Shown here piece by piece: positions 1-64,000 of a stretch of 64,000 nt of DNA. The notes beneath the pieces were generated by a model, which worked only from the letters and a program-made list of their open reading frames with translations, was not told where the DNA came from and did no database searches. Source of the DNA: Mycobacterium sp. BK086 (GTDB lineage Bacteria > Actinomycetota > Actinomycetes > Mycobacteriales > Mycobacteriaceae); NCBI GenBank assembly GCA_004362315.1, contig SNWL01000008.1, positions 518,171 through 582,170 on the forward strand. The letters are read 5' to 3'. Each line of letters starts with the position of its first letter. The stretch's first letter is position 1. Made by a program: the position numbers and the translations under genes.

Positions 1-610
1 AGGCACCGGTCGCCAGGATCACGGCCTTGGCGGCGACGGTGACGAACTCGCCGGTGCGGGAATTCAGTGCCGCGGCACCCACCGCGCGGCCGTCGGCGGT
101 GAGCACCCGCACGGGCATCAACCGGTTCTCGATCTGGATCTTCTCGCGCATGGACTTCTGCCGCAGCACCCGATAGAGCGCCTTCTTGACGTCCTTGCCC
201 TCCGGCATCGGTAGCACGTAGGAGCCGGACCGGTGCACCCGCCGTACCGCGTACTCGCCGTGCTCGTCCTTTTCGAACTTGACGCCGTACCGCTCGAGCC
301 GCTGCACCATGGCAAAGCCGCGGGTCGCGGTCTGATAGATGGTGCGCTGGTTGACGATTCCGTCGTTGGCGCGGGTGATCTCGGCGACGTAGTCCTCGGG
401 TTCGGCCTTGCCGGGGATGACGGCGTTGTTGACGCCGTCCATCCCCATCGCCAGCGCACCGGAGTGGCGGACGTGCGCCTTCTCCAGCAGCAGCACCTGG
501 GCGCCGTTCTCGGCGGCGGTGAGCGCGGCCATCGTGCCTGCGGTGCCACCGCCGATGACCAGTACGTCACAGTCCAGGCGGGTGGTGTCGGAAAGGTCGG
601 GAATCTGCAT
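1..610 (-). CDS. FAD-dependent AprA/fumarate-reductase-like flavoprotein (partial, C-terminus outside window)
   Basis: Only the first 203 codons are present; the gene runs off the left edge. Residues 15-30 form an FAD-binding Rossmann motif (VLVIGGGTAGT). The following segment, with an H-S-G-A-L-A turn and a PEDYV element, is typical of the succinate dehydrogenase/fumarate reductase flavoprotein superfamily and recalls the adenylylsulfate reductase alpha subunit. The ATG shares one base with the stop of the ABC ATPase gene (TGATG), so translation is probably coupled. The ferredoxin encoded earlier in the same operon is a plausible electron partner, as AprB is for AprA. The substrate is unknown; an oxidised sulfur compound is an inference from the sulfonate/nitrate-type transporter beside it. 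Confidence 0.85.
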   Translation of the reverse strand, partial: MQIPDLSDTTRLDCDVLVIGGGTAGTMAALTAAENGAQVLLLEKAHVRHSGALAMGMDGVNNAVIPGKAEPEDYVAEITRANDGIVNQRTIYQTATRGFAMVQRLERYGVKFEKDEHGEYAVRRVHRSGSYVLPMPEGKDVKKALYRVLRQKSMREKIQIENRLMPVRVLTADGRAVGAAALNSRTGEFVTVAAKAVILATGA

Positions 611-1368
611 CAGGAAAGCTCCGGAGTATCCAGTGCGGCAATGACTTCCGATCGCAGTGCACTGCGATCGGCGAGGGCATCGCGCGGGGCGGGGACGTCG
701 ATGAGGGCGCGTAGCGGTTGGCCGGCGCGTCCGAGCACGGCGATGCGGTCGCCGATGAGCAGCGCCTCGTCGACGTCGTGGGTGACGAAAACGATGGTGG
801 TGGGGTGCGCGCGCCAGGTGTCGATCAGGAGCCGCTGCATGCTGGCCCGGGTCTGAGTGTCCAGCGCACCGAACGGTTCGTCCATCATCACCGCCCGCGG
901 TGCGCCGGCCAGGCCACGCGCCAACTGCACTCGCTGGCGCATCCCACCGGACAGGCTCTTGGGCAGGTAACCCTCGAAACCGGTCAGACCGACATCGGCG
1001 ATCCAGCGCAGAGCCTCCTCGCGCCGCCCGGCCCGAGGCACCCCAGCCAGCTTGAGCGCGAGTTCGACATTGGACTGCACGGTGCGCCAGGGCAGCAACG
1101 CGTTGTCCTGGAACACCAATGCCCGCTCGCGCGACGTGGTGCGTACCGGCTCACCGTCGGCGAGCACCTCGCCCGCGTCGGGGCGGAGGAGTCCGGCCAG
1201 CGCCCGCAGCACGGTGGACTTGCCACAGCCCGACGGCCCGGTCAGAACCAGGATCTCGCCGGGTCGCACCTGCAGGTCGAGGTGGTTGATGACCGGTGAG
1301 CCGCCGTAACTCAGCACAAGGTTGGTGAGCTGCAACGTCATCCCCGCAACTGGGGCAGCCAGCGTCAT
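610..1368 (-). CDS. ABC transporter ATP-binding protein, nitrate/sulfonate/taurine type
   Basis: This is a 252-residue cytoplasmic ATPase. Walker A (GPSGCGKST) lies at residues 44-52. The signature LSGGMRQRVQLARG, a Walker B ending in MMDEPFGALD and the H-loop VFVTHDVDEAL follow in order. The combination DEPFGALD with DEAL is usual for SsuB/TauB/NrtD-type importers. The ATG at 1368 gives a 4-base ATGA overlap with the permease gene and excludes a non-homologous upstream extension. It should energise the permease and binding protein encoded just upstream. The imported compound cannot be read from the sequence. Confidence 0.93.
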   Translation of the reverse strand: MTLAAPVAGMTLQLTNLVLSYGGSPVINHLDLQVRPGEILVLTGPSGCGKSTVLRALAGLLRPDAGEVLADGEPVRTTSRERALVFQDNALLPWRTVQSNVELALKLAGVPRAGRREEALRWIADVGLTGFEGYLPKSLSGGMRQRVQLARGLAGAPRAVMMDEPFGALDTQTRASMQRLLIDTWRAHPTTIVFVTHDVDEALLIGDRIAVLGRAGQPLRALIDVPAPRDALADRSALRSEVIAALDTPELS

Positions 1369-2231
1369 CGCGCCTTCTCCTCGCCGCGCGGCAACCAGCG
1401 CGTGACGCGGCGTCCCAGGATCTCGATCGCAGCGGACGTGGCGAAGCCGAGGATGCCGATCGTGATGATGCCGACGAAGACCTCGGGATAGGCCAACACG
1501 GTATAGGCCTGCCAGGTCCGGTAACCGACACCGAGGCGGCCCGAGATCATCTCGGCCGAGATCACGCAGATCCACGCCACGCCGATCCCGACCGACAGGC
1601 CGCCGAAGACCCCGGGCAGGATGCCCGGCAGCACGACCCGCACCAGAACGTCCCACCGGCTACCGCCCAGTGTGCGGACCGACTCCTCCCAGATCGTCGG
1701 CAGGGCGCGCACCGCGTGCCGCGTGCTCACCATGATCGGGAAGAACGCGGCCAGGAACGTGATGAACACGATTCCCGCTTCGTCACTGGGGAACAGCAGG
1801 ATCGCCACCGGGACGATCGCGATCGCCGGGATCGGGCGAGCGAGTTCGGTCAACGGCCCGAAGACGTTGGCGAACGCGTTCGACCGGCCCAGCAGGATGC
1901 CGGTGACCACGCCGACCGCCGCCGCGAGCGCGAAACCCGTCAGGATCCGGATCAGCGATTGGCCGAGATCCAGCCAGTATTCCGGTACGGCAACCCGTTT
2001 GGTGAACACGCTGACGATCTCGGTGACCGTCGGCAGCGTGTCGAAGCGCAACCAGATCCGGATGTGGTTGGCGGTCAACAGCTGCCAGAGCGCGATGGCC
2101 GCGGCCACCGACGCGATTCGCACCACCCACGCGCCCCAGGGCCGACGCCGCGTGCCGGACTTCACCGGTGCCGCAATGGTGTCGGCGCCGACGGCGATCG
2201 GGCCCGTGAGCATCGCGGGTTCGGCGGTCAC
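1365..2231 (-). CDS. ABC transporter permease, SsuC/TauC family
   Basis: This 288-residue integral membrane protein has a first hydrophobic segment near residues 30-48 (VVRIASVAAAIALWQLL) and several more. A BPD_transp_1-type coupling region near EESVRTLGGSRWDVLVRVVL contains the EAA-like loop with its conserved glycine that contacts the ATPase. The GTG start at 2231 overlaps the binding-protein stop as GTGA. This start avoids a low-hydrophobicity, arginine-rich extension that would come from another reading frame of the neighbour. It should form the membrane channel for the importer. Confidence 0.92.
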   Translation of the reverse strand: MTAEPAMLTGPIAVGADTIAAPVKSGTRRRPWGAWVVRIASVAAAIALWQLLTANHIRIWLRFDTLPTVTEIVSVFTKRVAVPEYWLDLGQSLIRILTGFALAAAVGVVTGILLGRSNAFANVFGPLTELARPIPAIAIVPVAILLFPSDEAGIVFITFLAAFFPIMVSTRHAVRALPTIWEESVRTLGGSRWDVLVRVVLPGILPGVFGGLSVGIGVAWICVISAEMISGRLGVGYRTWQAYTVLAYPEVFVGIITIGILGFATSAAIEILGRRVTRWLPRGEEKAR

Positions 2232-3652
2232 ACCGCACCGGCCAGCGCGGCCTGATAGTCCACCACCGTGGTACCGGGGTGCGCGGCGGTATAGCGCTGA
2301 GCGCCGGCATCGGTGTCGAACGGCAGGTAGGAGTTGCCGGACTGCACCCAGACCGAACGATCGGCGAACCATCGGGTGCCCAGCTCGGTGTCGGGAACGT
2401 AGGCCGCGATCACTTTCTGGCCCTTGGCATTCGCCTCGCGCAGAGCGCGTAGCAGGCAGCCCGGATTGGCCGCGGGCTGGGTGGCGGTTTGCCCGTCGAT
2501 CCACAGCTCGCCCGCCAGCGCGGGGTCGGTCACGGCGACATTGCAGATCGGGTCCTGACCGCTGACCTGGATCGGGTTGGTGGTGACGGTCACGGCCTTG
2601 TCGTAGTCGAGATTGCGTGCCGCGAAGACCTTGCGTAAGGGGTCGGCGTTGACGAACTGGTCGATGTTCAGATCGGCGAAGTCGCCGATCGACTTCAGGT
2701 ACGGAATGTCACTCTTGAAGGCGTCGACCAGAGACGGCTTGATCGTGGTGTCGAACGACACCGCGCCGCCGGGGCCGTTGTAGAGGTACACCACTTCCTG
2801 CGGAAGTCCACTGCCATCGGCGACGAGTTTGGCTGCCTCCAAGGGCTTTTCGTGCAAGAAATCGGTGGCGTCAAGCTGGGCCTGCAAGAATGCGTCGAGG
2901 ACCTCGGGATGTTGGCCGGCGTAATCGCGGCGGACCACCACGCCGTGGAACGTCGGCACGTTCAGTTCGGCGCCGTCGAACAGCAGTCGACCCTTGTTCT
3001 GGAACGCCAGCAGTCCCGGCCAGGCGACGAACTGCGCGAACGCCTGCACCTGACCGGATTCCAGCGCGGATGCTCCGACCTGGGGTTGCTGGTTGAGCAC
3101 CTCCACCCCGGTCTTCGGGTCGATGCCCGCCTTGGTCAGCGCCCGCACCAGCGTGCCGTGGCCGGCCGACCCGACCGACGCCGACACCTTCTGACCACGA
3201 AGATCGTCCAGCGAACGGTCAGGCGAATTCGGCGGCACCACAACCATGTTGAGAGCACCCTTGGCGTTGTAGCCGGTGATCGAGACCACCTCGGTCTTGG
3301 CACGCTCGTTGGCCTGGGTCTTGGAGCCGTTGATCAGCAGCGGATAGTCGCCCATCGAGCCGATGTCGATCTTCTCGGCGAGCATCTGTGCGGTGATCGG
3401 CGCTCCGGTGTCGTAGTCCTGCCACTGCACCGTGTATTTCACGTTGGTGCGCTTGGTGATGTCAGCGAGGCGCTGCTCGAGGAAGCCCTTGGCGCGCAGC
3501 AGAGCGCCCGCGGTGACGGTGTTGATGGTCTTGGACTGGTAGCCGATGACGACGTTGACCTCACCGGCCGCCTGAGGCTTGGCGTCCAGCGAGCAGCCGG
3601 CGGTGGCCGTGACGAGGGCAGCGGCCAGCACGGCCGCAAAGCGGATTTTCAT
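2228..3652 (-). CDS. ABC transporter substrate-binding lipoprotein with C-terminal NosL-like extension
   Basis: This 474-residue protein begins with a lipoprotein signal: a basic start, a hydrophobic stretch, then a lipobox ending ATAGC, so it should be anchored outside the membrane. Residues to about 340 resemble the SsuA/NMT1 family of sulfonate/nitrate/thiamine-precursor binding proteins (RGQKVSASVGSAGHGTL, then GVVVRRDYAGQHPEVLDAFL). Family members are usually about 320 residues. The extra 120 or so residues (from about PICNVAV to the end) contain FADRSVWVQ, YLPFDTDAGAQRY and AAHPGTTVVDY, which resemble the core of the NosL copper-chaperone family. That assignment is by eye and tentative. 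A signal peptide directly after the ATG at 3652 supports the start. Confidence 0.85.
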   Translation of the reverse strand: MKIRFAAVLAAALVTATAGCSLDAKPQAAGEVNVVIGYQSKTINTVTAGALLRAKGFLEQRLADITKRTNVKYTVQWQDYDTGAPITAQMLAEKIDIGSMGDYPLLINGSKTQANERAKTEVVSITGYNAKGALNMVVVPPNSPDRSLDDLRGQKVSASVGSAGHGTLVRALTKAGIDPKTGVEVLNQQPQVGASALESGQVQAFAQFVAWPGLLAFQNKGRLLFDGAELNVPTFHGVVVRRDYAGQHPEVLDAFLQAQLDATDFLHEKPLEAAKLVADGSGLPQEVVYLYNGPGGAVSFDTTIKPSLVDAFKSDIPYLKSIGDFADLNIDQFVNADPLRKVFAARNLDYDKAVTVTTNPIQVSGQDPICNVAVTDPALAGELWIDGQTATQPAANPGCLLRALREANAKGQKVIAAYVPDTELGTRWFADRSVWVQSGNSYLPFDTDAGAQRYTAAHPGTTVVDYQAALAGAV

Positions 3653-3678
3653 GAATGTCTTTTCCGAAGTTGGGCTGT

Positions 3679-3906
3679 TCAGCGGATGAGATAGGGCATG
3701 TTCACGGTGACGGCACCGGTGGGACAACGGGCTGCGCAGGGGCCGCAGTACCAACACTCGTCGACATGCATGAATGCCTTGCCGTTCGCCGGGTTGATGG
3801 CGAGCGAGTCGAGGGGGCAGATGTCCACGCAGAGTGTGCATCCCTCGATACACAGCGACTCGTCGATGGTGACCGGAACGTCGGCCCGCTGGTTGATCAG
3901 TGTCAT
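3679..3906 (-). CDS. Small 2x[4Fe-4S] ferredoxin
   Basis: This 75-residue protein has two complete iron-sulfur motifs, CIEGCTLCVDICP and CWYCGPCAARCP, each of the form Cx2-3Cx2Cx3CP. This is the 8Fe-8S bacterial ferredoxin/AprB-like pattern. It overlaps the GntR stop by four bases (ATGA) and lies 26 bases before the binding-protein gene. In this operon it probably carries electrons to or from the AprA-like flavoprotein encoded last. It has no signal peptide and is cytoplasmic. Confidence 0.93.
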   Translation of the reverse strand: MTLINQRADVPVTIDESLCIEGCTLCVDICPLDSLAINPANGKAFMHVDECWYCGPCAARCPTGAVTVNMPYLIR

Positions 3907-4646
3907 GACATCTCCCTGACAAGGTTGCCGCGCAGGGTAATTCGATCGCCCCGCATGCGGATGTATTCGAGGTCGACGGGCCGTCCGTCGTCGAGGTGGG
4001 TCAACCGCTCCAGCAGCAACACCGCGGCACCTTCGGGCACCTGAAGGATGGCTGCCGAGTGTGCATCGGCGGGAACCGCTTCCACGGCAAGACTCGCCGA
4101 GCCCAGCCGCTGCCCGGTGACCTCTTCGAGCAGGGCGAAGATGTCGTTGGTCTCCAACGGATGCCTGATGATGTCGGCTCCGACGTCGGGCGCGAGGTAG
4201 GTCTTGTCCAGACTCAACGGCAGATCGCCCAGGAACCGCAGCCGTTCGATGAACAGCACCTGCTCGCCGGGTTGCAGTCCGAGACGGCGCGCGACCGCGG
4301 GAGGTGCTGCCACCGACATCGCCGCGCGCACCTCGTTGCGGACCTCGCCATAGCTCTTGAACGTCTCCTTCAGCCCGACAAGCGCATCCAGGCCGTGGTC
4401 GTACTTGCGGATGGCAACCTGGGTGCCCACTTTGGGCCCGCGGTCGATGAGGCCCTCGTCCTTCAATGTCGCCAGAGCCTCACGGACGGTGTTGCGTGAC
4501 ACCCCGAATTCCACTGACAGCTCGGCTTCGGTAGGTAGGCCTTGCGGATAGCCGCCGACATGGATTTGATGGCGCAAGACGTCGGCGACGAGCCGAGCCT
4601 GATCGGCCCGTGCCCGGCGGATCGGCACCGGTTCGGCGTCGCCCAT
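3903..4646 (-). CDS. GntR/HutC-family transcriptional regulator
   Basis: This 247-residue regulator has an N-terminal winged helix-turn-helix (LPTEAELSVEFGVSRNTVREALATLKDEGLI, about residues 38-68) and a C-terminal UTRA-type effector domain. The latter includes LFIERLRFLGDLPLSLDKTYL and a closing VDLEYIRMRGDR segment. It is first in the flavoprotein/ABC operon and overlaps the ferredoxin start by four bases, so it very likely controls its own operon. A perfect 6-bp inverted repeat lies 15 bases upstream of the chosen ATG. An upstream in-frame extension is not conserved-looking and was rejected. Confidence 0.92.
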   Translation of the reverse strand: MGDAEPVPIRRARADQARLVADVLRHQIHVGGYPQGLPTEAELSVEFGVSRNTVREALATLKDEGLIDRGPKVGTQVAIRKYDHGLDALVGLKETFKSYGEVRNEVRAAMSVAAPPAVARRLGLQPGEQVLFIERLRFLGDLPLSLDKTYLAPDVGADIIRHPLETNDIFALLEEVTGQRLGSASLAVEAVPADAHSAAILQVPEGAAVLLLERLTHLDDGRPVDLEYIRMRGDRITLRGNLVREMS

Positions 4647-4660
4647 CGCACCCTCCTGCC

Positions 4661-4678
4661 TGACGATATGTCTCGTCA
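4661..4678. promoter_or_regulatory. Putative GntR operator (inverted repeat)
   Basis: TGACGA, a 6-base spacer, then TCGTCA form a perfect inverted repeat immediately upstream of the GntR operon. Position and symmetry suit an autoregulatory operator. The rest of the 4647-4885 gap holds no gene and presumably the operon promoter. Confidence 0.5.
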
Positions 4679-4885
4679 AACACGGTAAAGCCGCTGCATG
4701 GTGCCACTGGCCCGGCGAGTGCCACGCCATGTACGGCCACTCGCAATGCGCCGGTCGCAAGCGCGCCGGACCTGCCGATACAGGCGATCTGGTGGGCATT
4801 GCGCCACCGCTGCGTCAATGGACGCAGTTCTGATCGTGCTGAGCCGAAAGTTCGGCGGGCAGGAGCGCAGCGACCCGGGGATTAT

Positions 4886-5626
4886 TCAGGGCAGACGGTG
4901 TGGCACGTCGGTGATCAAGCCGCCGTCCATCACGAATTCCGACCCGGTGGCGAAGGACGACTCGTCACTGGCGAGGAACAACACGAACGTCGACACCTCA
5001 TGTGGCTCGCCGAGGCGACCCATCGGGGCGGCCACCAGATCGTCGGGCATGTGCGCGGTCATCGGGGTGCGGATCATCCCCGGATGCAGCGAGTTGACCC
5101 GAATGTTGCTGGGCGCCAACTCAAGTGCGGCAGATTTGGTAAGCCCCCGGATGGCCCACTTCGAGGCGACGTACCCGTGGTTGCCCGGGGTGCCGCGCAT
5201 GGCCTGGATCGACGACATATTGATGATCGAGCCGCCGCCCGCGTCGGTCATCGGCCCGATCACCGACTTGATGCCGAGCATGGTGCCGGTGAGGTTGACG
5301 TCGATAACCCGTTGCCAGCGTTCGCGTTCGAGGTTCTTCAGCGTGCGCCGGTACACGATGCCTGCGTTGTTCACCAGAACGTTGAGTAAGCCGAACTCGC
5401 GCAGGGCGAGCGCCACCGCCGCGGCCCAGTCGTCAGGATTCGACACGTCGAGGTGGACGAAGCGGGCGGCGGCGCCGAGTTCGGCGGCGACGGCGGCGCC
5501 CTCCTCGTCGAGCACGTCACCGAGGACCACCCTGGCGCCTTCCCTGACGAGCAGTCGGGCGTGTTCGGCGCCCATCCCGCGCGCGGCCCCGGTGATCAGG
5601 GCGACCTTGCCCTCGACGCGTCCCAT
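4886..5626 (-). CDS. Short-chain dehydrogenase/reductase, FabG3 / 20-beta-hydroxysteroid dehydrogenase-like
   Basis: This 246-residue NAD(P)-dependent oxidoreductase has the cofactor motif TGAARGMG near residue 12, the NNAG structural motif, the catalytic serine in NMSSIQ and the YVASK Tyr/Lys pair. It ends with the usual SDESSFATGSEFVMDGG C-terminal segment. The overall sequence recalls mycobacterial FabG3 (Rv2002). The ATG at 5626, directly before GRVEGKVALITG, matches the family start better than the upstream ATG. The substrate is not determinable; a steroid or hydroxyacyl group is possible. Nearby genes give no pathway clue. Confidence 0.88.
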   Translation of the reverse strand: MGRVEGKVALITGAARGMGAEHARLLVREGARVVLGDVLDEEGAAVAAELGAAARFVHLDVSNPDDWAAAVALALREFGLLNVLVNNAGIVYRRTLKNLERERWQRVIDVNLTGTMLGIKSVIGPMTDAGGGSIINMSSIQAMRGTPGNHGYVASKWAIRGLTKSAALELAPSNIRVNSLHPGMIRTPMTAHMPDDLVAAPMGRLGEPHEVSTFVLFLASDESSFATGSEFVMDGGLITDVPHRLP

Positions 5627-5662
5627 GAGCGGGACGGTACCGGGCACGAGGCCCGCGCAGTT

Positions 5663-6451
5663 TTACTTGGCCGCTAGCTGGGACCAGGTATCCAGCACGT
5701 TCTGGTAGGCCTCCGGCGATACCGCGATCGACCCGACGAACGGATGCTCCATGGCGAACGTCAGGTAGAGCACAAAGGCCAGCAGCGAGCCCGCCAGTGC
5801 AATCAACGCCCCGTGGACGACGACGTCGGAGGACGGGAACATGTAGGTGAACATCAGCATCACCGCGCCGCCGCCGAGCAGCAGCACCCACAGCTCACTA
5901 GGGATCTCCGACTGGCTGCCGGAGATGCGAGTCTTACGGGCGTGGCCCAGTTCGTCCAGCCGGGTGATGGACTCCTGGTAAAAGGAGATCTCACGCTGGG
6001 AGGCCGGTTGAATCTGGAGGAAATCCTGCCACACTTCCGTCAGATGATCTGATTGCTGTTCGATGATGTCACCCTGCCGCATCCTCGGAAACTCGTCGTC
6101 CACAACGTCATTGGTGTACGCGATCAGGCTCTGCTGGAACGCCGTACGGCTGGCCTCGGGCAGGCCGGCGGAATCGCGCAGGAGCTCAGAGATCGCGGCG
6201 GCTTCCGCCTCGGTGCCATCCTCGGCCGAGTTGAGCTGTTCCCACACCACCACGACGACGAAGGCCACCAGCACCGCGTACAGCACGCCCGCGAGGTTGA
6301 AGACATGACCGGCCACTTCGTTGCCGCCCGCCAACCTCGCCTGGGGAAGCACCCGCCGCGTCACCACGAGCCCCGTCACGGCCAGCCCCACGGTGATGAT
6401 GACGACGACGAACCCCACGAGCGGCGCGGGCAGCTGCAGGAGCCAGATCAC
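5663..6451 (-). CDS. DUF4239 / bestrophin-like membrane protein
   Basis: This protein of about 262 residues has two hydrophobic segments near the N-terminus (LVGFVVVIITVGLAVTGLVV and AGVLYAVLVAFVVVVVW) and two near the C-terminus (LWVLLLGGGAVMLMFTYMF and ALIALAGSLLAFVLYLTF). A soluble alpha-helical, acidic middle lies between them. This layout, and an EQLNSAEDGTEAEAAAI-type helix after the second segment, match DUF4239 proteins. Function is unknown. The start is uncertain: GTG 6451 or TTG 6454 sits just before the first membrane segment without a clear ribosome site. Longer forms would overlap the divergent hydrolase gene. Confidence 0.75.
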   Translation of the reverse strand: MIWLLQLPAPLVGFVVVIITVGLAVTGLVVTRRVLPQARLAGGNEVAGHVFNLAGVLYAVLVAFVVVVVWEQLNSAEDGTEAEAAAISELLRDSAGLPEASRTAFQQSLIAYTNDVVDDEFPRMRQGDIIEQQSDHLTEVWQDFLQIQPASQREISFYQESITRLDELGHARKTRISGSQSEIPSELWVLLLGGGAVMLMFTYMFPSSDVVVHGALIALAGSLLAFVLYLTFAMEHPFVGSIAVSPEAYQNVLDTWSQLAAK

Positions 6452-6512
6452 CAAGGACTTATTACCGCGGCGTTCGCCCGCCAAACAGCGACGCCACCGA
6501 TAAGGTGCGGCT

Positions 6513-7301
6513 GTGCTCGAGGTGATCGACAAGGGTGCTGCCACGGCCACCCACGCCACGCCGCTGCTGTTCGTCCACGGCGCCTTCCACGGGGCATGGT
6601 GCTGGGACGACCACTTTCTCGACTACTTCGCCGAGCGCGGCTATCACGCGCTCGCGCTGAATCTGCGCGGCCACGGCGCCAGCCCCTTGCCGGCACCCAT
6701 CAACGAGTGCAGCGTCTTCGACTACGTGCAGGACGTCAGTACGGTCGCCGATCGCCTGCCGGTGCCGCCGGTGGTCATCGGGCACTCGATGGGTGGTTTC
6801 GTGGTGCAGAAGTATCTGGCTGTGCATGATGCCCCCGCGGCGGTTCTGGTGGCCTCGGCACCCCCGACTGGTATTGCTCCAGCGACAGTGCGAGTGGCCT
6901 GCCGGCACTGGCGCAACTCGATGCGCACCCGGTCGTTCAGCAAGCCGCTGGAATTCTTTGCCGCACCGGGTGTTTCACGGGCAACCTTCTATCATTCGGC
7001 CACGCCCGACGAGATCGTGGCCGCCTGCACATCGCGGTTGGGCCCGGAGAGCGCCCGCGTGCTCTACCGAGATCTGTTGTACCGCCATCTCGCCCGGCCC
7101 AAGCAGGTCACCACCGAGGTTCTGGTGCTCGGCGCGGAGCTGGACGGGTTCTTCACCCCGCGGGAGGTAGCCGCGACCGCGCGCGCGTACCGCACCGAGC
7201 CGGTGATGTTTCCCGGCATGGGCCACAACATGATGCTCGAGAACGGTTGGGAGAGCGTCGCCGACCACATTCACAGGTGGTTGGCAGCAAGTCTGCGCTG
7301 A
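6513..7301 (+). CDS. Alpha/beta hydrolase
   Basis: This 262-residue alpha/beta-hydrolase-fold protein has an HGAFHGAWCW oxyanion-hole segment near residue 22 and the nucleophile elbow GHSMGG (Ser92). An Asp in LGAELDGFF and the His in GMGHNMML complete a plausible triad. It starts at GTG 6513. No signal peptide is evident, so it is probably cytoplasmic. It is transcribed divergently from the DUF4239-like gene. The motif set fits esterases, lactonases and haloperoxidase-like enzymes; substrate unknown. Confidence 0.88.
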   Translation: MLEVIDKGAATATHATPLLFVHGAFHGAWCWDDHFLDYFAERGYHALALNLRGHGASPLPAPINECSVFDYVQDVSTVADRLPVPPVVIGHSMGGFVVQKYLAVHDAPAAVLVASAPPTGIAPATVRVACRHWRNSMRTRSFSKPLEFFAAPGVSRATFYHSATPDEIVAACTSRLGPESARVLYRDLLYRHLARPKQVTTEVLVLGAELDGFFTPREVAATARAYRTEPVMFPGMGHNMMLENGWESVADHIHRWLAASLR

Positions 7302-7364
7302 CGCAGCGGTTAGTTTGCACTCCGAGCGGGAAACCAGACGCGCACCCCGACCTAGGAGGCAGGT

Positions 7365-7595
7365 ATGTGGCACACCGTCGTGCTGGCGGCCAGCGAGAAC
7401 ATCGAGGCAGCCGGGTTCATTCTGCGCGGCATCAAGGGCATCTTCGTGGCGATCGGCAGCATCATCGCGGCCGTCATCTGCGCGGTCATCGCCGGCATGA
7501 AAGGCCGAAATCCGTTCGGCTGGGGCATTCTCGGGCTGTTCTTTTCCATCCTGACGCTCATCGTCGTCATCGTGATACCGAGCAAAAAGTCCTAG
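7365..7595 (+). CDS. Small two-helix membrane protein, hypothetical
   Basis: This 76-residue protein has two hydrophobic stretches (about residues 25-45 and 52-70) separated by a basic KGRNPFGWG loop, and ends KKS. An AGGAGG ribosome site sits eight bases before the ATG, which strongly supports expression. Its stop overlaps the stop of the convergent TetR gene by four bases (CTAG). I do not recognise a family; small membrane proteins with an NPFGWG-type loop occur in actinobacteria, but no function can be given. Confidence 0.7.
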   Translation: MWHTVVLAASENIEAAGFILRGIKGIFVAIGSIIAAVICAVIAGMKGRNPFGWGILGLFFSILTLIVVIVIPSKKS

Positions 7596-8182
7596 GCCCG
7601 AAACCCCGCCAGGACTGCCTGTACGCCGATATCCCAGCGGCGATTGACGGATTCCGACGACGTGCCGAGCCACCGGCCGGCTTCCTGGACCGCCAAACCC
7701 TGTGCAAGAGCGAGTAATACATGCGCGATGTCCACCGGGTCGCCGGCCAGTATGCCGGCGTCGATGCACCGCTGTACCTTGCCGACGAGGATCTCCCGCA
7801 CCGTCGGCGCCGCAGCGAGCTGCCCGGGATCGGGGTCCAGATCCTGAAACGGCCTGCTGAACATGACCCGCGCCAGCGGCGGGTAGTCCAGGCAGAAGCG
7901 GCGGAACACCGGGATCACCGCGCGGAGATCGGCCAGCGCGTCGGCGGTTTCGGCAATGCCGGTGAGCTCAGTGCCCAGCCGACGGAACCCCTCGAAAAAC
8001 ACCGCTCGTAGGAGCCCGTCCTTGTCGGAGAACAGCTCGTAGACCGCGGGTACCGAGGTGCCGGCTCGCTCGGCCACCCGCCGGGTGGTGAACCCCGACA
8101 TGCCGTCTTCGCACAGCGTGCTCACCGCCACGTCGACCACGCGGTCGCGCAGCTCGGGAGTGCGCTGCTTGACCCTGGGCAC
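7592..8182 (-). CDS. TetR-family transcriptional regulator
   Basis: This 196-residue protein has an N-terminal TetR helix-turn-helix. It runs from ELRDRVVDVAVSTLCEDG through FTTRRVAERAGTSVPAVYELFSDKDGLLRAVF, roughly residues 9-58, followed by an all-helical ligand domain. It starts three bases after the echA3-like stop and is probably co-transcribed with it. It could therefore control a fatty-acid or acyl-CoA related promoter, possibly the palindrome upstream of echA3. The effector is unknown. Confidence 0.9.
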   Translation of the reverse strand: MPRVKQRTPELRDRVVDVAVSTLCEDGMSGFTTRRVAERAGTSVPAVYELFSDKDGLLRAVFFEGFRRLGTELTGIAETADALADLRAVIPVFRRFCLDYPPLARVMFSRPFQDLDPDPGQLAAAPTVREILVGKVQRCIDAGILAGDPVDIAHVLLALAQGLAVQEAGRWLGTSSESVNRRWDIGVQAVLAGFRA

Positions 8183-8185
8183 GGA

Positions 8186-8878
8186 CTAAGACAGCCCGAA
8201 CTCGGAGGCGATGTTGTCGATGCCTTCCCGCATCGCGTCGAGCGCTGCCTGGCGGGCACGCATCTTGCTCGCCACATGCGCACCGGCATTCAAGCCGGTG
8301 AACTGGCGGGCGGCTTCTTCGGCACGGGCGAGAACCTGGTCGTTCAGCACGATCTCGTCGACCCAGCCGCCGGCCAGTGCGGTCTCGCCGAAGAAGGTGT
8401 GGGCCAGCCCGACCGCCTGCTGATAGGCCGACGGGGTGAGTCGAAGCCGCATGACCTCGAGGGCGGGGTAGGGCAGCACCATCCCGATCGCCACTTCGTT
8501 GGCCTGAAAGTTGTACGTGGGTCCGGAGATTCGATGATCGGTGCTACAGGCCAGGAACGATCCCATGGCGATTGCGTGGCCAGTGATCGCCGCGACGACT
8601 GGCTTGGGGAACGACAGCAGCCGGTGGGACAGGTTGAACCCGTCCTGCAGCATCGCGATGGAGGCCTGGATGTCACCGGAGCGGAACACCTTGAGGTCGA
8701 AGCCGCCGCTGAACACGCGCTCGCTGCCCGCGATCACCACCGCGCCCGCGTCCTCGGCCAGGGCGCGGTCCAGGTTGTCGTTGATCTCGGCGAGCATGGC
8801 CGGGCTCAGCACGTTGACCTTGCCGTCGTCCATCGTGAGGACGGCGATCGCATCGTCCTTGCGGTAGCTGACACTCAT
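8186..8878 (-). CDS. echA3: Enoyl-CoA hydratase/isomerase family protein (EchA3 ortholog by sequence and synteny)
   Basis: This 230-residue crotonase-fold protein opens with DDAIAVLTMDDGKVNVLSP, has the FSGGFDLKVF oxyanion segment, and continues with AITGHAIAMGSFLACSTDHRI, where canonical hydratases carry catalytic glutamates. It is close to M. tuberculosis EchA3 (Rv0632c) from memory and sits at the same relative position, left of the glyoxalase-II-like gene. Without the usual catalytic glutamate in the GHAIAMG loop, hydratase activity is doubtful; hydrolase or isomerase chemistry is possible. It probably heads an operon with the TetR gene. Confidence 0.88.
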   Translation of the reverse strand: MSVSYRKDDAIAVLTMDDGKVNVLSPAMLAEINDNLDRALAEDAGAVVIAGSERVFSGGFDLKVFRSGDIQASIAMLQDGFNLSHRLLSFPKPVVAAITGHAIAMGSFLACSTDHRISGPTYNFQANEVAIGMVLPYPALEVMRLRLTPSAYQQAVGLAHTFFGETALAGGWVDEIVLNDQVLARAEEAARQFTGLNAGAHVASKMRARQAALDAMREGIDNIASEFGLS

Positions 8879-8917
8879 GGAGGCTCCTTCGTTGCAGCGT
8901 CGTCTATTTCGTACCGA

Positions 8918-8929
8918 CGTTACGTAACG
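8918..8929. promoter_or_regulatory. 12-bp perfect palindrome upstream of echA3-tetR
   Basis: CGTTACGTAACG is a perfect palindrome 39 bases upstream of the echA3 start, in the gap before rmlA. Perfect palindromes of this size beside a tetR gene are typical TetR operators. It could be bound by the co-transcribed regulator. Confidence 0.5.
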
Positions 8930-9017
8930 AAGTTCCGATTGCCAAGGGGCAATCTCGGCGAGGTGCCGTCGTGCGGTTGCGCGAGCCCGATTGGTTCGTG
9001 AACATTACGATCGCACT

Positions 9018-10885
<1,868 letters not shown>

Positions 10886-10915
10886 CCAGGAAGGTCGCGT
10901 TCGTTCCGCGGCGCT

Positions 10916-11725
10916 TCAGCCGTGCCGCGGCAGCCGAACGACCTCGGTGGGGTGTTCGAACCGCTCCCGCCGCCAGCGGCTCTGCGTCTCCTCGGCGGCC
11001 CGCTTCATCCGGTCGATCTCGGAGCGCAGCACGTCGACGCGGGCCTCTTTGGTGGCGTAGTGGAAGTAGTCGAGGGTGGTGCGCAGTAGTTCGAGCTTCT
11101 CGCGCTCGCGCTTGGCCAGATCGTGGCCGGTCATCATGTCGATGCGGCGTGCCGGCTGCAGTGCGTCCCAGTCGAGTACGACCTTGGTGCGGTACACCGT
11201 GCGCTTGCGTCCGAAGGTCCTGGCCCACCTTCCGACGGGCTCGGGGCGGTCGTAGTAGGAGACCACCCCTTCGAAGCGTGACCCGATCGACGAGCCGAAC
11301 TGGCTGCGATCCAGTGCCGAATCCCAGATCGTGCGCCACTCCTGAGTGGGTGCGAGCTCGGGAATGCTTTGTGGGAGAGTCAGTTCCACGATATCGGTGA
11401 AACCGTCGTCGGTGTGCTCGTAGCGAGCCACGGTGGGCGGTTTGTCGAAGGTGAATCCGATGTCGTAGGCGGCCGTGCTGCCGAAATTGCGGACGGCCAA
11501 TTCGATGACATGCCAGTCCGCGGCGTGCGGCTCCATGACCATAGCGACGTGCGGTCGCGTCTGCTTTGCGTTCGTACTCTGCTGTCGACGGATCTGCCGA
11601 TGCGTGTACAGCAGCGCCGCCAGCCCCAGCAGCACTGCTGCCCAGGCGGCTACCGCCAGCCACGTGCCGGCCCCGACTCCGGTTACATCTCCCCACAGAT
11701 CCGCGAGATCACTCGCGTTTTCCAC
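10916..11725 (-). CDS. Membrane-anchored protein of unknown function
   Basis: This 269-residue protein has a single N-terminal membrane segment (about residues 20-42, TWLAVAAWAAVLLGLAALLY) followed by a basic HRQIRRQQ stop-transfer, so the bulk should face the cytoplasm. The middle (HVIELAVRNFGSTAAYDIGFTF) looks like a beta-sandwich domain also seen in phage- and toxin-associated hypothetical proteins. The C-terminus (residues about 205-265) is highly charged and helical and may be a coiled coil. I do not recognise the family. It is transcribed leftward, 63 bases downstream of the lysozyme-like gene. Confidence 0.7.
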   Translation of the reverse strand: MENASDLADLWGDVTGVGAGTWLAVAAWAAVLLGLAALLYTHRQIRRQQSTNAKQTRPHVAMVMEPHAADWHVIELAVRNFGSTAAYDIGFTFDKPPTVARYEHTDDGFTDIVELTLPQSIPELAPTQEWRTIWDSALDRSQFGSSIGSRFEGVVSYYDRPEPVGRWARTFGRKRTVYRTKVVLDWDALQPARRIDMMTGHDLAKREREKLELLRTTLDYFHYATKEARVDVLRSEIDRMKRAAEETQSRWRRERFEHPTEVVRLPRHG

Positions 11726-11788
11726 CCAATGCTTATATCACGGCAAACTGACCACTGCAGTATTGACGATGGCGAAAGTTACTGTGGC

Positions 11789-12490
11789 TCAGTGTAACCG
11801 GCGTTGTGCGGCCAACGGGCTGGCCACCAGGAGCGCCCGGCGTCGCCGCGCGGCGAGCGTGACCGGAAGGACGGCGGGAATCCCGCAGGCCTGGGCGAAC
11901 TGCTGTGCGGTAAGGCCGTCGGCGGAATTCATATCGCAACGGCCGAACGGGGGAGCGCCCTCGGGTAAGCCGCCGCCGTAACCCTGCCCGTCGGTGTACT
12001 GGTGGGCGACCTTGCCGGGATAGGGCGGGTTCGAGCCGTAGGACGCGACGACCAGGCGGATGTCCTCCGGTTTGGTGGGCCAGAGGCGATCGAGATCCCC
12101 GACGTTGCCGTACCCGATCACTTTGGCCGATGAGCCGAGGTATGCGCCCAGGGCGGCGTAAGCGGCGTTGATGCCCGCAGACTGGTCACCGGTGATCTGT
12201 CCGCCCCACGACTCGACGTCGATCATCACCGCCATGCGCGGATGTGGCACTCGCACTTGGGATTTGAACGTTTCGACGGTTTCTTCCCAGTTGGGTCGCC
12301 ACACGAAGTAGACGATGAAGAACGTCAGCCGACCGGTGTCGACGTTGCCCAGGCACCAGCTGTAGTTGTTGACCCATTGCCGGTCGCGGTAGGTACCGTC
12401 GTTCGAGCGAATGCACAACACCGGATGCGGGTAGGTGTCGTTGACGCCGACCTGCCATTCGGAGACGTCGGCGTACAGAGTGTCGGGCAT
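11789..12490 (-). CDS. GH25-like lysozyme-fold protein (phage-lysin or DUF1906 type)
   Basis: This 233-residue protein begins with the GH25-type motif ADVSEWQ (Asp8) and has MIDVESWGG (Asp91, Glu93), the acidic pair expected of glycoside hydrolase family 25 muramidases. The segment VVASYGSNPPYPGKVAHQYTD matches the strand where GH25 proteins place their last active-site residues. There is no signal peptide, so secretion by Sec is unlikely. That is typical of phage endolysins, which leave with a holin. No other phage gene is next to it. It may be a domesticated lysin; activity on peptidoglycan is inferred only. Confidence 0.72.
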   Translation of the reverse strand: MPDTLYADVSEWQVGVNDTYPHPVLCIRSNDGTYRDRQWVNNYSWCLGNVDTGRLTFFIVYFVWRPNWEETVETFKSQVRVPHPRMAVMIDVESWGGQITGDQSAGINAAYAALGAYLGSSAKVIGYGNVGDLDRLWPTKPEDIRLVVASYGSNPPYPGKVAHQYTDGQGYGGGLPEGAPPFGRCDMNSADGLTAQQFAQACGIPAVLPVTLAARRRRALLVASPLAAQRRLH

Positions 12491-12617
12491 CGTGAGTTTC
12501 CTTGGATGTCAATTTTATTGGCGAACGCAAACACTTGTCAGGATTCTTTCGGATGACTCCATATCGGGCTTGAAATGTAATAAGCTCCGACGCGACTCAT
12601 CTTACGGGGGCGTAGGA

Positions 12618-13292
12618 ATGTCTACAGTTACCAGCTGGGCGAAATCCGTAGCGGTACACCTGGATTCGCGTGACCACGGCCGACGTAGGTTCTTGACCGA
12701 ACTCGGCGAACATGCTGATGTCTTCGATGTCGGCTGTGGCAATGATTCGCCGTACCTCTTCAAATCGATTCGCCCTGATATTCGGTACGTCGGTCTCGAC
12801 GTGGGTGACTACTACCAGGAACACGAGCCGGCCGAGTACGCCGATGATTACGTCGTCGTTCCGGTCAGCCAGTTTCTGAACGCCATCCAACAACGCGCGG
12901 AACAATTCGACGCCGTCGTCAGCGCCCACAACCTCGAGCACTGCGACGATCCCGACAACGTCGTCAAAGCGATGGCCCAAGCGCTGCGTCCGGGTGGGCG
13001 GCTCTACCTCGCGTTCCCCTCAGCCGCATCGCTGTCCATGCCGTCGCGGCAGGGCACGCTGAACTTCTTCGACGACACGACGCACGTACGCCCTCCCGAC
13101 TTCCAGAATGTGTTGCGGCTGCTCCGCGCCGAGGGGGTCACCATCGATTTCGCCGCCGAACGCTACCGGCCACCATCGCGTGTGGTGATCGGCGCGTTGA
13201 ACGAGCCGGTGAGTCGGATGCGCAAGCAGGTGATGCGCGGGACGTGGGCGCTGTACGGGTTTGAAACTGTGATCTGGGGACGAAAGCGATAG
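12618..13292 (+). CDS. Class I SAM-dependent methyltransferase
   Basis: This 224-residue protein has the SAM-binding motif I VFDVGCGNDSPY near residue 37, motif II RYVGLDVGDYYQ, and the motif IV/post region HNLEHCDDP followed by ALRPGGRLYLAFP. This is the Methyltransf_11/23 pattern. ATG 12618 follows a GGGGGCGTAGGA ribosome site and replaces an upstream in-frame start lying in the divergent promoter region. The acceptor is unknown. The C-terminal basic, aromatic segment could be membrane-associated. The gap to the lysozyme-like gene (12491-12617) holds divergent promoters only. Confidence 0.85.
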   Translation: MSTVTSWAKSVAVHLDSRDHGRRRFLTELGEHADVFDVGCGNDSPYLFKSIRPDIRYVGLDVGDYYQEHEPAEYADDYVVVPVSQFLNAIQQRAEQFDAVVSAHNLEHCDDPDNVVKAMAQALRPGGRLYLAFPSAASLSMPSRQGTLNFFDDTTHVRPPDFQNVLRLLRAEGVTIDFAAERYRPPSRVVIGALNEPVSRMRKQVMRGTWALYGFETVIWGRKR

Positions 13293-13296
13293 CGCC

Positions 13297-14013
13297 TCAG
13301 GCGCCCATGAGTGAGCGCCACTGGTCCAGGGTCGACACCTTGTAGACGTAGTTGGAGCGCTTGACCTCTGAGAGCGCGGCGCTGGGTTCGATGGAGTACC
13401 AGTGCCCGGGGAACACCGTTGGGTCGTTGGAGAGCGCGGCCAGCTGCTGCAGGCTGCGGAACATCTCGTCGACATCGCCGCCGGGGAAGTCGGTGCGACC
13501 ACAGCCGTCGAGGAACAACGTGTCGCCCGCGACCAGGCGCCCGTCGAGCAGGAAGCACTGGCTGCCCGGCGTGTGGCCGGGGGTGTGGAGCAGCTCGATC
13601 TCGATGGCGCCGACGTCGACCTTGTCGCCGTGCTCGTGGGTGCTGAGGCTGCTCATCGGGATGCCGGTCACCCGAGACACGTAGAGCGCTTCGTGGGTGT
13701 TCACGTGCACGGGCACCTCGACCCGCTCAAGCAACTCGGCCAGACCAGCGAGCGTGTAGCCCATCATCGAGCCACCGACGTGGTCGGGGTGGTGGTGGGT
13801 CACCAGCACGCCGGACAGGTGCATGCCGTCGGCCTCGAGGGTGTCGACCAGGTCGCCCGCCGCGTAAGCCGGGTCGACGACGACCGCGTCACCGGTCTCC
13901 CGGTCGCCGATGAGGTAGGCGAAGTTGCGCATCTGCTGCGCCATCATGTCGCCGGCGGCGAAATCCCGGCCGGAAAGCAATTGGCGAAAATACAGACGGT
14001 CGGTCGATGCCAT
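13297..14013 (-). CDS. Metallo-beta-lactamase-fold hydrolase, glyoxalase II-like (Rv0634c ortholog)
   Basis: This 238-residue protein has the metal motif VTHHHPDHVGG near residue 75 and further ligands in HTPGHTPGSQC, AGDTLFLDGCGRTDFPGGD and FPGHW. These are diagnostic of the glyoxalase II / persulfide dioxygenase branch. Synteny (left of tRNA-Thr, tRNA-Met and rpmG) matches Rv0634c of M. tuberculosis. It probably hydrolyses a thiol ester such as an S-lactoyl mycothiol; the exact substrate cannot be shown. It is convergent with the upstream methyltransferase gene, with only a few bases between. Confidence 0.9.
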   Translation of the reverse strand: MASTDRLYFRQLLSGRDFAAGDMMAQQMRNFAYLIGDRETGDAVVVDPAYAAGDLVDTLEADGMHLSGVLVTHHHPDHVGGSMMGYTLAGLAELLERVEVPVHVNTHEALYVSRVTGIPMSSLSTHEHGDKVDVGAIEIELLHTPGHTPGSQCFLLDGRLVAGDTLFLDGCGRTDFPGGDVDEMFRSLQQLAALSNDPTVFPGHWYSIEPSAALSEVKRSNYVYKVSTLDQWRSLMGA

Positions 14014-14056
14014 GGGACTAACAGTAAGGCGTGCTACCCGGCGGGCCAGGCTCGGC

Positions 14057-14533
14057 CTAGGCGGACGGGGGTCCCACTCTGATCAGCGAGAACGGGGCAG
14101 CGACATTGCGAGACTGATTGTCGTCGCACACTCCGGGCTCGAAATAGGAGCGATAGCCGGTATTGGTCGCCGCGTCCCATGAATAGCTATAGGTGACGCC
14201 GTATTTCGAGCTGTCCTTGCAGCTCCGCTGGGAATCGATGGGTTCCATCACCCACGAGCCGACCCCCCAGTAGGCGTTCTTGGTCCAGTGCGGCTTCTTT
14301 TGGGCAAGGTCTGACGCCGCGAATTCCTTGACCTGGATGCACTGGTCGGCGTCGTTCTCGCACGGGCTGACAACCCAGAAGGCGGACGCCTTTGTCTGGT
14401 TCTTGAACAGAAGGTCGTAGACGCCGACCGCATTCATCGTGATGTCATCGGTGGCCGCAGCCTGACCGGCCAGCCCGACGGCCGCGACGTTTGCCGCCAG
14501 TACCGAAGCTGTTACTAACCGTGCCAATTTCAT
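14057..14533 (-). CDS. Secreted protein of unknown function
   Basis: This 158-residue protein has a Sec signal peptide: KLAR, then a hydrophobic stretch (LVTASVLAANVAAVGLAG), then a likely AXA cleavage near QAAA-TDD. The mature part has about four cysteines (SPCENDADQC, RSCKDS, GVCDDN), suggesting disulfides in the exported form. ATG 14533 follows a GGGGAGCAGC-like site; longer in-frame forms lack a signal at the N-terminus. I do not recognise a named family. Small exported cysteine-containing proteins of this type are common in mycobacteria. Confidence 0.75.
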   Translation of the reverse strand: MKLARLVTASVLAANVAAVGLAGQAAATDDITMNAVGVYDLLFKNQTKASAFWVVSPCENDADQCIQVKEFAASDLAQKKPHWTKNAYWGVGSWVMEPIDSQRSCKDSSKYGVTYSYSWDAATNTGYRSYFEPGVCDDNQSRNVAAPFSLIRVGPPSA

Positions 14534-14803
14534 GCTGCTCCCCACCCCTTCGACGTCGTGCAACGAAGTTTCGCACTTTACACAAACGCACTTGGGCCCA
14601 ACAGTAGCCACGACTGGTGTCGGGCGTTCTCGTACACGGACTTACGCGCGATGAACTCGGCTGGTATTTCGGGTGATCAGCTGTGAGCGACGGTGTCGAG
14701 TTCACCCGTGACCGTCGCTCCGACGTGCGGTTTGGCTGAGCCGAGCAGCAGGCTGTACCCTCTTTAAGGCCCACGCCGCGCGTCAGTTTGCGTCGAGGGT
14801 CAG

Positions 14804-14876
14804 GCCCCCTTAGCTCAGTCGGTAGAGCGTTTCCATGGTAAGGAAAAGGTCAACGGTTCGATTCCGTTAGGGGGCT
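14804..14876 (+). tRNA. tRNA-Thr(GGT)
   Basis: The acceptor stem GCCCCCT (14804-14810) pairs with AGGGGGC (14869-14875). A D-arm, a TTTCC/GGAAA anticodon stem with loop ATGGTAA (anticodon GGT) and a GGTTCGATTCC T-arm are all present. Position matches thrT in M. tuberculosis. The 270-base gap before it (14534-14803) shows no other gene. Confidence 0.96.
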
Positions 14877-14937
14877 CGGTGGACACTCGGATATCTCGGC
14901 TGACCTCTGGGCGCGGAGTTCCGCAAGTGCCTATCGG

Positions 14938-15011
14938 GGCGGTGTAGCTCAGCTGGTTAGAGCGCACGACTCATAATCGTGAGGTCGGGAGATCGAGCCT
15001 CCCCACCGCTA
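14938..15011 (+). tRNA. tRNA-Met(CAT), elongator type
   Basis: GGCGGTG (14938-14944) pairs with CACCGCT (15004-15010), the first pair being G-U. The anticodon stem CACGA/TCGTG encloses loop CTCATAA with anticodon CAT. The A-discriminator and the paired first position indicate the elongator form. It sits 43 bases before rpmG, as metT does in M. tuberculosis. Confidence 0.94.
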
Positions 15012-15053
15012 CTAGTAGTAGATGCAACGAGAACGTGAAAGAAGGCAACGGAC

Positions 15054-15221
15054 GTGGCCTCCAGTACTGACGTACGGCCGAAGATCACTTTGGCCTGCGA
15101 GGTGTGCAAGCACCGCAACTACATCACCAAGAAGAACCGTCGCAACGACCCCGATCGGCTGGAACTGAAGAAGTTCTGCCCGAACTGCGGTCAGCACCAG
15201 CCGCACAAAGAGTCGCGCTGA
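15054..15221 (+). CDS. rpmG: 50S ribosomal protein L33 (zinc-binding type)
   Basis: This 55-codon gene begins with GTG and encodes L33 with two CxxC pairs (CEVCKH and CPNCGQ), so it is the zinc-containing C+ paralog. The core [21 protein letters not shown] is the L33 signature. It lies between tRNA-Met and hadB, as rpmG2 does in M. tuberculosis, where hadA would follow. Only 91 bases separate it from the hadB ATG. The presence of the cysteines suggests expression when zinc is sufficient. Confidence 0.95.
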
Positions 15222-15312
15222 TTTATCGGCCGCATCCGGCGGCCGGTAGCACAGGAGACCCACGCGCCGCTTGCCCGGCGGCGTGAGTAAGACGGAAAGA
15301 GTGGCTTCAACG

Positions 15313-15741
15313 ATGGCATTGCGTGAGTTCAGTTCGGTCAAGGTGGGCGAGGAACTGCCCGAACGGGTGATCACTCTGACCCGAGCCGATCTGGTCAACT
15401 ACGCCGGCGTATCCGGCGACCTCAACCCCATCCACTGGGACGACGAGATCGCCAAGCAGGTCGGCCTGGACACCGCGATCGCTCACGGCATGCTGACGAT
15501 GGGTCTCGGTGGCGGCTATGTGTCGTCCTGGGTCGGCGACCCCGGCGCGGTGACCGAATTCAACGTGCGCTTCACCGCGATCGTGCCGGTGCCCAATGAC
15601 GGGGTCGGCGCCGAGATTCTGTTCACCGGCAAGGTGAAATCGGCCGATCCCGAGACCAAGTCCGTGACGATCGCTCTGATCGCCACCACCGGCGGGAAGA
15701 AGATCTTCGGCCGCGCCGTCGCGACAGCAAAGCTGGCGTAA
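15313..15741 (+). CDS. hadB: (3R)-hydroxyacyl-ACP dehydratase subunit HadB
   Basis: HadB is the catalytic hot-dog-fold subunit of the FAS-II dehydratase that removes water from beta-hydroxyacyl-AcpM in mycolic acid synthesis. The 142-residue protein starts MALREFSSVKVGEELPE, as in M. tuberculosis. It carries the hydratase-2 motif AGVSGDLNPIHWDDE with its catalytic Asp and His. An in-frame GTG at 15301 would add four residues but lies right on the ribosome site. It is three bases from hadC. The gene expected upstream, hadA, is absent here. Confidence 0.93.
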   Translation: MALREFSSVKVGEELPERVITLTRADLVNYAGVSGDLNPIHWDDEIAKQVGLDTAIAHGMLTMGLGGGYVSSWVGDPGAVTEFNVRFTAIVPVPNDGVGAEILFTGKVKSADPETKSVTIALIATTGGKKIFGRAVATAKLA

Positions 15742-15744
15742 CCG

Positions 15745-16257
15745 ATGGCTCTCAAGACTGATATCCGCGGGATGGTCTGGGAATACCCCGACACTTTTGT
15801 GGTGGGCCGTGAGCAGATCCGCCAGTACGCGAAGTCGGTGAAATCGACCGACCCGGCCTCGATGGACGAAAAGGCCGCCGCCGAACTCGGGCATTCCGGC
15901 CTGGTGGCGTCGCCGACGTTCATGTCGATCCTGGCGGTGATGATCCAGAACCACTTCTTCCAGCATGTCGACATCGGTTTGGAGACGTTGCAAATCGTCC
16001 AGGTGGACCAGAAATTCCGGTTCAACCGACCGATCGTCGAGGGTGACTCGGTGCGCGGCACCATGTACATCGAATCCGTCGAGGAGCGCTTCGGCGCCGA
16101 CATCGTCACCACCCGCAACGTCCTGGTCGACCAGCACGGCGAGGTGATCATGGAATCCTTCACCACGCTGATGGGCCACGAGGGCGACAATTCGATTTCC
16201 GCCGGCTGGGATCCGGAGACCGGGCAGGTGCTCCGCAAGCCGGTCACTCACGACTAA
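15745..16257 (+). CDS. hadC: (3R)-hydroxyacyl-ACP dehydratase accessory subunit HadC
   Basis: This 170-residue hot-dog protein lacks the catalytic Asp/His motif, as expected for the substrate-binding subunits HadA and HadC. The opening ALKTDIRGMVWEYPD and the segments LETLQIVQVDQKFRF and ERFGADIVTTRNVL identify it as HadC rather than HadA. HadC pairs with HadB to act on longer meromycolate chains. It follows hadB by three bases. With no hadA at this locus, it may be the only partner encoded here. Confidence 0.88.
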   Translation: MALKTDIRGMVWEYPDTFVVGREQIRQYAKSVKSTDPASMDEKAAAELGHSGLVASPTFMSILAVMIQNHFFQHVDIGLETLQIVQVDQKFRFNRPIVEGDSVRGTMYIESVEERFGADIVTTRNVLVDQHGEVIMESFTTLMGHEGDNSISAGWDPETGQVLRKPVTHD

Positions 16258-16388
16258 CGGCGGATTAACACCTGCCCGATGTGCCGTTGTACACTCGGAC
16301 CTCGGGGTTTTCCCAGATAAGCGCGCTGTCCGTCGGTTCGGGTTGACCGAACGGGGAGCGCGCGAATCATGTGGGGCTCCCTTTGCAG

Positions 16389-16461
<73 letters not shown>

Positions 16462-16575
16462 CAATAACTGAATAAGACTGGACCAGAACATGGTGGACAC
16501 TGGAGAGTGCACACCGGGCTGGGGTACACCGGACTGGGGTACTTGGCCTAGACACTCGACACAAAGGAGCATGCG

Positions 16576-17010
16576 GTGAGCGACGAGCGCGAGAGTGCTG
16601 ACGCCGCAGGCAATGGCGACGGCAACGAGGACACCGGCGGCCAGGCCGTCGCCGTGTCCCGCCCCGCGCGTCCCACTGGTAAGCGGTCCCGGGCAGCCGG
16701 TGCCACCGCGCTGGCCGAGCCGGAGGAAGCCGAATCGACCGCCGAGGAACTCGGTGTCGACAAGGACAAGCCCGCCAAGAAGGCCAAGGCCAAGAAAAAG
16801 GCGAAGTCCGGAGCGTCGCGCAACCCGATCCTGTTCGTCTGGAATTACCTCAAGCAGGTCGTAGCCGAACTGCGCAAGGTGATCTGGCCGAATCGCAAGC
16901 AGATGGTCAGCTACACCACCGTGGTCCTGCTGTTCCTGGCCTTCATGGTGGCCCTGATCGGTGGGGTCGACCTGGGCCTGGCCAAGCTTGTGCTGTGGGT
17001 GTTCGGCTAG
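16576..17010 (+). CDS. secE: Preprotein translocase subunit SecE
   Basis: SecE clamps SecY in the SecYEG channel. The 144-residue protein has a long, charged, Ala/Glu/Lys-rich N-terminal extension (about residues 1-85), common in actinobacteria. The conserved SecE core follows: [21 protein letters not shown] and one membrane segment ([20 protein letters not shown]). GTG 16576 follows AAAGGAG. It is followed after 31 bases by nusG, the standard secE-nusG-rplK-rplA order, so these genes are probably co-transcribed. Confidence 0.96.
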
Positions 17011-17038
17011 CGAACGCTGACGTTTTAGAGAGGACTGA

Positions 17039-17824
<786 letters not shown>

Positions 17825-17861
17825 TCGCTGTCCGCGATCACTAGAAAGGAAACAACCCCCA

Positions 17862-18290
17862 ATGGCCCCGAAGAAAAAGGTCGTCGGGCTGATCAAGCTG
17901 CAGATCCAGGCCGGGCAGGCCAACCCCGCCCCGCCGGTCGGCCCTGCGCTCGGCCAGCACGGCGTCAACATCATGGAGTTCTGCAAGGCGTACAACGCCG
18001 CGACGGAGAACCAGCGCGGCAACGTCATCCCCGTGGAGATCAGCGTCTACGAGGATCGCAGCTTCACCTTCGCGCTGAAGACCCCGCCGGCTGCACGGCT
18101 GCTGCTCAAGGCTGCCGGTATCCAGAAGGGTTCGGCCGAACCGCACAAGACCAAGGTCGCCAAGGTGACGTGGGATCAGGTGCGCGAGATCGCCGAGACC
18201 AAGAAGGAAGATCTCAACGCCAACGACATCGATCAGGCTGCCAAGATCATCGCCGGCACCGCCCGGTCGATGGGCATCACAGTCGAATAA
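17862..18290 (+). CDS. rplK: 50S ribosomal protein L11
   Basis: This 142-residue L11 has the classic N-terminal [32 protein letters not shown] proline-rich domain, where thiopeptides act on the L11-rRNA complex. A C-terminal rRNA-binding domain follows ([21 protein letters not shown]). A GAAAGGA ribosome site precedes ATG 17862. It is co-transcribed with rplA. In other bacteria L1 represses this operon by binding the mRNA leader; no such site was located here. Confidence 0.97.
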
Positions 18291-18355
18291 GACGGAACGC
18301 GTGGGAGGGCTGGCATCGGCCCGAGAACCACGACCTCATCAACTAGGAGAACGAA

Positions 18356-19066
18356 ATGAGCAAGACGAGCAAGGCCTACCGCGAAGCCGCGGAGAAGGTC
18401 GACAAGACCAAGCTGTACTCGCCGCTGGAAGCTGCGAAGCTGGCCAAGGAGACGTCGTCGAAGAAGCAGGACGCGACCGTCGAGGTGGCGATCCGGCTCG
18501 GCGTCGACCCGCGCAAGGCCGACCAGATGGTCCGCGGCACGGTCAACCTGCCCAACGGCACGGGTAAGACCGCACGTGTCGCCGTCTTCGCGGTCGGCGA
18601 GAAGGCCGAGCAGGCCAAGGAAGCCGGTGCGGACATCGTTGGCAGCGACGACCTGATCGAGCAGATCCAGGGCGGCATGCTCGACTTCGACGCCGCGATC
18701 GCCACGCCCGACCAGATGGCCAAGGTGGGTCGCATCGCCCGCGTGCTGGGCCCGCGCGGTCTGATGCCGAACCCCAAGACCGGCACCGTCACTCCGGATG
18801 TGGCCAAGGCCGTCAGCGACATCAAGGGCGGCAAGATCAACTTCCGCGTCGACAAGCAGGCCAACCTGCACTTCGTGATCGGCAAGGCATCCTTCGACGA
18901 GAAGAAGCTGGCCGAGAACTACGGTGCCGCGCTGGACGAGGTGCTCCGTGCCAAGCCGTCGTCCTCGAAGGGCCGCTACCTCAAGAAGATCACCGTGTCG
19001 ACGACCACGGGCCCGGGCATCCCGGTCGACCCGGCCGTCATCCGGAACTTCACCGAAGAGGCTTAA
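18356..19066 (+). CDS. rplA: 50S ribosomal protein L1
   Basis: This 236-residue L1 of the L1 stalk has the signature [11 protein letters not shown]-like start, [36 protein letters not shown] and [20 protein letters not shown], all canonical. AGGAGAACGA precedes ATG 18356. It ends the secE-rplA block and is followed 11 bases later by a strong hairpin. In M. tuberculosis the mycolate methyltransferases mmaA4-1 come next; here a 26-kb glycan cluster does. Confidence 0.97.
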
Positions 19067-19077
19067 GTCTCGACGCG

Positions 19078-19107
19078 AGTGGCCACCTACTGAGGTAGGT
19101 GGCCACT
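19078..19107. terminator. Hairpin terminator between rplA and the glycan cluster
   Basis: AGTGGCCACCTAC, loop TGAG, then GTAGGTGGCCACT form a perfect 13-bp stem just after rplA, followed by TGTCGTTT. It also lies directly after the leftward gene ending at 19115, so it probably ends transcription from both sides. It marks the left edge of the inserted cluster. Confidence 0.75.
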
Positions 19108-19114
19108 TGTCGTT

Positions 19115-20110
19115 TCAGGACGCGGTCGGGTCCAGGGGCACCTGAACCGTGGTGAGCACCGCGCGGTGATCCGAGCCCGGAACCTCGATGGTCCGCACCG
19201 ATGAGGCGGCGGCATTCCGGGTCAGCACGTGGTCGATGGTGATGACCGGCGGGAACTTCCGGTTGGCGGGAAACGTCGGCGCGAACCCGGACCCGCTCTG
19301 TTCGACGGCATCGCGGTAACCGTTGGTCAGAAGATCCCGGAACTGGCGCATATCCGGGGTGCTGTTGTAATCGCCGCCGATGATCACCGCTCCGGGCCCA
19401 GCTGTGCGAGCGAAATTGTCCAATTGCACCTTCGCGCCGGCCATTCCGCCCCGCCACTCGGCGACCGTGTTCGTGTCGCCCGCGATGGGTGAGTAGACGT
19501 GGACGCTGGCCAGCAGCGGCTCGAATCGCAGACCGGGGATCTCCAGCTGCGCGGCCGGCATGCTCACGCCGCGGTGCCGTGGTGCCGACAGCACCGAGAG
19601 CGGATAGCGGCTCCATATGCCGATCCCGCCGGCGCCGGGGGCAGGCAGCAGATGCGAGTAGGGGAATGCGGCGTCGATGCCGGCTTTCTGGAGACGGTTG
19701 ACTGCCCCGGGTGTCAGCTCGGCGACGGTCACGACGTCGGCCTCACCTGTAGCCAGCTTGACGATGAAGGTGGGGTCCGCCTGCCCATGTCGCAGATTCG
19801 ACGAGAGCACCCGGATGTCTTGGTAGGCGCCAACATCCGCTGGTCTTCCGAGGTAATACCACGAGATCTGGACGGCGAGACTGGCCGCCACGACCGCCAC
19901 GGCAAGCATCGACAGCAGGTACCGGCGGCACGATGCTGCCACGATGACGCCGGCGAACGCGGCCAGCCAGACGTACGGTGACCCAACCGCGAGCACCAGG
20001 CTGGGAATGGTCGATATCGGCTGGGTGCGTGCGATCAGCGCCAGGGCGGTGAGGAGCAGTGTCGCGACGGCGAAGGTCGTCCACAGTGCGACGCGGATCG
20101 TGCGTGACAA
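19115..20110 (-). CDS. Membrane-anchored endonuclease/exonuclease/phosphatase-family protein
   Basis: This 331-residue protein has three N-terminal hydrophobic segments (about residues 8-27, 34-58 and 65-86), then an EEP domain with SSNLRHG, TVAELTPGAV, IIGGDYNST, TIDHVL and SDHRAV. These are the expected metal and catalytic positions of the DNase I/exonuclease III fold. Such membrane-tethered EEP proteins are common in actinobacteria; the substrate is unknown. It lies 61 bases downstream of the initiating glycosyltransferase gene and may be part of the cluster. Confidence 0.85.
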   Translation of the reverse strand: MSRTIRVALWTTFAVATLLLTALALIARTQPISTIPSLVLAVGSPYVWLAAFAGVIVAASCRRYLLSMLAVAVVAASLAVQISWYYLGRPADVGAYQDIRVLSSNLRHGQADPTFIVKLATGEADVVTVAELTPGAVNRLQKAGIDAAFPYSHLLPAPGAGGIGIWSRYPLSVLSAPRHRGVSMPAAQLEIPGLRFEPLLASVHVYSPIAGDTNTVAEWRGGMAGAKVQLDNFARTAGPGAVIIGGDYNSTPDMRQFRDLLTNGYRDAVEQSGSGFAPTFPANRKFPPVITIDHVLTRNAAASSVRTIEVPGSDHRAVLTTVQVPLDPTAS

Positions 20111-20171
20111 GCGGCGATGACCCTTCAGGAGTGCCGGTCCGTTGCCGGCACGCGCTGATCGGCCGGGTGTA

Positions 20172-21662
20172 TCAGTATGCGCCGCTGTGGCCCAACACTG
20201 CTCGTAGGGTCTTCACCGCAATGAGCAGGTCGGAGATCATCGACCAGTTCTCGACGTAGAAGAGGTCGAGCCGAACCGAGTCTTCCCACGACAGATCCGA
20301 GCGACCGCTGACCTGCCACAATCCCGTGATACCGGGCCGCACGAGGAGCCGCCGCTTCGCATAGTCGTCGTAGGACTTGACCTCACCGGCCAGCGGGGGC
20401 CGCGGACCCACGACGCTCATGTCGCGCTTGAAGACGTTGATGAACTGAGGTAGCTCGTCAAGGCTGTATTTGCGCAGGAACCGACCGACCGGGGTGATCC
20501 GCGGGTCGCTGCGCATCTTGAACAGCACCCCGCCTTCACTCTCGTTCAGTTCGGCGAGTTCGGCGCGCATCTTGTCGGCGCCGTCGACCATCGTGCGGAA
20601 CTTGATCATCTCGAACGGCTCGCCATCGAGCCCGATCCGCTCCTGACGGTAGAAGATCGGGCCCTTGCTGGTCAGCTTGATCGCGAGCGCGAGGGCCACC
20701 AGGACGGGCAGTCCGAACAAGAGAACGGTGCTGGAGAAGACGATGTCGAAGAGGCGCTTCTGGAATCGCTTGGCGCCGTGGTACTGCGGCTTCTCGACGT
20801 GGATCAGCGGGAGGCCGGCGACTGGGCGCATCTGCAGTCGCGGACCGGCGACATCGACGACTCCGGGCGCGACGAGCAAGTCGATGTTCAGTTTCTCGAG
20901 CTCCCAGGACAGATTCCGGATGCCGCGGCCGTCGAGCCGTTCGGTAGCGGTGATGGCTACCGCATGGCTGTTGGTGGCGGTGACCGCACCGACCACGTTG
21001 GTCTCGTCCCCGAAGGTCGGGATCGTTCCGACACCGGGAACGGTGAGTTCGGTCCGGTTGAGCGGGCCGGAAATGCAGGCGCCGACGACCTCGTATTCAG
21101 ACCATTCCTCGCGGGCCAACGACCTCGACAGGTCCCGTACTGCCGGGGCGCTGCCGACGACGACCACACGGGTGATGCAACGGCCGTACTTCTGTCGTGC
21201 CCGCACGACGATGCGGCGAGCGACCCATCGACCCAGGCCGAGGAAGACGATGCCGGCTGGGAGTGCGATCACCAGGTAGCCGCGAGCGATCTCGAGTTTG
21301 AACAACATCGAGATGATCGCGATGCCCCCGAATACCGCTGCGGTCCCCACCCAGACGCGTCGATACTCCTCGGCGCCGGATCCGATGATCCGCGGCGAGC
21401 GCGAGTGGTTGATCGACAACGCCAGCATCCAGAGCACGGCGATGGCGACCGAAACCAGCAAGTAGTTCGAATAGCGGTAGCCCAGATCGTTCTCCGGCAA
21501 CGCGCCGAAGCGCAGCCATTGGGCAAGACCGACCGAAAGGATGACGCCGATCAGGTCGACCGCGCCCAGCCTGCGTGAATAACTCTGTTGCCATGCCGGA
21601 AGTTGCTCCGGAATCGGCACGACCTGGGCCGGTGAATCCAGCCTGTCGTTGATTGCCGTCAT
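20172..21662 (-). CDS. Polyprenyl glycosylphosphotransferase, initiating enzyme
   Basis: This enzyme should transfer a sugar-1-phosphate from a nucleotide sugar to decaprenyl/undecaprenyl phosphate, starting the lipid-linked oligosaccharide. The 496-residue protein has about five membrane segments, a central CoA-binding-like domain (ITRVVVVGSAPAVRDLSRSL) and a C-terminal Bac_transf domain. The latter has KRLFDIVFSSTVLL, FYRQERIGLDGEPFEMIKFRTM, KYSLDELPQFINVFK and DMSVVGPRPPL. It resembles WcaJ/WbaP-type enzymes, so the first sugar may be glucose or galactose. A 154-base gap to the phosphatase gene holds a short hairpin (21755-21780) of unclear role. Confidence 0.94.
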   Translation of the reverse strand: MTAINDRLDSPAQVVPIPEQLPAWQQSYSRRLGAVDLIGVILSVGLAQWLRFGALPENDLGYRYSNYLLVSVAIAVLWMLALSINHSRSPRIIGSGAEEYRRVWVGTAAVFGGIAIISMLFKLEIARGYLVIALPAGIVFLGLGRWVARRIVVRARQKYGRCITRVVVVGSAPAVRDLSRSLAREEWSEYEVVGACISGPLNRTELTVPGVGTIPTFGDETNVVGAVTATNSHAVAITATERLDGRGIRNLSWELEKLNIDLLVAPGVVDVAGPRLQMRPVAGLPLIHVEKPQYHGAKRFQKRLFDIVFSSTVLLFGLPVLVALALAIKLTSKGPIFYRQERIGLDGEPFEMIKFRTMVDGADKMRAELAELNESEGGVLFKMRSDPRITPVGRFLRKYSLDELPQFINVFKRDMSVVGPRPPLAGEVKSYDDYAKRRLLVRPGITGLWQVSGRSDLSWEDSVRLDLFYVENWSMISDLLIAVKTLRAVLGHSGAY

Positions 21663-21816
21663 TTTCCCCCCAAGGAACGTCACGCTATCCCCGCAGTGAC
21701 GTCGTTGACCCTTCCGAATACTCTCACGGAGAGGGTGTTTTCGCATAGCGAACGGGAGGACTCGGTGACCTTCGTCCTCCGCGGCCGGCGCTCCTCGAAG
21801 CCGTCCATCCAGTTGG

Positions 21817-22326
21817 TCAGGCCTGCCGACAGATTTGCAGGATGGGCCGTAGGGCGTCGGTGATGTTGGCGCCGACCTCGGCAAAGAACTCGGGTTCGCG
21901 GCCGATCGGATCGGGGATGTCGTGCACATCGCGTGCGGGTAGCTGTCCACGCAGCGCAGCAAGGTCCTGAAGACGTTCGGCGTCGTAATCCTGCGCGAGC
22001 TTGGCCGCCTCGACGAGTGTGAACGTCTTGTGGAGCTGCCGAGGTGCCAGTTCCAGGACAGCGTCGCGGTGCGCCTTGGACATCGTGAGGACGAGATCGG
22101 CGTTCAGTGCGATCTTCGCGGTCAGCTGGCGCGCGGCAAACTGCGACGCGTCACCACCAAGCTGCTCGAGGACGGTTGCCGCATCGGGGTGCACCGGGTG
22201 ACCGATGACGGCGCGGGTTCCGGCGCTGGAGGTCGTGAGGTCGGAAATGCCTAGTTCAGCACCGTAGGTGAGGGCAAGTCGCTCTGCGGTCGGCGACCGG
22301 CAGATATTGCCTGTGCATACAAACAA
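21817..22326 (-). CDS. Low-molecular-weight protein-tyrosine phosphatase (Wzb-like)
   Basis: This 169-residue protein has the active-site P-loop VCTGNICRSP (Cys-x5-Arg-Ser) at its N-terminus and the catalytic Asp loop DIPDPIG near residue 140. It is a complete LMW-PTP. In capsule systems such enzymes (Wzb) dephosphorylate the Wzc kinase; a Wzc-like kinase is encoded at 41.5-43.0 kb of this cluster. The start is uncertain: TTG 22326 comes just before FVCTGN, and no ATG or GTG lies close upstream. It is in a leftward operon after the GT-methyltransferase fusion. Confidence 0.9.
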   Translation of the reverse strand: MFVCTGNICRSPTAERLALTYGAELGISDLTTSSAGTRAVIGHPVHPDAATVLEQLGGDASQFAARQLTAKIALNADLVLTMSKAHRDAVLELAPRQLHKTFTLVEAAKLAQDYDAERLQDLAALRGQLPARDVHDIPDPIGREPEFFAEVGANITDALRPILQICRQA

Positions 22327-22401
22327 GATGTGCAGGGCAGGGCCTTCGGGTCGGTGTTGATTCGGCGTGGTCGATGGTGTCGCACGATCGTAGAACCCGG
22401 G

Positions 22402-24147
22402 TCACCGCCTGGTGTAGCGGGCAGTGAAGGTAGGGCTCCACGGGGCACCCGACAGTTCGGCGCCCGCAGGGAGGAGCTTCCGGAATTGGCGACGCGACAG
22501 GAGTCGAGTGAAGTCCGCTTCATGCTTTCTGCTCCAGGCCGGAAACCAGTGCAGAAAGATCGCCGAGGTGTGTGACTCGATCGGAAACCACTTGTTCGGG
22601 GTCGTGATGACCCACGTGCGGGCCACCCGCGTCATCTCCTCGACCATCTTGCGCTGTTCGGCCTCTTGGCCGACATGCTCGATGATCGCATTGGCGAGCG
22701 CGAAGTCGACGTAGTCGTCCTCGAACGGCATATCCCTGGCGTCGGCAATCATGAAGGGGTAGGCCGTGATTGCGGGCTCGATATTGATGCTCATCTTCAC
22801 TTCGTAGTTCGCCGCGAGCCGCTTCTCGACGATTCCCGCGTTGACCATTCCGCTGTTCCCGATGTGCTCGTCGCCCATCGTTCCGACGAGCAGCACATCC
22901 TTGACGTTCTGCTCCTGCAGGAAGGTGAGAATCTGATCTGCTTTGCGATGCCGGTTGCGCACGCTGTAGGACAGCACTGCTTTTCGCACCAGCTTCTTGA
23001 GCTGGGTGCCCGCCGCTGCGACCACTCGTTTACCGAAGCCCACGCGCTCTCTGGTGGCGAGCACACGAAGTTCGTGCTCGTAGTCGTGGCAGACCTGCTC
23101 CCACGAGTAGTGTTCGTTCGCTCGTTGGACATTCGCCCGACATGCCTCGTCCAAGTTGTCGGGGTTCGCCATCATCGCGAGGATCGTTTCCGCGATCTCG
23201 TCAGGATTGGGGGCCACGAACTTTCCTGCCGCGCCCAGCACTTCGCGGCTGTAGATGGTGTCGCGGGCGAGAATCGGCGCACCGGCCGCCATCGCTTGCA
23301 CGAGTGTGGGATTCGTGCCCCCGACAGTGTGGCCGTGGAAATACACGCCCGCGTGCTGCCACAGTGCCAACAGGCGGGAGTATTCACTGATGTGGCCCGT
23401 CCACGTCACCGACGGGTGGTTCGCTGCGAGTTCCCTTGCTGCGGTGTCCCATTCGTCGTTGTAGCCCGAGCTGCCGACAATCACCACCGGGTGTTGCGCG
23501 GCGACCTTGGGCACTGCCGCGAAGAATTCGGGGATGCTGTTCTCTGGCACGAGGCGGCAGACGCTGAGCACATAACCGCGATGCTCCAGGCCATCAGGCA
23601 CCGGCAGTGGTGGCGGCACCTCGGATCCGTACGGAATGAAGGCGCCGTCGAGGCCCCACTTCTCGTGCCAGTACTTCTCGATCGCGCGCGCGTCGAAGAG
23701 CAGACGGTCAGCGGTGCGCGCCGTGAACTCGGCACCTGTGCGGAAGACGAATCTGGCCAGTGGATTCCATTTGGCGCGTTCCCATTCGATGCCGTCGACA
23801 TTGACGAGCGACGGGATGCCGCGAGCCTTGAGCAACGGTAGGAAATAGCCGTTGCCGACGTTGAACACCAGCGCTGCGTCGTGGCCGCGAATCGCGGCGT
23901 CGACGCTCGAGGTGAGCCCGTACGACAGCGTGCTCAGGCTCTTCGTCTCGAGGCCACGTGTCAACGGTGTGGCAACTCTGGGGTCGGTGTCCGGATCGTC
24001 GAGCCGCGTAGCGCCGTGACGGCAGTACACCGTGACGTCCCAGCCCTTGTCAGCCAGGTATGGCGCGACCTTGCGAACTGCCGTCTCGAAGCCACCGTAA
24101 TAGCTCGGATAACCCCGCGTTCCGATGATCGCTACTGATGGCACCAC
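22402..24147 (-). CDS. Glycosyltransferase (GT4, DUF1972 type) fused to a class I methyltransferase
   Basis: This 581-residue protein has two parts. Residues 1 to about 365 are a GT-B glycosyltransferase with the DUF1972 opening (AIIGTRGYPSYYGGFETAV), NVDGIEWERAKW, and HGHTVGGTNPTLVQAMAAGAPIL, the GT4 donor-binding region. Residues from about 395 form a SAM-methyltransferase-like domain: VKDVLLVGTMGDEHIGNSG, DARDMPFEDDYVDFALANAIIEHVG, then RVARTWVITTPNKWF. In related clusters these are usually separate proteins. The rhamnosyltransferase-like N-part plus the methyltransferase suggests an added, then methylated, sugar. GTG 24147 starts it. Confidence 0.88.
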   Translation of the reverse strand: MVPSVAIIGTRGYPSYYGGFETAVRKVAPYLADKGWDVTVYCRHGATRLDDPDTDPRVATPLTRGLETKSLSTLSYGLTSSVDAAIRGHDAALVFNVGNGYFLPLLKARGIPSLVNVDGIEWERAKWNPLARFVFRTGAEFTARTADRLLFDARAIEKYWHEKWGLDGAFIPYGSEVPPPLPVPDGLEHRGYVLSVCRLVPENSIPEFFAAVPKVAAQHPVVIVGSSGYNDEWDTAARELAANHPSVTWTGHISEYSRLLALWQHAGVYFHGHTVGGTNPTLVQAMAAGAPILARDTIYSREVLGAAGKFVAPNPDEIAETILAMMANPDNLDEACRANVQRANEHYSWEQVCHDYEHELRVLATRERVGFGKRVVAAAGTQLKKLVRKAVLSYSVRNRHRKADQILTFLQEQNVKDVLLVGTMGDEHIGNSGMVNAGIVEKRLAANYEVKMSINIEPAITAYPFMIADARDMPFEDDYVDFALANAIIEHVGQEAEQRKMVEEMTRVARTWVITTPNKWFPIESHTSAIFLHWFPAWSRKHEADFTRLLSRRQFRKLLPAGAELSGAPWSPTFTARYTRR

Positions 24148-24235
24148 TTCTCCAATCTGTTGGACCCCCAGGGTGGTGTCCAGCGATTACACCACAGCGC
24201 TGTGTGGCTGACTTCCTGACCAGCGGGCACGGCTG

Positions 24236-24937
24236 TCAGTCCGCGGCCGACGCTGGCGGCGCCTTCACAAGCGTGTTCGCGAAGACATAGGACTCAGGAG
24301 TGCCGATATCGACGATTCCGGATTCCACGACCTGAAAGCGAGGTCGCAAGGTCGGGAGTTGTGGCGCAAGGAAGTCGGTCTCGAAAGAGAACGACATGCG
24401 ATCCGGGAACGAGGCGAGCAGGGCGCGACGGCATCCATATGTGCCGGCATTGACCAAACCCGGTCCGGTACCGCCCTTCTCCCGAAATCCGATCGCGACA
24501 TCGCCGTCGGTGACGACGCTCCCGTACCGGCCGACGTCGTCGATGTTCGCCAGGCTCATGCTCAGGGAGCCGGATCCGAGCAGGCCTAGCAGCTTGACGA
24601 AATCGACGTCGGCAAAGGTGTCGCCGTTGGCGAAGACGAACTCGTCGGCGAGATGGTCGGCGGCAGCCTTGAGCGCCCCGCCCGTGCCGAGTGGAGTGTC
24701 CTCGAAGCTATAGGTGACCGGCACATCGCGGTAAACGCTGCCGAAATGCTCGGTGATGACGTGGGAAGCGTAGCCAACGAGCAAGTGAATACTGTTGACT
24801 CCCTGCGCAATTGCGCGATCGAGAAGATGTTCGAGAAACGGCTTGCCGCCGATCGGCGCCATCGGCTTTGGCAGCCCTTCGGGAATCGCTCCGCGCAACC
24901 GGGTGCCAAGACCGCCCGCAAGCACTACCAACTGCAT
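24236..24937 (-). CDS. hddC: Nucleotidyltransferase HddC-like (heptose-1-phosphate guanylyltransferase)
   Basis: This 233-residue sugar-nucleotidyltransferase has the signature VVLAGGLGTRLRGAIPEGLPKPMAPIGGKPF, then EDTPLGTGGAL and FVFANGDTFADVD. The last step of the heptose pathway joins D-glycero-D-manno-heptose-1-phosphate to GTP, giving GDP-heptose. The family alone does not fix the sugar. Its place six bases after hddA and with gmhA and gmhB makes HddC by far the best reading. It is in the same leftward operon. Confidence 0.87.
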   Translation of the reverse strand: MQLVVLAGGLGTRLRGAIPEGLPKPMAPIGGKPFLEHLLDRAIAQGVNSIHLLVGYASHVITEHFGSVYRDVPVTYSFEDTPLGTGGALKAAADHLADEFVFANGDTFADVDFVKLLGLLGSGSLSMSLANIDDVGRYGSVVTDGDVAIGFREKGGTGPGLVNAGTYGCRRALLASFPDRMSFSFETDFLAPQLPTLRPRFQVVESGIVDIGTPESYVFANTLVKAPPASAAD

Positions 24938-24943
24938 CGGCGG

Positions 24944-26014
24944 TCAGGCCTCCGACAGCCGCTTGGCCGGACGAGAAGGAAGACGCCACGTCGCGGCACC
25001 GCTCTTGGTGAACAAGCAGGGCGCCACGGATCCGCCGCACTGTTGCTCGAGGTTCCGGACGACCTCGATCCGCCGCCGGGGGTCCACGATCATCATCAAG
25101 AAGCCGCCACCGCCGGCACCGGACACCTTGCCCGCCACCATGCCGCTCGACTGCGCGACTTGATACGCGCGTTCGATCGTGGGGTTGGAGATCCGCGAGG
25201 CGAGACGCTTTTTCGCCTCCCAGCCGCGGAGCAGTGATTCGGCGAAGCCCGGTATATCGCCCAGTACCAGAAGGTCTTTCATCTCCAGCGCCTCGGTCCG
25301 TAGCGCATGAGTTGCCTTCAGCGCGTCCTCGTCTCGCTGCTCAACGTTGCGCTGCTGCTCGGCAATGACCTCGGACGACAACCTGGACACCCCGCCGAAG
25401 TAGAGGAGCAAGGATGCCTCCAATTCAGCGATCACCTCGCGCCGGATCCGAAGCGGATTCACCACCACATCGCCGTCGCTCTCGGGACGGGTCTCCATGA
25501 AGTTGAATCCGCCGAATGCCGCCGCATAGTGGTCCTGCCAGCCGCCCGCCATCCCGAGATCGACGCGCTCGACCTCCCAGGCCAGACGCGCGAGCTCGTA
25601 CGGTCCGGGAGTGACTCCGATCAGGTCGCAGGTCGTCACCAGCATCGCTACGACCAGTGCCGACGACGAGCCCAACCCCGACCCGGGTGGGGCGTCGACC
25701 TGGGTGGCCAGTTTGAGGGGGAACGGCGCACCACCGTTGAACTCCTTGACCACTCGCCGGTACACGGCCACGTGCAACGGAAAACCGTCCTCGAGCGAAG
25801 CGAGGTCGTCGATCCGGGCCTTGCCTGCGCGATCCCGGTCGGGGGAGCGGAAGGCTACTTCGTCGTCGTCCGCGCGTTCGGCGAAGGCGTACGCATAACG
25901 ATCGATCGTGGCGTTGAGAATTCGCCCCCCGAATTCCTTACAGTACGGATCGACATCGGTTCCTCCGCCGCCCAGGCCGAGTCGCAGAGGGGCCCGCCCG
26001 CGTACAACAGTCAT
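24944..26014 (-). CDS. hddA: D-glycero-D-manno-heptose-7-phosphate kinase HddA (GHMP family)
   Basis: HddA phosphorylates C1 of heptose-7-phosphate. The 356-residue GHMP kinase has [20 protein letters not shown] at the N-terminus, the ATP loop [17 protein letters not shown] near residue 112 and the C-terminal [14 protein letters not shown] loop. These match the HddA/mevalonate-kinase-like branch. ATG 26014 overlaps the gmhB stop as ATGA. M. tuberculosis has a related set (Rv0113-Rv0115), so the pathway is known in the genus, though this locus is different. Confidence 0.92.
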
Positions 26015-26616
26015 GAGCCCAGTTCCTCCCTCGCATGCTCAACTGCGACCGCGAAGTCCCAGAGGGAATTAAATGATGCGTTGGCGAACCCCACGACACT
26101 TGCTCGCCCCCCGATTCCAATACTGACACAGCCGCCAACTGCCGTCGCGACGTTCTGAGCCAACTCCATGTCACTTGGGCTGTCCCCTGCGACGACACTC
26201 AGCGACGCCTCGACGGCGGGATGGTCATTCAGCCAATCCAGCACAAGTCCAGGCTGAGGCTTTCGGCAGGAGCAGTGCTGTGACTCCAGGTGGGGGCACA
26301 CCTGAAACCCGTTGACGGTCACGCCGTCCTGAATCAGCGCCGCCTGAATGTTCTGGTGAATCGTGGTGACGGCGTCGATGCTCATCAGGTGCTTGCCTAC
26401 GCCTTGCTGGTTGGTGACGACCACCAGATGCGGCGCCCATTCACTGAGCTTCTTGATCGCGTCGCGCGCTCGGGGCAACCACTCGAAGTCTGCCCAGCTA
26501 CGTACATAGTCATCGACGATCTGCCGGTTGATGACGCCGTCCCGGTCGAGAAATAGACACCAGTCGCGCCCGATCCGATCGGCGACGATTTGGCGAATTT
26601 CCAACTGCGTTGGCAA
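26011..26616 (-). CDS. gmhB: D-glycero-D-manno-heptose-1,7-bisphosphate phosphatase GmhB-like (HAD family)
   Basis: This 201-residue HAD phosphatase has motif [20 protein letters not shown], motif [14 protein letters not shown], and the zinc-loop [23 protein letters not shown]. The CxHxxxxCxCRKP element is diagnostic for GmhB/histidinol-phosphatase-like enzymes. [10 protein letters not shown] is motif IV. It removes the 7-phosphate of the heptose bisphosphate. It starts at TTG 26616, four bases after gmhA, and overlaps hddA by four bases. Confidence 0.92.
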
Positions 26617-26619
26617 TGG

Positions 26620-27201
26620 CTATTCCTGTCGTGCGAACATTGCATATTCCACGTGCTCAGAAATCGCATGGATAAAAACAATGTGGGATTCTTGAATTCG
26701 CCCGGTATCGCGTGACGGGACATTAATCAGAAAGTCCGCGAACTCTGCGAGCTTTCCACCGGTCTCGCCGGTCATCGCGACGACGGTGACGCCGATGTCG
26801 CGTGCCACGGTGGCCGCGCGCAGAACATTCGGCGAATTCCCGGAGGTGCTGATCGCGACGAGGGTATCGCCGGGGCGGGCGGACGCCTCGAGTGCGCGAG
26901 CAAACACGGTGTCGTAGTCGTAGTCGTTCGCAACCGCCGTGAGGTGTGACGAATTGCCATGTAGTGCTTCAGCGCCAAGCGGCGGCCGGTCGAAGATGAA
27001 GTGTCCGGTCAGTTCAGCGGCAAAGTGTTGCGCATCGGCTGCACTGCCGCCGTTGCCGCACATGAACACCCGCGACCCGGCGCGGTAGCCTTCGATCAGC
27101 CGATCCCCGACCGCGCGGACCGTTTCCAATAGCGCCGGATCATTCAGGACCCGGGTCTTCACCGCGATCGTCTCTGTGAAGATCTCCTCAAGCGTTCTCA
27201 T
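26620..27201 (-). CDS. gmhA: Sedoheptulose-7-phosphate isomerase GmhA
   Basis: GmhA isomerises sedoheptulose-7-phosphate to D-glycero-D-manno-heptose-7-phosphate, the first committed step. The 193-residue SIS-domain protein has [17 protein letters not shown] near residue 48, the sugar-phosphate loop [11 protein letters not shown], and the C-terminal [16 protein letters not shown]. All are GmhA hallmarks. ATG 27201 follows a GAGGGGG ribosome site. It heads the leftward operon gmhA-gmhB-hddA-hddC-GT/MT-PTP-initiating transferase; a divergent promoter region (27202-27341) separates it from rightward glycosyltransferases. Confidence 0.95.
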
Positions 27202-27341
27202 GGTCAATCCCCCTCGATATAGCCATCAGATTGTAGAGTCGCTATCTCGACGAACGGCTTTAGTCAGTCGGAAATGGCGGTCGGATGTTAGGGTCATAAT
27301 AGACGTCTGCATCGACGTGTGCTCCCTCTAGACGAAAACGA
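27202..27341. promoter_or_regulatory. Divergent promoter region between gmhA and a glycosyltransferase gene
   Basis: This 140-base gap separates divergent genes and is more AT-rich than the flanks. A CATAAT at 27295-27300 is a possible -10 element for the rightward operon; no convincing -35 was found. Both operons probably start here. Confidence 0.4.
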
Positions 27342-28373
27342 ATGAATCTCCGGAACACCACGATGAACGGCAGTAGAGGCCAGTTGAACGACCCCCGCAG
27401 AAGCCCGTCAGTACGGATCTATAGCCCGTTGCACAAGGTGTCCGAGCATTTCGTGGAGCGATTGATCGAGTCCATGGACAGTCGTGGCGTGCCGACGGTA
27501 CGGCTGGCGTCACGTGATGGGGAGGTCGGCGGCGACAAGCTTGCCAAGGCTCGCGCACTCGGCGCACATGTGTGGAATGTTCGCCGGTACGTTGCGTCGG
27601 GTGGACCCAATGTGGTCGCGTGGCCACTCCTCGGCTGGTGGGAGATGCCGCTGTGGCGACATCGAGCGCACGAGACTCTCATCGCGATGCACGACCCGGA
27701 ACCCCTGGTCACCCAAAATGGCCTGACGGCACAGGCCGCCGAGCGGGCGGCTCGGTTGTGCGGGTCGGCGTGGCCACATCTGGTCACGATGAGTCCGGAA
27801 GCCCACGTCATCGCGACCAAATACTTCGGGGAGGACCGCGTCCATCTCGCGCCGCATCCGATGCGGGCACCCGATCTATCCGTTGTTCGCCCTGCCAAGG
27901 ACACGGTTCTTGTTCTGGGACAGTACAAACCCGCGCGCGATCTGGACGTGATGGCAGCGATCGCTCCGACGCTACGAGCGGGTGGCTGGCAGCCAACGGT
28001 CGCGGGTCGGGGGTGGCCGGCCATCCCGGGCTGGCGCGTCATCGATGGATTCTTGCCAGAGGATGAGTTCAAGCAGCTGCTGGCGTCAGCCGCGGTTGTC
28101 CTTTTGCCCTATCGGTACTACTTCCAGAGCGGGGTGGCGTTGCGCGGACTGGAGGCCGGCGTGCCTATCGTCGGTCGCAGAACGGGCTTCCTGACGTCGG
28201 TTCTGGGCGCGGAATTCCCAGGTGGCGTTGATGATTGGGATGACCCAACATCGTGGTTGGCCGCGGTCAACGCAGCCGCACATGCCAGAGCCGATCAATT
28301 GGCTTCGGCCACGGCCTATTCAATTCGGGGGGCAGAAGAATGGCACACCTTGATCCAGGGTCACACCGACTGA
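27342..28373 (+). CDS. Glycosyltransferase, GT-B fold, unassigned specificity
   Basis: This 343-residue protein looks like a GT-B glycosyltransferase. The C-terminal donor half contains VLVLGQYKPARDLDVM, PEDEFKQLLASAAVVLLPYRYYFQSGVALRGLEAGVPIVGRRTGF and a GVDDWDDPTSW closing segment, the GT4-like donor site. The N-terminal half (KVSEHFVERLIESMDSRG, HDPEPLVTQNG) is divergent. The start may be ATG 27342 or ATG 27363. It begins a rightward set with a GT2 and a second GT4 gene and so probably adds a sugar to the lipid-linked unit. Confidence 0.75.
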   Translation: MNLRNTTMNGSRGQLNDPRRSPSVRIYSPLHKVSEHFVERLIESMDSRGVPTVRLASRDGEVGGDKLAKARALGAHVWNVRRYVASGGPNVVAWPLLGWWEMPLWRHRAHETLIAMHDPEPLVTQNGLTAQAAERAARLCGSAWPHLVTMSPEAHVIATKYFGEDRVHLAPHPMRAPDLSVVRPAKDTVLVLGQYKPARDLDVMAAIAPTLRAGGWQPTVAGRGWPAIPGWRVIDGFLPEDEFKQLLASAAVVLLPYRYYFQSGVALRGLEAGVPIVGRRTGFLTSVLGAEFPGGVDDWDDPTSWLAAVNAAAHARADQLASATAYSIRGAEEWHTLIQGHTD

Positions 28374-28389
28374 CGGGCCGTGGACTGCG

Positions 28390-29328
28390 ATGACTAATAG
28401 CGTCACAGGCGCTCTGAGAATCCTGACGGTTCACTACAACACGCCGGAGATGACATCTCGGCTCGTCAGGGAATTCCCGGACCGGACACCCAACGGACGC
28501 CCCATCTTCATTCACGTACTCGACAACGGGTCCGAGCCCGACAACGTGCGAGCCCTTCAAGGCGGACTCGAGGGGCTGGAGCGGGTGACGCTCCAATTGA
28601 GCGAGGAGAACCTAGGTTTCGGAGTCGGCAACAACACCCTCGCCGAGAGCGATTTCGTGGGTGACACCGACACTTTCTGGTTTCTGAATTCGGATGCCCG
28701 GCCTGAACCGGGATGTCTGGAACGCCTCGAAGAGGCGCTGGACGCCGGCACGTTCGACATCGTTTCCCCGCTCATCTACAGCGACGAGGGGGAGGGAGAA
28801 GAGATTTGGTATTGCGGCGGAACGATCAGTACACGCGAAATGCGCGTGCGGCATGGGTTTTTCGGATCCCGACTATCGGAAGCTCCCGAGCGGCCATTCG
28901 AGACCGAATTCATCACGGGTACATCGCCGATGATGCGCGTATCGACCTTCCGAGCGATCGGCGGATTTCCCCGAAATTATTTCCTCTACTGGGAAGACAC
29001 CTTTCTCTGCTGGCAGGCTCGCCGTCTCGGGTTCCGACTCGGTGTGGTGCCCGCTGCCCGGCTGTGGCACGAAGTCGGCGGTTCGTCGGGATCGGGCCGA
29101 ACCACGACCTTTTATTACTGGGTGTCGCGTAACCGATTCACGTTCGCCGGGGATATCGGGATTTCTCGCCGACGGCTTCTCGTCGGTCGTGGCGGTCTCG
29201 AGTCGCTGCGGCCTCTGGTTTGGGTGCTGATCAGAGAACAAGAGGGTCGCCTTGCGAAGGCGCGTGCCGTCGTCAGGGGAACCTTCCACGGGCTGAGGCC
29301 GCCGACCTCTGTGAGCCCCCGTCGGTGA
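28390..29328 (+). CDS. Family 2 glycosyltransferase (rhamnosyltransferase-like)
   Basis: This 312-residue GT-A protein has an N-terminal LRILTVHYNTPEMTSRLV, VLDNGSEPDNV, the ENLGFGVGNNTL motif, FLNSDARPEPGCLERL (the DxD-like metal site), then ITGTSPMMRVSTFRAIGGF and FLYWEDTFLCWQARRLGF. The NxGFGxGNN and ED motifs resemble WbbL/GlfT-type rhamnosyl- and galactofuranosyl-transferases. It starts 16 bases after the preceding gene and overlaps the following glycosyltransferase by four bases (GTGA), so the three are co-translated. Confidence 0.9.
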   Translation: MTNSVTGALRILTVHYNTPEMTSRLVREFPDRTPNGRPIFIHVLDNGSEPDNVRALQGGLEGLERVTLQLSEENLGFGVGNNTLAESDFVGDTDTFWFLNSDARPEPGCLERLEEALDAGTFDIVSPLIYSDEGEGEEIWYCGGTISTREMRVRHGFFGSRLSEAPERPFETEFITGTSPMMRVSTFRAIGGFPRNYFLYWEDTFLCWQARRLGFRLGVVPAARLWHEVGGSSGSGRTTTFYYWVSRNRFTFAGDIGISRRRLLVGRGGLESLRPLVWVLIREQEGRLAKARAVVRGTFHGLRPPTSVSPRR

Positions 29329-30479
29329 AAGTTCTCTTGCTGACGCCGTATTCGCCGTTGTTGACCCATGACCACGCTGCCAACGACATTGCCCTGCCGC
29401 TGGTGACCGCCCTCGCGAAACTGGTGGACTTGCACGTCTATGCACCCGGTCAACACCACGGGACGCTGACGACCTGGCGCGTGGACGGAGTGACGTATTA
29501 CTCCGGCTCGCCTGTACGGCTGCGACAGATTGATCGCTTCGACACCTATCCCTATGCGGCCCGCGGTTCCTGGTCACGACGATCGACCAGTGAATCAACC
29601 GCAATTGCCAAGCTGATCAAGCCGGACATTCTGCACGCGGAGTACTCCCAGACCGCTGAGCCGTTACTACGTTCAGTTGGGCCGGCGCCGACCAGCATCA
29701 TGCTGCATGACCTGCCGGGTGAGGTCGCGGTGCGGCCACGAGACGAGCTCTCCGCGTTGCGTTATTGGTTGCAACGGCTTGAGCGGGCCAAGACACTGCG
29801 TCTGCGGGACGCAATCCTCGAGCGAATCGACGCATTGTTTGTCTTCAGCGAGCGTGACAAGGCGAAGGCCGCGCGATCGCGTGGTGTCGACGTAGCGCCT
29901 GTCGGCGTCAGCGTTCCCGCGGAGGGCTGGATCGGGAACCGGGCGCACACCGCGGCATTCGGTGGCGCTCTATGGCGCCTGGAGAACGAGGTGACTGCGG
30001 TCTATCTCGCGCGAGAGGTGATGCCGCTCGTCCGTGCTCAGATCCCAGACGCGGAGCTACGGATCTTCGGCGCGCGGCCAAGCCCCGACGTTCGAGCGCT
30101 GGGGTCATATCCCGGGGTGACGGTGGTCGGCGAGGTCGAGGACTACGACGCCGAATTCCGCAATGCCGCAGTCACGTTGGCGCCGACGATGGTGGATGCC
30201 GGCATCTTGATGAAGGCGATCCGCGCGATGGCGATGGGCTGTCCCGTTGTCCTCAATCCCGCCAGCGCGGGTCCTATCGCCGGACTCAATGACGGCGAGC
30301 ATGCGCTGGTCGGGGATTCGCCCGCCGGCATCGCGCGCCACGTGGTCACGCTGATGAACAGCCGTGAACATGCTGGCAATCTCGGCCGATCCGCACGGGG
30401 CCTCGTTCAGGCGCATTTCAGCTGGCAGCGGACGGTCGAGGTCTATCTGACGATGTGGCGACGGCTCCTGGGCGAGTGA
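29325..30479 (+). CDS. Family 4 glycosyltransferase
   Basis: This 384-residue GT-B protein begins KVLLLTPYSPLLTHDHAANDIA. It has HAEYSQTAEPLL in the acceptor half and AELRIFGARPSPDVRALG, VTVVGEVEDYDAEFRNAAVTLAPTMVDAGILMKAIRAMAMGCPVVLNPASAGPI in the donor half. This is the GT4 (glycos_transf_1) pattern. GTG 29325 shares bases with the GT2 stop. It ends the rightward set. The following 295-base gap (30480-30774) contains no recognisable gene, only the promoter region of the beta-helix gene. Confidence 0.9.
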   Translation: MKVLLLTPYSPLLTHDHAANDIALPLVTALAKLVDLHVYAPGQHHGTLTTWRVDGVTYYSGSPVRLRQIDRFDTYPYAARGSWSRRSTSESTAIAKLIKPDILHAEYSQTAEPLLRSVGPAPTSIMLHDLPGEVAVRPRDELSALRYWLQRLERAKTLRLRDAILERIDALFVFSERDKAKAARSRGVDVAPVGVSVPAEGWIGNRAHTAAFGGALWRLENEVTAVYLAREVMPLVRAQIPDAELRIFGARPSPDVRALGSYPGVTVVGEVEDYDAEFRNAAVTLAPTMVDAGILMKAIRAMAMGCPVVLNPASAGPIAGLNDGEHALVGDSPAGIARHVVTLMNSREHAGNLGRSARGLVQAHFSWQRTVEVYLTMWRRLLGE

Positions 30480-30774
30480 TGCGCGCGCACCCTCGGCAAA
30501 AGTGACGTAAACAACAAGCCTTCGCGGGCAGCGAACATAGTTGGACCGCCTTGTGCCGCGTCATGCCTGGTCTGGCGGGTCGTGCCAGGTCGATGGGACG
30601 ACGTGACACGGAGCCGCGGCGCGCGAGGGCGCGCCGCGATGAGCGATACCCGCTTGTGTCGTGGCCGCGACCACTGCTCAGCATTCGTAGACTTGACTTG
30701 GGGGATAGCGACAGCAACGACGCGAGCTGAACCGAAGTACCCGTGATGGGTCAAAGGGAAGGGTTGTAGCGGAG
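30480..30774. other. Intergenic region before the beta-helix gene
   Basis: I see no convincing coding sequence or RNA here. A TTGACTT at about 30693-30699 resembles a -35 box and could serve the downstream Tat-exported gene; a matching -10 is not clear. No strong terminator follows the glycosyltransferase gene. Confidence 0.35.
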
Positions 30775-32133
30775 ATGGGCCGAGTGCTTTCCCGTCGCAC
30801 GCTCCTGCGGAATGCTGCGCTCGCCACCACCGCGGTCGTGGCAGTCCCGTTGTTGGAAATCGCCAAAGCGCCCCTGGCAGCGGCCTCTAGCGATAGTGGA
30901 AAGCCGACGTTCTATGTAGCTGCATCGGGATCCGACGATGCCGATGGACTGACCCCCGAGACTGCATGGGCAACGATTCAGAAGGCGAATGTCGCATTGC
31001 CTCAAGATGGGTCGGTTCTTCTCTTCCGCAGGGGTAACACGTTCTACGGCGAGCTGGCACTACCCTTCGGGTGTGAAGTGGGGGCTTACGGCGATGGCAC
31101 TCGCCCCACACTGGCGATGTGGAAGATTCTGAATCGCCCTGACGGGTGGGTCAGAGATTCCGACAACGTGTGGAAGATCGACCTCGGAACGCCGAGTACC
31201 CACGACGGCTACACGTCCACTGTTGAGTCCAATATCGGTTACCTGGTCGTCGACGGTGAGGTAAAGCCCGCCCTCAAGATGGTGCGAGACGATTTGAGTG
31301 AGCCGTGGGACTTCTACTCTGACAACGAGAGCCACACGCTCTACGTTGTCGCGCCGGACAACCCGACGACACTGGCCGCGGACATCAGGGGAGCTGCGAA
31401 TGGGAACGGCGGCAAGTCGACAGGGACCGTTATTTCCTGCATGGCAGGGTCAAACGACATTCACGATCTGCACATAACTGGCACGGGCGGATGCGGTATC
31501 CACGGGACCGGCGCTGACGTCAGAATTCACGATTGTCTGGTCGACTACATCGGCGGATCGTTGATGCTCGACGGGACCGATCGCAGGTACGGAAATGGCA
31601 TCCAGAGTTGGGTCGGCGCAAAACGCTGGATGGTCGAAGATAACGAGATCGCCGAGGTCTATGACGTGGCGTGGAGTGCGCAGGGTGATGCGGGAGCCGA
31701 TGGCGGCTGGGAGGACATCACCGTTCGCAATAACCACATACATGACTGCAGCCAGTCCTTCGAATTTTGGTCGAAGGGCAGCGACGCTGCATCGGGCTTT
31801 CAGAGAATTGTGCTCGAGGGAAACACCTGCGAACGGGCCGGCTTTTCGGAGTTCTCCGACGTTAGGCCAGACCAGAATGTGCGCGTCCATCTGCTGACTT
31901 ATCTCTGGGCCACGCCTGCCGATATCACCATCCGAAACAATGTTTTCGACGACGCATACGGCTCCTACAGTTACCATGCGCGTGACCCGATCGGATACTC
32001 GACCTACGACAATTCGATCCGGTTGAAGGCGGGGCAGAAGATCGAGTTCCAGCGCCCCGAAACTGTCGAGGACCATGCCGATTGGCAAGCTGAGACCGGG
32101 CGCGAGACGGGCTCGACGTTCCAGATCGTCTAG
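30775..32133 (+). CDS. Tat-exported right-handed parallel beta-helix protein
   Basis: This 452-residue protein starts with a twin-arginine signal (LSRRTLLRNAALATTAVVAV, cleavage after about residue 38). The mature protein opens FYVAASGSDDADGLTPETAWATIQKAN, the usual start of pectate-lyase-like/right-handed beta-helix proteins. Rungs follow: NDIHDLHITGTGGCGIHGTG, RIHDCLVDYIGG, ITVRNNHIHDCSQSFEFW and ITIRNNVFDDAYG. Such folds act on polysaccharides as lyases, epimerases or hydrolases. It may modify or trim the exported glycan. It is transcribed alone and lies amid the cluster, more AT-rich than its neighbours. Confidence 0.85.
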   Translation: MGRVLSRRTLLRNAALATTAVVAVPLLEIAKAPLAAASSDSGKPTFYVAASGSDDADGLTPETAWATIQKANVALPQDGSVLLFRRGNTFYGELALPFGCEVGAYGDGTRPTLAMWKILNRPDGWVRDSDNVWKIDLGTPSTHDGYTSTVESNIGYLVVDGEVKPALKMVRDDLSEPWDFYSDNESHTLYVVAPDNPTTLAADIRGAANGNGGKSTGTVISCMAGSNDIHDLHITGTGGCGIHGTGADVRIHDCLVDYIGGSLMLDGTDRRYGNGIQSWVGAKRWMVEDNEIAEVYDVAWSAQGDAGADGGWEDITVRNNHIHDCSQSFEFWSKGSDAASGFQRIVLEGNTCERAGFSEFSDVRPDQNVRVHLLTYLWATPADITIRNNVFDDAYGSYSYHARDPIGYSTYDNSIRLKAGQKIEFQRPETVEDHADWQAETGRETGSTFQIV

Positions 32134-32170
32134 TGCGGCCTGGCCGGCCCTTGCTAGGAGTGTCGCGCAA

Positions 32171-33043
32171 TCATGTTGTGCTCAGCGCAAATTCGGCCTG
32201 CGCGGCGCCTCGAGTGGACGTCTGGGCGGCGAATACCGCTCCGGCGTTCGGTTCTTGATCTGCGCGAAGACCCTGCCTGGACGTCGTGATGTACAGGACG
32301 GTTCCGTCGGCGCCCCCGAACGTGCACGAACTGACCTGGCTGACACCCGGCACGCTGATGGTCTCCACGAACTGGCCCTCGGCATCGTAGTGATTGACGG
32401 CGCCACCGCCCCAGAACGCCACCCATAGGCCGCCTTCGTGGTCGATCGCCATGCCGTCGGGAAATCCCGGTACGTCATCGACCTGGATGTGGGTTCGCCG
32501 ACCAGACCATGCTCCAGTGCGTTGGTCGACATCGAAGACGTCCACCCGGCGCGTGGGGGTGTCGATATAAAACACCCTCGTGCCATCACTCGACCACTGC
32601 ACGCCGTTAGAAATGGTCACGGGCGCAAGGATTTCGGTCACTTTGCCGTCGGGCGTCGCTCGGTACACCGCCCCTTGGCCCGGGCGTTCGTCATATGACA
32701 TCGTGCCGATGACGAATGCCCCAGAAGGGTCGCATCCACCGTCGTTGGTGCGCACTCCAGGATCCTTGGTCACCGTTGCGAAATGTGTGAAGACGGTCAG
32801 GTCGTCATCGGCGAGAACAACACCGCGTTCGGTTGCGATCACGAACCCGGAGCCAGAACACCGCCTGATCGTGGTCGCTGCCCGGCTGGGGACGGGATAG
32901 CGCTGACCCGAGCCGTCGGACTCGATGGCCACGACGGTGCCGGTCAGGACGTCCATGCAGAGGAGTTGGTTGCGGCGGAAGTCCCAGAACGGCCCCTCGC
33001 CGTGGTGAGCGACTGGAGCAGTGAATGGAGAGGCGGCAGGCAT
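32171..33043 (-). CDS. SMP-30/gluconolactonase/LRE-family protein
   Basis: This 290-residue beta-propeller protein opens with HHGEGPFWDFRRNQLLCMDV, where the Glu is the first metal ligand. It has VRTNDGGCDPSGAFVIGTM, ISNGVQWSSDGTRVFYIDT and FPDGMAIDHEGGLWVAFW, the other ligand and catalytic positions of the SMP-30 family. Members hydrolyse sugar lactones. There is no signal peptide, so it should act in the cytoplasm. It is convergent with the beta-helix gene (37-base gap), and its role in the cluster is unclear. Confidence 0.9.
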   Translation of the reverse strand: MPAASPFTAPVAHHGEGPFWDFRRNQLLCMDVLTGTVVAIESDGSGQRYPVPSRAATTIRRCSGSGFVIATERGVVLADDDLTVFTHFATVTKDPGVRTNDGGCDPSGAFVIGTMSYDERPGQGAVYRATPDGKVTEILAPVTISNGVQWSSDGTRVFYIDTPTRRVDVFDVDQRTGAWSGRRTHIQVDDVPGFPDGMAIDHEGGLWVAFWGGGAVNHYDAEGQFVETISVPGVSQVSSCTFGGADGTVLYITTSRQGLRADQEPNAGAVFAAQTSTRGAAQAEFALSTT

Positions 33044-33181
33044 CAGTCTGTCCCGAGAATGGCCATGGTTGGCTGATCGTAGCGGGCATCGGCCCCCGTC
33101 AACATCCTGCGAACTAATGCGGCCGCGTTGGGCAACTCTTCGGACATCTCGGCCCGTCTCATTGCGTGTTAGGTTTCGTCG

Positions 33182-34021
33182 GTGGGGAAAAAACAGTCGG
33201 CTATTGTCGCGCGGCTACCTGTCCCGATCGCCCGACGACTGCGCGCTGTCAAGCGCGAGCTTGCGCACCGGCACTGGATTGAAGAGGCCGAGATCGTCGC
33301 GAGTCTCGCATCGAGCCGGGTCGACAACACTCAGTCTGTTCTGGTCGACGTGGGTGCGCACTTCGGCACCGTAACCGCCGAGTTCCTCAAGTTGAACTGG
33401 TCGGTCGTTGCATATGAGCCTGACCCCTCGAACCGCAAAGAATTCGAACGCCGCGTCGGTGGCGATCCTCGCGTCCAACTCTCCACCTCCGGCGTATCCG
33501 ATAAGCCCGCAGAGCACGTTTCGCTGTTCACATCGCCAGTGTCAACGGGCGTCAGCACCCTTTCGCCTTTTCACGAGTCCCATGAGGCGACGACGCACGT
33601 TGATCTGGTGACGCTCGCAGAAGACTTGCGCGCCAGGAAAGTTCAAAATGTGGACTTCCTGAAGGTCGATATCGAAGGGTTCGATTTCTTTGCGCTCAAA
33701 GGGTTCGACTGGAGTTACAACCCGCGATTCGTTCTCTACGAGTTCGAGGACCGCAAGACCGTCCCGCTAGGGTATTCGGTGGCCGACAGCAGCGCCTACG
33801 TTCGGGACCTCGGCTACCACGTTGTCTATTCGGTGTGGGAGCCCATCGTCGAGTACGGCACCGCGCATCGCTGGCGCGGGCTGTACACCGACCCTCCCGC
33901 GGATATCGCGAAATGTTGGGGCAACGTGTTGGCTTTCCGGGATCAGCAGGATGTATCGCGCTGTCTGAGCTGGTATGGCTCGTTGCCGCGCCGCATTCTC
34001 GGCTCGCTTCGCCGGGGCTAG
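33182..34021 (+). CDS. FkbM-family methyltransferase
   Basis: This 279-residue SAM-dependent methyltransferase has the motif LVDVGAHFGTVTAEFLKLNWSVVAYEPDPSNRKEFERRV (about residues 55-95), then VDLVTLAEDLRARKVQNVDFLKVDIEGFDFFALKGF, the FkbM hallmark. The family O-methylates sugars and other hydroxyls. GTG 33182 is the start. The next gene begins two bases after its stop, so the two are co-translated, and the methyl group is probably placed on a sugar of the glycan. Confidence 0.92.
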   Translation: MGKKQSAIVARLPVPIARRLRAVKRELAHRHWIEEAEIVASLASSRVDNTQSVLVDVGAHFGTVTAEFLKLNWSVVAYEPDPSNRKEFERRVGGDPRVQLSTSGVSDKPAEHVSLFTSPVSTGVSTLSPFHESHEATTHVDLVTLAEDLRARKVQNVDFLKVDIEGFDFFALKGFDWSYNPRFVLYEFEDRKTVPLGYSVADSSAYVRDLGYHVVYSVWEPIVEYGTAHRWRGLYTDPPADIAKCWGNVLAFRDQQDVSRCLSWYGSLPRRILGSLRRG

Positions 34022-34023
34022 CG

Positions 34024-35217
34024 TTGAGTCGTCATCTTCCTTCGCTCAGTCGACGAGCGAAGTTGTCATTCTGGCGAGGGTTCAACGAAGCGGCGAACGT
34101 CCTCAGAAGGCCCCTGCGCCGGCGGGAGGTTCTGCTCGTCACCGGTAACGCGTCGCAGGACAAGAGCTCCGAAGTAGAAGCGCGCCTTCGCTTCCTGATC
34201 GCTCACCTCGGCCAGCCGCTCGAGGTTCGTCAGGTGAGGGCGGCTGCCCCGCTTGACTACGTCCGCAGCACGGCGGTCACAGCCGCCGACTCGACGGCCC
34301 TCGCGGTCTTTCCGCTGCGGCGATTGCGCTGGGTTGCCAATCTGGACTACGAGACCAATCCCGTCGACGGCTGGGACCTGATGGATCTCGGAACCGCGCT
34401 GGCGGCCCGTCGGGCCACCCGCTCTGCGGCGATTTCGGCCCGCCAGGCGTTCTCCGATCGTGTTGCGAAGTTACAAGCCGAAGGGCAGCGTCCCGCCTAC
34501 CTCTTCGGTACCGGCCCTTCGCTGCAGCTGGCCGTTGACCGTTCGTTCGACGACGGAATTGTCGTGGCGTGCAACACGATTGTTCGCGATCAGGAGCTCT
34601 GGGACCATCTGAAGCCGGATTTTCTGACCGCGGGGGATGCGATCTATCACTTCGGCCACACCGCTCACGCCCGCGCATTTCGTGCCGACGCACTGCAGCG
34701 TCTTCGAGAGTCCAACGGCCGCACCATGTTTGTGTATCCAGCGCAGTTCGACACCATCGTGCGCTCGGAGTTCCGAGACGTGGAACGACTGCTGGTGCCG
34801 ATACCGCATGGCGACCACACGGATATTTCCGTCAACTTGGTGAGGCAGTTCAGGCTTCCGCACTTGGGGAATGTCCTGAACAACTCGCTGCTGCCGCTGG
34901 GTTGCACCCTGAGTAAAGATGTCCGCCTCTGGGGTTTCGATGGCCGCGCGCCGCAGGACACCGGATTTTGGGCCAACTCAGACCGCCACAGTTATCCCGA
35001 ACTCATGCAAACGATTCGGGATGCCCATCCTGCCTTCTTCTCCGATTCGATACCCACCGGCAACGAAGTGAAGTACGTGAACACGGTTCACGGTGATCTG
35101 CTCGATGAGCGGCTCACCGAAGCGGAGAGCCGCGGCTTCACGTTTGAGATGCTTCACCGCTCGTGGACGCCAACTCTTCAGAAGCGTTATCACGGGGCAG
35201 ACGCAAACCCGGCGTGA
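34024..35217 (+). CDS. GTGPSL-motif protein, possible GT42- or DUF115/MptE-like glycosyltransferase
   Basis: This 397-residue protein has a core reading YLFGTGPSLQLAV, then a CN pair (VVACNTIVRDQELWDHLKPDFLTAGDAIYHFG). This resembles the GxGPSL...CN signature of the CMP-sialic acid sialyltransferases of family GT42 and of DUF115/MptE-like proteins. Later it has GCTLSKDVRLWGFDGR and FWANSDRHSYPEL, like the G-x-D segment of those enzymes. The match is by eye. TTG 34024 starts two bases after the FkbM gene. A donor made by the CMP-sugar synthetase at 39.8-40.5 kb would fit. Its 3' end overlaps the convergent flippase/polymerase gene by 80 bases. Confidence 0.6.
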   Translation: MSRHLPSLSRRAKLSFWRGFNEAANVLRRPLRRREVLLVTGNASQDKSSEVEARLRFLIAHLGQPLEVRQVRAAAPLDYVRSTAVTAADSTALAVFPLRRLRWVANLDYETNPVDGWDLMDLGTALAARRATRSAAISARQAFSDRVAKLQAEGQRPAYLFGTGPSLQLAVDRSFDDGIVVACNTIVRDQELWDHLKPDFLTAGDAIYHFGHTAHARAFRADALQRLRESNGRTMFVYPAQFDTIVRSEFRDVERLLVPIPHGDHTDISVNLVRQFRLPHLGNVLNNSLLPLGCTLSKDVRLWGFDGRAPQDTGFWANSDRHSYPELMQTIRDAHPAFFSDSIPTGNEVKYVNTVHGDLLDERLTEAESRGFTFEMLHRSWTPTLQKRYHGADANPA

Positions 35218-38146
35218 TGGAATCGGTGCTGTAGCTCTCGACGGCGCTGTCCCCGTTGGTCTTCGAACTGACCTGGCACGAGACACCGACGAGGATGAGG
35301 AACACCCAGAACGGATCCATTGCCGGACCAGGAGACAACGACACCTCCGTCACGCTGGTCAGCAACAGCGCCGCCATCGCGGTAATAGCACTGACGGCCC
35401 AAATTCCCCAGGTACGTCGCCGGTCCGCGAAACGCATGCTGGCCCAGACTGCCGCCGCGGTCAGCAGCGCCCAGCCGACCACGCCGCCGTCGAAGATCTG
35501 CTGCAGAAATGAATTGTGCACGAACGCGAGTTCTGGATTTCTCACCAACGCTTCCAGTTCGTCCTTATAGCTCATGGAAGCGCCGGACAGATATTGGCCG
35601 TTGGCGCCGAATCCGAACAGCACCTGGGGAAGGTCACGAACCCACACCATCCAGAACGTGATCGAATGCTCCCAGATCGAGTCTCGCCCCTGCAGCGACG
35701 TGATCGATTCGATGGTCGTGCCTCGGCCGGGAGCCAGCGACATCAGCGGAACGATCGCAAACGCCAAGGATGAGATGAGCGCCGGCAGCACAAACGCGGA
35801 GATGGATGCGAACAATGCGGTCGCCTGCCCCAACCAGCGCGTGATCGCGGGGAAGCCAAAGACGCCCGCGACCAGCAATGCGGCGATCGCGAGGGGCATG
35901 CGCGTTCCGGCGCCGATCAGGACGGTAACGGCGGCAAGAAAGTAAATGGTTCGCAGCAGGCGGCTGCGTAGGCCGGGCTGAACGATCAAGAAGGCAAAGG
36001 ATGTGACGTAGACGGCCGCGAGAATGGGTGGGATGTTGATGGACCAGGTCAGTGGATAAATGATGCGGATGAACCCCGTATCTTCCACGAGGCCGCTGAT
36101 CCGGGCGTCGGATGCCGGTGACTGCAGGCCGGCAAAGTATCCGGCGACATTCGCCAGAAGATAGAGCCCGCATCCATCGATGAGCGACGGAATTATTCGG
36201 CGGGCGTCCACGGTAGTCACCAAGCGCAGGACCAGGACGACAAGGAAGAGGAAGGTGAGCAGGTAATAGGCATTGGCCGGTCGCACGTAGACAATCGCGG
36301 ACGCGGCAAGCAACATGAGCAGCGGCCCAGGCTTGATCGAGTACTTGGCATCCGGTCGGCGCAGGAGCGCCAGCGCAACAAGCATGCCAATGGCAAGCAG
36401 TGACCACTTGCTGTTGATCGTGCGAATCGCAATGGCGGTCGGCAGTGCGGCGATCACCCAGTCCGTGCCGAATCCCGTCGTCGGGACGACGAGGCGAAGG
36501 ATCGACGTTCGCCGGAATCGAGCCACCACGACAGCTACGCCCACACAGAAGGCCACAACGGCGATGGTGAGTGATGGGCTGATGGTCGCGACGACCCCGG
36601 TCAGCAGAGCGAGGGGGACGACGGCGATCGATACCCAGTCGACGTCAAAGAGACGTTTCGCGAAGAGCATTCGCGCACTCGGGCGCGCAGTCTTTGACCG
36701 CGCCGCGCGCGTGTCAGCGGCGCCGTCACCGACCGGCCTCGCCTGCTGTCCCCGTGTCAACACAATCGCCCCCACCGCAAAGAGTAAGCACAATCCGGCG
36801 AACGACCAACTCATGGCCGAGCCGACCGGAGCCGAGAGCGCCGCGATACTCCAGCCCAGGGACCCGGCGCCGAGCAGCGCTTCGCGCCATGCCCCACGCC
36901 ACGAACGCCACGCGATGTCCAGTTTGTGGGACTTGATGAGCAGCATCGCGACGACTGCCATCACCAGATAGCCGGCGCTGGTGGCGAAGGCGACTCCGAC
37001 TGCTCCGGTGCTGCGTCCGAATACCAGAATCGAAACAAGGATCAAGATCGCACCCGAGCCCGAGGCCAGCGCGCTGTAGCGGGGGAGGGCGGCGGTTTGG
37101 GTCAGGTAGTTCATCGGGATGAGGTACAAGCCGTAGGCGGCCTGGCCAACCAGCAGCACACCGGTCAGGAAGAATGACGGCCAATACGCGTCCGCGAAAA
37201 TCAGCGGTCCACCGACCGCCACTCCACTGCCGACGACGGCAGGGACGACAAGCGCCCCGATCATCTGCCATCTGACGGCCCCGAATGATTCCTGCGTCGG
37301 CGCTGGAAGGACTTCTCGCGAATAGTGCGGGAGAGCGGCGCGGTTGCTTTCGGCGAGGACCAAGCCCGCAACCTGTGCGAGGTTCAGGCCGAACGAGAGC
37401 AAGCCCACCTGTTCGAGTGGCGAGACGGCGGCCATTGCGGGCCGGCTCAACGAGGTGAGCGCCCACAGCGAGGCGCTATGCGGAACCAGCGGCAGGCTGA
37501 ATTTCAGTATGTAGCGAATGTGTTCTCTGTCGACGCGTGCGCGCGGCAATCCCACGAGCGCGATGGCCAGCGCCGCCGTGATGACTGCGCTGAACAGATC
37601 CGAGATCACCCAGCCGAGAACGCCCATATCCAGCCCGACAACCAGCACGAGCTTGGAGACCGCGGTCACGATGACCGATGTGGATGACAGCCAGACGAAC
37701 CGGCGCAGATCTTGTCGTGCCTGGGCTACCCACAGCGCGAATGTCGATGCCGCCGGCTGGAAGCCGATCGCAAGCAGTTCGATTGCCCAGATGCCGCCGG
37801 ACACGCCCAGGAGTTGTGGCACACCGAGCCAGAAAATTGCCGCCGTGATTGCGACGAAAACCGGCAGAACGTAGTAGCAATACGTGCCGGCAGCGCGGAG
37901 CAGGCTCGGTCCGTCGTCACCGTCTCGAGCGGCTGCGCGGACGATCAGTTGGATGAGGGGCGCAGCGATGACCGTGGCTATCAGCAACGATGCCGCCGAT
38001 AGCATTGAGGCAGCGCCGAATTCACTCGGGACCATTGCGTGAGTGATGAACGGCAGGATCAACAGCGACACGCTGCGTTGAATACCTGCGAGCAGGATGT
38101 AGGTCGCAGCTGCTCGGCCGGATGTCCCGATACGTGCCGTGCTCAC
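35138..38146 (-). CDS. Wzx-type flippase fused to Wzy/O-antigen-ligase-type polymerase
   Basis: This 1002-residue polytopic protein has two membrane modules. Residues 1 to about 450 resemble the polysaccharide flippase (MATE/MVF-like) family, opening AATYILLAGIQRSVSLLILPFITHAMVPSEFGAASML and containing repeated 12-14 hydrophobic segments. A basic linker (about 470-500) follows. Residues from about 515 contain a second hydrophobic set with the Wzy_C/O-antigen ligase-like signature AGTRMPLAIAALLVAGVFGF and a large loop ending ELAFVHNSFLQQIFDGGVVGW. These modules are normally separate genes. The protein should flip and polymerise or ligate the repeat unit. GTG 38146 starts it, 10 bases after the SDR gene. 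Confidence 0.83.
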   Translation of the reverse strand: MSTARIGTSGRAAATYILLAGIQRSVSLLILPFITHAMVPSEFGAASMLSAASLLIATVIAAPLIQLIVRAAARDGDDGPSLLRAAGTYCYYVLPVFVAITAAIFWLGVPQLLGVSGGIWAIELLAIGFQPAASTFALWVAQARQDLRRFVWLSSTSVIVTAVSKLVLVVGLDMGVLGWVISDLFSAVITAALAIALVGLPRARVDREHIRYILKFSLPLVPHSASLWALTSLSRPAMAAVSPLEQVGLLSFGLNLAQVAGLVLAESNRAALPHYSREVLPAPTQESFGAVRWQMIGALVVPAVVGSGVAVGGPLIFADAYWPSFFLTGVLLVGQAAYGLYLIPMNYLTQTAALPRYSALASGSGAILILVSILVFGRSTGAVGVAFATSAGYLVMAVVAMLLIKSHKLDIAWRSWRGAWREALLGAGSLGWSIAALSAPVGSAMSWSFAGLCLLFAVGAIVLTRGQQARPVGDGAADTRAARSKTARPSARMLFAKRLFDVDWVSIAVVPLALLTGVVATISPSLTIAVVAFCVGVAVVVARFRRTSILRLVVPTTGFGTDWVIAALPTAIAIRTINSKWSLLAIGMLVALALLRRPDAKYSIKPGPLLMLLAASAIVYVRPANAYYLLTFLFLVVLVLRLVTTVDARRIIPSLIDGCGLYLLANVAGYFAGLQSPASDARISGLVEDTGFIRIIYPLTWSINIPPILAAVYVTSFAFLIVQPGLRSRLLRTIYFLAAVTVLIGAGTRMPLAIAALLVAGVFGFPAITRWLGQATALFASISAFVLPALISSLAFAIVPLMSLAPGRGTTIESITSLQGRDSIWEHSITFWMVWVRDLPQVLFGFGANGQYLSGASMSYKDELEALVRNPELAFVHNSFLQQIFDGGVVGWALLTAAAVWASMRFADRRRTWGIWAVSAITAMAALLLTSVTEVSLSPGPAMDPFWVFLILVGVSCQVSSKTNGDSAVESYSTDSITPGLRLPRDNASEELASTSGEASQT

Positions 38147-38156
38147 CGGCGAGCCA

Positions 38157-38882
38157 CTATTCCGAGCCCAGCCGCGCGGTGGCGCCGCCGTCCACGACCA
38201 GAACGGCCCCGGTGACGAAGCGGGCGTCGTCCCCGATCAGGAAGGAAACCGCTCCGGCGACATCGCTCGGTTCGCCGATTCGCCGAAGTGCGGTTCGTTC
38301 GCAGAGCACCGCCCTGCGCTCCTCGGCCACATCGTCGCCCCAGCGGGCGAAGCCTTCGCGAAGTTTTGCGGTGTCGATCGCGCCGGGAGTCACGGCGTTG
38401 ACCCGAATCTCGGGGCCGAGGTCCAGCGCTGCCGCGCGCACCCAGCCCTCCAGTGCTGCCTTGGTTGTGGCGTACGCGGTTATCCCTCGAGTGGTCGCCC
38501 GGGCGTGCACGCTGCCGACGACCACGACGGACCCGTCGTGGACCGCAAGGCTGCGGCGGGTCGTCGAGACGAGCGCATCCACCGCAATCACATTGACGCG
38601 AAACGTGTCTGACCATTCGGTGACCGACGTCTCGCCGGCGCCGGCCATCGGTTGGATCGCGGCGTTGTGCACGATTGCCTTGAGCTCGTACTCCTCGGCC
38701 AGCTGCGTGCCCAATTCGGCAAGCCGGTCAGTGTCGCGGAGGTCGACCTGAATGTCGACGTCCGCTTCAGTCGCGGCGTTCTGGTCGAGTCCGATTGCTA
38801 GATAGCCATCCGTGCGTGCGCGCTGGCACAGTGCGGCACCGATGCCGCCCGCGGCGCCGGTGACGATGACCGCGCGAGTCAC
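38157..38882 (-). CDS. Short-chain dehydrogenase/reductase in the CMP-sugar operon
   Basis: This 241-residue SDR has VTGAAGGIGAALCQRA at residues 6-21, HNAAIQP in place of NNAG, and the catalytic YATTKAALE Tyr/Lys pair. The GTG at 38882 overlaps the hydroxyacid dehydrogenase stop (GTGA), and the protein belongs to the chain cytidylyltransferase, hydroxyacid dehydrogenase, SDR. It probably oxidises or reduces an intermediate of the CMP-activated sugar or acid. The exact substrate is unknown. Confidence 0.87.
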   Translation of the reverse strand: MTRAVIVTGAAGGIGAALCQRARTDGYLAIGLDQNAATEADVDIQVDLRDTDRLAELGTQLAEEYELKAIVHNAAIQPMAGAGETSVTEWSDTFRVNVIAVDALVSTTRRSLAVHDGSVVVVGSVHARATTRGITAYATTKAALEGWVRAAALDLGPEIRVNAVTPGAIDTAKLREGFARWGDDVAEERRAVLCERTALRRIGEPSDVAGAVSFLIGDDARFVTGAVLVVDGGATARLGSE

Positions 38883-39811
38883 CTCGAGAGCTCCTCGATG
38901 AGGAAGTCGACGGCCGCGGCGCTGGCACGCTCGACGCCTTGGCGTGTATTCGAACCATTGTGGGCGCCCAGCACCACATTCGGCAGCGTCCGAAGCGGGC
39001 TGTCCATCGGCAGGGGCTCGCTCTCGAAGACATCGAGCGCGGCACCGGCAAGACGCTTGTCCGTCAACGCATCGATCAACGCGACTTCATGCACGACAGG
39101 GCCTCTGGCGACGTTCACCAGATACGCGTCGGGCTGGACAACGGCGAGTGCTTGGGCGTCGATCAGGTGAAACGTCTCCGCGGTCAGCGGGCATGCCATG
39201 ACGATGAATCGGCTGGTAGCCAACAGCGTGCTGAGGTCGACAATGGCGGTATCGGCATCGCTGTCGACAAACGGGTCGTAGGCAACGACGTCCATGTCGA
39301 AACCCCTTCCGCGCTTGGCGATTTCACGACCGATCGCGCCGAAGCCGACGACACCGAGTCGAGATCCGGCCAGCGTGAAGCCTTCCCACTTGGGCCATTC
39401 GCCGCGCCGGACGGCGGAGTCCACTGTGATGTAGCCGCGGGCCAGGTTCAGGATGTAGCCGAACGCCGAGTCCGCGACCTCCTGGCCGAAGACCCCCGGA
39501 GTGTTGCGCACCCGCACACCGTGCCGGCGGGCCGCCTCGTGATCCACGGAGTCCATCCCGATTCCCCAGCGGATCACCGTCTTGAGATTGTGTGCGCCCG
39601 CGAAGAACTCGCTGTCCAGCTCGTCGTCGCCCGCGATGATCCCCACCAGCCGGGAGTCGCCGTGTTCGAGGAGCTCGGCAGCGGTGAACTGTTGGCGCCC
39701 ACCGAGATCCGGTGCGATGACTTCGTAGCCAAGGCTTTCGATGCGCTCACGGTGCCGCGGAAGTTCGACCTGCATCTGCCGGCAGGTCACCAGTACCAGC
39801 GGTGCGCTCAT
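38879..39811 (-). CDS. D-isomer specific 2-hydroxyacid dehydrogenase (SerA-like)
   Basis: This 310-residue oxidoreductase has the NAD motif LGVVGFGAIGREIAKRG, and the catalytic Arg (VNVARGPVV), Glu (DVFESEP) and His (VVLGAHNGSN) expected of phosphoglycerate/glycerate dehydrogenase-like enzymes. The segment RWGIGMDSVDHEAARRHGVRVRNTPGVF is typical of the family. ATG 39811 overlaps the cytidylyltransferase stop by four bases. Such enzymes interconvert 2-keto- and D-2-hydroxyacids, so it may form the acid handled by the CMP-sugar synthetase; this is inference. Confidence 0.88.
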   Translation of the reverse strand: MSAPLVLVTCRQMQVELPRHRERIESLGYEVIAPDLGGRQQFTAAELLEHGDSRLVGIIAGDDELDSEFFAGAHNLKTVIRWGIGMDSVDHEAARRHGVRVRNTPGVFGQEVADSAFGYILNLARGYITVDSAVRRGEWPKWEGFTLAGSRLGVVGFGAIGREIAKRGRGFDMDVVAYDPFVDSDADTAIVDLSTLLATSRFIVMACPLTAETFHLIDAQALAVVQPDAYLVNVARGPVVHEVALIDALTDKRLAGAALDVFESEPLPMDSPLRTLPNVVLGAHNGSNTRQGVERASAAAVDFLIEELSR

Positions 39812-40482
39812 GTGTTGATCGGGTTGCCGTGGGCGATGGCCGATGCCAGCGCGAAGTCCTCTTCGGTGTCGATGTCGACCGCTTCCAACGCGGACATCTC
39901 GAACATGTGCGGGCGTGCGCCGATACGATTTCCGCGCTCCCGCAACAACTCCGGAGTGAAGATGAAGAAGCAGGAGTTCTCGATGAACAACGGCGGCAGG
40001 TCTTGTGTGCGAAGTAGGACCGCCGGATTGTGGTTGACCGGTTGCGTTTCGGCGTCCCACAGCCGGGCCTGCAGGCGCGTGACGCTGAAGACCGAATCGA
40101 ATTCGCGGCCCGACTGGGCGAAAGACCGCAACGCCGAGGACACCGTGTCGGCCTTCAGGAATGGGTTCGTCGAATGCGTTTGCAGGACGGTGTCGGCGTC
40201 GACTTGGTCCAGCGTGTTGAGGAGAACGTCGTTCATCGCGATGTTGCCGTCGCGCAAGTGTTCTGGGCGCAGCAGCACCCGCACGAGCGGGAAGTGCTCG
40301 GCACAGTCGTCGATGATGAAATCGCTGTCGGTGTCGATGACGATGGTGTCGATCTCATCGACGGCGCTCAGCGTGCGGACGACGTGGTGATACAGCGGAA
40401 TTCCTGCGAGGGGACGGTAGTTCTTCCCCGGCACGCGCTCACTGTTGTGGCGCATCGGGACGATCGCGACGGTGTTGGTCAT
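39808..40482 (-). CDS. CMP-sugar synthetase / acylneuraminate cytidylyltransferase-family protein
   Basis: This 224-residue nucleotidyltransferase begins VAIVPMRHNSERVPGKNYRPLAGIPLYHHV, the NeuA/KdsB-like nucleotide-binding region. It has TIVIDTDSDFIIDDC, VDADTVLQTHSTNPFLKADTV and ALEAVDIDTEEDFALAS near the end. These fit the CMP-ulosonate synthetase fold, which couples CTP to an acidic sugar. The window has no NeuB/KdsA-like synthase, so the substrate is either made elsewhere or is not an ulosonate. The coupled dehydrogenases downstream suggest a dedicated small pathway. Confidence 0.87.
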   Translation of the reverse strand: MTNTVAIVPMRHNSERVPGKNYRPLAGIPLYHHVVRTLSAVDEIDTIVIDTDSDFIIDDCAEHFPLVRVLLRPEHLRDGNIAMNDVLLNTLDQVDADTVLQTHSTNPFLKADTVSSALRSFAQSGREFDSVFSVTRLQARLWDAETQPVNHNPAVLLRTQDLPPLFIENSCFFIFTPELLRERGNRIGARPHMFEMSALEAVDIDTEEDFALASAIAHGNPINT

Positions 40483-40502
40483 TTTTCCTGCCGGGCCTGA
40501 TT

Positions 40503-41459
40503 CTAGGAGTCTTCGGAGTATTCGATCTTGAGACCGGGTTCCGCGGGCGTGTCAGCGCTTCTCGAGTCAGCGGGGTAGTAGAAGCGCTCCCGCAATCCTG
40601 CGGTCACATGATCGGGCGCCCGGAAACCCTCCCAAGCGCCGATGAACTGGGCGAAGCGGAACTGCGGGATGCTGAGCACATTGCTTCGGAGCCGGTTCAC
40701 CTTGACTGCCTCCTTGTAATCGCTGGCGATGTTGGACAGCGCCAGCCCCACGGCATTCGGCAGCGTCATCTTCGCGCCCTCGACGATGCGGGCGTAGGCC
40801 ATCGCCTCGCGCCGATACCGATTGCGGATGATGCTCCAACTCTCCTCGTGAACGTGCACAACGGGTGCATCTGCAACGTAGGAGATCTTGTAGCCGCGGG
40901 TGAGGGCTTTCTTCGCGAAATCAAGGTCTTCAAGGCCGGTGAGGGATTCGTCGTACGGCATCTCGGCCCAGACCGACTTCAGCACGGCGGCGTTGGCATT
41001 GTTGCTGAAGGGGTGCCCCTGATCCCAGATGTTCTGGTGGGGAAACCATTTGAGCATCACCCGCGACTCGGAGAACTTGGTCCGCTCGTCTCCGACCTGA
41101 CGTCCGTAGGCGATTGCGACGCCTCGGCGATCAAAGGCGTTGACGATGTGCTCGACATAGGTGTTGTAGACCGGGTAGACGTGTGCCGAGGCGAACAGCA
41201 GGATGTCGCCCTCGGCCGCCGCGCAACCCCTGTTCAGGGCCCGCCCGAACGAGAACTCCTCTTTCGCGATGTGCACGATCCGGCAACCGGCCGCCTCGGC
41301 AATGGCGACGGTGTCATCAGTGGAGCCGGAGTCGACGAGGATGATCTCGTCGGGCTTGACGGTCTGCTGGGCCAAGCCCTTCAGCAGCCGGCCGATGTGC
41401 TTGCTTTCGTTATAGGCGCGGATGACCGCTGATACCCGGCGTGACTTAATCTCGCTCAT
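40503..41459 (-). CDS. Family 2 glycosyltransferase
   Basis: This 318-residue GT-A enzyme has SAVIRAYNESKHIGRLLKGLAQQTVKPDEIILVDSGSTDDTVAIAE, FGRALNRGCAAAEGDILLFASAHVYP and TGLEDLDFAKKALTRGYKISY. These are the N-terminal GT2 acceptor, the DxD-like site and the ED catalytic motif. ATG 41459 follows CTGAGG; an upstream in-frame extension would overlap the kinase gene. It is in the leftward chain from the kinase to the flippase/polymerase and probably adds one residue of the repeat unit. Confidence 0.9.
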   Translation of the reverse strand: MSEIKSRRVSAVIRAYNESKHIGRLLKGLAQQTVKPDEIILVDSGSTDDTVAIAEAAGCRIVHIAKEEFSFGRALNRGCAAAEGDILLFASAHVYPVYNTYVEHIVNAFDRRGVAIAYGRQVGDERTKFSESRVMLKWFPHQNIWDQGHPFSNNANAAVLKSVWAEMPYDESLTGLEDLDFAKKALTRGYKISYVADAPVVHVHEESWSIIRNRYRREAMAYARIVEGAKMTLPNAVGLALSNIASDYKEAVKVNRLRSNVLSIPQFRFAQFIGAWEGFRAPDHVTAGLRERFYYPADSRSADTPAEPGLKIEYSEDS

Positions 41460-41475
41460 CCTCAGTGGCTCTTGC

Positions 41476-43017
41476 TTACTCGGAAGACTCGCGCTTTCCA
41501 CCCGCTGGCTTCGCAGCTTCTTTGCTGCCGACGCTCTCGGGTTCAGCGACCTTGGTCCCGTTCACGGGTACACGATCGGAGCCCTCCGGGCTGCTTTCCG
41601 TAGCGGCCACGTTGCCGTTTGTCTCGACCGGTGACTCCTTGGCGGACTCCCGCCGGTCGTCCCCGTAGTTGCTGTAGCTGTAGTTGTAGCTGTACCGAGA
41701 GCCGCCGCGGGTCGGCGTCATGGTGAATACCGCGCCGAGCACCGTTGCGCCGACGTCGGTGAGGTTTCCGATGGCGTGCGCCAGATGCTCACGCTTGGTC
41801 TGCCCGAACCGCGACATGACAAGCGCGCCATCGGAATTGGCCGCCAGAATCGCACCGTCGGTCACGGCAAGAAGTGGCGACGAGTCAACGACGACATAGT
41901 CGAATTGCTCACGAAGCTCGGCGAGGACGTTCTTTGCGGATTGCGAGCCCAGGAGCTCACTGGGATTCGGCGGTGACGCACCGGACGTCAACACGGTGAG
42001 ATTGGGGAACTTGGTCTTCTGCAGGACTTCCGACAGGGAAGCCCCGCCGCTGAGCACGGTGCTGAAGCCCACGGCACCGACCAGGTCGAGGTAGCGGTCG
42101 ACGGACGGTCGGCGCATGTCGCCATCGACAAGCACAACCTCATGTTCGGCTTCGGCAAGTGCCAGCGCGATATTGATCGCGGTGGTCGACTTGCCCTCGT
42201 GGGGTGATGAACTGGTCACCACGATGACGCGAGGTGGATTGTCGACGTTGAGGAACTGCAAGTTGGTGCGCAGCTTGCGGAACGATTCCGCAATGGCGGA
42301 GTTGTCGCTTTCGAAGGAGACCGCTGGTTCTCTCCGGCGATCCTTGTCCATCGGGATGCTGCCGACCAGGCCGACGCCGGTGATCTCTTCGAGGGTCTCG
42401 CGGTCCTTGACCGTGTTGTCCAGCCGATCGCGGACAACGGCAATACCCACTCCGAGGAGCAAACCGGCGGCGAGACCGAGTGCAATGTTGCGCGGCGGGT
42501 TCGGAACGACGGGTGCGGCTGGGATGGACGCCCGCTGTTCGACGACGACCCGCGCGTCGGCCTTGGTGGCACCCTGCGGCGGAGTCTCCAATTCGGTTAT
42601 CAGCAGCACGAATTCGTCAGACATCGCGTTGGCGATGTCACGGGCCCGAACCGGTGAAGGGTCGAGCACCGAGACATCGATGAGCACGGTGTCGGGCTTC
42701 GCGGTGGCCTTGACTTTCCCTTTCAACTGCTCCGCGGACATATCGAGGTTGAGCTTGTCGATCGTGCGCTGGGCCAGCGTTTCGCCCATGAGCAGTTCCG
42801 TGTAGGACAGCACACGTTCCTGCGAGAAGCGGTTGCCCTGGTACAGGTCGTTGAGCGAGGAACCTGAGGACGTCGACACGAAGAGCCGCGTCGTGGCCTG
42901 GTACTGAGGAGTCGTCGCAAACGTGTACGCGAGCGCGCCCAAGACGGCGACCAGCGTGGTAACGCAAATGGTGATCCAGCGGTTGCGCAGGACTTTGACG
43001 AAATCCTGAAGATTCAC
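41476..43017 (-). CDS. Wzc-like polysaccharide co-polymerase and tyrosine autokinase
   Basis: This 513-residue protein has an N-terminal Wzz domain with membrane segments near residues 15-35 and 176-194 (NIALGLAAGLLLGVGIAVV), then a cytoplasmic BY-kinase with the Walker motif VTSSSPHEGKSTTAIN and EVVLVDGDMRRP. Between residues 442 and 451 sit five tyrosines (RYSYNYSYSNY), the autophosphorylation cluster, followed by an acidic, low-complexity tail of about 60 residues. Such proteins control chain length and assembly. The LMW-PTP at 21.8-22.3 kb is its likely phosphatase. It heads the leftward biosynthesis chain; 162 bases separate it from the DUF4012 gene. Confidence 0.93.
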   Translation of the reverse strand: MNLQDFVKVLRNRWITICVTTLVAVLGALAYTFATTPQYQATTRLFVSTSSGSSLNDLYQGNRFSQERVLSYTELLMGETLAQRTIDKLNLDMSAEQLKGKVKATAKPDTVLIDVSVLDPSPVRARDIANAMSDEFVLLITELETPPQGATKADARVVVEQRASIPAAPVVPNPPRNIALGLAAGLLLGVGIAVVRDRLDNTVKDRETLEEITGVGLVGSIPMDKDRRREPAVSFESDNSAIAESFRKLRTNLQFLNVDNPPRVIVVTSSSPHEGKSTTAINIALALAEAEHEVVLVDGDMRRPSVDRYLDLVGAVGFSTVLSGGASLSEVLQKTKFPNLTVLTSGASPPNPSELLGSQSAKNVLAELREQFDYVVVDSSPLLAVTDGAILAANSDGALVMSRFGQTKREHLAHAIGNLTDVGATVLGAVFTMTPTRGGSRYSYNYSYSNYGDDRRESAKESPVETNGNVAATESSPEGSDRVPVNGTKVAEPESVGSKEAAKPAGGKRESSE

Positions 43018-43179
43018 TGTGCCCCCCTAACTGCAGGCTTGCTCTGCGCAAGACCCCAATGCCCGCTATGACCCCCCTGGAACTGACGCCTCAAAGCGTC
43101 TGTTGTTGCGGGCTGGACTCGCGGCAAGCCTATCAACGCAGGCACTGTGGCACCGCGCTGACTGAAGGAACGTTCTGGA

Positions 43180-45033
43180 CTAACTGCACGTCGGCACCGA
43201 TACCTTCGGTGTGACGTCGTCAGCAAGCGGCTGAAGCGGTACCCGCGCAGCTCCCGGCGCCGTCGGCTCGGTGAGCCGGAAAATCAATTCGACAGTTTTG
43301 CCTGGTGGGATGGCCACCTGAGACTCGAAGCTGGGGTGCCCGCGCTCCATCGCACCGAACACCCGGGTCCTCTTGCCGTTGGCGAGGACGCTGATCACGT
43401 CCGCACCCTTGGTTGTCAGCAGACGAACCGAGGTGAGCATCGTGCCTCTGGGGATATCCCCGGCGACCTCGGGGAAGAAGCCCAGACGCCCCGCCGCGTA
43501 CTCGGGCAGCCCCGCCGCGTCCGCGTCTTTGAGCGTGTTGGTCAGCCGGATCGTCACCGTCGAGGTGCGTTTGTCGCCGTCACAGCCGTCGGCCACGTAC
43601 TCGATCTGGCGATCCAGGTAGTAATCCAGCTTGTTGCCGCCGAGATTGTTGATGACGACCTCCGCGTATGGCGCCGGATCATCGGGGATCTCGTGTGCCA
43701 GTGGGGTCTGTTCCAGCAGCTTCTGGTCTTCCGGATTGGAGCTCCACACCGCGATTCGGCGCTCACTGACCGCACGCCCCAAAGCGTCGAGAAGCTTGCG
43801 CGGCGATTCCACCGGCTTGGTGATCTTCTTGACGACCTCGGTGGCGATCTCCTGCAAGTAGCGCTTGCGTGCGGCTTGATCGGTGGGAAAGCGGCTGTAG
43901 ACGGTGGATTCGGTCAGTTCGACGACGTTGTCCTTGGTCACGGTCTCACCATCGGGCAAGGTGATCGCTCCGGTGGCGCCGAGGATATAGCTCAACGCGA
44001 TCGGATCGATCGCGATCACCCCATCGACATTCATCCCCGTCTGTTGCGCCCACAGCGACCTCCAGATCTGCGCCGCGTAGGGAAAATGCGAGCTCTGATT
44101 GCTGTTGCGGAAGTCGGTGGTGGGATTGGTGAACCCGTACTGCTCGTCGAACTCGGGGTTGATCGAGAAGGGCTTGAATGCCTTGTCGAGTTCGGTGTTC
44201 GGTCCGAGGTTGTCCACACTCGGTTTGCCGTCGTCGAACCGGAGGATCCCGAAGCCGCCGAGCAGCCCGCCGGTGCCTCGGGCCTCGGCGTTGGTCTGGA
44301 ATCCCATGAAATAGCTGCGAGGGCCATCGGCGCCCAGCAGGGACGGGGCCAGCCGCGCGGCAAGAGCCGTGTTGCCCAGCAGCCGCGAAATGTCAGATGC
44401 CTGCGCTTGAAGCTGTGTCCGGGCGCCACCGATGGCGGAGAGATACCCCGGAACTGAAATCGCCTGCGCGGCGGCGTCGAGCCGAGCCGCGTCGGCCGCG
44501 ATCTTGGTCAACGTCGGTTCTTGCTTCCGCAGCGCCTGCACGTCCAGCCTGCCGTTGGCGAGCAACTGGTCGGGCGCGACTGTCGCACCGGCATCGGCAA
44601 CGGGTTTCAACACGTCGGCGGCCAGGCCGAGCACCACGTCGGATATCTGCTGACCGGTCTTGAACGGGCTGCCCAACCAGGGCACGACGGCGACGACGTT
44701 CCACGGGATGGAATGTGTCGCATCGCGTGCATCCTGCGCGTGCGATTGCGCCTCGCCCGCCAGGCGTGAGGCATCCTTCGTATTTCCCTGCAGGAGTGCG
44801 TCTTTGGCCTGCTGCGCACTGCTGCGGGCCTGCTCGAGGCTCGACTTCGCCTCTTGTGCTCGCACGCCGAGCCAACATCCGAACGCAATGACAACGATGA
44901 GCACCCCGAGTGCGGACCAGAGGACCTCTCGACGCTGGAACCAGCGTCGGTCTTCGCTATCGCCTTCGTCGGTCAGGATCGCATCGTTGTCGTCCGGGTC
45001 GTCGTTGAACCGTCGTTGCGAAAAGAATTTCAC
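43180..45033 (-). CDS. DUF4012-domain membrane protein
   Basis: This 617-residue protein has one membrane segment near residues 38-58 (VLWSALGVLIVVIAFGCWLG), then a helical region (EQARSSAQQAKDALLQG, probably coiled coil) and a long extracellular domain matching DUF4012. Conserved parts include YFMGFQTNAEARGTGGLLGGFGIL and NVDGVIAIDPIALSYILGATG. DUF4012 proteins accompany exopolysaccharide clusters in actinobacteria; the GFQTNAEARGTGG segment resembles the LytR/CpsA-like fold region. It may help polymer attachment or transfer, but this is not established. It is the first leftward gene of the cluster. Confidence 0.85.
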   Translation of the reverse strand: MKFFSQRRFNDDPDDNDAILTDEGDSEDRRWFQRREVLWSALGVLIVVIAFGCWLGVRAQEAKSSLEQARSSAQQAKDALLQGNTKDASRLAGEAQSHAQDARDATHSIPWNVVAVVPWLGSPFKTGQQISDVVLGLAADVLKPVADAGATVAPDQLLANGRLDVQALRKQEPTLTKIAADAARLDAAAQAISVPGYLSAIGGARTQLQAQASDISRLLGNTALAARLAPSLLGADGPRSYFMGFQTNAEARGTGGLLGGFGILRFDDGKPSVDNLGPNTELDKAFKPFSINPEFDEQYGFTNPTTDFRNSNQSSHFPYAAQIWRSLWAQQTGMNVDGVIAIDPIALSYILGATGAITLPDGETVTKDNVVELTESTVYSRFPTDQAARKRYLQEIATEVVKKITKPVESPRKLLDALGRAVSERRIAVWSSNPEDQKLLEQTPLAHEIPDDPAPYAEVVINNLGGNKLDYYLDRQIEYVADGCDGDKRTSTVTIRLTNTLKDADAAGLPEYAAGRLGFFPEVAGDIPRGTMLTSVRLLTTKGADVISVLANGKRTRVFGAMERGHPSFESQVAIPPGKTVELIFRLTEPTAPGAARVPLQPLADDVTPKVSVPTCS

Positions 45034-45099
45034 TCAGTTAGTTCCCATGCTCCAGTGCGGTCTGCATCCGAAGAGCAGCCGCGGTTAGCCGGCCAACAA

Positions 45100-45146
45100 A
45101 AAACGACCCGCCAGCTGTCGATTGACAACAACTGACGAGTCGTTTT
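45100..45146 (-). terminator. Hairpin terminator downstream of the secreted-protein gene
   Basis: Arms at 45100-45114 and 45132-45146 pair over 15 bases, with two G-U pairs on the minus-strand transcript, and are followed on that strand by a run of T. It ends the gene at 45157-45639 and separates it from the DUF4012 gene. Confidence 0.7.
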
Positions 45147-45156
45147 CGTTGATTGC

Positions 45157-45639
45157 TTAGCTCGAGGTGGAGTACGGGCCGATCTTGATCGCCTTGGCGA
45201 CGTTGGTGGCCGCGTTGTCGAACCCGTTGCCGATGTTCGTGAAGGCGTCGCCGATCGGGCCGGGCAGGATCTGACCCGCGAGGTTGAACGCCAGGCCGGT
45301 GAAGGCCAGGCCGCCGTAGACGAAGGTACCGAAGTACTGCACGCCAGCCTGGATGGCGCTCTGGGCCGCATCGACGAACCCGGAGATGAAGATCTGGATG
45401 ACCTGGGCCGGCGGCGTGGCGGCGGCGGCGGCGACCTTGTTGCTGCCCGGCGTGGCGGCGGCGGCCGGCTGAGCGACGATGACCACCGGGTCAACGAGGA
45501 GCTCAGCGGAGTTGCCGACTCCCTCGGTGAACGAGGCCAGGCTCGGCGCCGCGTGTGCGACGGCCGGCGTGATCGCGGCGGCGGCAGCAACCGCGACGGC
45601 CGCGGTTCCGACCTGAAGTTTCGTGGCGATGACCGACAT
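45157..45639 (-). CDS. Small secreted, alanine-rich protein of unknown function
   Basis: This 160-residue protein has a Sec signal (VGTAAVAVAAAAAITPAVAHA, cleavage after AHA), then a hydrophobic/alanine-rich mature part with FISGFVDAAQSAIQAGVQYFGTFVYGGLAFTGLAFNLAGQ. ATG 45639 precedes the signal; the upstream in-frame extension is not signal-like. Similar small exported Ala/Gly-rich proteins are common in mycobacteria, but I do not recognise this one. It is single, with a terminator behind it. A 193-base gap to 45833 shows no gene. Confidence 0.72.
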   Translation of the reverse strand: MSVIATKLQVGTAAVAVAAAAAITPAVAHAAPSLASFTEGVGNSAELLVDPVVIVAQPAAAATPGSNKVAAAAATPPAQVIQIFISGFVDAAQSAIQAGVQYFGTFVYGGLAFTGLAFNLAGQILPGPIGDAFTNIGNGFDNAATNVAKAIKIGPYSTSS

Positions 45640-45832
45640 AACTACCCCCCAAATGTGTGGTCTAGATCCCATAACGGATTGGGTAAATAGTTGCAGAGGT
45701 GGTAGCACCTGTCAACCGGAACGGCGCTGATTGGTGGACGTTTTTCTTTGCCGTTGTGTTAAGAAATTTGCGATCGATACGGCCCCGGTCTGCACCGAGT
45801 CGCTCAGTACCCGGGTGCAGGGCCTTTACTGG

Positions 45833-46897
45833 CTAGCCGGAGGTCAGCGAGTGCGCGAAACCGCTGATGTCATTCACCGAAGCCGCGAAGACCTCCGGCA
45901 TCAACGCCGGGAACAGCAAGTCCCCGCCGTGGCAGGTGCCGACCACGACCCGCCCGGCGGCGGGAACTCCTGCGCCGAGTAGCCGGCGGTAATAGAGAAG
46001 GCCCTCGTCGCGCAGGGGATCGAGCTCGTTCACCGAAATCACGTGCGGGGGCAGTCCGACTAGGTCGTCGTGGCTGGCCACGCCGGCCCAGCAGGTCGGA
46101 TCGTCGACGTGGGTCCGGTCCGGGTCGTAGATCGAACCCAGCAGCGCGGCCTGCTGGGCACTGATGAAGTAGCCGTCGTTCTCGCGCAATGACGGCAGGT
46201 CATCGGGATAGTCCAGCCAGCGGTTCGAGATATAAGGACACTGCGCGTACGCCCCGGCGATCTCGCTGAGCCACCCCTCGCGTTTGGCCTTGTGCATGAC
46301 GGTCAAGGTCAGGTTCCCCCCGCCCGACTCGCCGGCGACGATCAGGTGGCTCACTCCGAGGTCGGCGGCGTTGGCATGCACCCACCGGGTGGCGGCCGCG
46401 CAATCGTTCAGCCCGGCCGGATAGGGATGCGCGCCAAGCCGGCCGCCCGAATTGCGGAACTCGACGCCCACCGCCACTAGTCCGGTCGCCGCCAGGCGCT
46501 CCCGAAGGTAGCGGTAGCTGGCGTCCGCGGCGCTGGCGATCGCCATCGCCCCGCCGTGGAAATGCACGACCGCCGCCAGCGGGCCGTCCGCCCGCTCCGG
46601 GCGACTGATGAACAACGTGACCTCATTGCCGTCGACGCCGGGGATCGTCACGGTCGTCGTTGTGACGCCGACGGGTGCGACTGCCGCGTGGGCGAACGCG
46701 TCGAGCACACCTCCGACGGCCTCTTCAGCGGCTGCCGCGTATGCCAGCCGATCTGCCAGCGGTGAGTCGACCGTCATCTCGACATCGGGGAAGGGGTCAG
46801 CCAGGCCGATGGGGGCGAAGGCAGCCACCATCCTTGGATCCGATCGGGGATCGGTGCCGAGTGTGCACTTCGGGTCGGCGAGACGGCCAGCGAGCAT
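45833..46897 (-). CDS. Alpha/beta hydrolase, hormone-sensitive-lipase-like esterase
   Basis: This 354-residue esterase has the oxyanion motif VVHFHGGAMA near residue 113 and the nucleophile elbow VAGESGGGNLTL, characteristic of the HSL (PF07859) family. Asp in NELDPLRDEG and His in GTCHGGDLLF complete the triad. No signal peptide is clear. It lies just downstream of the sigma-factor gene, with a 21-base gap to it, and could be co-transcribed. Substrate unknown; short-chain acyl esters are typical. Confidence 0.88.
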   Translation of the reverse strand: MLAGRLADPKCTLGTDPRSDPRMVAAFAPIGLADPFPDVEMTVDSPLADRLAYAAAAEEAVGGVLDAFAHAAVAPVGVTTTTVTIPGVDGNEVTLFISRPERADGPLAAVVHFHGGAMAIASAADASYRYLRERLAATGLVAVGVEFRNSGGRLGAHPYPAGLNDCAAATRWVHANAADLGVSHLIVAGESGGGNLTLTVMHKAKREGWLSEIAGAYAQCPYISNRWLDYPDDLPSLRENDGYFISAQQAALLGSIYDPDRTHVDDPTCWAGVASHDDLVGLPPHVISVNELDPLRDEGLLYYRRLLGAGVPAAGRVVVGTCHGGDLLFPALMPEVFAASVNDISGFAHSLTSG

Positions 46898-46918
46898 GAA
46901 GCCGACACTAACTCGTGG

Positions 46919-48124
46919 TCACCCGCCGCATTCGGCGATTCGCCGACGGAGAAATACCCGTCCTGGTTCAGAGCCGTTGAGTTCCATCGCCTTCCGATAC
47001 TCCGAGACCGCTTCGCCGGGCCGGCCGGCCCGGCGCAACAGATCAGCGCGCACGGTGGACACCAGATTCGACCGGACCAATCGCGAGTCGTGTGCGACCG
47101 CGTCCAGCGCGGCGAGGCCGGCCTCCGGGCCGTCGCGAAAGCCAACCGCCAGTGCCCGATTCGCGCGTACTACCGGTGAATCGGTCATTGTCACGAGCAG
47201 GTCATAGGCCCGGCAGATCGTGACCCAGTTCGTCTGCTCCCAGCTTGGCGCCGTCGCGTGTGCTGCCGCGATCACCGCTTGTGGCAAGTACGGCCCGGTC
47301 GACCCTTCGGCGCGGCGCAGTGCATCGAGTCCGCGCGCGACCTTGCCGCGATCCCAGCGCCGTCGGTCCTGTTCCTCGAGTGGCACCAGTGCGCCAGCTG
47401 CGTCGATTCGGGTCGAACGGCGTGAATCATGCAGCAGCACAAGCGAATGCAATGCATGGGCTTCGAGCTCGGCGGGCATCAGCGTGCGTAACTCGCCGGC
47501 CAGCCGCACGCCCTCGTCGCACAGCTCGTCGCGGATCGCCGACGGGCCCGCTGTCGACCAATATCCCTCGGTGAACACCGAGTAGATGCACGACAGGACG
47601 TGCGGCGTGCGCTCGCCGAGCAGCTCCGGCGGTGGCACCCGAAGCGGGATGTTGGCATGGCGGATCTTGTGTTTGGCTCGCGTAATCCGCTGGCCGACCG
47701 CGGCCTCGGTGAGCAGTAGTGCCCGCGCGATCTCCGGCACCGTCAGACCCGATACCAGCCGCAAGGTCAGCGCGAGCTGGGAAAGGCGCTCCAGCGCCGG
47801 ATGCGCGCAGGTGAACATCATCCGCAGCTCGTCGTCGCGGACCCGGTGCGCGACTGCGGCGTCGGCCGGCTCCTGCATGGCCGCCAATTCCTTTCCCGGA
47901 CGGATGGATTCGCGTCTCAGCCGGTCCGTAGCCCGGTTGCGTGCGACTGTCACCAGCCACCCGCCCGGGTTGTCGGGCATGCCGTCGCGGGACCAGCTGC
48001 GCAGTGCCTCGGCGCAGGCTTCCTGGACGGCGTCCTCGGCGATACCCAGGTCACCCGACCACCGCGCGAGCGCGGCTACCGCGGGACCCCACTCTCGCCG
48101 GAAGACGCCGTCCAGGGAACGCAT
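46919..48124 (-). CDS. ECF RNA polymerase sigma factor, ECF42-like
   Basis: This 401-residue sigma factor has region 2 (DLGIAEDAVQEACAEALRSW, NPGGWLVTVARNRATDRLRRE) and region 4 (LRLVSGLTVPEIARALLLTEAAVGQRITRAKHKI), then a large C-terminal domain of about 200 residues. Paired with a YCII/DGPF protein, this matches the ECF42 group, which lacks an anti-sigma factor and uses the C-terminal domain for control. ATG 48124 directly abuts the YCII-gene stop (TAGATG). It is probably regulated together with its partner. Confidence 0.9.
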   Translation of the reverse strand: MRSLDGVFRREWGPAVAALARWSGDLGIAEDAVQEACAEALRSWSRDGMPDNPGGWLVTVARNRATDRLRRESIRPGKELAAMQEPADAAVAHRVRDDELRMMFTCAHPALERLSQLALTLRLVSGLTVPEIARALLLTEAAVGQRITRAKHKIRHANIPLRVPPPELLGERTPHVLSCIYSVFTEGYWSTAGPSAIRDELCDEGVRLAGELRTLMPAELEAHALHSLVLLHDSRRSTRIDAAGALVPLEEQDRRRWDRGKVARGLDALRRAEGSTGPYLPQAVIAAAHATAPSWEQTNWVTICRAYDLLVTMTDSPVVRANRALAVGFRDGPEAGLAALDAVAHDSRLVRSNLVSTVRADLLRRAGRPGEAVSEYRKAMELNGSEPGRVFLRRRIAECGG

Positions 48125-48823
48125 CTACAGCCCGGACACACCCGCCAGCCGGCGCAGGTGCACCACCGACGCCGGGATCATCGAGGCGATCTTCGTCGCT
48201 TCGTCGCGGTCTGCCGCCGACAGCAGGTAGTAACCATTGGCCACCTCGGCGCCTTCGGCGTAGGGCCCGTCTGTCAGCATGACCTCGCCGTCGCGTACCC
48301 GCACCGTCGTCGCCGTCGACGGCGGATGAAGCGGCGCCCCACCGAGGATGTGCGGTCCTGCCGCCTCGCCGAACTCGGCATGCTGGGCCAGCCCGCGCTC
48401 GAATTCGGGGCTACCCGGGACGTTCACGGCCTCGGCAGGTTCGAGCAGCAGCGCGAGCCAGTCCGAATCGGTGGTGGGCCGGCCGGCCGGATTCCAGAAC
48501 ACGATCGGCCACACCTCGACCGACCCGTACTGGGCGGCCGGGACCTGCCGGGCCAGCTGTAGCGCCTCGTCGAGATTTTCGGCTTCGAAGACGTAGTAGC
48601 CGCCGGCGATCTCGGCGCCTTCGGCGTAGGGGCCGTCCGTGAGCACCGGGGCGTCCGGACCACCGGTGATCTGTACTGCCTCGGCGGCCGACCCCAGCGC
48701 GTCACCCTCGCGGATCGCGGCCGCGGCGCGGGCATGGAAATCGAGGTAGGCCTGCATTTCGCGGCCCGCCTCGTCGGGCGTCAGTTCGCGTTGTGGCCCC
48801 TGCAGCAGTGCGAAGTAGTACAT
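48125..48823 (-). CDS. Tandem YCII (DGPF)-domain protein, sigma-factor partner
   Basis: This 232-residue protein has two YCII repeats. DGPYAEGAEIAGGYYVFEAENLDEAL occurs in the first and DGPYAEGAEVANGYYLLSAADRDEA in the second, with similar spacing. DGPF-domain proteins are encoded next to ECF42 sigma factors across actinobacteria. Here the stop immediately precedes the sigma ATG. The biochemical role of YCII proteins is not well known. No signal peptide is present. Confidence 0.9.
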   Translation of the reverse strand: MYYFALLQGPQRELTPDEAGREMQAYLDFHARAAAAIREGDALGSAAEAVQITGGPDAPVLTDGPYAEGAEIAGGYYVFEAENLDEALQLARQVPAAQYGSVEVWPIVFWNPAGRPTTDSDWLALLLEPAEAVNVPGSPEFERGLAQHAEFGEAAGPHILGGAPLHPPSTATTVRVRDGEVMLTDGPYAEGAEVANGYYLLSAADRDEATKIASMIPASVVHLRRLAGVSGL

Positions 48824-48929
48824 GGCGTTGTCCCTCCAGGATGGGGGAGTGGAACCCGGTTGGTTTCACTCTCTACCTCATTGACGAACGGCGCCTCGCG
48901 AATCCGACATCGGCCGTGAAACGCAGAAT

Positions 48930-48954
48930 CCCCCGCACGCTTGCGCGGCGGGGG
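48930..48954 (-). terminator. Putative terminator after the mycolate methyltransferase
   Basis: CCCCCGC (48930-48936) pairs with GCGGGGG (48948-48954), and the minus-strand transcript continues with a T-containing ATTCTGCGTTT. It follows the mmaA-like gene ending at 48971. The 147-base gap has no gene. Confidence 0.55.
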
Positions 48955-48970
48955 ACTGTGCGTCTGTATG

Positions 48971-49864
48971 TCAGGCGGTGGCGCCTGGCTTGAGGTAGGT
49001 GACGAGGCTGACGTCCAGCTGCTCGTCGAGGTAGTAGTACTGGCAGCCGGTCAGGTACTTCATGTAGTTGTCGTAGCTCTCTTGGCCGGCCGCGGCGATG
49101 GCCTCGTCCTTGTGCTGCTCGAGGCGAGCGGCCCAGATGCCGAGTGTCTTGATGTAGTGATTGCGCAGCGACAACGGCTCGGGCACGTCGAAGCCCGCCT
49201 TCTCACCGTGCTCCACCAACATCGAGGTGCTCGGAATGCGGCCGCCGGGGAAGATCACGTCGAACATGAACTTGGCGAAGCGGGCCAGCTCGAACGTCAG
49301 CTTCTTGCCGCGGGCGGTCAGCTCGTACGGGTGGTAACCGCAGCTGCTCTGGATGGTCATCCGCCCGTCCTCGGGCAGGATGTCGAACGAGTTCTTGTAG
49401 AAGTCGTCGAAGCGCTCGAAGCCGAAGTGCTCGATGGCCTCGATCGACACGATGCGGTCGACGGGGCTGTGGAACTGCTCCCAGCCTTCGAGCCGGACGT
49501 CGAACGTGCGCTTGGTGTCGATCTTCCCCAAAAGCTGTTCGCAGTAGGCCTTCTGGTTCTTCGACAACGTCAAGCCGATGACGTTGACGTCGTACTTCTC
49601 CATCGCGCGCTGCAGCGTCAGGCCCCAGCCGCAGCCCACTTCGAGCAGCGTCATGCCGGGCTTGAGATCCAAGCGATCGAGGTGTTGATCGACGTTGGCG
49701 ACCTGAGCCTCGGAGAGCGTGACGTTCGGTCCGGTGAAGTACGCGCAGCTGTACTTGCGCGTCGGGTCCTGGAACACCCCGAAGAAGTCGTCGGAGAGGT
49801 CGTAATGCGCCTGAATTTCTTCGAAATGTGGCCGCATGTCCTTGGTTTCAGTTGCCTCGGGCAT
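48971..49864 (-). CDS. Mycolic acid methyltransferase / cyclopropane synthase family
   Basis: This 297-residue SAM-dependent enzyme modifies meromycolate chains. It has [25 protein letters not shown], the SAM motif [25 protein letters not shown], and [15 protein letters not shown] near the active-site region. The C-terminus ([21 protein letters not shown]) departs from the usual QFTLxK ending of CmaA/PcaA-type members, so it may be a distinct subgroup. I do not assign an exact mmaA number. It is separated by 130 bases from the second paralog. Confidence 0.88.
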
Positions 49865-49994
49865 GAGTCTTAAGCCTTCCTGATTCTTCTTCTCCGACTA
49901 CGCCACTGCCCCCGCGAGTGGTGCTGCGCCAGTATGCACGATGTGATCTGGACCATACCGTCTCGGCCCACCGGAACGGCGCCCAAACAGTGCG

Positions 49995-50879
49995 TTAACC
50001 GGGCGTTTCTTGCGCCTGCTTCTCAAGCGTGAACTGATCGACGTCGATGTACCCTACCCGGAATCCGTGTGCGCAACCGGTGAGGTACTTCATGTAGCGC
50101 TCATAGACCTCCTCAGATTGCACGTCGATGGCCTTCTCCCGGTTCGATTCCAGGGCCGCCGCCCAGCAATCCAGTGTTCGCGCATAGTGCGGTTGCAGCG
50201 ACTGGACGCGGGTGAGGGTGAAACCGGCCTTCGTCGAGTGTTCATCGACCTTCTCGACGGTCGGCAGCCGTCCTCCGGGGAAGATCTCGGTCAGCATGAA
50301 CTTGACGAACCGGGCGATCTCGAAGGTCAGGGGCAGGCCGCGTTCGGTCATCTGCGGAAGCGTGAACGACGTGATGGTGTGCAACAGCATCACACCGTCG
50401 TCGGGCAAGACGTTGTAGGCCATCGAGAAGAAGTCGTCATAGCGGTCGAAGCCGAAGTGCTCGAAGGCGCCGATTGACACGATCCGGTCGACGGGCTCGT
50501 GGAACTCCTCCCAGCCCCGCAGCTCGATACGCCTGTCGCGCGGGCTCCCACAATCGGCGAAAACCTGCTCGACATGGTCACGCTGGTTCTCCGACAACGT
50601 CAGGCCGATTACGTTGACGTCGTATTTCTCAATGGCCCGCAGCATCGTGGCGCCCCACCCGCAGCCCACGTCCAGCAGCGTCATCCCAGGCTGCAGGCCG
50701 AGCTTGCCCAGCGCCAGGTCGATCTTGGCGATCTGGGCCTGCTCCAACGTCATGTCGTCGCGTTCGAAATAGGCGCAGCTGTAGGTCTGGCTCGGATCGA
50801 GAAACAGCCGGAAAAAGTCGTCGGACAGGTCGTAGTGCGCCTGCACGTCCTCGAAGTGGGGCTTGAGTTTTCTGGGCAT
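49995..50879 (-). CDS. Mycolic acid cyclopropane synthase / methyltransferase family
   Basis: This 294-residue paralog has [36 protein letters not shown], the SAM motif LLDVGCGWGATMLRA, VIGLTLSENQ, SIGAFEHFGFDRY, then ILPDD-like and EIFPGGRLP segments, and ends DVDQFTLEKQ, the standard terminus. ATG 50879 is used; the upstream in-frame extension has no homology. M. tuberculosis has four mmaA genes at this position, so this locus carries two. Which chemical change it makes (cyclopropane or methoxy) cannot be told from sequence alone. Confidence 0.9.
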   Translation of the reverse strand: MPRKLKPHFEDVQAHYDLSDDFFRLFLDPSQTYSCAYFERDDMTLEQAQIAKIDLALGKLGLQPGMTLLDVGCGWGATMLRAIEKYDVNVIGLTLSENQRDHVEQVFADCGSPRDRRIELRGWEEFHEPVDRIVSIGAFEHFGFDRYDDFFSMAYNVLPDDGVMLLHTITSFTLPQMTERGLPLTFEIARFVKFMLTEIFPGGRLPTVEKVDEHSTKAGFTLTRVQSLQPHYARTLDCWAAALESNREKAIDVQSEEVYERYMKYLTGCAHGFRVGYIDVDQFTLEKQAQETPG

Positions 50880-51027
50880 GCTGGTGCGCCTTTCGCATGG
50901 AAATGCTTCAGGCAGCAACCACGAATTCCCCCCCGATGGGACTAGGCGATCACCGCAAGATTGGATTGCGGGTCTGATGCTAGCCGGTAATGCTGTGGGC
51001 GACGACTCCGCGCCGCACCGAAATTAG

Positions 51028-51936
51028 CTAGTTGACCTCGGCAAATGTTGTCTTGAGCTCACCGACGATCTCGTCGTACAGCGCCTCGGGTATGTCGTGC
51101 GCCATGCCGTCGAACAGGACCAGCCGGGCGTTCGGAATCGTCGATGCGATCGAGCGGCCGCCCGAGGGGCGCATCAGCTTGTCGGCGCGGCCGTGCATGA
51201 CCACGGTCGGTGCGCTGATCTGCCGGTCGTAGCGCTTGAGGCTGCCGCTGCCGAGGATCGCACTGAAGTGCCGGGCGATGCCCTGCGGGTAGTGCGCGCG
51301 CTCATAGGCCTCGATGGCGTTGGCGCGGGCCTGTTCGTCGGACAGCGGATAGCCCGGGCTACCAAGGATTTTGCCCACCCGGACCGCGTTCTCGACGATC
51401 ACGTCACGCGGTGAATTCGGCGGCGGACCGGTGATCAGCGACAGCAGCGCGCGCGGTGCCGGGGGAGGCAACAGAGCAGAATTGTTGGAGGAGAAGATGA
51501 TTCCCAACGCGTTGGTGCGGCTGCTGTAGCGGGCGGCGAAGATCTGGGCGATCATCCCGCCCATCGACGCGCCCACCACATGCGCCCGGTCGAGCCCGAG
51601 ATGATCGAGCAGCGCCGCGGCGTCGTCGGCCATATCCTCCAGCGTGTAGACCGACTGGCTGCGCCGGCCGATGTAGGAGCGCATGAGCCTGGGCACCAGC
51701 CCACCGTTGGCGCGTTGCCCGTGCAGCTTGGACGACAGCCCGACGTCGCGGTTGTCATAGCGGATGACCCGATAGCCCTGGTCGACGAGCTTCTCGCAGA
51801 AACCGTTGCGCCACAGCAGAAGCTGAGCACCCAGTCCCATCACCAGCAGGACCGCCGGGTCGCCGGGGTTGCCCATGTCCTCGAAGTAGATTTCGAGGTC
51901 ACTGTTGACTTGCGCTGTGCCCGTACGAATTTCCAT
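51028..51936 (-). CDS. lipG: Alpha/beta hydrolase LipG ortholog
   Basis: This 302-residue hydrolase has VLLVMGLGAQLLLWRNGF, YDNRDVGLS, the nucleophile elbow VVGASMGGMIAQ and the late MAHDIPEALY His region. It sits between the mycolate methyltransferases and the ABC1 kinase, as Rv0646c (LipG, 301 residues) does in M. tuberculosis. ATG 51936 overlaps the kinase stop by one base (TGATG), so the two are coupled. LipG-type proteins are proposed lipases/esterases; the physiological ester is unknown. Confidence 0.93.
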   Translation of the reverse strand: MEIRTGTAQVNSDLEIYFEDMGNPGDPAVLLVMGLGAQLLLWRNGFCEKLVDQGYRVIRYDNRDVGLSSKLHGQRANGGLVPRLMRSYIGRRSQSVYTLEDMADDAAALLDHLGLDRAHVVGASMGGMIAQIFAARYSSRTNALGIIFSSNNSALLPPPAPRALLSLITGPPPNSPRDVIVENAVRVGKILGSPGYPLSDEQARANAIEAYERAHYPQGIARHFSAILGSGSLKRYDRQISAPTVVMHGRADKLMRPSGGRSIASTIPNARLVLFDGMAHDIPEALYDEIVGELKTTFAEVN

Positions 51937-53282
51937 CAGACCTCGACATCGCTCTGGTGTTCCCGGCTGACCTCGACCATGAAATTGGCGAAGTACCCGG
52001 AGAACTGCGGGTCGTTCATCATCTGCCACTTGGGTGCCAGCAGCTTCATATAGCGCTCGACGTAGAGGAACTGCTTGCCGATCAGCACCAGCTCGCGCGG
52101 CAACTTCACGTCGTAGGCGTCGGCCAGGGTGGAGAGCTGTTTGCCGATATCGGCGTACGACATGTCCCCGAGCGTCTTGAGGGTCAGTGGGGCGGCGAAC
52201 GCCTCGAGGTCCTTGGCGGCTTCTTTTTCGGGCTTGGTGGTACCGACCGCTCCCAGCAGGACGACGATCTTGCCCGCCGCGGCGTGGTCCTTCTTCACCA
52301 GCAGCGCGTAGACCAGCTCGCGCAACAGCCAGCGGGTGCGCGGATCGATGCGGCCCATGATGCCGAAGTCGAGGAACACGATGCGGCCGTCGTCGTCGAC
52401 GAGCAGATTGCCGGCATGCAGGTCACCGTGGAACAGCCCGTGCCGCAGGCCGCCTTCGAAGGTGGAGAACAGCAGCGCCTTCACCAGCTCGGTGCCGTCG
52501 AAGCCCTTCTTGCGGATCTCCTTGACGTCGTCGATGCGCACGCCGTGCACCCGCTCCATGGTCAGCACTCGCTCGCTGGTGAACTCCCAGTGCACTTGAG
52601 GCACCCGGATGTTGCGGCCCAGTGGCGAGCCGTGCAGACCCGAGACCCACGCCTCCATCGACTGCGCCTCGATGCGGAAATCGAGCTCTTCGGCCAGGTT
52701 GTCGGAGAAGTCGGCGACCACGTCCTGGGCGGACAGCCGCCGGCCCAGCTTGGCCAGCTCGACGAGCTGGGCGAAGCGCTTGAGGATTTGCAGATCGGCG
52801 GCGACCCGGCGGCGGATGCCCGGCCGCTGGATCTTGACGACGACGTCCTCCCCGCTGTGCAGGGTGGCGAAGTGCACCTGGGCGATCGAGGCCGACGCGA
52901 ACGGTTCCTCGTCGAACGAGGCGAACAACTGGGCCGGCTCACCGCCGAGTTCCTGCTTGAGCAGTTTGTGGACCTCGTCGGTGTCGGCGGGCGGCACCGC
53001 ATCGAGCAGGCCGCGGAACTCACGGCTCAGGCCCTCGCCGAATGCGCCGGGGCTGGACGCGATGATCTGACCGAACTTCACGTAGGTGGGGCCGAGGTCG
53101 GCGAACGTTTTCGGGATCTGCTTGATGACCTTGTCCTGCCAGCGCCCACGCCCGGGCAGCGTGCCGATGACGCGGGCTCCTGTGCGGGTGAGCTGCCAGC
53201 CGGTGGTTCCCATGCGGGCGGCCTCGACCGGCAACGGAACGCGATCGAGCTTGGCTACTTCGCGGTGTTTGGTCGAACTCAT
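51936..53282 (-). CDS. ABC1/UbiB (ADCK) atypical kinase (Rv0647c ortholog)
   Basis: This 448-residue protein has the ADCK hallmarks: the KxGQ motif (YVKFGQIIASSPGAF), the alanine-rich nucleotide loop (FASASIAQVHFA), the conserved Lys in VVVKIQRPGIRRRV and the catalytic/metal region GLFHGDLHAGNLLVDDDGRIVFLDFGIMGRID. UbiB proteins assist lipid or quinone metabolism, with mainly ATPase activity. It starts at ATG 53282 and is co-transcribed with lipG. No C-terminal membrane helix is clearly seen. Confidence 0.92.
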   Translation of the reverse strand: MSSTKHREVAKLDRVPLPVEAARMGTTGWQLTRTGARVIGTLPGRGRWQDKVIKQIPKTFADLGPTYVKFGQIIASSPGAFGEGLSREFRGLLDAVPPADTDEVHKLLKQELGGEPAQLFASFDEEPFASASIAQVHFATLHSGEDVVVKIQRPGIRRRVAADLQILKRFAQLVELAKLGRRLSAQDVVADFSDNLAEELDFRIEAQSMEAWVSGLHGSPLGRNIRVPQVHWEFTSERVLTMERVHGVRIDDVKEIRKKGFDGTELVKALLFSTFEGGLRHGLFHGDLHAGNLLVDDDGRIVFLDFGIMGRIDPRTRWLLRELVYALLVKKDHAAAGKIVVLLGAVGTTKPEKEAAKDLEAFAAPLTLKTLGDMSYADIGKQLSTLADAYDVKLPRELVLIGKQFLYVERYMKLLAPKWQMMNDPQFSGYFANFMVEVSREHQSDVEV

Positions 53283-53360
53283 TCTTGAAGTGTGCCAAAT
53301 CGGCTAGGTATACCACCAATTTTCCAGTGCCGCAGCGATGTCCGCCACAGTCCGTTTAGC

Positions 53361-53957
53361 TCACGATTTCGGTTGCCAGGGCGTCAGCCATGGCTGCGGT
53401 TCCATGCCTTCTGCGGCCGCGACGAGCTCGTACATCGTTGCGCCGTCCAGGGTTTCGCGAATGATGTCAGCGTGGCCGGCGTGCCGGGCCAGCTCGGTGA
53501 TGAGGTGGGAGAACACCCATCGCACCGACCAGGCTTCGACGTCTTTCGGGAACCAGGGCGCGTCGCGTGGCACCGGCACCGGTGTGTCGAGGTCAGCGGT
53601 CTCGACCAGCCGCAGTGAATCCGCGTTTTGCCTTGTCAACGCGGCCAGGAGCTGAGGCAGTGTCTCGTCCGGTCGCATCACGTGCTCGTCCTGGTATTCC
53701 GCGGCCCGCTCCTCGAACGGGCGGTTGTCGGCGGGCGGCTCGTGCGGTGCCGTCGCGACCCGCTGCATCCAGCCACGCTGGACCCCGGTTACGTGTTTGA
53801 TCAGCCCGCCGATCGACAGCGCGCTGGCCGTCGGCGTGGCGCGGGCCTGTTCGTCGGTCAGCCCGTAGGCGACAGCGTGGAACGCGCTCTGCTGGTAGGC
53901 GAGGAACTCGCGCAGGGCGTGGCGCTCGTCGTGGACGGGCGGGGCGAGGGTGGGCAT
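53361..53957 (-). CDS. DinB-family protein (DUF664), second gene of the pair
   Basis: This 198-residue four-helix-bundle protein has LREFLAYQQSAFHAVAYGLTDEQARATPTASALSIGGLIKHVTGVQRGWM and WVFSHLITELARHAGHADIIRETLDG, the metal-ligand histidine pattern of DinB/DUF664 (His in GLIKHV, His in HLITELARHAGH). DinB-fold proteins include mycothiol-dependent enzymes. It begins 11 bases after the first DinB gene, so both form one operon under the divergent WYL regulator. Confidence 0.87.
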   Translation of the reverse strand: MPTLAPPVHDERHALREFLAYQQSAFHAVAYGLTDEQARATPTASALSIGGLIKHVTGVQRGWMQRVATAPHEPPADNRPFEERAAEYQDEHVMRPDETLPQLLAALTRQNADSLRLVETADLDTPVPVPRDAPWFPKDVEAWSVRWVFSHLITELARHAGHADIIRETLDGATMYELVAAAEGMEPQPWLTPWQPKS

Positions 53958-53968
53958 GGTGGTCCCTT

Positions 53969-54478
53969 CTATTGGTGTGTGTAAAGATCTCGGAGGCAAG
54001 CGATTTCGGCTCCGTGATGGATCAGTTCGCGGTTGATGTGCAGGATCAGTTCGGACAACGCGTAGTCCGCGTAGTGGCCTTCGGCCGGCCCGCACGGCCG
54101 CGCGAGATCGTCGTCGGATAAGGCCCGCACTCCGGTGATCCAACCCTCGTAGGCATCGTCGAGTTGGGCCAGTGCGGTGGCGGCGTCGGTGGCATACGGC
54201 CAGCTTTGATAGTCGGCCGGTGGGCCGCCGAAGTGGGAGTGGTTGCGCATGGCCAGCACGCCGACGATGACATGAGCCAGCCGCCAGGCAATCGTGGTGA
54301 ACGGCTCCGGCTTCGGGGGTGGATAGGCGAAATCGATGCCGCCGTCACGGTGCACGCTCCAGCAGCCGCTCACCGGCTCCCAGAAGTACTCGTCGTCGCT
54401 CAGCCCGTCCAAGCGGGGCCGCAGTGCGTTGCGCCAATGCCAGTCGATTTGGTCGGCCAGCTGGGTCGTCCAGGTCAT
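53969..54478 (-). CDS. DinB-family protein, first gene of the pair
   Basis: This 169-residue protein has helix LADQIDWHWRNALRPRLDGLSDDEYFWEPV, FTTIAWRLAHVIVGVLAMRNHSHF and LSELILHINRELIHHGAEIACLRDLY, with histidines in positions matching the DinB metal site. It differs from the second gene and is not a recent duplicate. A perfect 9-bp-arm inverted repeat lies immediately upstream, between it and the WYL regulator gene. Function unknown; such proteins often act in thiol or detoxification chemistry. Confidence 0.87.
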   Translation of the reverse strand: MTWTTQLADQIDWHWRNALRPRLDGLSDDEYFWEPVSGCWSVHRDGGIDFAYPPPKPEPFTTIAWRLAHVIVGVLAMRNHSHFGGPPADYQSWPYATDAATALAQLDDAYEGWITGVRALSDDDLARPCGPAEGHYADYALSELILHINRELIHHGAEIACLRDLYTHQ

Positions 54479-54498
54479 ATCCGTAGGCTTTCATGCAT

Positions 54499-54519
54499 TG
54501 CGGACAGTTTCTGTCCGCA
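54499..54519. promoter_or_regulatory. Putative WYL-regulator operator (perfect inverted repeat)
   Basis: TGCGGACAG, spacer TTT, then CTGTCCGCA make a perfect 9-bp-arm palindrome in the 61-base gap between the divergent DinB and WYL-regulator genes. It is well placed to overlap both promoters, so the regulator probably binds here. Confidence 0.7.
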
Positions 54520-54539
54520 GATTGCGCGACACTGGGGGT

Positions 54540-55493
54540 ATGTCGCAGACGACGAGCCGGGTACTGCAGCTGCTCGGCCTGTTGCAATCGAGGCGGGTGT
54601 GGTCGGGCGAGGAGCTGTCCGACCGGCTCGGCGTGACCACACGCAGCGTGCGCCGCGACGTCGAGCGGCTCCGTGAGCTCGGTTACCCCGTCCACGCCAG
54701 CACCGGTCACGGTGGCGGCTACCAGCTCGGCGCCGGTGCCGCGCTGCCGCCGCTGCTGCTCGACTCCGACGAGGCCGTCGCGATGGCGGTATGCCTGCGT
54801 CTGGCAGCCGGCGGCAGCGTCGCCGGAGTGGGCGAGGCCGCGCTGCGGGCCCTGACCAAACTGGACCAGGTGATGCCGGCCCGGCTGCGCTCACAGGTCG
54901 CCGCCGTGCACGACACCACCGTCACGCTGACGCCCGAGGCCGAGTCGCCCGTGGATCCCGAGATCCTGATGACGTTGGCGCGCGCTTGCAGGGACCGCGA
55001 GCACGTCGCGGCGGACTACGTCGACCGAGCGGGGGTGGCGAGCAGCCGTCGCCTCGAGCCGTATCAACTGGTGACGACCGGACGACGCTGGTATCTGCTG
55101 GCCTTCGACCGAGACCGTGAGGACTGGCGCAGCCTGCGCCTGGACCGGATGGCCGACGTGCGCGCGCGGGGAACCACGTTCACCGCCCGGCCTGCGCCCG
55201 ATGCCGCCGCCTACGTCCGTCGCGCCATCACCACCTCGCCCTACCGGCATATCGCCAGGGTTCGCTACCACGCGACGAAAGAAGTTATGGCCCAACATTT
55301 CTCGCCGACCTCGGTGACGATCGAAGACGACGGCCCCGATACGTGCATCGTCGTCGCCGGGGCGGACGACCCCCGCACGCTGGTGCTCTATCTGGCCATG
55401 CCCGACATCGCCTTCGAGGTGCTGGAATCCGACGCGGTCGCCGATGGCGCGCTGGCGATGTCGGCGCTGCCGGCGGGCGCCGTCAGGCGGTGA
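54540..55493 (+). CDS. WYL-domain helix-turn-helix transcriptional regulator
   Basis: This 317-residue protein has an N-terminal HTH (SRVLQLLGLLQSRRVWSGEELSDRLGVTTRSVRRDVERLRELGYPV, about residues 6-52) with HGGGYQLG, then a WYL domain (ADYVDRAGVASSRRLEPYQLVTTGRRWYLLAFDRDREDWRSLRLDRM). It closes with a WCX-type C-terminal domain. ATG 54540 is used, since the upstream extension overlaps the operator. It probably regulates itself and the divergent DinB genes through the palindrome at 54499-54519. The ligand is unknown. Confidence 0.93.
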   Translation: MSQTTSRVLQLLGLLQSRRVWSGEELSDRLGVTTRSVRRDVERLRELGYPVHASTGHGGGYQLGAGAALPPLLLDSDEAVAMAVCLRLAAGGSVAGVGEAALRALTKLDQVMPARLRSQVAAVHDTTVTLTPEAESPVDPEILMTLARACRDREHVAADYVDRAGVASSRRLEPYQLVTTGRRWYLLAFDRDREDWRSLRLDRMADVRARGTTFTARPAPDAAAYVRRAITTSPYRHIARVRYHATKEVMAQHFSPTSVTIEDDGPDTCIVVAGADDPRTLVLYLAMPDIAFEVLESDAVADGALAMSALPAGAVRR

Positions 55494-56034
55494 TCCCGAG
55501 CCGGTCGATCAGTACCAGGAAGGCGACCGCGAAATCGTTGTGCGCCGTGTCGGTCCCGACGCGCTGCCAGTCAACCTGCTCCCGGACCGCCCGTACCGAC
55601 GGCAGGAGCGCCGCGAAATCACAGTGGTGCTCACCCAGCGCGCACAGCTTTTCGGTCACCACTTCGGTGGGTGAGAGCACGCGCATGGAGATCGCCAGCA
55701 CGTCGTGGGATGCCGCGCTCTCGATCATCGCCAGGTCGACGGGCACCCCGTTGAGGCGGTGCAGGACGTCGATCACGAAATCGTCGCCGACACACGCCTT
55801 GAACAGCCAGTCCTCCGGGGGGCGGTCGATCACGAAACCCGCAGCGGCCAGAGTTTTGGCGGCGACTTCCACCTCCGACTCGGCGACCACGAAGTCCACG
55901 TCGTGCACCGGTTCGGGTGCGCCGTGCACCCACAGCGCGAAACTGCCGGCCAGAGCGAAGTCGGGGCCGTCGGCTTTCATCGCCGCCGCGGCGCGGCGCA
56001 GCGCCGATCGGAGGTCGTTATTCCGCGCCAGCAT
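55483..56034 (-). CDS. Nucleotidyltransferase-fold protein, possibly AbiEii-like
   Basis: This 183-residue protein has DFALAGSFALWVHGAPEPVHDVDFVVAESEVEVAAKTL, the GS...DVD motif of the polymerase-beta-like nucleotidyltransferase superfamily (Asp-x-Asp catalytic pair). A hydrophobic region, DFVIDVLHRLNGVPVDLAM, follows. It resembles small nucleotidyltransferases such as AbiEii/MNT toxins, but no paired antitoxin is next to it. The 3' end overlaps the WYL gene by 11 bases. ATG 56034 lies 15 bases from the divergent EEP gene; the role is unknown. Confidence 0.75.
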   Translation of the reverse strand: MLARNNDLRSALRRAAAAMKADGPDFALAGSFALWVHGAPEPVHDVDFVVAESEVEVAAKTLAAAGFVIDRPPEDWLFKACVGDDFVIDVLHRLNGVPVDLAMIESAASHDVLAISMRVLSPTEVVTEKLCALGEHHCDFAALLPSVRAVREQVDWQRVGTDTAHNDFAVAFLVLIDRLGITA

Positions 56035-56049
56035 GGGTATCAGGTACCC

Positions 56050-56835
56050 ATGCGGCTGGCCACCTTCAACATCCTGCACGGCCGCAGCCTGGACGACGGG
56101 CAGGTCGACCTGGGACGGCTCTCGGCCTGCATCAGCCGCCTGAACCCCGATGTGCTGGCGCTGCAGGAGGTCGACCTCGAGCAGCCGCGCTCGTCGCTGG
56201 CCGACCTCACCGCGGTCGCCGCCGCGGCCATGGACGCTGTGTCACACCGGTTCGTCGCCGCCATCTCCGGTACCCCGGGGGCGACGTGGATGGCCGCGAC
56301 CGGCAGCGAACAACCGGGCACCGCCGCCTATGGCATCGCGCTGTTGTCGCGGTACCCGGCGATCTCATGGCAGGTGCTGCGGCTGCCGCGGATCCCGGTG
56401 CGGTTCCCCATGTATCTGCCCGGCCCCCGTCGGCTGCTGGTTGTCCACGAGGAACCGCGGGCAGCGATGGCCGCCCAGTTCGACACACCGCTGGGGGTTC
56501 TCACCGTCGCCAACACGCACCTGTCGTTCGTGCCCGGTTGGAACCGCGTTCAGCTCAACCACCTCGTCCGAGACCTTCGCGGCTTGCCGGGGCCTCGGGT
56601 GCTGATGGGCGATCTCAACATGAAACCGCCTGTCCCGAGCCGACGGACCGGGCTGCGTTCGCTGGCCGTCGCGCCGACGTTCCCGCTGCATTGTCCGGAC
56701 CGTCAGCTCGACCACATCCTCACCGACCATGACGACCTGGTCGCCACCGGCGCGTGTACGCCAGTGCTGCCGATATCGGATCATCGCCCGCTGGTGATCG
56801 ACGTGTCGCTCCGCGCAGAGGTGTTGGAGCCGTAG
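56050..56835 (+). CDS. Endonuclease/exonuclease/phosphatase-family protein, cytoplasmic
   Basis: This 261-residue EEP-domain protein has RLATFNILHG, VLALQEVDLEQPRSSL, VANTHLSFVPGWNRVQLNHLV, GPRVLMGDLNMKPP and LDHILTDHDD, with SDHRPLVIDV at the end. These are the metal and catalytic positions of the DNase I-like fold. It has no signal or membrane segment, unlike the EEP gene at 19.1-20.1 kb. It is followed after 10 bases by the alpha-mannosidase gene and probably leads that operon. Substrate unknown. Confidence 0.88.
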   Translation: MRLATFNILHGRSLDDGQVDLGRLSACISRLNPDVLALQEVDLEQPRSSLADLTAVAAAAMDAVSHRFVAAISGTPGATWMAATGSEQPGTAAYGIALLSRYPAISWQVLRLPRIPVRFPMYLPGPRRLLVVHEEPRAAMAAQFDTPLGVLTVANTHLSFVPGWNRVQLNHLVRDLRGLPGPRVLMGDLNMKPPVPSRRTGLRSLAVAPTFPLHCPDRQLDHILTDHDDLVATGACTPVLPISDHRPLVIDVSLRAEVLEP

Positions 56836-56845
56836 ATTTGCTGGC

Positions 56846-59800
56846 GTGCGGATTACCTCCGCGGAGTCGACCGAGCTGTTCGTCGGCCCGCCCGATGCGC
56901 CCCTGCAGGTGGTCCGCATCGGCTACAGCGAGGCCGGCGAAACGGACACCGCCCGCGTCATCGGTGAGGGGCTGCACTCCGACGACGCAGCGCTCACGCC
57001 CGGTGACGGAACCGTCGAGATCCCGGTTCGGGTGTCGGGCCCCGCGGTTGGGCAACGTCTGACGGCGCGGGTCGGTGTGGACTTCACGTTCGAGTTCGTC
57101 GTTGCCGAGCCCGGCTGGACCATGTACATGATCAGCCACTTCCACTACGACCCGGTGTGGTGGAACACCCAGGGCGCCTACACCAGCCTGTGGACCGAAG
57201 AGCCGCCCGGCCGGGCACGGCAGACCAACGGGTTCGCGCTGGTGACCGCCCACCTCGAAATGGCGCGCCGCGACAAGGATTACAAGTTCGTGCTCGCCGA
57301 AGTCGACTACCTCAAACCGTATTTCGACACCCACCCCGAGGACCGCGACGATCTGCGCCGGTTCATCGCCGACGGGCGGGTCGAGGTGATGGGCGGAACC
57401 TACAACGAGCCCAACACCAATCTGGTCGGAGCGGAGACGGCGATCCGCAATTTTGTGCACGGCATCGGCTACCAGCGCGATGTGCTGGGTGCCGAGCCCG
57501 CGACAGCCTGGCAGCTCGACGTGTTCGGCCACGACCCGCAATTCCCCGGGATGGCCGCCGACGCGGGCCTGACGTCGAGCTCGTGGGCGCGCGGACCACA
57601 CCATCAGTGGGGGCCGATGGCTGATGACGGCGACCCCAGGCGCATGCAATTCCGCAGCGAGTTCGAGTGGATCGCACCGTCGGGGCTTGGGTTGCTGACC
57701 CACTACATGCCTGCGCACTACTCGGCCGGGTGGTGGATGGATTCCGCCGCGTCCCTGGCCGAGGCCGAGCAGGCCACGTACACATTGTTCGCGGGCCTGA
57801 AATCGGTGGCGCTGACCCGCAATGTGCTGCTGCCGGTGGGCACCGACTACACCCCGCCGAATGCCTGGGTCACCGAGATCCACCGCGACTGGAACGCCCG
57901 ATACACCTGGCCGAGGTTCGTCTGCGCGCTGCCGTCGGAGTTCTTCGCGGCCGTGCGTGCCGAGACGTCGGAGCGGGGGGTGGCGCCCTCGCCGCAGACC
58001 CGCGACATGAACCCGATCTACACCGGCAAAGACGTCTCCTATATCGACACCAAGCAGGCCAATCGCGCCGCCGAAGACGCGGTGCTCGGTGCCGAGCGGT
58101 TCGCGGTGTTCGCCGCGCTGCTCACCGGGGCGCTTTACCCGGAGGCCGCGCTGGCCAAGGCATGGGTGCAGCTGGCGTACGGCGCCCATCACGACGGCAT
58201 CACCGGCTCGGAGTCCGATCAGGTCTACCTCGATCTGTTGACCAGCTGGCGCGACGCCTGGGAGCTCGGTTCCGCGGCGCGGTCGGGGGCGTTGCGATTG
58301 CTGACCCAGGCCGCGGCGTCCGAGCCGGGATCAGTGGTGGTGTGGAACCCGCTGGCGCACAACCGAACTGACATCGTGACCGTTCGGCTTGAAGAACCCG
58401 TCGGCCCCGGTGTTTCGGTGGTGGACTCCGCTGGCGTGACGAGCGTGGGCGTCGTCTCCGACGACGGCCACCTGGTGAGCTGGCGCGCCGAGGCTGTCGA
58501 CTCGCTGGGGTGGCGCAGCTACCGGCTCGTGCCCGGCCTCGAGGCCACCGGTTGGCAGCCCGTCGACGGGGTGGCGATCGCCAACGAGTTCCACCGGTTG
58601 CGGGTGGACCCCGCACGCGGCGGTGGGGTGGATTCCCTGATCGACGTAGAGGCGGATCGTGAGCTGATCGCCGACGGCAGGGTCGGCAATGAGCTGGCGG
58701 TCTATGACGAATACCCTGCCCATCCCAAGGCGGGTGAGGGCCCGTGGCATCTGTTGCCGACCGGTCCGGTGACGTGTTCGAGTGCGGCGGTGGCGGATTC
58801 GGTCCAGGCGTACCGCAGCGCGCTCGGCGAGCGGATCGTGGTGACCGGCCATATCGGTGACGTGCTGCGCTACACCCAGGTCCTGACCCTGTGGCATGGC
58901 ATCGACCGGCTGGACACCAGCACCACCATCGACGAGTTCACCGGCGCCGACCGTCTGGTACGGCTGCGCTGGCCGTGCCCGGTCCCCGGCGCGCTGCCGG
59001 TCAGCGAGGTCGGCGACGCAGTGATCGGACGCGGATTCGGATTGATGCACGACCACGCGTCGGGTGAGGATCGCGCCGTCGACTCCGCCGAACACCCTTG
59101 GACACTGGACAATCCGGCCCATGGCTGGTTCGGGTTGTCGTCGGCGGTCCGGATTCAGGTCGGGACCGGCGCCAGGGCGGTATCGGTGGCCGAGGTGGTG
59201 GTGCCCGCCGAGGACACCCCCAGTGCTCGTGAGGTGATGGTGGCGCTGGTGCGGGCTGGGGTCACCGCCACCTGCAGCAGTGCCGAGCACCCGCGCTACG
59301 GCCACCTCGAGGTGGACTCCAACCTGCCCGACGCTCGAATTGCGTTGGGGGGTCCCGAGGACAACGCATTCACGGCCGACGTGCTGGCCGCCGCGGGCGA
59401 CGCCTACACAGCGGAATTCGACCGCCAGCTCTCGGCGACCGGGCAGGCGCGGGTCTGGGTGCCCGCCGCCCGGCCACTGACCGCGGTCTGGCAGCCCGAT
59501 GCCGATTTGCGTGACGTGCTGGCTCTTCCGGTACTCATCGTGGCCGGCGACGTAGCTGATCTGGTCGACGATCTCGACGATGCCCAGATCGATGTCACCC
59601 AGGATGCGCCGTCGGGGTTGGACGAATTCGAGTCGCGGACCGTCGCGCTGCTCAACCGCGGCGTGCCCGGATTCGCCGTCGAGCCTGATCAGACTCTGCA
59701 CAGCTCGCTGATGCGCTCGTGTACCGGCTGGCCGTCGGGGGTGTGGATCGACCCGCCGCGGCGCACGATGCCGGACGGATCCAATTTCCAGCTGCAGCAC

Positions 59801-61000
59801 TGGACCCATACCTTCGACTTCGCGCTGGTATCCGGGCGAGGCGATTGGCGCGACATTGACATGCCCTCCCGCAGTGCGGAATTCAACCACCCGATGGTGT
59901 GCGTCGTGGCGGTCGACGGAGCCGGCGTCCTGGCCGCCGACGGGTCACTGTTACGAATCGAACCGGCGGGCAAGGTCGGCCTCGCGGCGCTCAAGGTCGG
60001 CGGCAATCCCACCGCGAACGGAAGCTCCGCCGCGGTCGACCCCGAGGATGTCACCATCAGGCTGGTCGAAACCCGCGGAACCACAACCGAAGTCGCCATC
60101 TCGTCGGGTGTGGGTGGGGTCTCGTCGGTGGTGTCGGCCGATCTGCTGGAGAGCGCTCGGAGCAACGGTGAGTCGCCGCTGCGACTGCATGGCTACCAGA
60201 TCGCGACCCTGCTGGCCCGGCTCGACGTCCATACCGTGCTCGATGCCGACGGCACCGCCCTTGCCCCCGAGGCCGAGGGCGCCCAGCCTCTCTACGCCCG
60301 GTATTGGTTGCACAACCGCGGCCCGGCCCCGCTCGGTGGCCTGCCCGCCGTGGCGCATCTGCATCCCGAATCCGTGACCGCCGAACCCGGTGAGCGGCTG
60401 CGGCTGCGGATGACCGCCGCCAGCGATTGCAGCGACGCGACGCTGGTCGGGGAGGTGCGGGTGCGCGGCCCCCGCGGCTGGACCGTGGACCCCGGAGTGC
60501 TCTCTTTCGAGCTGCCCGCCGGTCACCACCGCCCGGCCGACATCGTCGTCGACGTGCCGTCGGGTGCGGCGCCGGGCCACTATCCGATTCGCGCGCAACT
60601 GATCCTTACCGGGGACCTCCCCGCGGCCTGGCGGCAACCCGTCGAGGACGTCTGTGTCGTCACCGTCGGCGCACCCGATGAGGACTTGGTACGGCTGGTC
60701 GGTGAGCCGTCCGAGATCGTGGTCGCCGCCGGCGAGCGCGCCCGCCTCGCGGTGACCGTCGCCAGTTCGGCCCACACCGAGCTGCCCCTGGAAGCGCATC
60801 TCATCAGCCCGTGGGGGACCTGGGAGTGGATCGGTCCCGCCGCGCGTGGAGCCGTTGTCGGTGCCCGGTCGAGTGTCGAGGTCGGCTTCGATATCGCGCC
60901 GCCGCCGTGGGTGACACCGGGTCGCTGGTGGGCGCTGATCCGGGTCGGGTGCGCGGGTCAGCTGCTGTACACCCCGGCCGTGGCGGTGACGGTGCGATGA
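56846..61000 (+). CDS. Alpha-mannosidase, glycoside hydrolase family 38 (Rv0648 ortholog)
   Basis: This 1384-residue protein has the GH38 signature near residues 97-106 (SHFHYDPVWW, with His100 and Asp102 as zinc ligands) and ADVDY/EVDYLKPYF. The probable catalytic nucleophile is Asp225 in TAWQLDVFGHD, and the zinc His cluster GAHHDGITG lies near residue 448. Beta-sandwich domains follow. It is longer than the M. tuberculosis Rv0648 protein (about 1200 residues), partly from a C-terminal extension. No signal peptide, so it is cytoplasmic. It may turn over mannose-containing glycans or free oligosaccharides. GTG 56846 starts it. Confidence 0.93.
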   Translation: MRITSAESTELFVGPPDAPLQVVRIGYSEAGETDTARVIGEGLHSDDAALTPGDGTVEIPVRVSGPAVGQRLTARVGVDFTFEFVVAEPGWTMYMISHFHYDPVWWNTQGAYTSLWTEEPPGRARQTNGFALVTAHLEMARRDKDYKFVLAEVDYLKPYFDTHPEDRDDLRRFIADGRVEVMGGTYNEPNTNLVGAETAIRNFVHGIGYQRDVLGAEPATAWQLDVFGHDPQFPGMAADAGLTSSSWARGPHHQWGPMADDGDPRRMQFRSEFEWIAPSGLGLLTHYMPAHYSAGWWMDSAASLAEAEQATYTLFAGLKSVALTRNVLLPVGTDYTPPNAWVTEIHRDWNARYTWPRFVCALPSEFFAAVRAETSERGVAPSPQTRDMNPIYTGKDVSYIDTKQANRAAEDAVLGAERFAVFAALLTGALYPEAALAKAWVQLAYGAHHDGITGSESDQVYLDLLTSWRDAWELGSAARSGALRLLTQAAASEPGSVVVWNPLAHNRTDIVTVRLEEPVGPGVSVVDSAGVTSVGVVSDDGHLVSWRAEAVDSLGWRSYRLVPGLEATGWQPVDGVAIANEFHRLRVDPARGGGVDSLIDVEADRELIADGRVGNELAVYDEYPAHPKAGEGPWHLLPTGPVTCSSAAVADSVQAYRSALGERIVVTGHIGDVLRYTQVLTLWHGIDRLDTSTTIDEFTGADRLVRLRWPCPVPGALPVSEVGDAVIGRGFGLMHDHASGEDRAVDSAEHPWTLDNPAHGWFGLSSAVRIQVGTGARAVSVAEVVVPAEDTPSAREVMVALVRAGVTATCSSAEHPRYGHLEVDSNLPDARIALGGPEDNAFTADVLAAAGDAYTAEFDRQLSATGQARVWVPAARPLTAVWQPDADLRDVLALPVLIVAGDVADLVDDLDDAQIDVTQDAPSGLDEFESRTVALLNRGVPGFAVEPDQTLHSSLMRSCTGWPSGVWIDPPRRTMPDGSNFQLQHWTHTFDFALVSGRGDWRDIDMPSRSAEFNHPMVCVVAVDGAGVLAADGSLLRIEPAGKVGLAALKVGGNPTANGSSAAVDPEDVTIRLVETRGTTTEVAISSGVGGVSSVVSADLLESARSNGESPLRLHGYQIATLLARLDVHTVLDADGTALAPEAEGAQPLYARYWLHNRGPAPLGGLPAVAHLHPESVTAEPGERLRLRMTAASDCSDATLVGEVRVRGPRGWTVDPGVLSFELPAGHHRPADIVVDVPSGAAPGHYPIRAQLILTGDLPAAWRQPVEDVCVVTVGAPDEDLVRLVGEPSEIVVAAGERARLAVTVASSAHTELPLEAHLISPWGTWEWIGPAARGAVVGARSSVEVGFDIAPPPWVTPGRWWALIRVGCAGQLLYTPAVAVTVR

Positions 61001-61602
61001 CTGTCGCAGCCACCGTCGCCGGGATCAGCGTGGACGTCGACGAGGTCGATGCGCGCGAGGCGGCGCTACGGGCCGCGCCGCAAGTCGCGGCGCTGCCACG
61101 CCCGCACACCAGCGAGGGCCGACAGCTGCGGCGCTGGCTCACGCAGCTGGTGGTGGCCGAACGGCTGGTTGCGGGTGCGGCCGACAGCCTCGGCGTCACC
61201 GTCACATCTGCGACCCCTGAGGAGGACGCCGTGCTGCCTGATGAGACCGCGCGATTGGAGATCGGCAGCATCGCCGCTGCGGTACTGGCCGACCCCGTTG
61301 CCCGGGCGGTGTTCGCCCACGTCACCGCCGATGTCGAGATCGACGACGCCGCTGTCGCCGACTTCCACGCCCGCAATCCACGGCGATTCCTGCGGTCAGC
61401 CGGCGGACCGGGTTGGCAGGTGGCCTCGGAACCGCAGCTGGCCGAAGTGCGGCCGCTGATCGCCGAGCATCTTCGCGGCGCAGCCCGCCGGCGCCAGTTC
61501 CGGATGTGGCTCGATCAGCGCCGCGCCGATCTGGTGTGGCTGGCACCCGGCTACGAGCACCCCGGCGACCCGCGTCAGCCCGACAACACCCACAAACACT
61601 GA
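60997..61602 (+). CDS. SurA/peptidylprolyl-isomerase N-domain-like protein (at fabD2 position)
   Basis: This 201-residue protein opens VAGISVDVDEVDAREAALRAA and has RRWLTQLVVAERLVAGAADSLGVTV, a helical pattern like the N-terminal domain of SurA/PpiC-type chaperones. AVADFHARNPRRF resembles a later SurA-type segment. No GHSxG acyltransferase motif is present. M. tuberculosis annotates a gene at this position as fabD2 (Rv0649). Here nothing supports that function. It overlaps the mannosidase stop (ATGA) and the ROK kinase start, so all three are coupled. Function unknown. Confidence 0.7.
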   Translation: MTVAATVAGISVDVDEVDAREAALRAAPQVAALPRPHTSEGRQLRRWLTQLVVAERLVAGAADSLGVTVTSATPEEDAVLPDETARLEIGSIAAAVLADPVARAVFAHVTADVEIDDAAVADFHARNPRRFLRSAGGPGWQVASEPQLAEVRPLIAEHLRGAARRRQFRMWLDQRRADLVWLAPGYEHPGDPRQPDNTHKH

Positions 61603-62522
61603 TGGCTATGACGGCTCTGGTCCTGGACATCGGTGGCACCAAGATCGCCGCCGGGCTCGTCGACGACGAGGGGCGCCTGACGTACGAAACCCGCCAACCC
61701 ACTCCGCACAGTGACGATCCCGTCGTGGTGTGGGCCGCTGCGCAACGGGCGATCGCGGACACTCTCGCCGAGGCCGGCGGCGCGGTCGACGGCGTCGGCA
61801 TCTCCTGTGGCGGGCCTCTGCACCTCGGCGACGGGACCACCAGCCCCATCAATATCCCTGCGTGGCAAGACTTCCCGATTCGCGATCGCGTCGCGGCAGC
61901 CGTCCCCGGTGTGCCCGTTCGGCTCGCGGGCGACGGGCTGTGCATGGCGCTCGGGGAGCAGTGGCGCGGCGCAGGACAGGGCGCGGCGTTCCTGCTGGGC
62001 ATGGTCGTGTCCACCGGGATCGGCGGCGGACTGGTCCTCGATGGTGCGCCCTATGACGGGCGCACCGGCAACGCGGGCCATGTCGGGCATGTTGTTGTCG
62101 ACATCGAGGGTCCACAGTGCGTATGCGGTGCGCGCGGCTGCGTCGAGGCGATCGCCAGCGGACCGAACCTGGCCGCCTGGGCACGCACGCGGGGCTGGGT
62201 CGGCGGCGACGCCAAGGAGCTCGCCGATGCGGCCGCGGCCGGCAACGACATTGCGCTGGGTGCGTTTCACCGCGGGGCGCGCGCGATCGCGGCGATGATC
62301 GCCTCGGTCGGTGCGGTCTGCGACCTGGACCTCGTCATCGTCGGCGGGGGCGTGGCCAAGGCCGGGCCGCTGTTGTTCGACCCGCTGCGTACGGAGTTGA
62401 GGAACTACGCGGGGCTCGACTTCCTGTCCGGGCTGCGGGTGGTGCCGGCCGAGCTGGGCGGGGAAGCCGGCCTGGTCGGCGCGGCCGCCTTGCTGCGCGA
62501 TCAGGCCGCTGGCGCGAATTAG
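61602..62522 (+). CDS. ROK-family sugar kinase (Rv0650 ortholog)
   Basis: This 306-residue protein has the ATP-binding phosphate loop [21 protein letters not shown], the second phosphate motif [27 protein letters not shown] and the ROK zinc motif [15 protein letters not shown]. It phosphorylates a hexose, probably glucose or mannose; specificity is not evident. It starts at ATG 61602, sharing one base with the preceding stop (TGATG). Coupled to the alpha-mannosidase, it could phosphorylate released mannose. The rplJ leader follows. Confidence 0.93.
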
Positions 62523-62562
62523 GAGTTCAGCGGCAGCGCACGCTATCCTTGCTCGGTTCCAC

Positions 62563-62677
62563 CGAAGACCGTCGGTCACCGAGCAATCGGTTGAAGGTCC
62601 CGGATTCCCGGGCGGCCCACGCAGGAGGACGAGGTACCAGTAATTCTGTGCGCCCCGACCTGTCCTGTGTCGGGGCG
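62563..62677 (+). ncRNA. Ribosomal protein L10 leader
   Basis: The 221-base gap before rplJ holds AGACCGTCGGTC, ...GGCGGCCCACGCAGGAGGACGAGGT (62563-62636), like the actinobacterial L10 leader that binds L10(L12)4. It is followed by a perfect 9-bp hairpin, CGCCCCGAC and GTCGGGGCG (62651-62677). This should allow autogenous control of rplJ-rplL. The structure assignment is by eye. Confidence 0.7.
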
Positions 62678-62743
62678 TTCGTCGTATCCCGGCCCTTTGC
62701 GCCCGTCGGTGGTGGACATCCCAACCATCACGAGGAGGCAAGC

Positions 62744-63274
62744 ATGGCCAAGGCTGACAAGGCCACCGCGGTCGCCGACATCGCCGAGAAGTTCAAGGAG
62801 TCGACGGCCACCGTCGTCACCGAGTACCGCGGCCTGACGGTGTCCAACCTTGCCGAGCTGCGCAGGTCACTGGGCAAAGAGACGACCTACACCGTCGCCA
62901 AGAACACCTTGGTGAAGCGTGCGGCCGTCGAGGCCGGTGTCGAAGGCCTCGACGATCTGTTCGCCGGACCGACCGCGATCGCGTTCATCACCGGTGAGCC
63001 CGTCGACGCCGCCAAGGCGATCAAGAAGTTCGCCAAGGACAACAAGGCCCTGGTCATCAAGGGCGGCTACATGGACGGCAAAGCGCTGTCCGTCACCGAG
63101 GTCGAGAAGATCGCCGATCTCGAGTCGCGTGAGGTGCTGCTGTCCAAGCTGGCCGGCGCAATGAAGGCGAAGCAGTCCCAGGCCGCGGCGCTGTTCGTGG
63201 CGCCCGCGTCCCAGGTCGCCCGCCTGGCCGCAGCTCTGCAAGAGAAGAAGGCTGGCGAAGAGCCGGCTGCCTGA
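62744..63274 (+). CDS. rplJ: 50S ribosomal protein L10
   Basis: This 176-residue L10 binds rRNA and the L12 dimers of the ribosomal stalk. It has [60 protein letters not shown] and [26 protein letters not shown], all family features. ATG 62744 follows CGAGGAGGCAAGC. It is preceded by the leader and followed by rplL 33 bases later. Confidence 0.96.
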
Positions 63275-63307
63275 GCAACCAACAACAGTTAGAGATAAGG
63301 AATCACC

Positions 63308-63700
63308 ATGGCAAAGCTGTCCACCGACGAACTGCTCGACGCGTTCAAGGAAATGACCCTGCTGGAGCTCTCTGAGTTCGTGAAGCAGTTCGAGGAGACC
63401 TTCGACGTCACCGCCGCCGCTCCGGTCGCCGTCGCGGCTGCCGGCCCCGCCGCCGGCGGTGCCGCGGCCGAGGCCGCCGAGGAGCAGTCCGAGTTCGACG
63501 TCATCCTCGAGGGTGCCGGCGACAAGAAGATCGGCGTCATCAAGGTCGTCCGCGAGATCGTTTCCGGCCTGGGCCTCAAGGAGGCCAAGGACCTCGTCGA
63601 CAGCGCTCCCAAGCCGCTGCTCGAGAAGGTCAACAAGGAGGCCGCCGACGACGCCAAGGCCAAGCTCGAGGCCGCCGGCGCGACGGTCACCGTCAAGTAG
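63308..63700 (+). CDS. rplL: 50S ribosomal protein L7/L12
   Basis: This 130-residue stalk protein has the N-terminal dimerisation helix [26 protein letters not shown], an alanine-rich hinge ([23 protein letters not shown]), and the C-terminal factor-binding domain [44 protein letters not shown]. It is followed by a strong terminator. Confidence 0.97.
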
Positions 63701-63715
63701 GTCTGTCTTCGACAG

Positions 63716-63752
63716 AAATCCCCCGTGGGCACTCGTGCCCGCGGGGGATTTT
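63716..63752 (+). terminator. Rho-independent terminator after rplL
   Basis: Stem 63716-63731 and 63736-63751 pair over 16 bases with one G-U and loop CTCG, followed by a TTTGTTGTCTT tail. It closes the rplJ-rplL operon and isolates mkl. Confidence 0.85.
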
Positions 63753-63914
63753 GTTGTCTTTGCCGGTGTGGGCAACGAGGCGGCAATGACGTGCCGGGAT
63801 CGTCAATAACGGCTAGGTACACAAACTCAGTGGCGCCAATCCGCGTGCGCTACAGTGACTCAAACCACAGGCCATCGCGGCGGTGGCTGACCGGTGTGGG
63901 CGGAAGGATCTGGC

Positions 63915-64000
63915 GTGGGTATTGCTATTCAGGTCGAGGGGTTGACGAAGTCGTTCGGTTCCCAGCGAATTTGGGAGGACGTGACCCTCGATATCCCCGC
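63915..64000 (+). CDS. mkl: Mkl-type ABC transporter ATPase of Mce systems (partial)
   Basis: Only 28 codons lie in the window: GIAIQVEGLTKSFGSQRIWEDVTLDIP. This closely matches the start of M. tuberculosis Mkl (Rv0655), the MlaF-like ATPase that energises Mce lipid importers. GTG 63915 follows a GGAAGGA ribosome site. The N-terminal extension given for M. tuberculosis Mkl is not in frame here, so this start is preferred. Rv0653c and Rv0654 counterparts are absent between rplL and mkl. Confidence 0.9.
   Translation, partial: MGIAIQVEGLTKSFGSQRIWEDVTLDIP

Follow-up and report, generated by a model that had tools for sequence, protein, structure and literature searches.

The interval between rplA and the mmaA genes of the window (the entire 64,000-nt stretch of DNA analysed, from an environmental mycobacterium, whose coordinates run from its first letter) holds about 26 kb of genes of a polymer system, as identified by Pfam and NCBIfam profiles among its open reading frames (ORFs). 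Its left boundary is rplA itself (18356-19066, + strand; 100% own match), which was found in 141 of the 148 genus genomes. Next to it lies a gene for an endonuclease/exonuclease/phosphatase-family protein (19115-20110, - strand; PF03372, Exo_endo_phos, E 1.1e-20) that adjoins rplA in several sister loci too. The right boundary is formed by two CMAS/mmaA-type genes (48971-50918, - strand; PF02353), the first of which spans 48971-49864. Just inside this boundary, the ORF at 45030-45590 is probably no real gene, the Abhydrolase_3 gene at 45833 was found only in loci bearing a DUF4012 gene, and the ECF sigma and YCII genes (46919-48823) adjoin mmaA also in three cluster-free genomes (G006, G120 and G064). 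Genes were called with a script of our own, which missed the one at 34018-35217.

Initiation is represented by a predicted polyprenyl-phosphate hexose-1-phosphate transferase (20172-21683, - strand) matching PF02397 (Bac_transf), EPS_sugtrans and TIGR03025, the last with 418.5 bits against a cut-off of 295.55, as expected of a polyprenyl-phosphate sugar transferase. The same subtype (at least 49%) occurs in 11 of the 25 sister DUF4012 loci read. Three scaffold genes recur in all 25 of them. These encode a Wzb-like low-molecular-weight (LMWP) tyrosine phosphatase (21817-22326, - strand; PF01451, E 3.7e-25), a Wzz protein fused to a BY-kinase (41476-43017, - strand; PF02706, AAA_31 and TIGR01007 above cut-off) and a DUF4012 protein (43180-45033, - strand; PF13196, E 7e-44) with a single N-terminal hydrophobic segment, as judged by eye. 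The profile matches of the second identify a Wzz co-polymerase with tyrosine kinase, and its Walker A, A' and B motifs and C-terminal tyrosine cluster are all present. Among the 25 copies called (including that of the window; the G082 copy was not called and the G009 call is incomplete), patterns of our own found Walker A in 21, A' in 24, B in 16 and the tyrosine cluster in 24.

The cluster further contains genes for five glycosyltransferases and two sugar-activation sets, one of GDP-heptose type and one for a CMP-sugar. The heptose set lies on the - strand and comprises the sedoheptulose-7-phosphate isomerase GmhA (26620-27201; NF010547, 382 bits against a cut-off of 320), a GmhB-like heptose bisphosphatase (26011-26604) recognised only through its HAD phosphatase domain (TIGR01656 above cut-off, GmhB models below), an HddA-like heptose-7-phosphate kinase (24944-26014; best model NF049969, 317 bits, below the cut-off of 600) and an HddC-like heptose-1-phosphate nucleotidyltransferase (24236-24937; best model NF049965, 163 bits, below the cut-off of 300). 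A second gmhA copy (86%) occurs elsewhere in the genome, and a second gmhA-hddA pair sits in another of its glycan loci. Profile searches and comparison with sister loci identified a glycosyltransferase in which a GT4 domain is joined to a methyltransferase domain (22402-24147, - strand). The + strand encodes a GT4 enzyme with a weak PF13692 match below cut-off (27342-28373), a GT2 enzyme (28390-29328; PF00535) and another GT4 enzyme (29325-30479; PF13692; start taken from our own gene caller); the fifth belongs to the CMP-sugar genes described below. Also on the + strand are an FkbM methyltransferase (33182-34021; PF05050) and a beta-helix-like protein (30775-32133; PF13229 weak, below cut-off), possibly an exported polymer-modifying enzyme, with a twin-arginine-like N-terminus (SRRTLL, by eye) and homologues in G035, G144, L069, L077 and L092.

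Flippase and polymerase functions are predicted to reside in one ORF of 1002 aa (35138-38146, - strand), which had no Pfam match of its own above cut-off. Its flippase part covers residues ~1-470 and its polymerase part ~557-1002, and the linker contains two likely transmembrane helices (~505-543, by eye). Ten separate proteins of relatives, five for each side, were checked against the profiles: Polysacc_synt (PF01943) matched above cut-off in four of the five Wzx-side proteins (L099 had no match), and Wzy_C (PF04932) matched all five Wzy-side proteins, three above cut-off and two slightly below. By these matches the ORF is a predicted Wzx flippase joined to a Wzy polymerase, the latter assignment being made through relatives only. 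Comparison of an alignment of the fusion with solved structures gave nothing useful. According to our own hydropathy count, 19 of the 20 DUF4012 loci read at rplA-mmaA encode at least two proteins with at least six predicted transmembrane helices, and G096 encodes one.

Among nine loci read, flippase and polymerase are fused only in the window. In L036/G037, in-frame stops lie between the two genes and the intervening sequence bears little resemblance to the window's linker. For G037 and G099, the listed open frames of 987 and 1265 aa conflict with the separate frames read from the DNA, and the DNA reading was preferred. At the L046 locus (L193), one stop separates the two frames, which share a register, so the fusion may have arisen by loss of a stop codon in the window's lineage. 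The solitary fusion could also be read as drift in a decaying remnant or functionless locus. This explanation is scarcely credible: the main cluster ORFs are uninterrupted with coding-type codon use (own gene caller), the fusion linker scores as coding and the enzyme motifs are kept.

Overlapping the end of the fusion on the opposite strand is a gene for a protein with a GPSL motif (34018-35217, + strand), which is 63-65% identical to copies in three relatives and is possibly a sugar transferase. Its assignment to the MptE-like/Maf transferases was not supported: PF01973 (MptE-like) gave only E 0.16 and 12.2 bits against a cut-off of 34.6, and hhalign against MptE-like sets gave probabilities of 2.5 and 1.7%, with only the short GPSL motif in common. 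Comparison of this protein, and of Rhodobacterales MptE-like proteins, with solved structures yielded nothing useful.

The remaining central genes, all on the - strand, form a CMP-sugar module. It comprises an SMP-30/gluconolactonase (SGL; 32171-32956, ORF open to 33043; PF08450, E 2.2e-71), a short-chain dehydrogenase (SDR; 38157-38882; PF13561, E 1.9e-40) with its YxxxK and glycine motifs, a D-2-hydroxyacid dehydrogenase (HADH; 38879-39811; PF02826, E 7.8e-56) with the usual motifs, a NeuA/PseF-like CMP-sugar-acid synthetase (CMPs; 39808-40482; PF02348, CTP_transf_3, E 2.3e-32) and the fifth glycosyltransferase, of family GT2 (GT2b; 40503-41459; PF00535, E 2.2e-23). The synthetase retains the KN and DID motifs; its match to the PseF model is below cut-off, and its best PDB matches are NeuA-type structures (1qwj, CMP-NeuAc synthetase, E 2e-15), which identifies a CMP-sugar synthetase. 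In each of the 18 other module loci of the genus, GT2b adjoins CMPs, and gene order is colinear in 17, the remaining one running off its contig; SGL co-occurs with the set across loci. These counts refer to distinct loci, the fuller copies of L046, L085, L035 and L054 and one copy of the L061 locus having been merged. Part of the module was also found on alphaproteobacterial plasmids.

The module seems, from its gene content, to activate an acidic sugar. Profile searches for NeuB among the module-bearing genomes tested gave no match in one set of ten and one match in a set of six; the sole match, in the window's own genome, is weak and falls at the place of a DAHP-synthase match. PF00793 (KdsA/DAHP-I) was matched in eight of the 16 genomes, and in the other eight both families were unmatched; in these a PEP-condensing synthase therefore probably takes no part in making the acid. 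A tentative and rather doubtful proposal is that the module both produces and employs a CMP-activated ulosonic (sialic-acid-like) acid, through an oxidative route that needs neither NeuB nor KdsA. In this route the SDR would oxidise an aldose to a lactone, the gluconolactonase would open the lactone, the 2-hydroxyacid dehydrogenase would oxidise C2 to give a 2-keto acid, the NeuA-like enzyme would activate this acid with CTP, and the neighbouring glycosyltransferase, accompanied by MptE-like proteins in other loci, would transfer the sugar. If so, a portable pathway would be common to mycobacteria and marine alphaproteobacteria, and mycobacterial surfaces would carry a sialic-acid-like sugar. 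The module resembles the CMP-nonulosonate and CMP-Kdo pathways (NeuA, PseF, KdsB) in that CMPs is nearest to NeuA/PseF-type enzymes, and differs in the genes that accompany this synthetase, namely those for SDR, lactonase and 2-hydroxyacid dehydrogenase, and in the near absence of NeuB (1/16, weak). The co-travelling genes themselves point to an acidic sugar and a synthase-free route.

All the expected parts of a Wzx/Wzy-type system are thus present in the profiles and in the relatives' proteins, and a sequence-only reading of this DNA had correctly given the system, the coordinates of the cluster and its kinds of gene. That reading also took such a system to be no standard feature of mycobacteria, in agreement with the distribution of the DUF4012 gene, which was present in 42 of the 148 genus genomes and not found in 106. 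By a hand count among the matches listed, it lies beside rplA and/or mmaA in 26 of the 42, elsewhere in 13 and unplaced in three. Of 80 named DUF4012 loci, 35 have an mmaA gene within the flank retrieved, many of the flanks being cut short by contig ends. In DUF4012-negative genomes where a single contig carries both rplA and mmaA, the two genes lie ~3-17 kb apart (hand reading, among the matches listed).

This patchiness, together with low GC, would suit a single recent event in which an entire foreign capsule island was inserted by horizontal transfer, and "inserted" was the word of the sequence-only reading. The comparison with relatives speaks strongly against it and makes such an event most improbable. 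The eight genomes nearest by RplA (at least 95%) all carry the locus beside rplA and/or mmaA: in G136, G004, G024 and G009 both sides lie on one contig, and in G043, G053, G093 and G018 the locus is seen from the mmaA side, with rplA on another contig. The window's DUF4012 protein has Mycolicibacterium sphagni, M. vinylchloridicum and M. rhodesiae as its nearest named kin, and in the DUF4012 tree it stands next to the first two (support 94, not starred). The base composition was read correctly in part: mean GC is 0.629 in the cluster (13 2-kb segments) against 0.666 in the same genome (sd 0.022, 5th percentile 0.632; 175 2-kb segments, 18 stretches sampled), but the left flank at 8-17 kb is also at 0.61-0.64, and the GC argument for horizontal gain is therefore weaker than had been supposed. 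In these close relatives the kind of cluster and its place are the same and its content is not. The rplA-mmaA site is thus an old, capsule-like variable glycan locus whose central cassette varies.

The three scaffold genes are conserved across the loci read, and the centre varies with a history of its own. The cassette core (GT2b, CMPs, HADH and SDR) occurs in five of the 25 other DUF4012 loci read and, among the 20 at rplA-mmaA, in G035 alone; the window's centre is absent from its closest relatives and present in distant ones. The cassette label was mapped onto a DUF4012 tree of 28 chosen rows. It requires 9 changes there, where shuffled labels give 9.1 and 300 of 500 shuffles come out as low; five of the "no cassette" rows (L013, L018, L021, L024 and L079) are named loci covered over at most 10 kb on each side. 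In AU tests, with clades chosen after inspection of the other gene's tree, the DUF4012 data reject the cassette clade (p-AU 1.2e-6) and the cassette data reject the DUF4012 clade of the window, L029, G035 and L085 (p-AU 5e-4). The pair L085 and G035 is not rejected by the cassette data (p 0.28 and 0.48 in two analyses), and G054, L054 and G099 are already grouped in the tree of the first AU test, so part of the history of scaffold and cassette is shared. Rank correlations of DUF4012 identities with those of GT2b (rho -0.22, p 0.53) and CMPs (rho 0.59, p 0.07) over 10 loci were not significant, and exchange is therefore argued from gene content and trees. On that basis, the combination between species of conserved processing genes and an exchanged centre is of the capsule serotype type. 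Exchange of the locus content is thereby supported, and an insertion peculiar to this genome is not.

Taken together, the interval is very probably a capsule-like glycan locus working by the Wzx/Wzy route and serotype-like across the genus. The Bac_transf enzyme would load a sugar phosphate onto polyprenyl phosphate, and the glycosyltransferases would assemble on it a repeat unit from sugars that include an activated heptose and an acidic sugar activated with CMP. This unit would be flipped by the Wzx half of the fused protein and polymerised by its Wzy half, with the Wzz-BY-kinase and LMWP phosphatase pair setting chain length and the DUF4012 protein as outer partner. Across the genus the system would be cps-like, with processing genes kept, sugar and transferase cassettes replaceable and more than one chromosomal site in use. 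From the genes we infer the expression of the locus, the composition of its polymer and the polymer's place on the cell. Alternatively, the locus might make no polymer and instead glycosylate protein or lipid by transferring a lipid-linked oligosaccharide in the manner of an O-antigen ligase, its Wzy_C domain being a ligase or oligosaccharyltransferase. Pfam indeed describes PF04932 as 'O-Antigen ligase', and in type-2 module loci the stretch that carries the CMP module lacks Wzz, DUF4012 and Wzx. Six of seven such loci encode a member of a single protein cluster; the member tested scores above cut-off for MptE-like, and the profile of the cluster matches the Rhodobacterales MptE-like proteins with 100% probability. 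This alternative is unlikely, since the constant presence of Wzz-BY-kinase and phosphatase in the 25 DUF4012 loci argues for control of polymer length, not single-unit transfer.

Wzx/Wzy-dependent capsule and exopolysaccharide loci are known as the cps loci of Gram-positives and as group 1 capsules. The capsule-like locus described here shares with them the initiating transferase, Wzx, Wzy, Wzz with BY-kinase and the Wzb-like phosphatase, and an arrangement in which conserved processing genes enclose exchangeable genes for glycosyltransferases and sugars. It differs in its mycobacterial host, in the single ORF for Wzx and Wzy in the window genome, and in having Wzz and BY-kinase as one protein with DUF4012 adjoining. 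Glucan, arabinomannan and mannan are the components usually given for the mycobacterial capsule. With a variable Wzx/Wzy locus that includes a BY-kinase, many mycobacteria would, like streptococci, present polymers that differ from species to species, which would probably affect phage adsorption, biofilm and grazing. In the titles and abstract beginnings of the papers listed by full-text searches of the open-licence PMC literature, no description of a mycobacterial Wzx/Wzy locus or nonulosonic acid was found, which is weak evidence because of that restriction to open-licence articles. DUF4012 is mentioned in two papers on Bifidobacterium, and GmhA of M. tuberculosis is the subject of PMC7705670. 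The window's GmhA scores above the NF010547 cut-off; unlike gmhA and its partners in M. tuberculosis, the window genes lie in a cassette with glycosyltransferases beside Wzx/Wzy. On plasmid pYLL2 of Rhodococcus sp. YL-1, a DUF4012 gene likewise accompanies glycosyltransferases, a MATE-type transporter and an O-antigen-ligase protein; the DUF4012 protein there is 51% identical and the other genes around it differ.

Pfam and NCBIfam assignments bore out the sequence-only reading that a Wzx/Wzy-type gene set lies between rplA (18356-19066), the left boundary of the cluster, and the mmaA-type genes (48971-50918) at its right boundary; the genes at 19115-45033 are predicted to form a Wzx/Wzy system. 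They include an initiating transferase, a Wzb-like (LMWP) phosphatase, a Wzz-BY-kinase and a DUF4012 protein, four genes of a heptose-type set, and genes for a CMP-sugar synthetase (CMPs), an SDR and a 2-hydroxyacid dehydrogenase (HADH). An SMP-30 lactonase (SGL), an FkbM methyltransferase and five glycosyltransferases were also recognised, the glycosyltransferase at 27342 only via a match below cut-off. The window was placed in contig C6 of a 6.93 Mb genome. ECF sigma and YCII genes were assigned to the right flank because they lie beside mmaA in three cluster-less genomes (G006, G120 and G064). Abhydrolase_3 was met only together with DUF4012 loci. Between DUF4012 and Abhydrolase_3, a short ORF (45157-45639) displayed coding-type codon use; a family match was sought for it and none was found, and an ORF overlapping it matches three other loci (L013, L014 and L019). 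A beta-helix-like protein with a twin-arginine-like start, encoded inside the cluster (30775-32133) and with homologues in other loci, may modify the polymer as a lyase or epimerase. The earlier claim that parts of the cluster are more AT-rich than the flanks was tested against the genome at large: cluster GC was 0.629 vs 0.666 (sd 0.022) in 175 windows sampled from the same genome. Part of the left flank is AT-rich too. Over the called genes between 24236 and 38146, third-position GC was 0.70-0.79, compared with 0.86-0.92 for the four rplA-side genes.

DUF4012 was found in 42 and rplA in 141 of 148 genus genomes. A hand count from listed positions placed DUF4012 next to rplA and/or mmaA in at least 26 of the 42; in 21 of these 26 it shared a contig with rplA at a distance of at most 50 kb, and in five it lay beside mmaA alone (among the matches listed). 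By the same count and among the matches listed, it was sited elsewhere in 13 genomes and not assignable in three. A scan of named sequences confirmed 92 DUF4012 stretches, 80 of which were kept, and all but seven were titled Mycolicibacterium or Mycobacterium. Of these seven, one was a Rhodococcus, three were labelled Actinomycetes and three were MAG contigs bearing the labels of other phyla. With many flanks cut, Wzz was present in 67 and mmaA in 35 of the 80. By DUF4012 kinship, the window stands near Mycolicibacterium sphagni and M. vinylchloridicum. At L027, L053 and L055, contigs labelled as Planctomycetota, Verrucomicrobia and Acidobacteria MAGs, DUF4012 is 66-72% identical to the window's, and the phylum labels look like mis-binning. 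In the genome G066 (contig C37, 97016-145757), about 47 kb separate rplA from the nearest mmaA among the matches listed; DUF4012 is on a different contig, and the rplA-mmaA site thus holds a large insert in this genome as well.

A further 25 DUF4012 loci, 20 at rplA-mmaA and five elsewhere, were read over as much as 20 kb each, and the LMWP phosphatase and the Wzz-kinase were each present in all 25. The window's subtype of Bac_transf occurred in 11, the cassette core (the GT2 glycosyltransferase GT2b, CMPs, HADH and SDR) in five (G035, G037, G054, G099 and G144) and the complete heptose cassette only in G035; at least two polytopic proteins were encoded in 19 of the 20 rplA-mmaA loci. No cassette gene was found in the stretch read of the closest DUF4012 relatives (77-87%), and GT2b and CMPs were 75-84% identical where DUF4012 was only 58-75% identical. 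A DUF4012 tree was built from 28 rows of our choosing, five of whose 'no cassette' rows were partly seen loci; on it, cassette presence was scattered as by chance (9 changes vs a shuffled mean of 9.1). The DUF4012 data rejected the cassette clade (p-AU 1.2e-6) and the cassette data the DUF4012 clade (p-AU 5e-4). Counting against full independence, the cassette data did not reject L085 with G035 (p 0.48), and one cassette tree groups G054, L054 and G099. With its constant LMWP and Wzz-kinase genes and differing centre, the locus is serotype-like between species.

The 1002-aa ORF at 35138-38146 had no Pfam match above cut-off. Among ten separate relatives' proteins scanned, one of them from G082, Polysacc_synt was matched by four of five on the Wzx side and Wzy_C by all five on the Wzy side, and the ORF is therefore taken as a Wzx-Wzy fusion. 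Eight other distinct loci were read for both parts, and in each of them flippase and polymerase have a frame of their own: G037 (= L036, M. austroafricanum), G144, G099, L054, L046 (L193), L085 (L195), L035 (L197) and G035, where they are located apart. Among these nine loci, they are fused only in the window's genome. A sequencing slip may lie behind the fusion; the linker is coding by score, and L193 has two frames in register with a single stop separating Wzx and Wzy. Relatives of the fusion occurred in eight of 148 genus genomes, the window's counted, and were not found in the eight nearest by RplA.

HADH (E 1e-90 or better) was detected in 19 of 396 genus genomes. Eighteen distinct loci of the CMP module (SGL plus GT2b-CMPs-HADH-SDR) were read besides the window's. 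The last four genes were colinear in 17, the eighteenth contig (L029) ending after HADH. SGL lay within the same stretch in 16, the misses being L029 and L054, both short contigs; that of G027 showed only 31% identity. Seven of the 18 (L190-L192, L194, L196, L199 and L200, from G488, G440, G132, G449, G039, G546 and G610) had no Wzz, DUF4012 or Wzx found within the 19-20 kb stretch. These seven are a different kind of locus, possibly for a glycolipid or protein glycan; L190, read as an example, has genes for an ABC-2 exporter and a GDP-mannose dehydratase besides GT2, FkbM and MptE-like proteins. CMPs was matched in five of 298 genomes of the order, the window's counted; two from another family have the same four module genes colinear (42-52%), and two have CMPs alone within the 3.7 kb read. 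On plasmids, eight of 23 CMPs matches were inspected. GT2b, CMPs, HADH, SDR and SGL occur together in Thalassovita and Sulfitobacter (SDR and SGL only 27-33% identical), GT2b, CMPs and HADH in Gemmobacter and Pararhizobium, and CMPs with HADH in Acuticoccus. By annotation, MptE-like proteins are close by in three of these five loci; the mycobacterial one of the Wzz-, DUF4012- and Wzx-free loci aligns to the Rhodobacterales ones over 219 columns at 46%. HADH was not found at the Enterobacter, Paracoccus and Sinorhizobium loci (CMPs 32-37% identity), and the Enterobacter locus pairs CMPs with a NeuB-family gene.

We infer one possible, though not the likelier, reaction order, in which SDR would oxidise an aldose to a lactone, SGL open it, HADH yield a 2-keto acid and CMPs activate it. 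The usual motifs of these enzymes were kept by our own patterns, with one of four lactonase patterns failing and the first HADH N.ARG match off the expected site. A keto acid from other sources would also fit, kdsA adjoining the module in Thalassovita and an aldolase gene lying at the Acuticoccus locus. In 16 module-bearing genomes, NeuB gave one weak match, coinciding with a DAHP-synthase match in the window's own genome, and PF00793 (KdsA and DAHP-I) matched in eight, which leaves eight in which neither kind of synthase was found. Since the window's genome has a PF00793 protein elsewhere, the argument from missing synthases is made there via its relatives.

Among the open-licence PMC papers listed, none described a mycobacterial Wzx/Wzy locus in its title or the opening of its abstract, which weakly supports novelty. 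The same genome carries a second Wzx/Wzy-type locus (L187, G000 contig C6, about 146-161 kb). Ten of its proteins were scanned, and an initiating transferase was not identified among them; it encodes Polysacc_synt_3, Wzy_C, its own Wzz-kinase (54-55%), HddA (84%) and GmhA (85-86%), together with GDP-mannose dehydratase-like and cellulase-like proteins.
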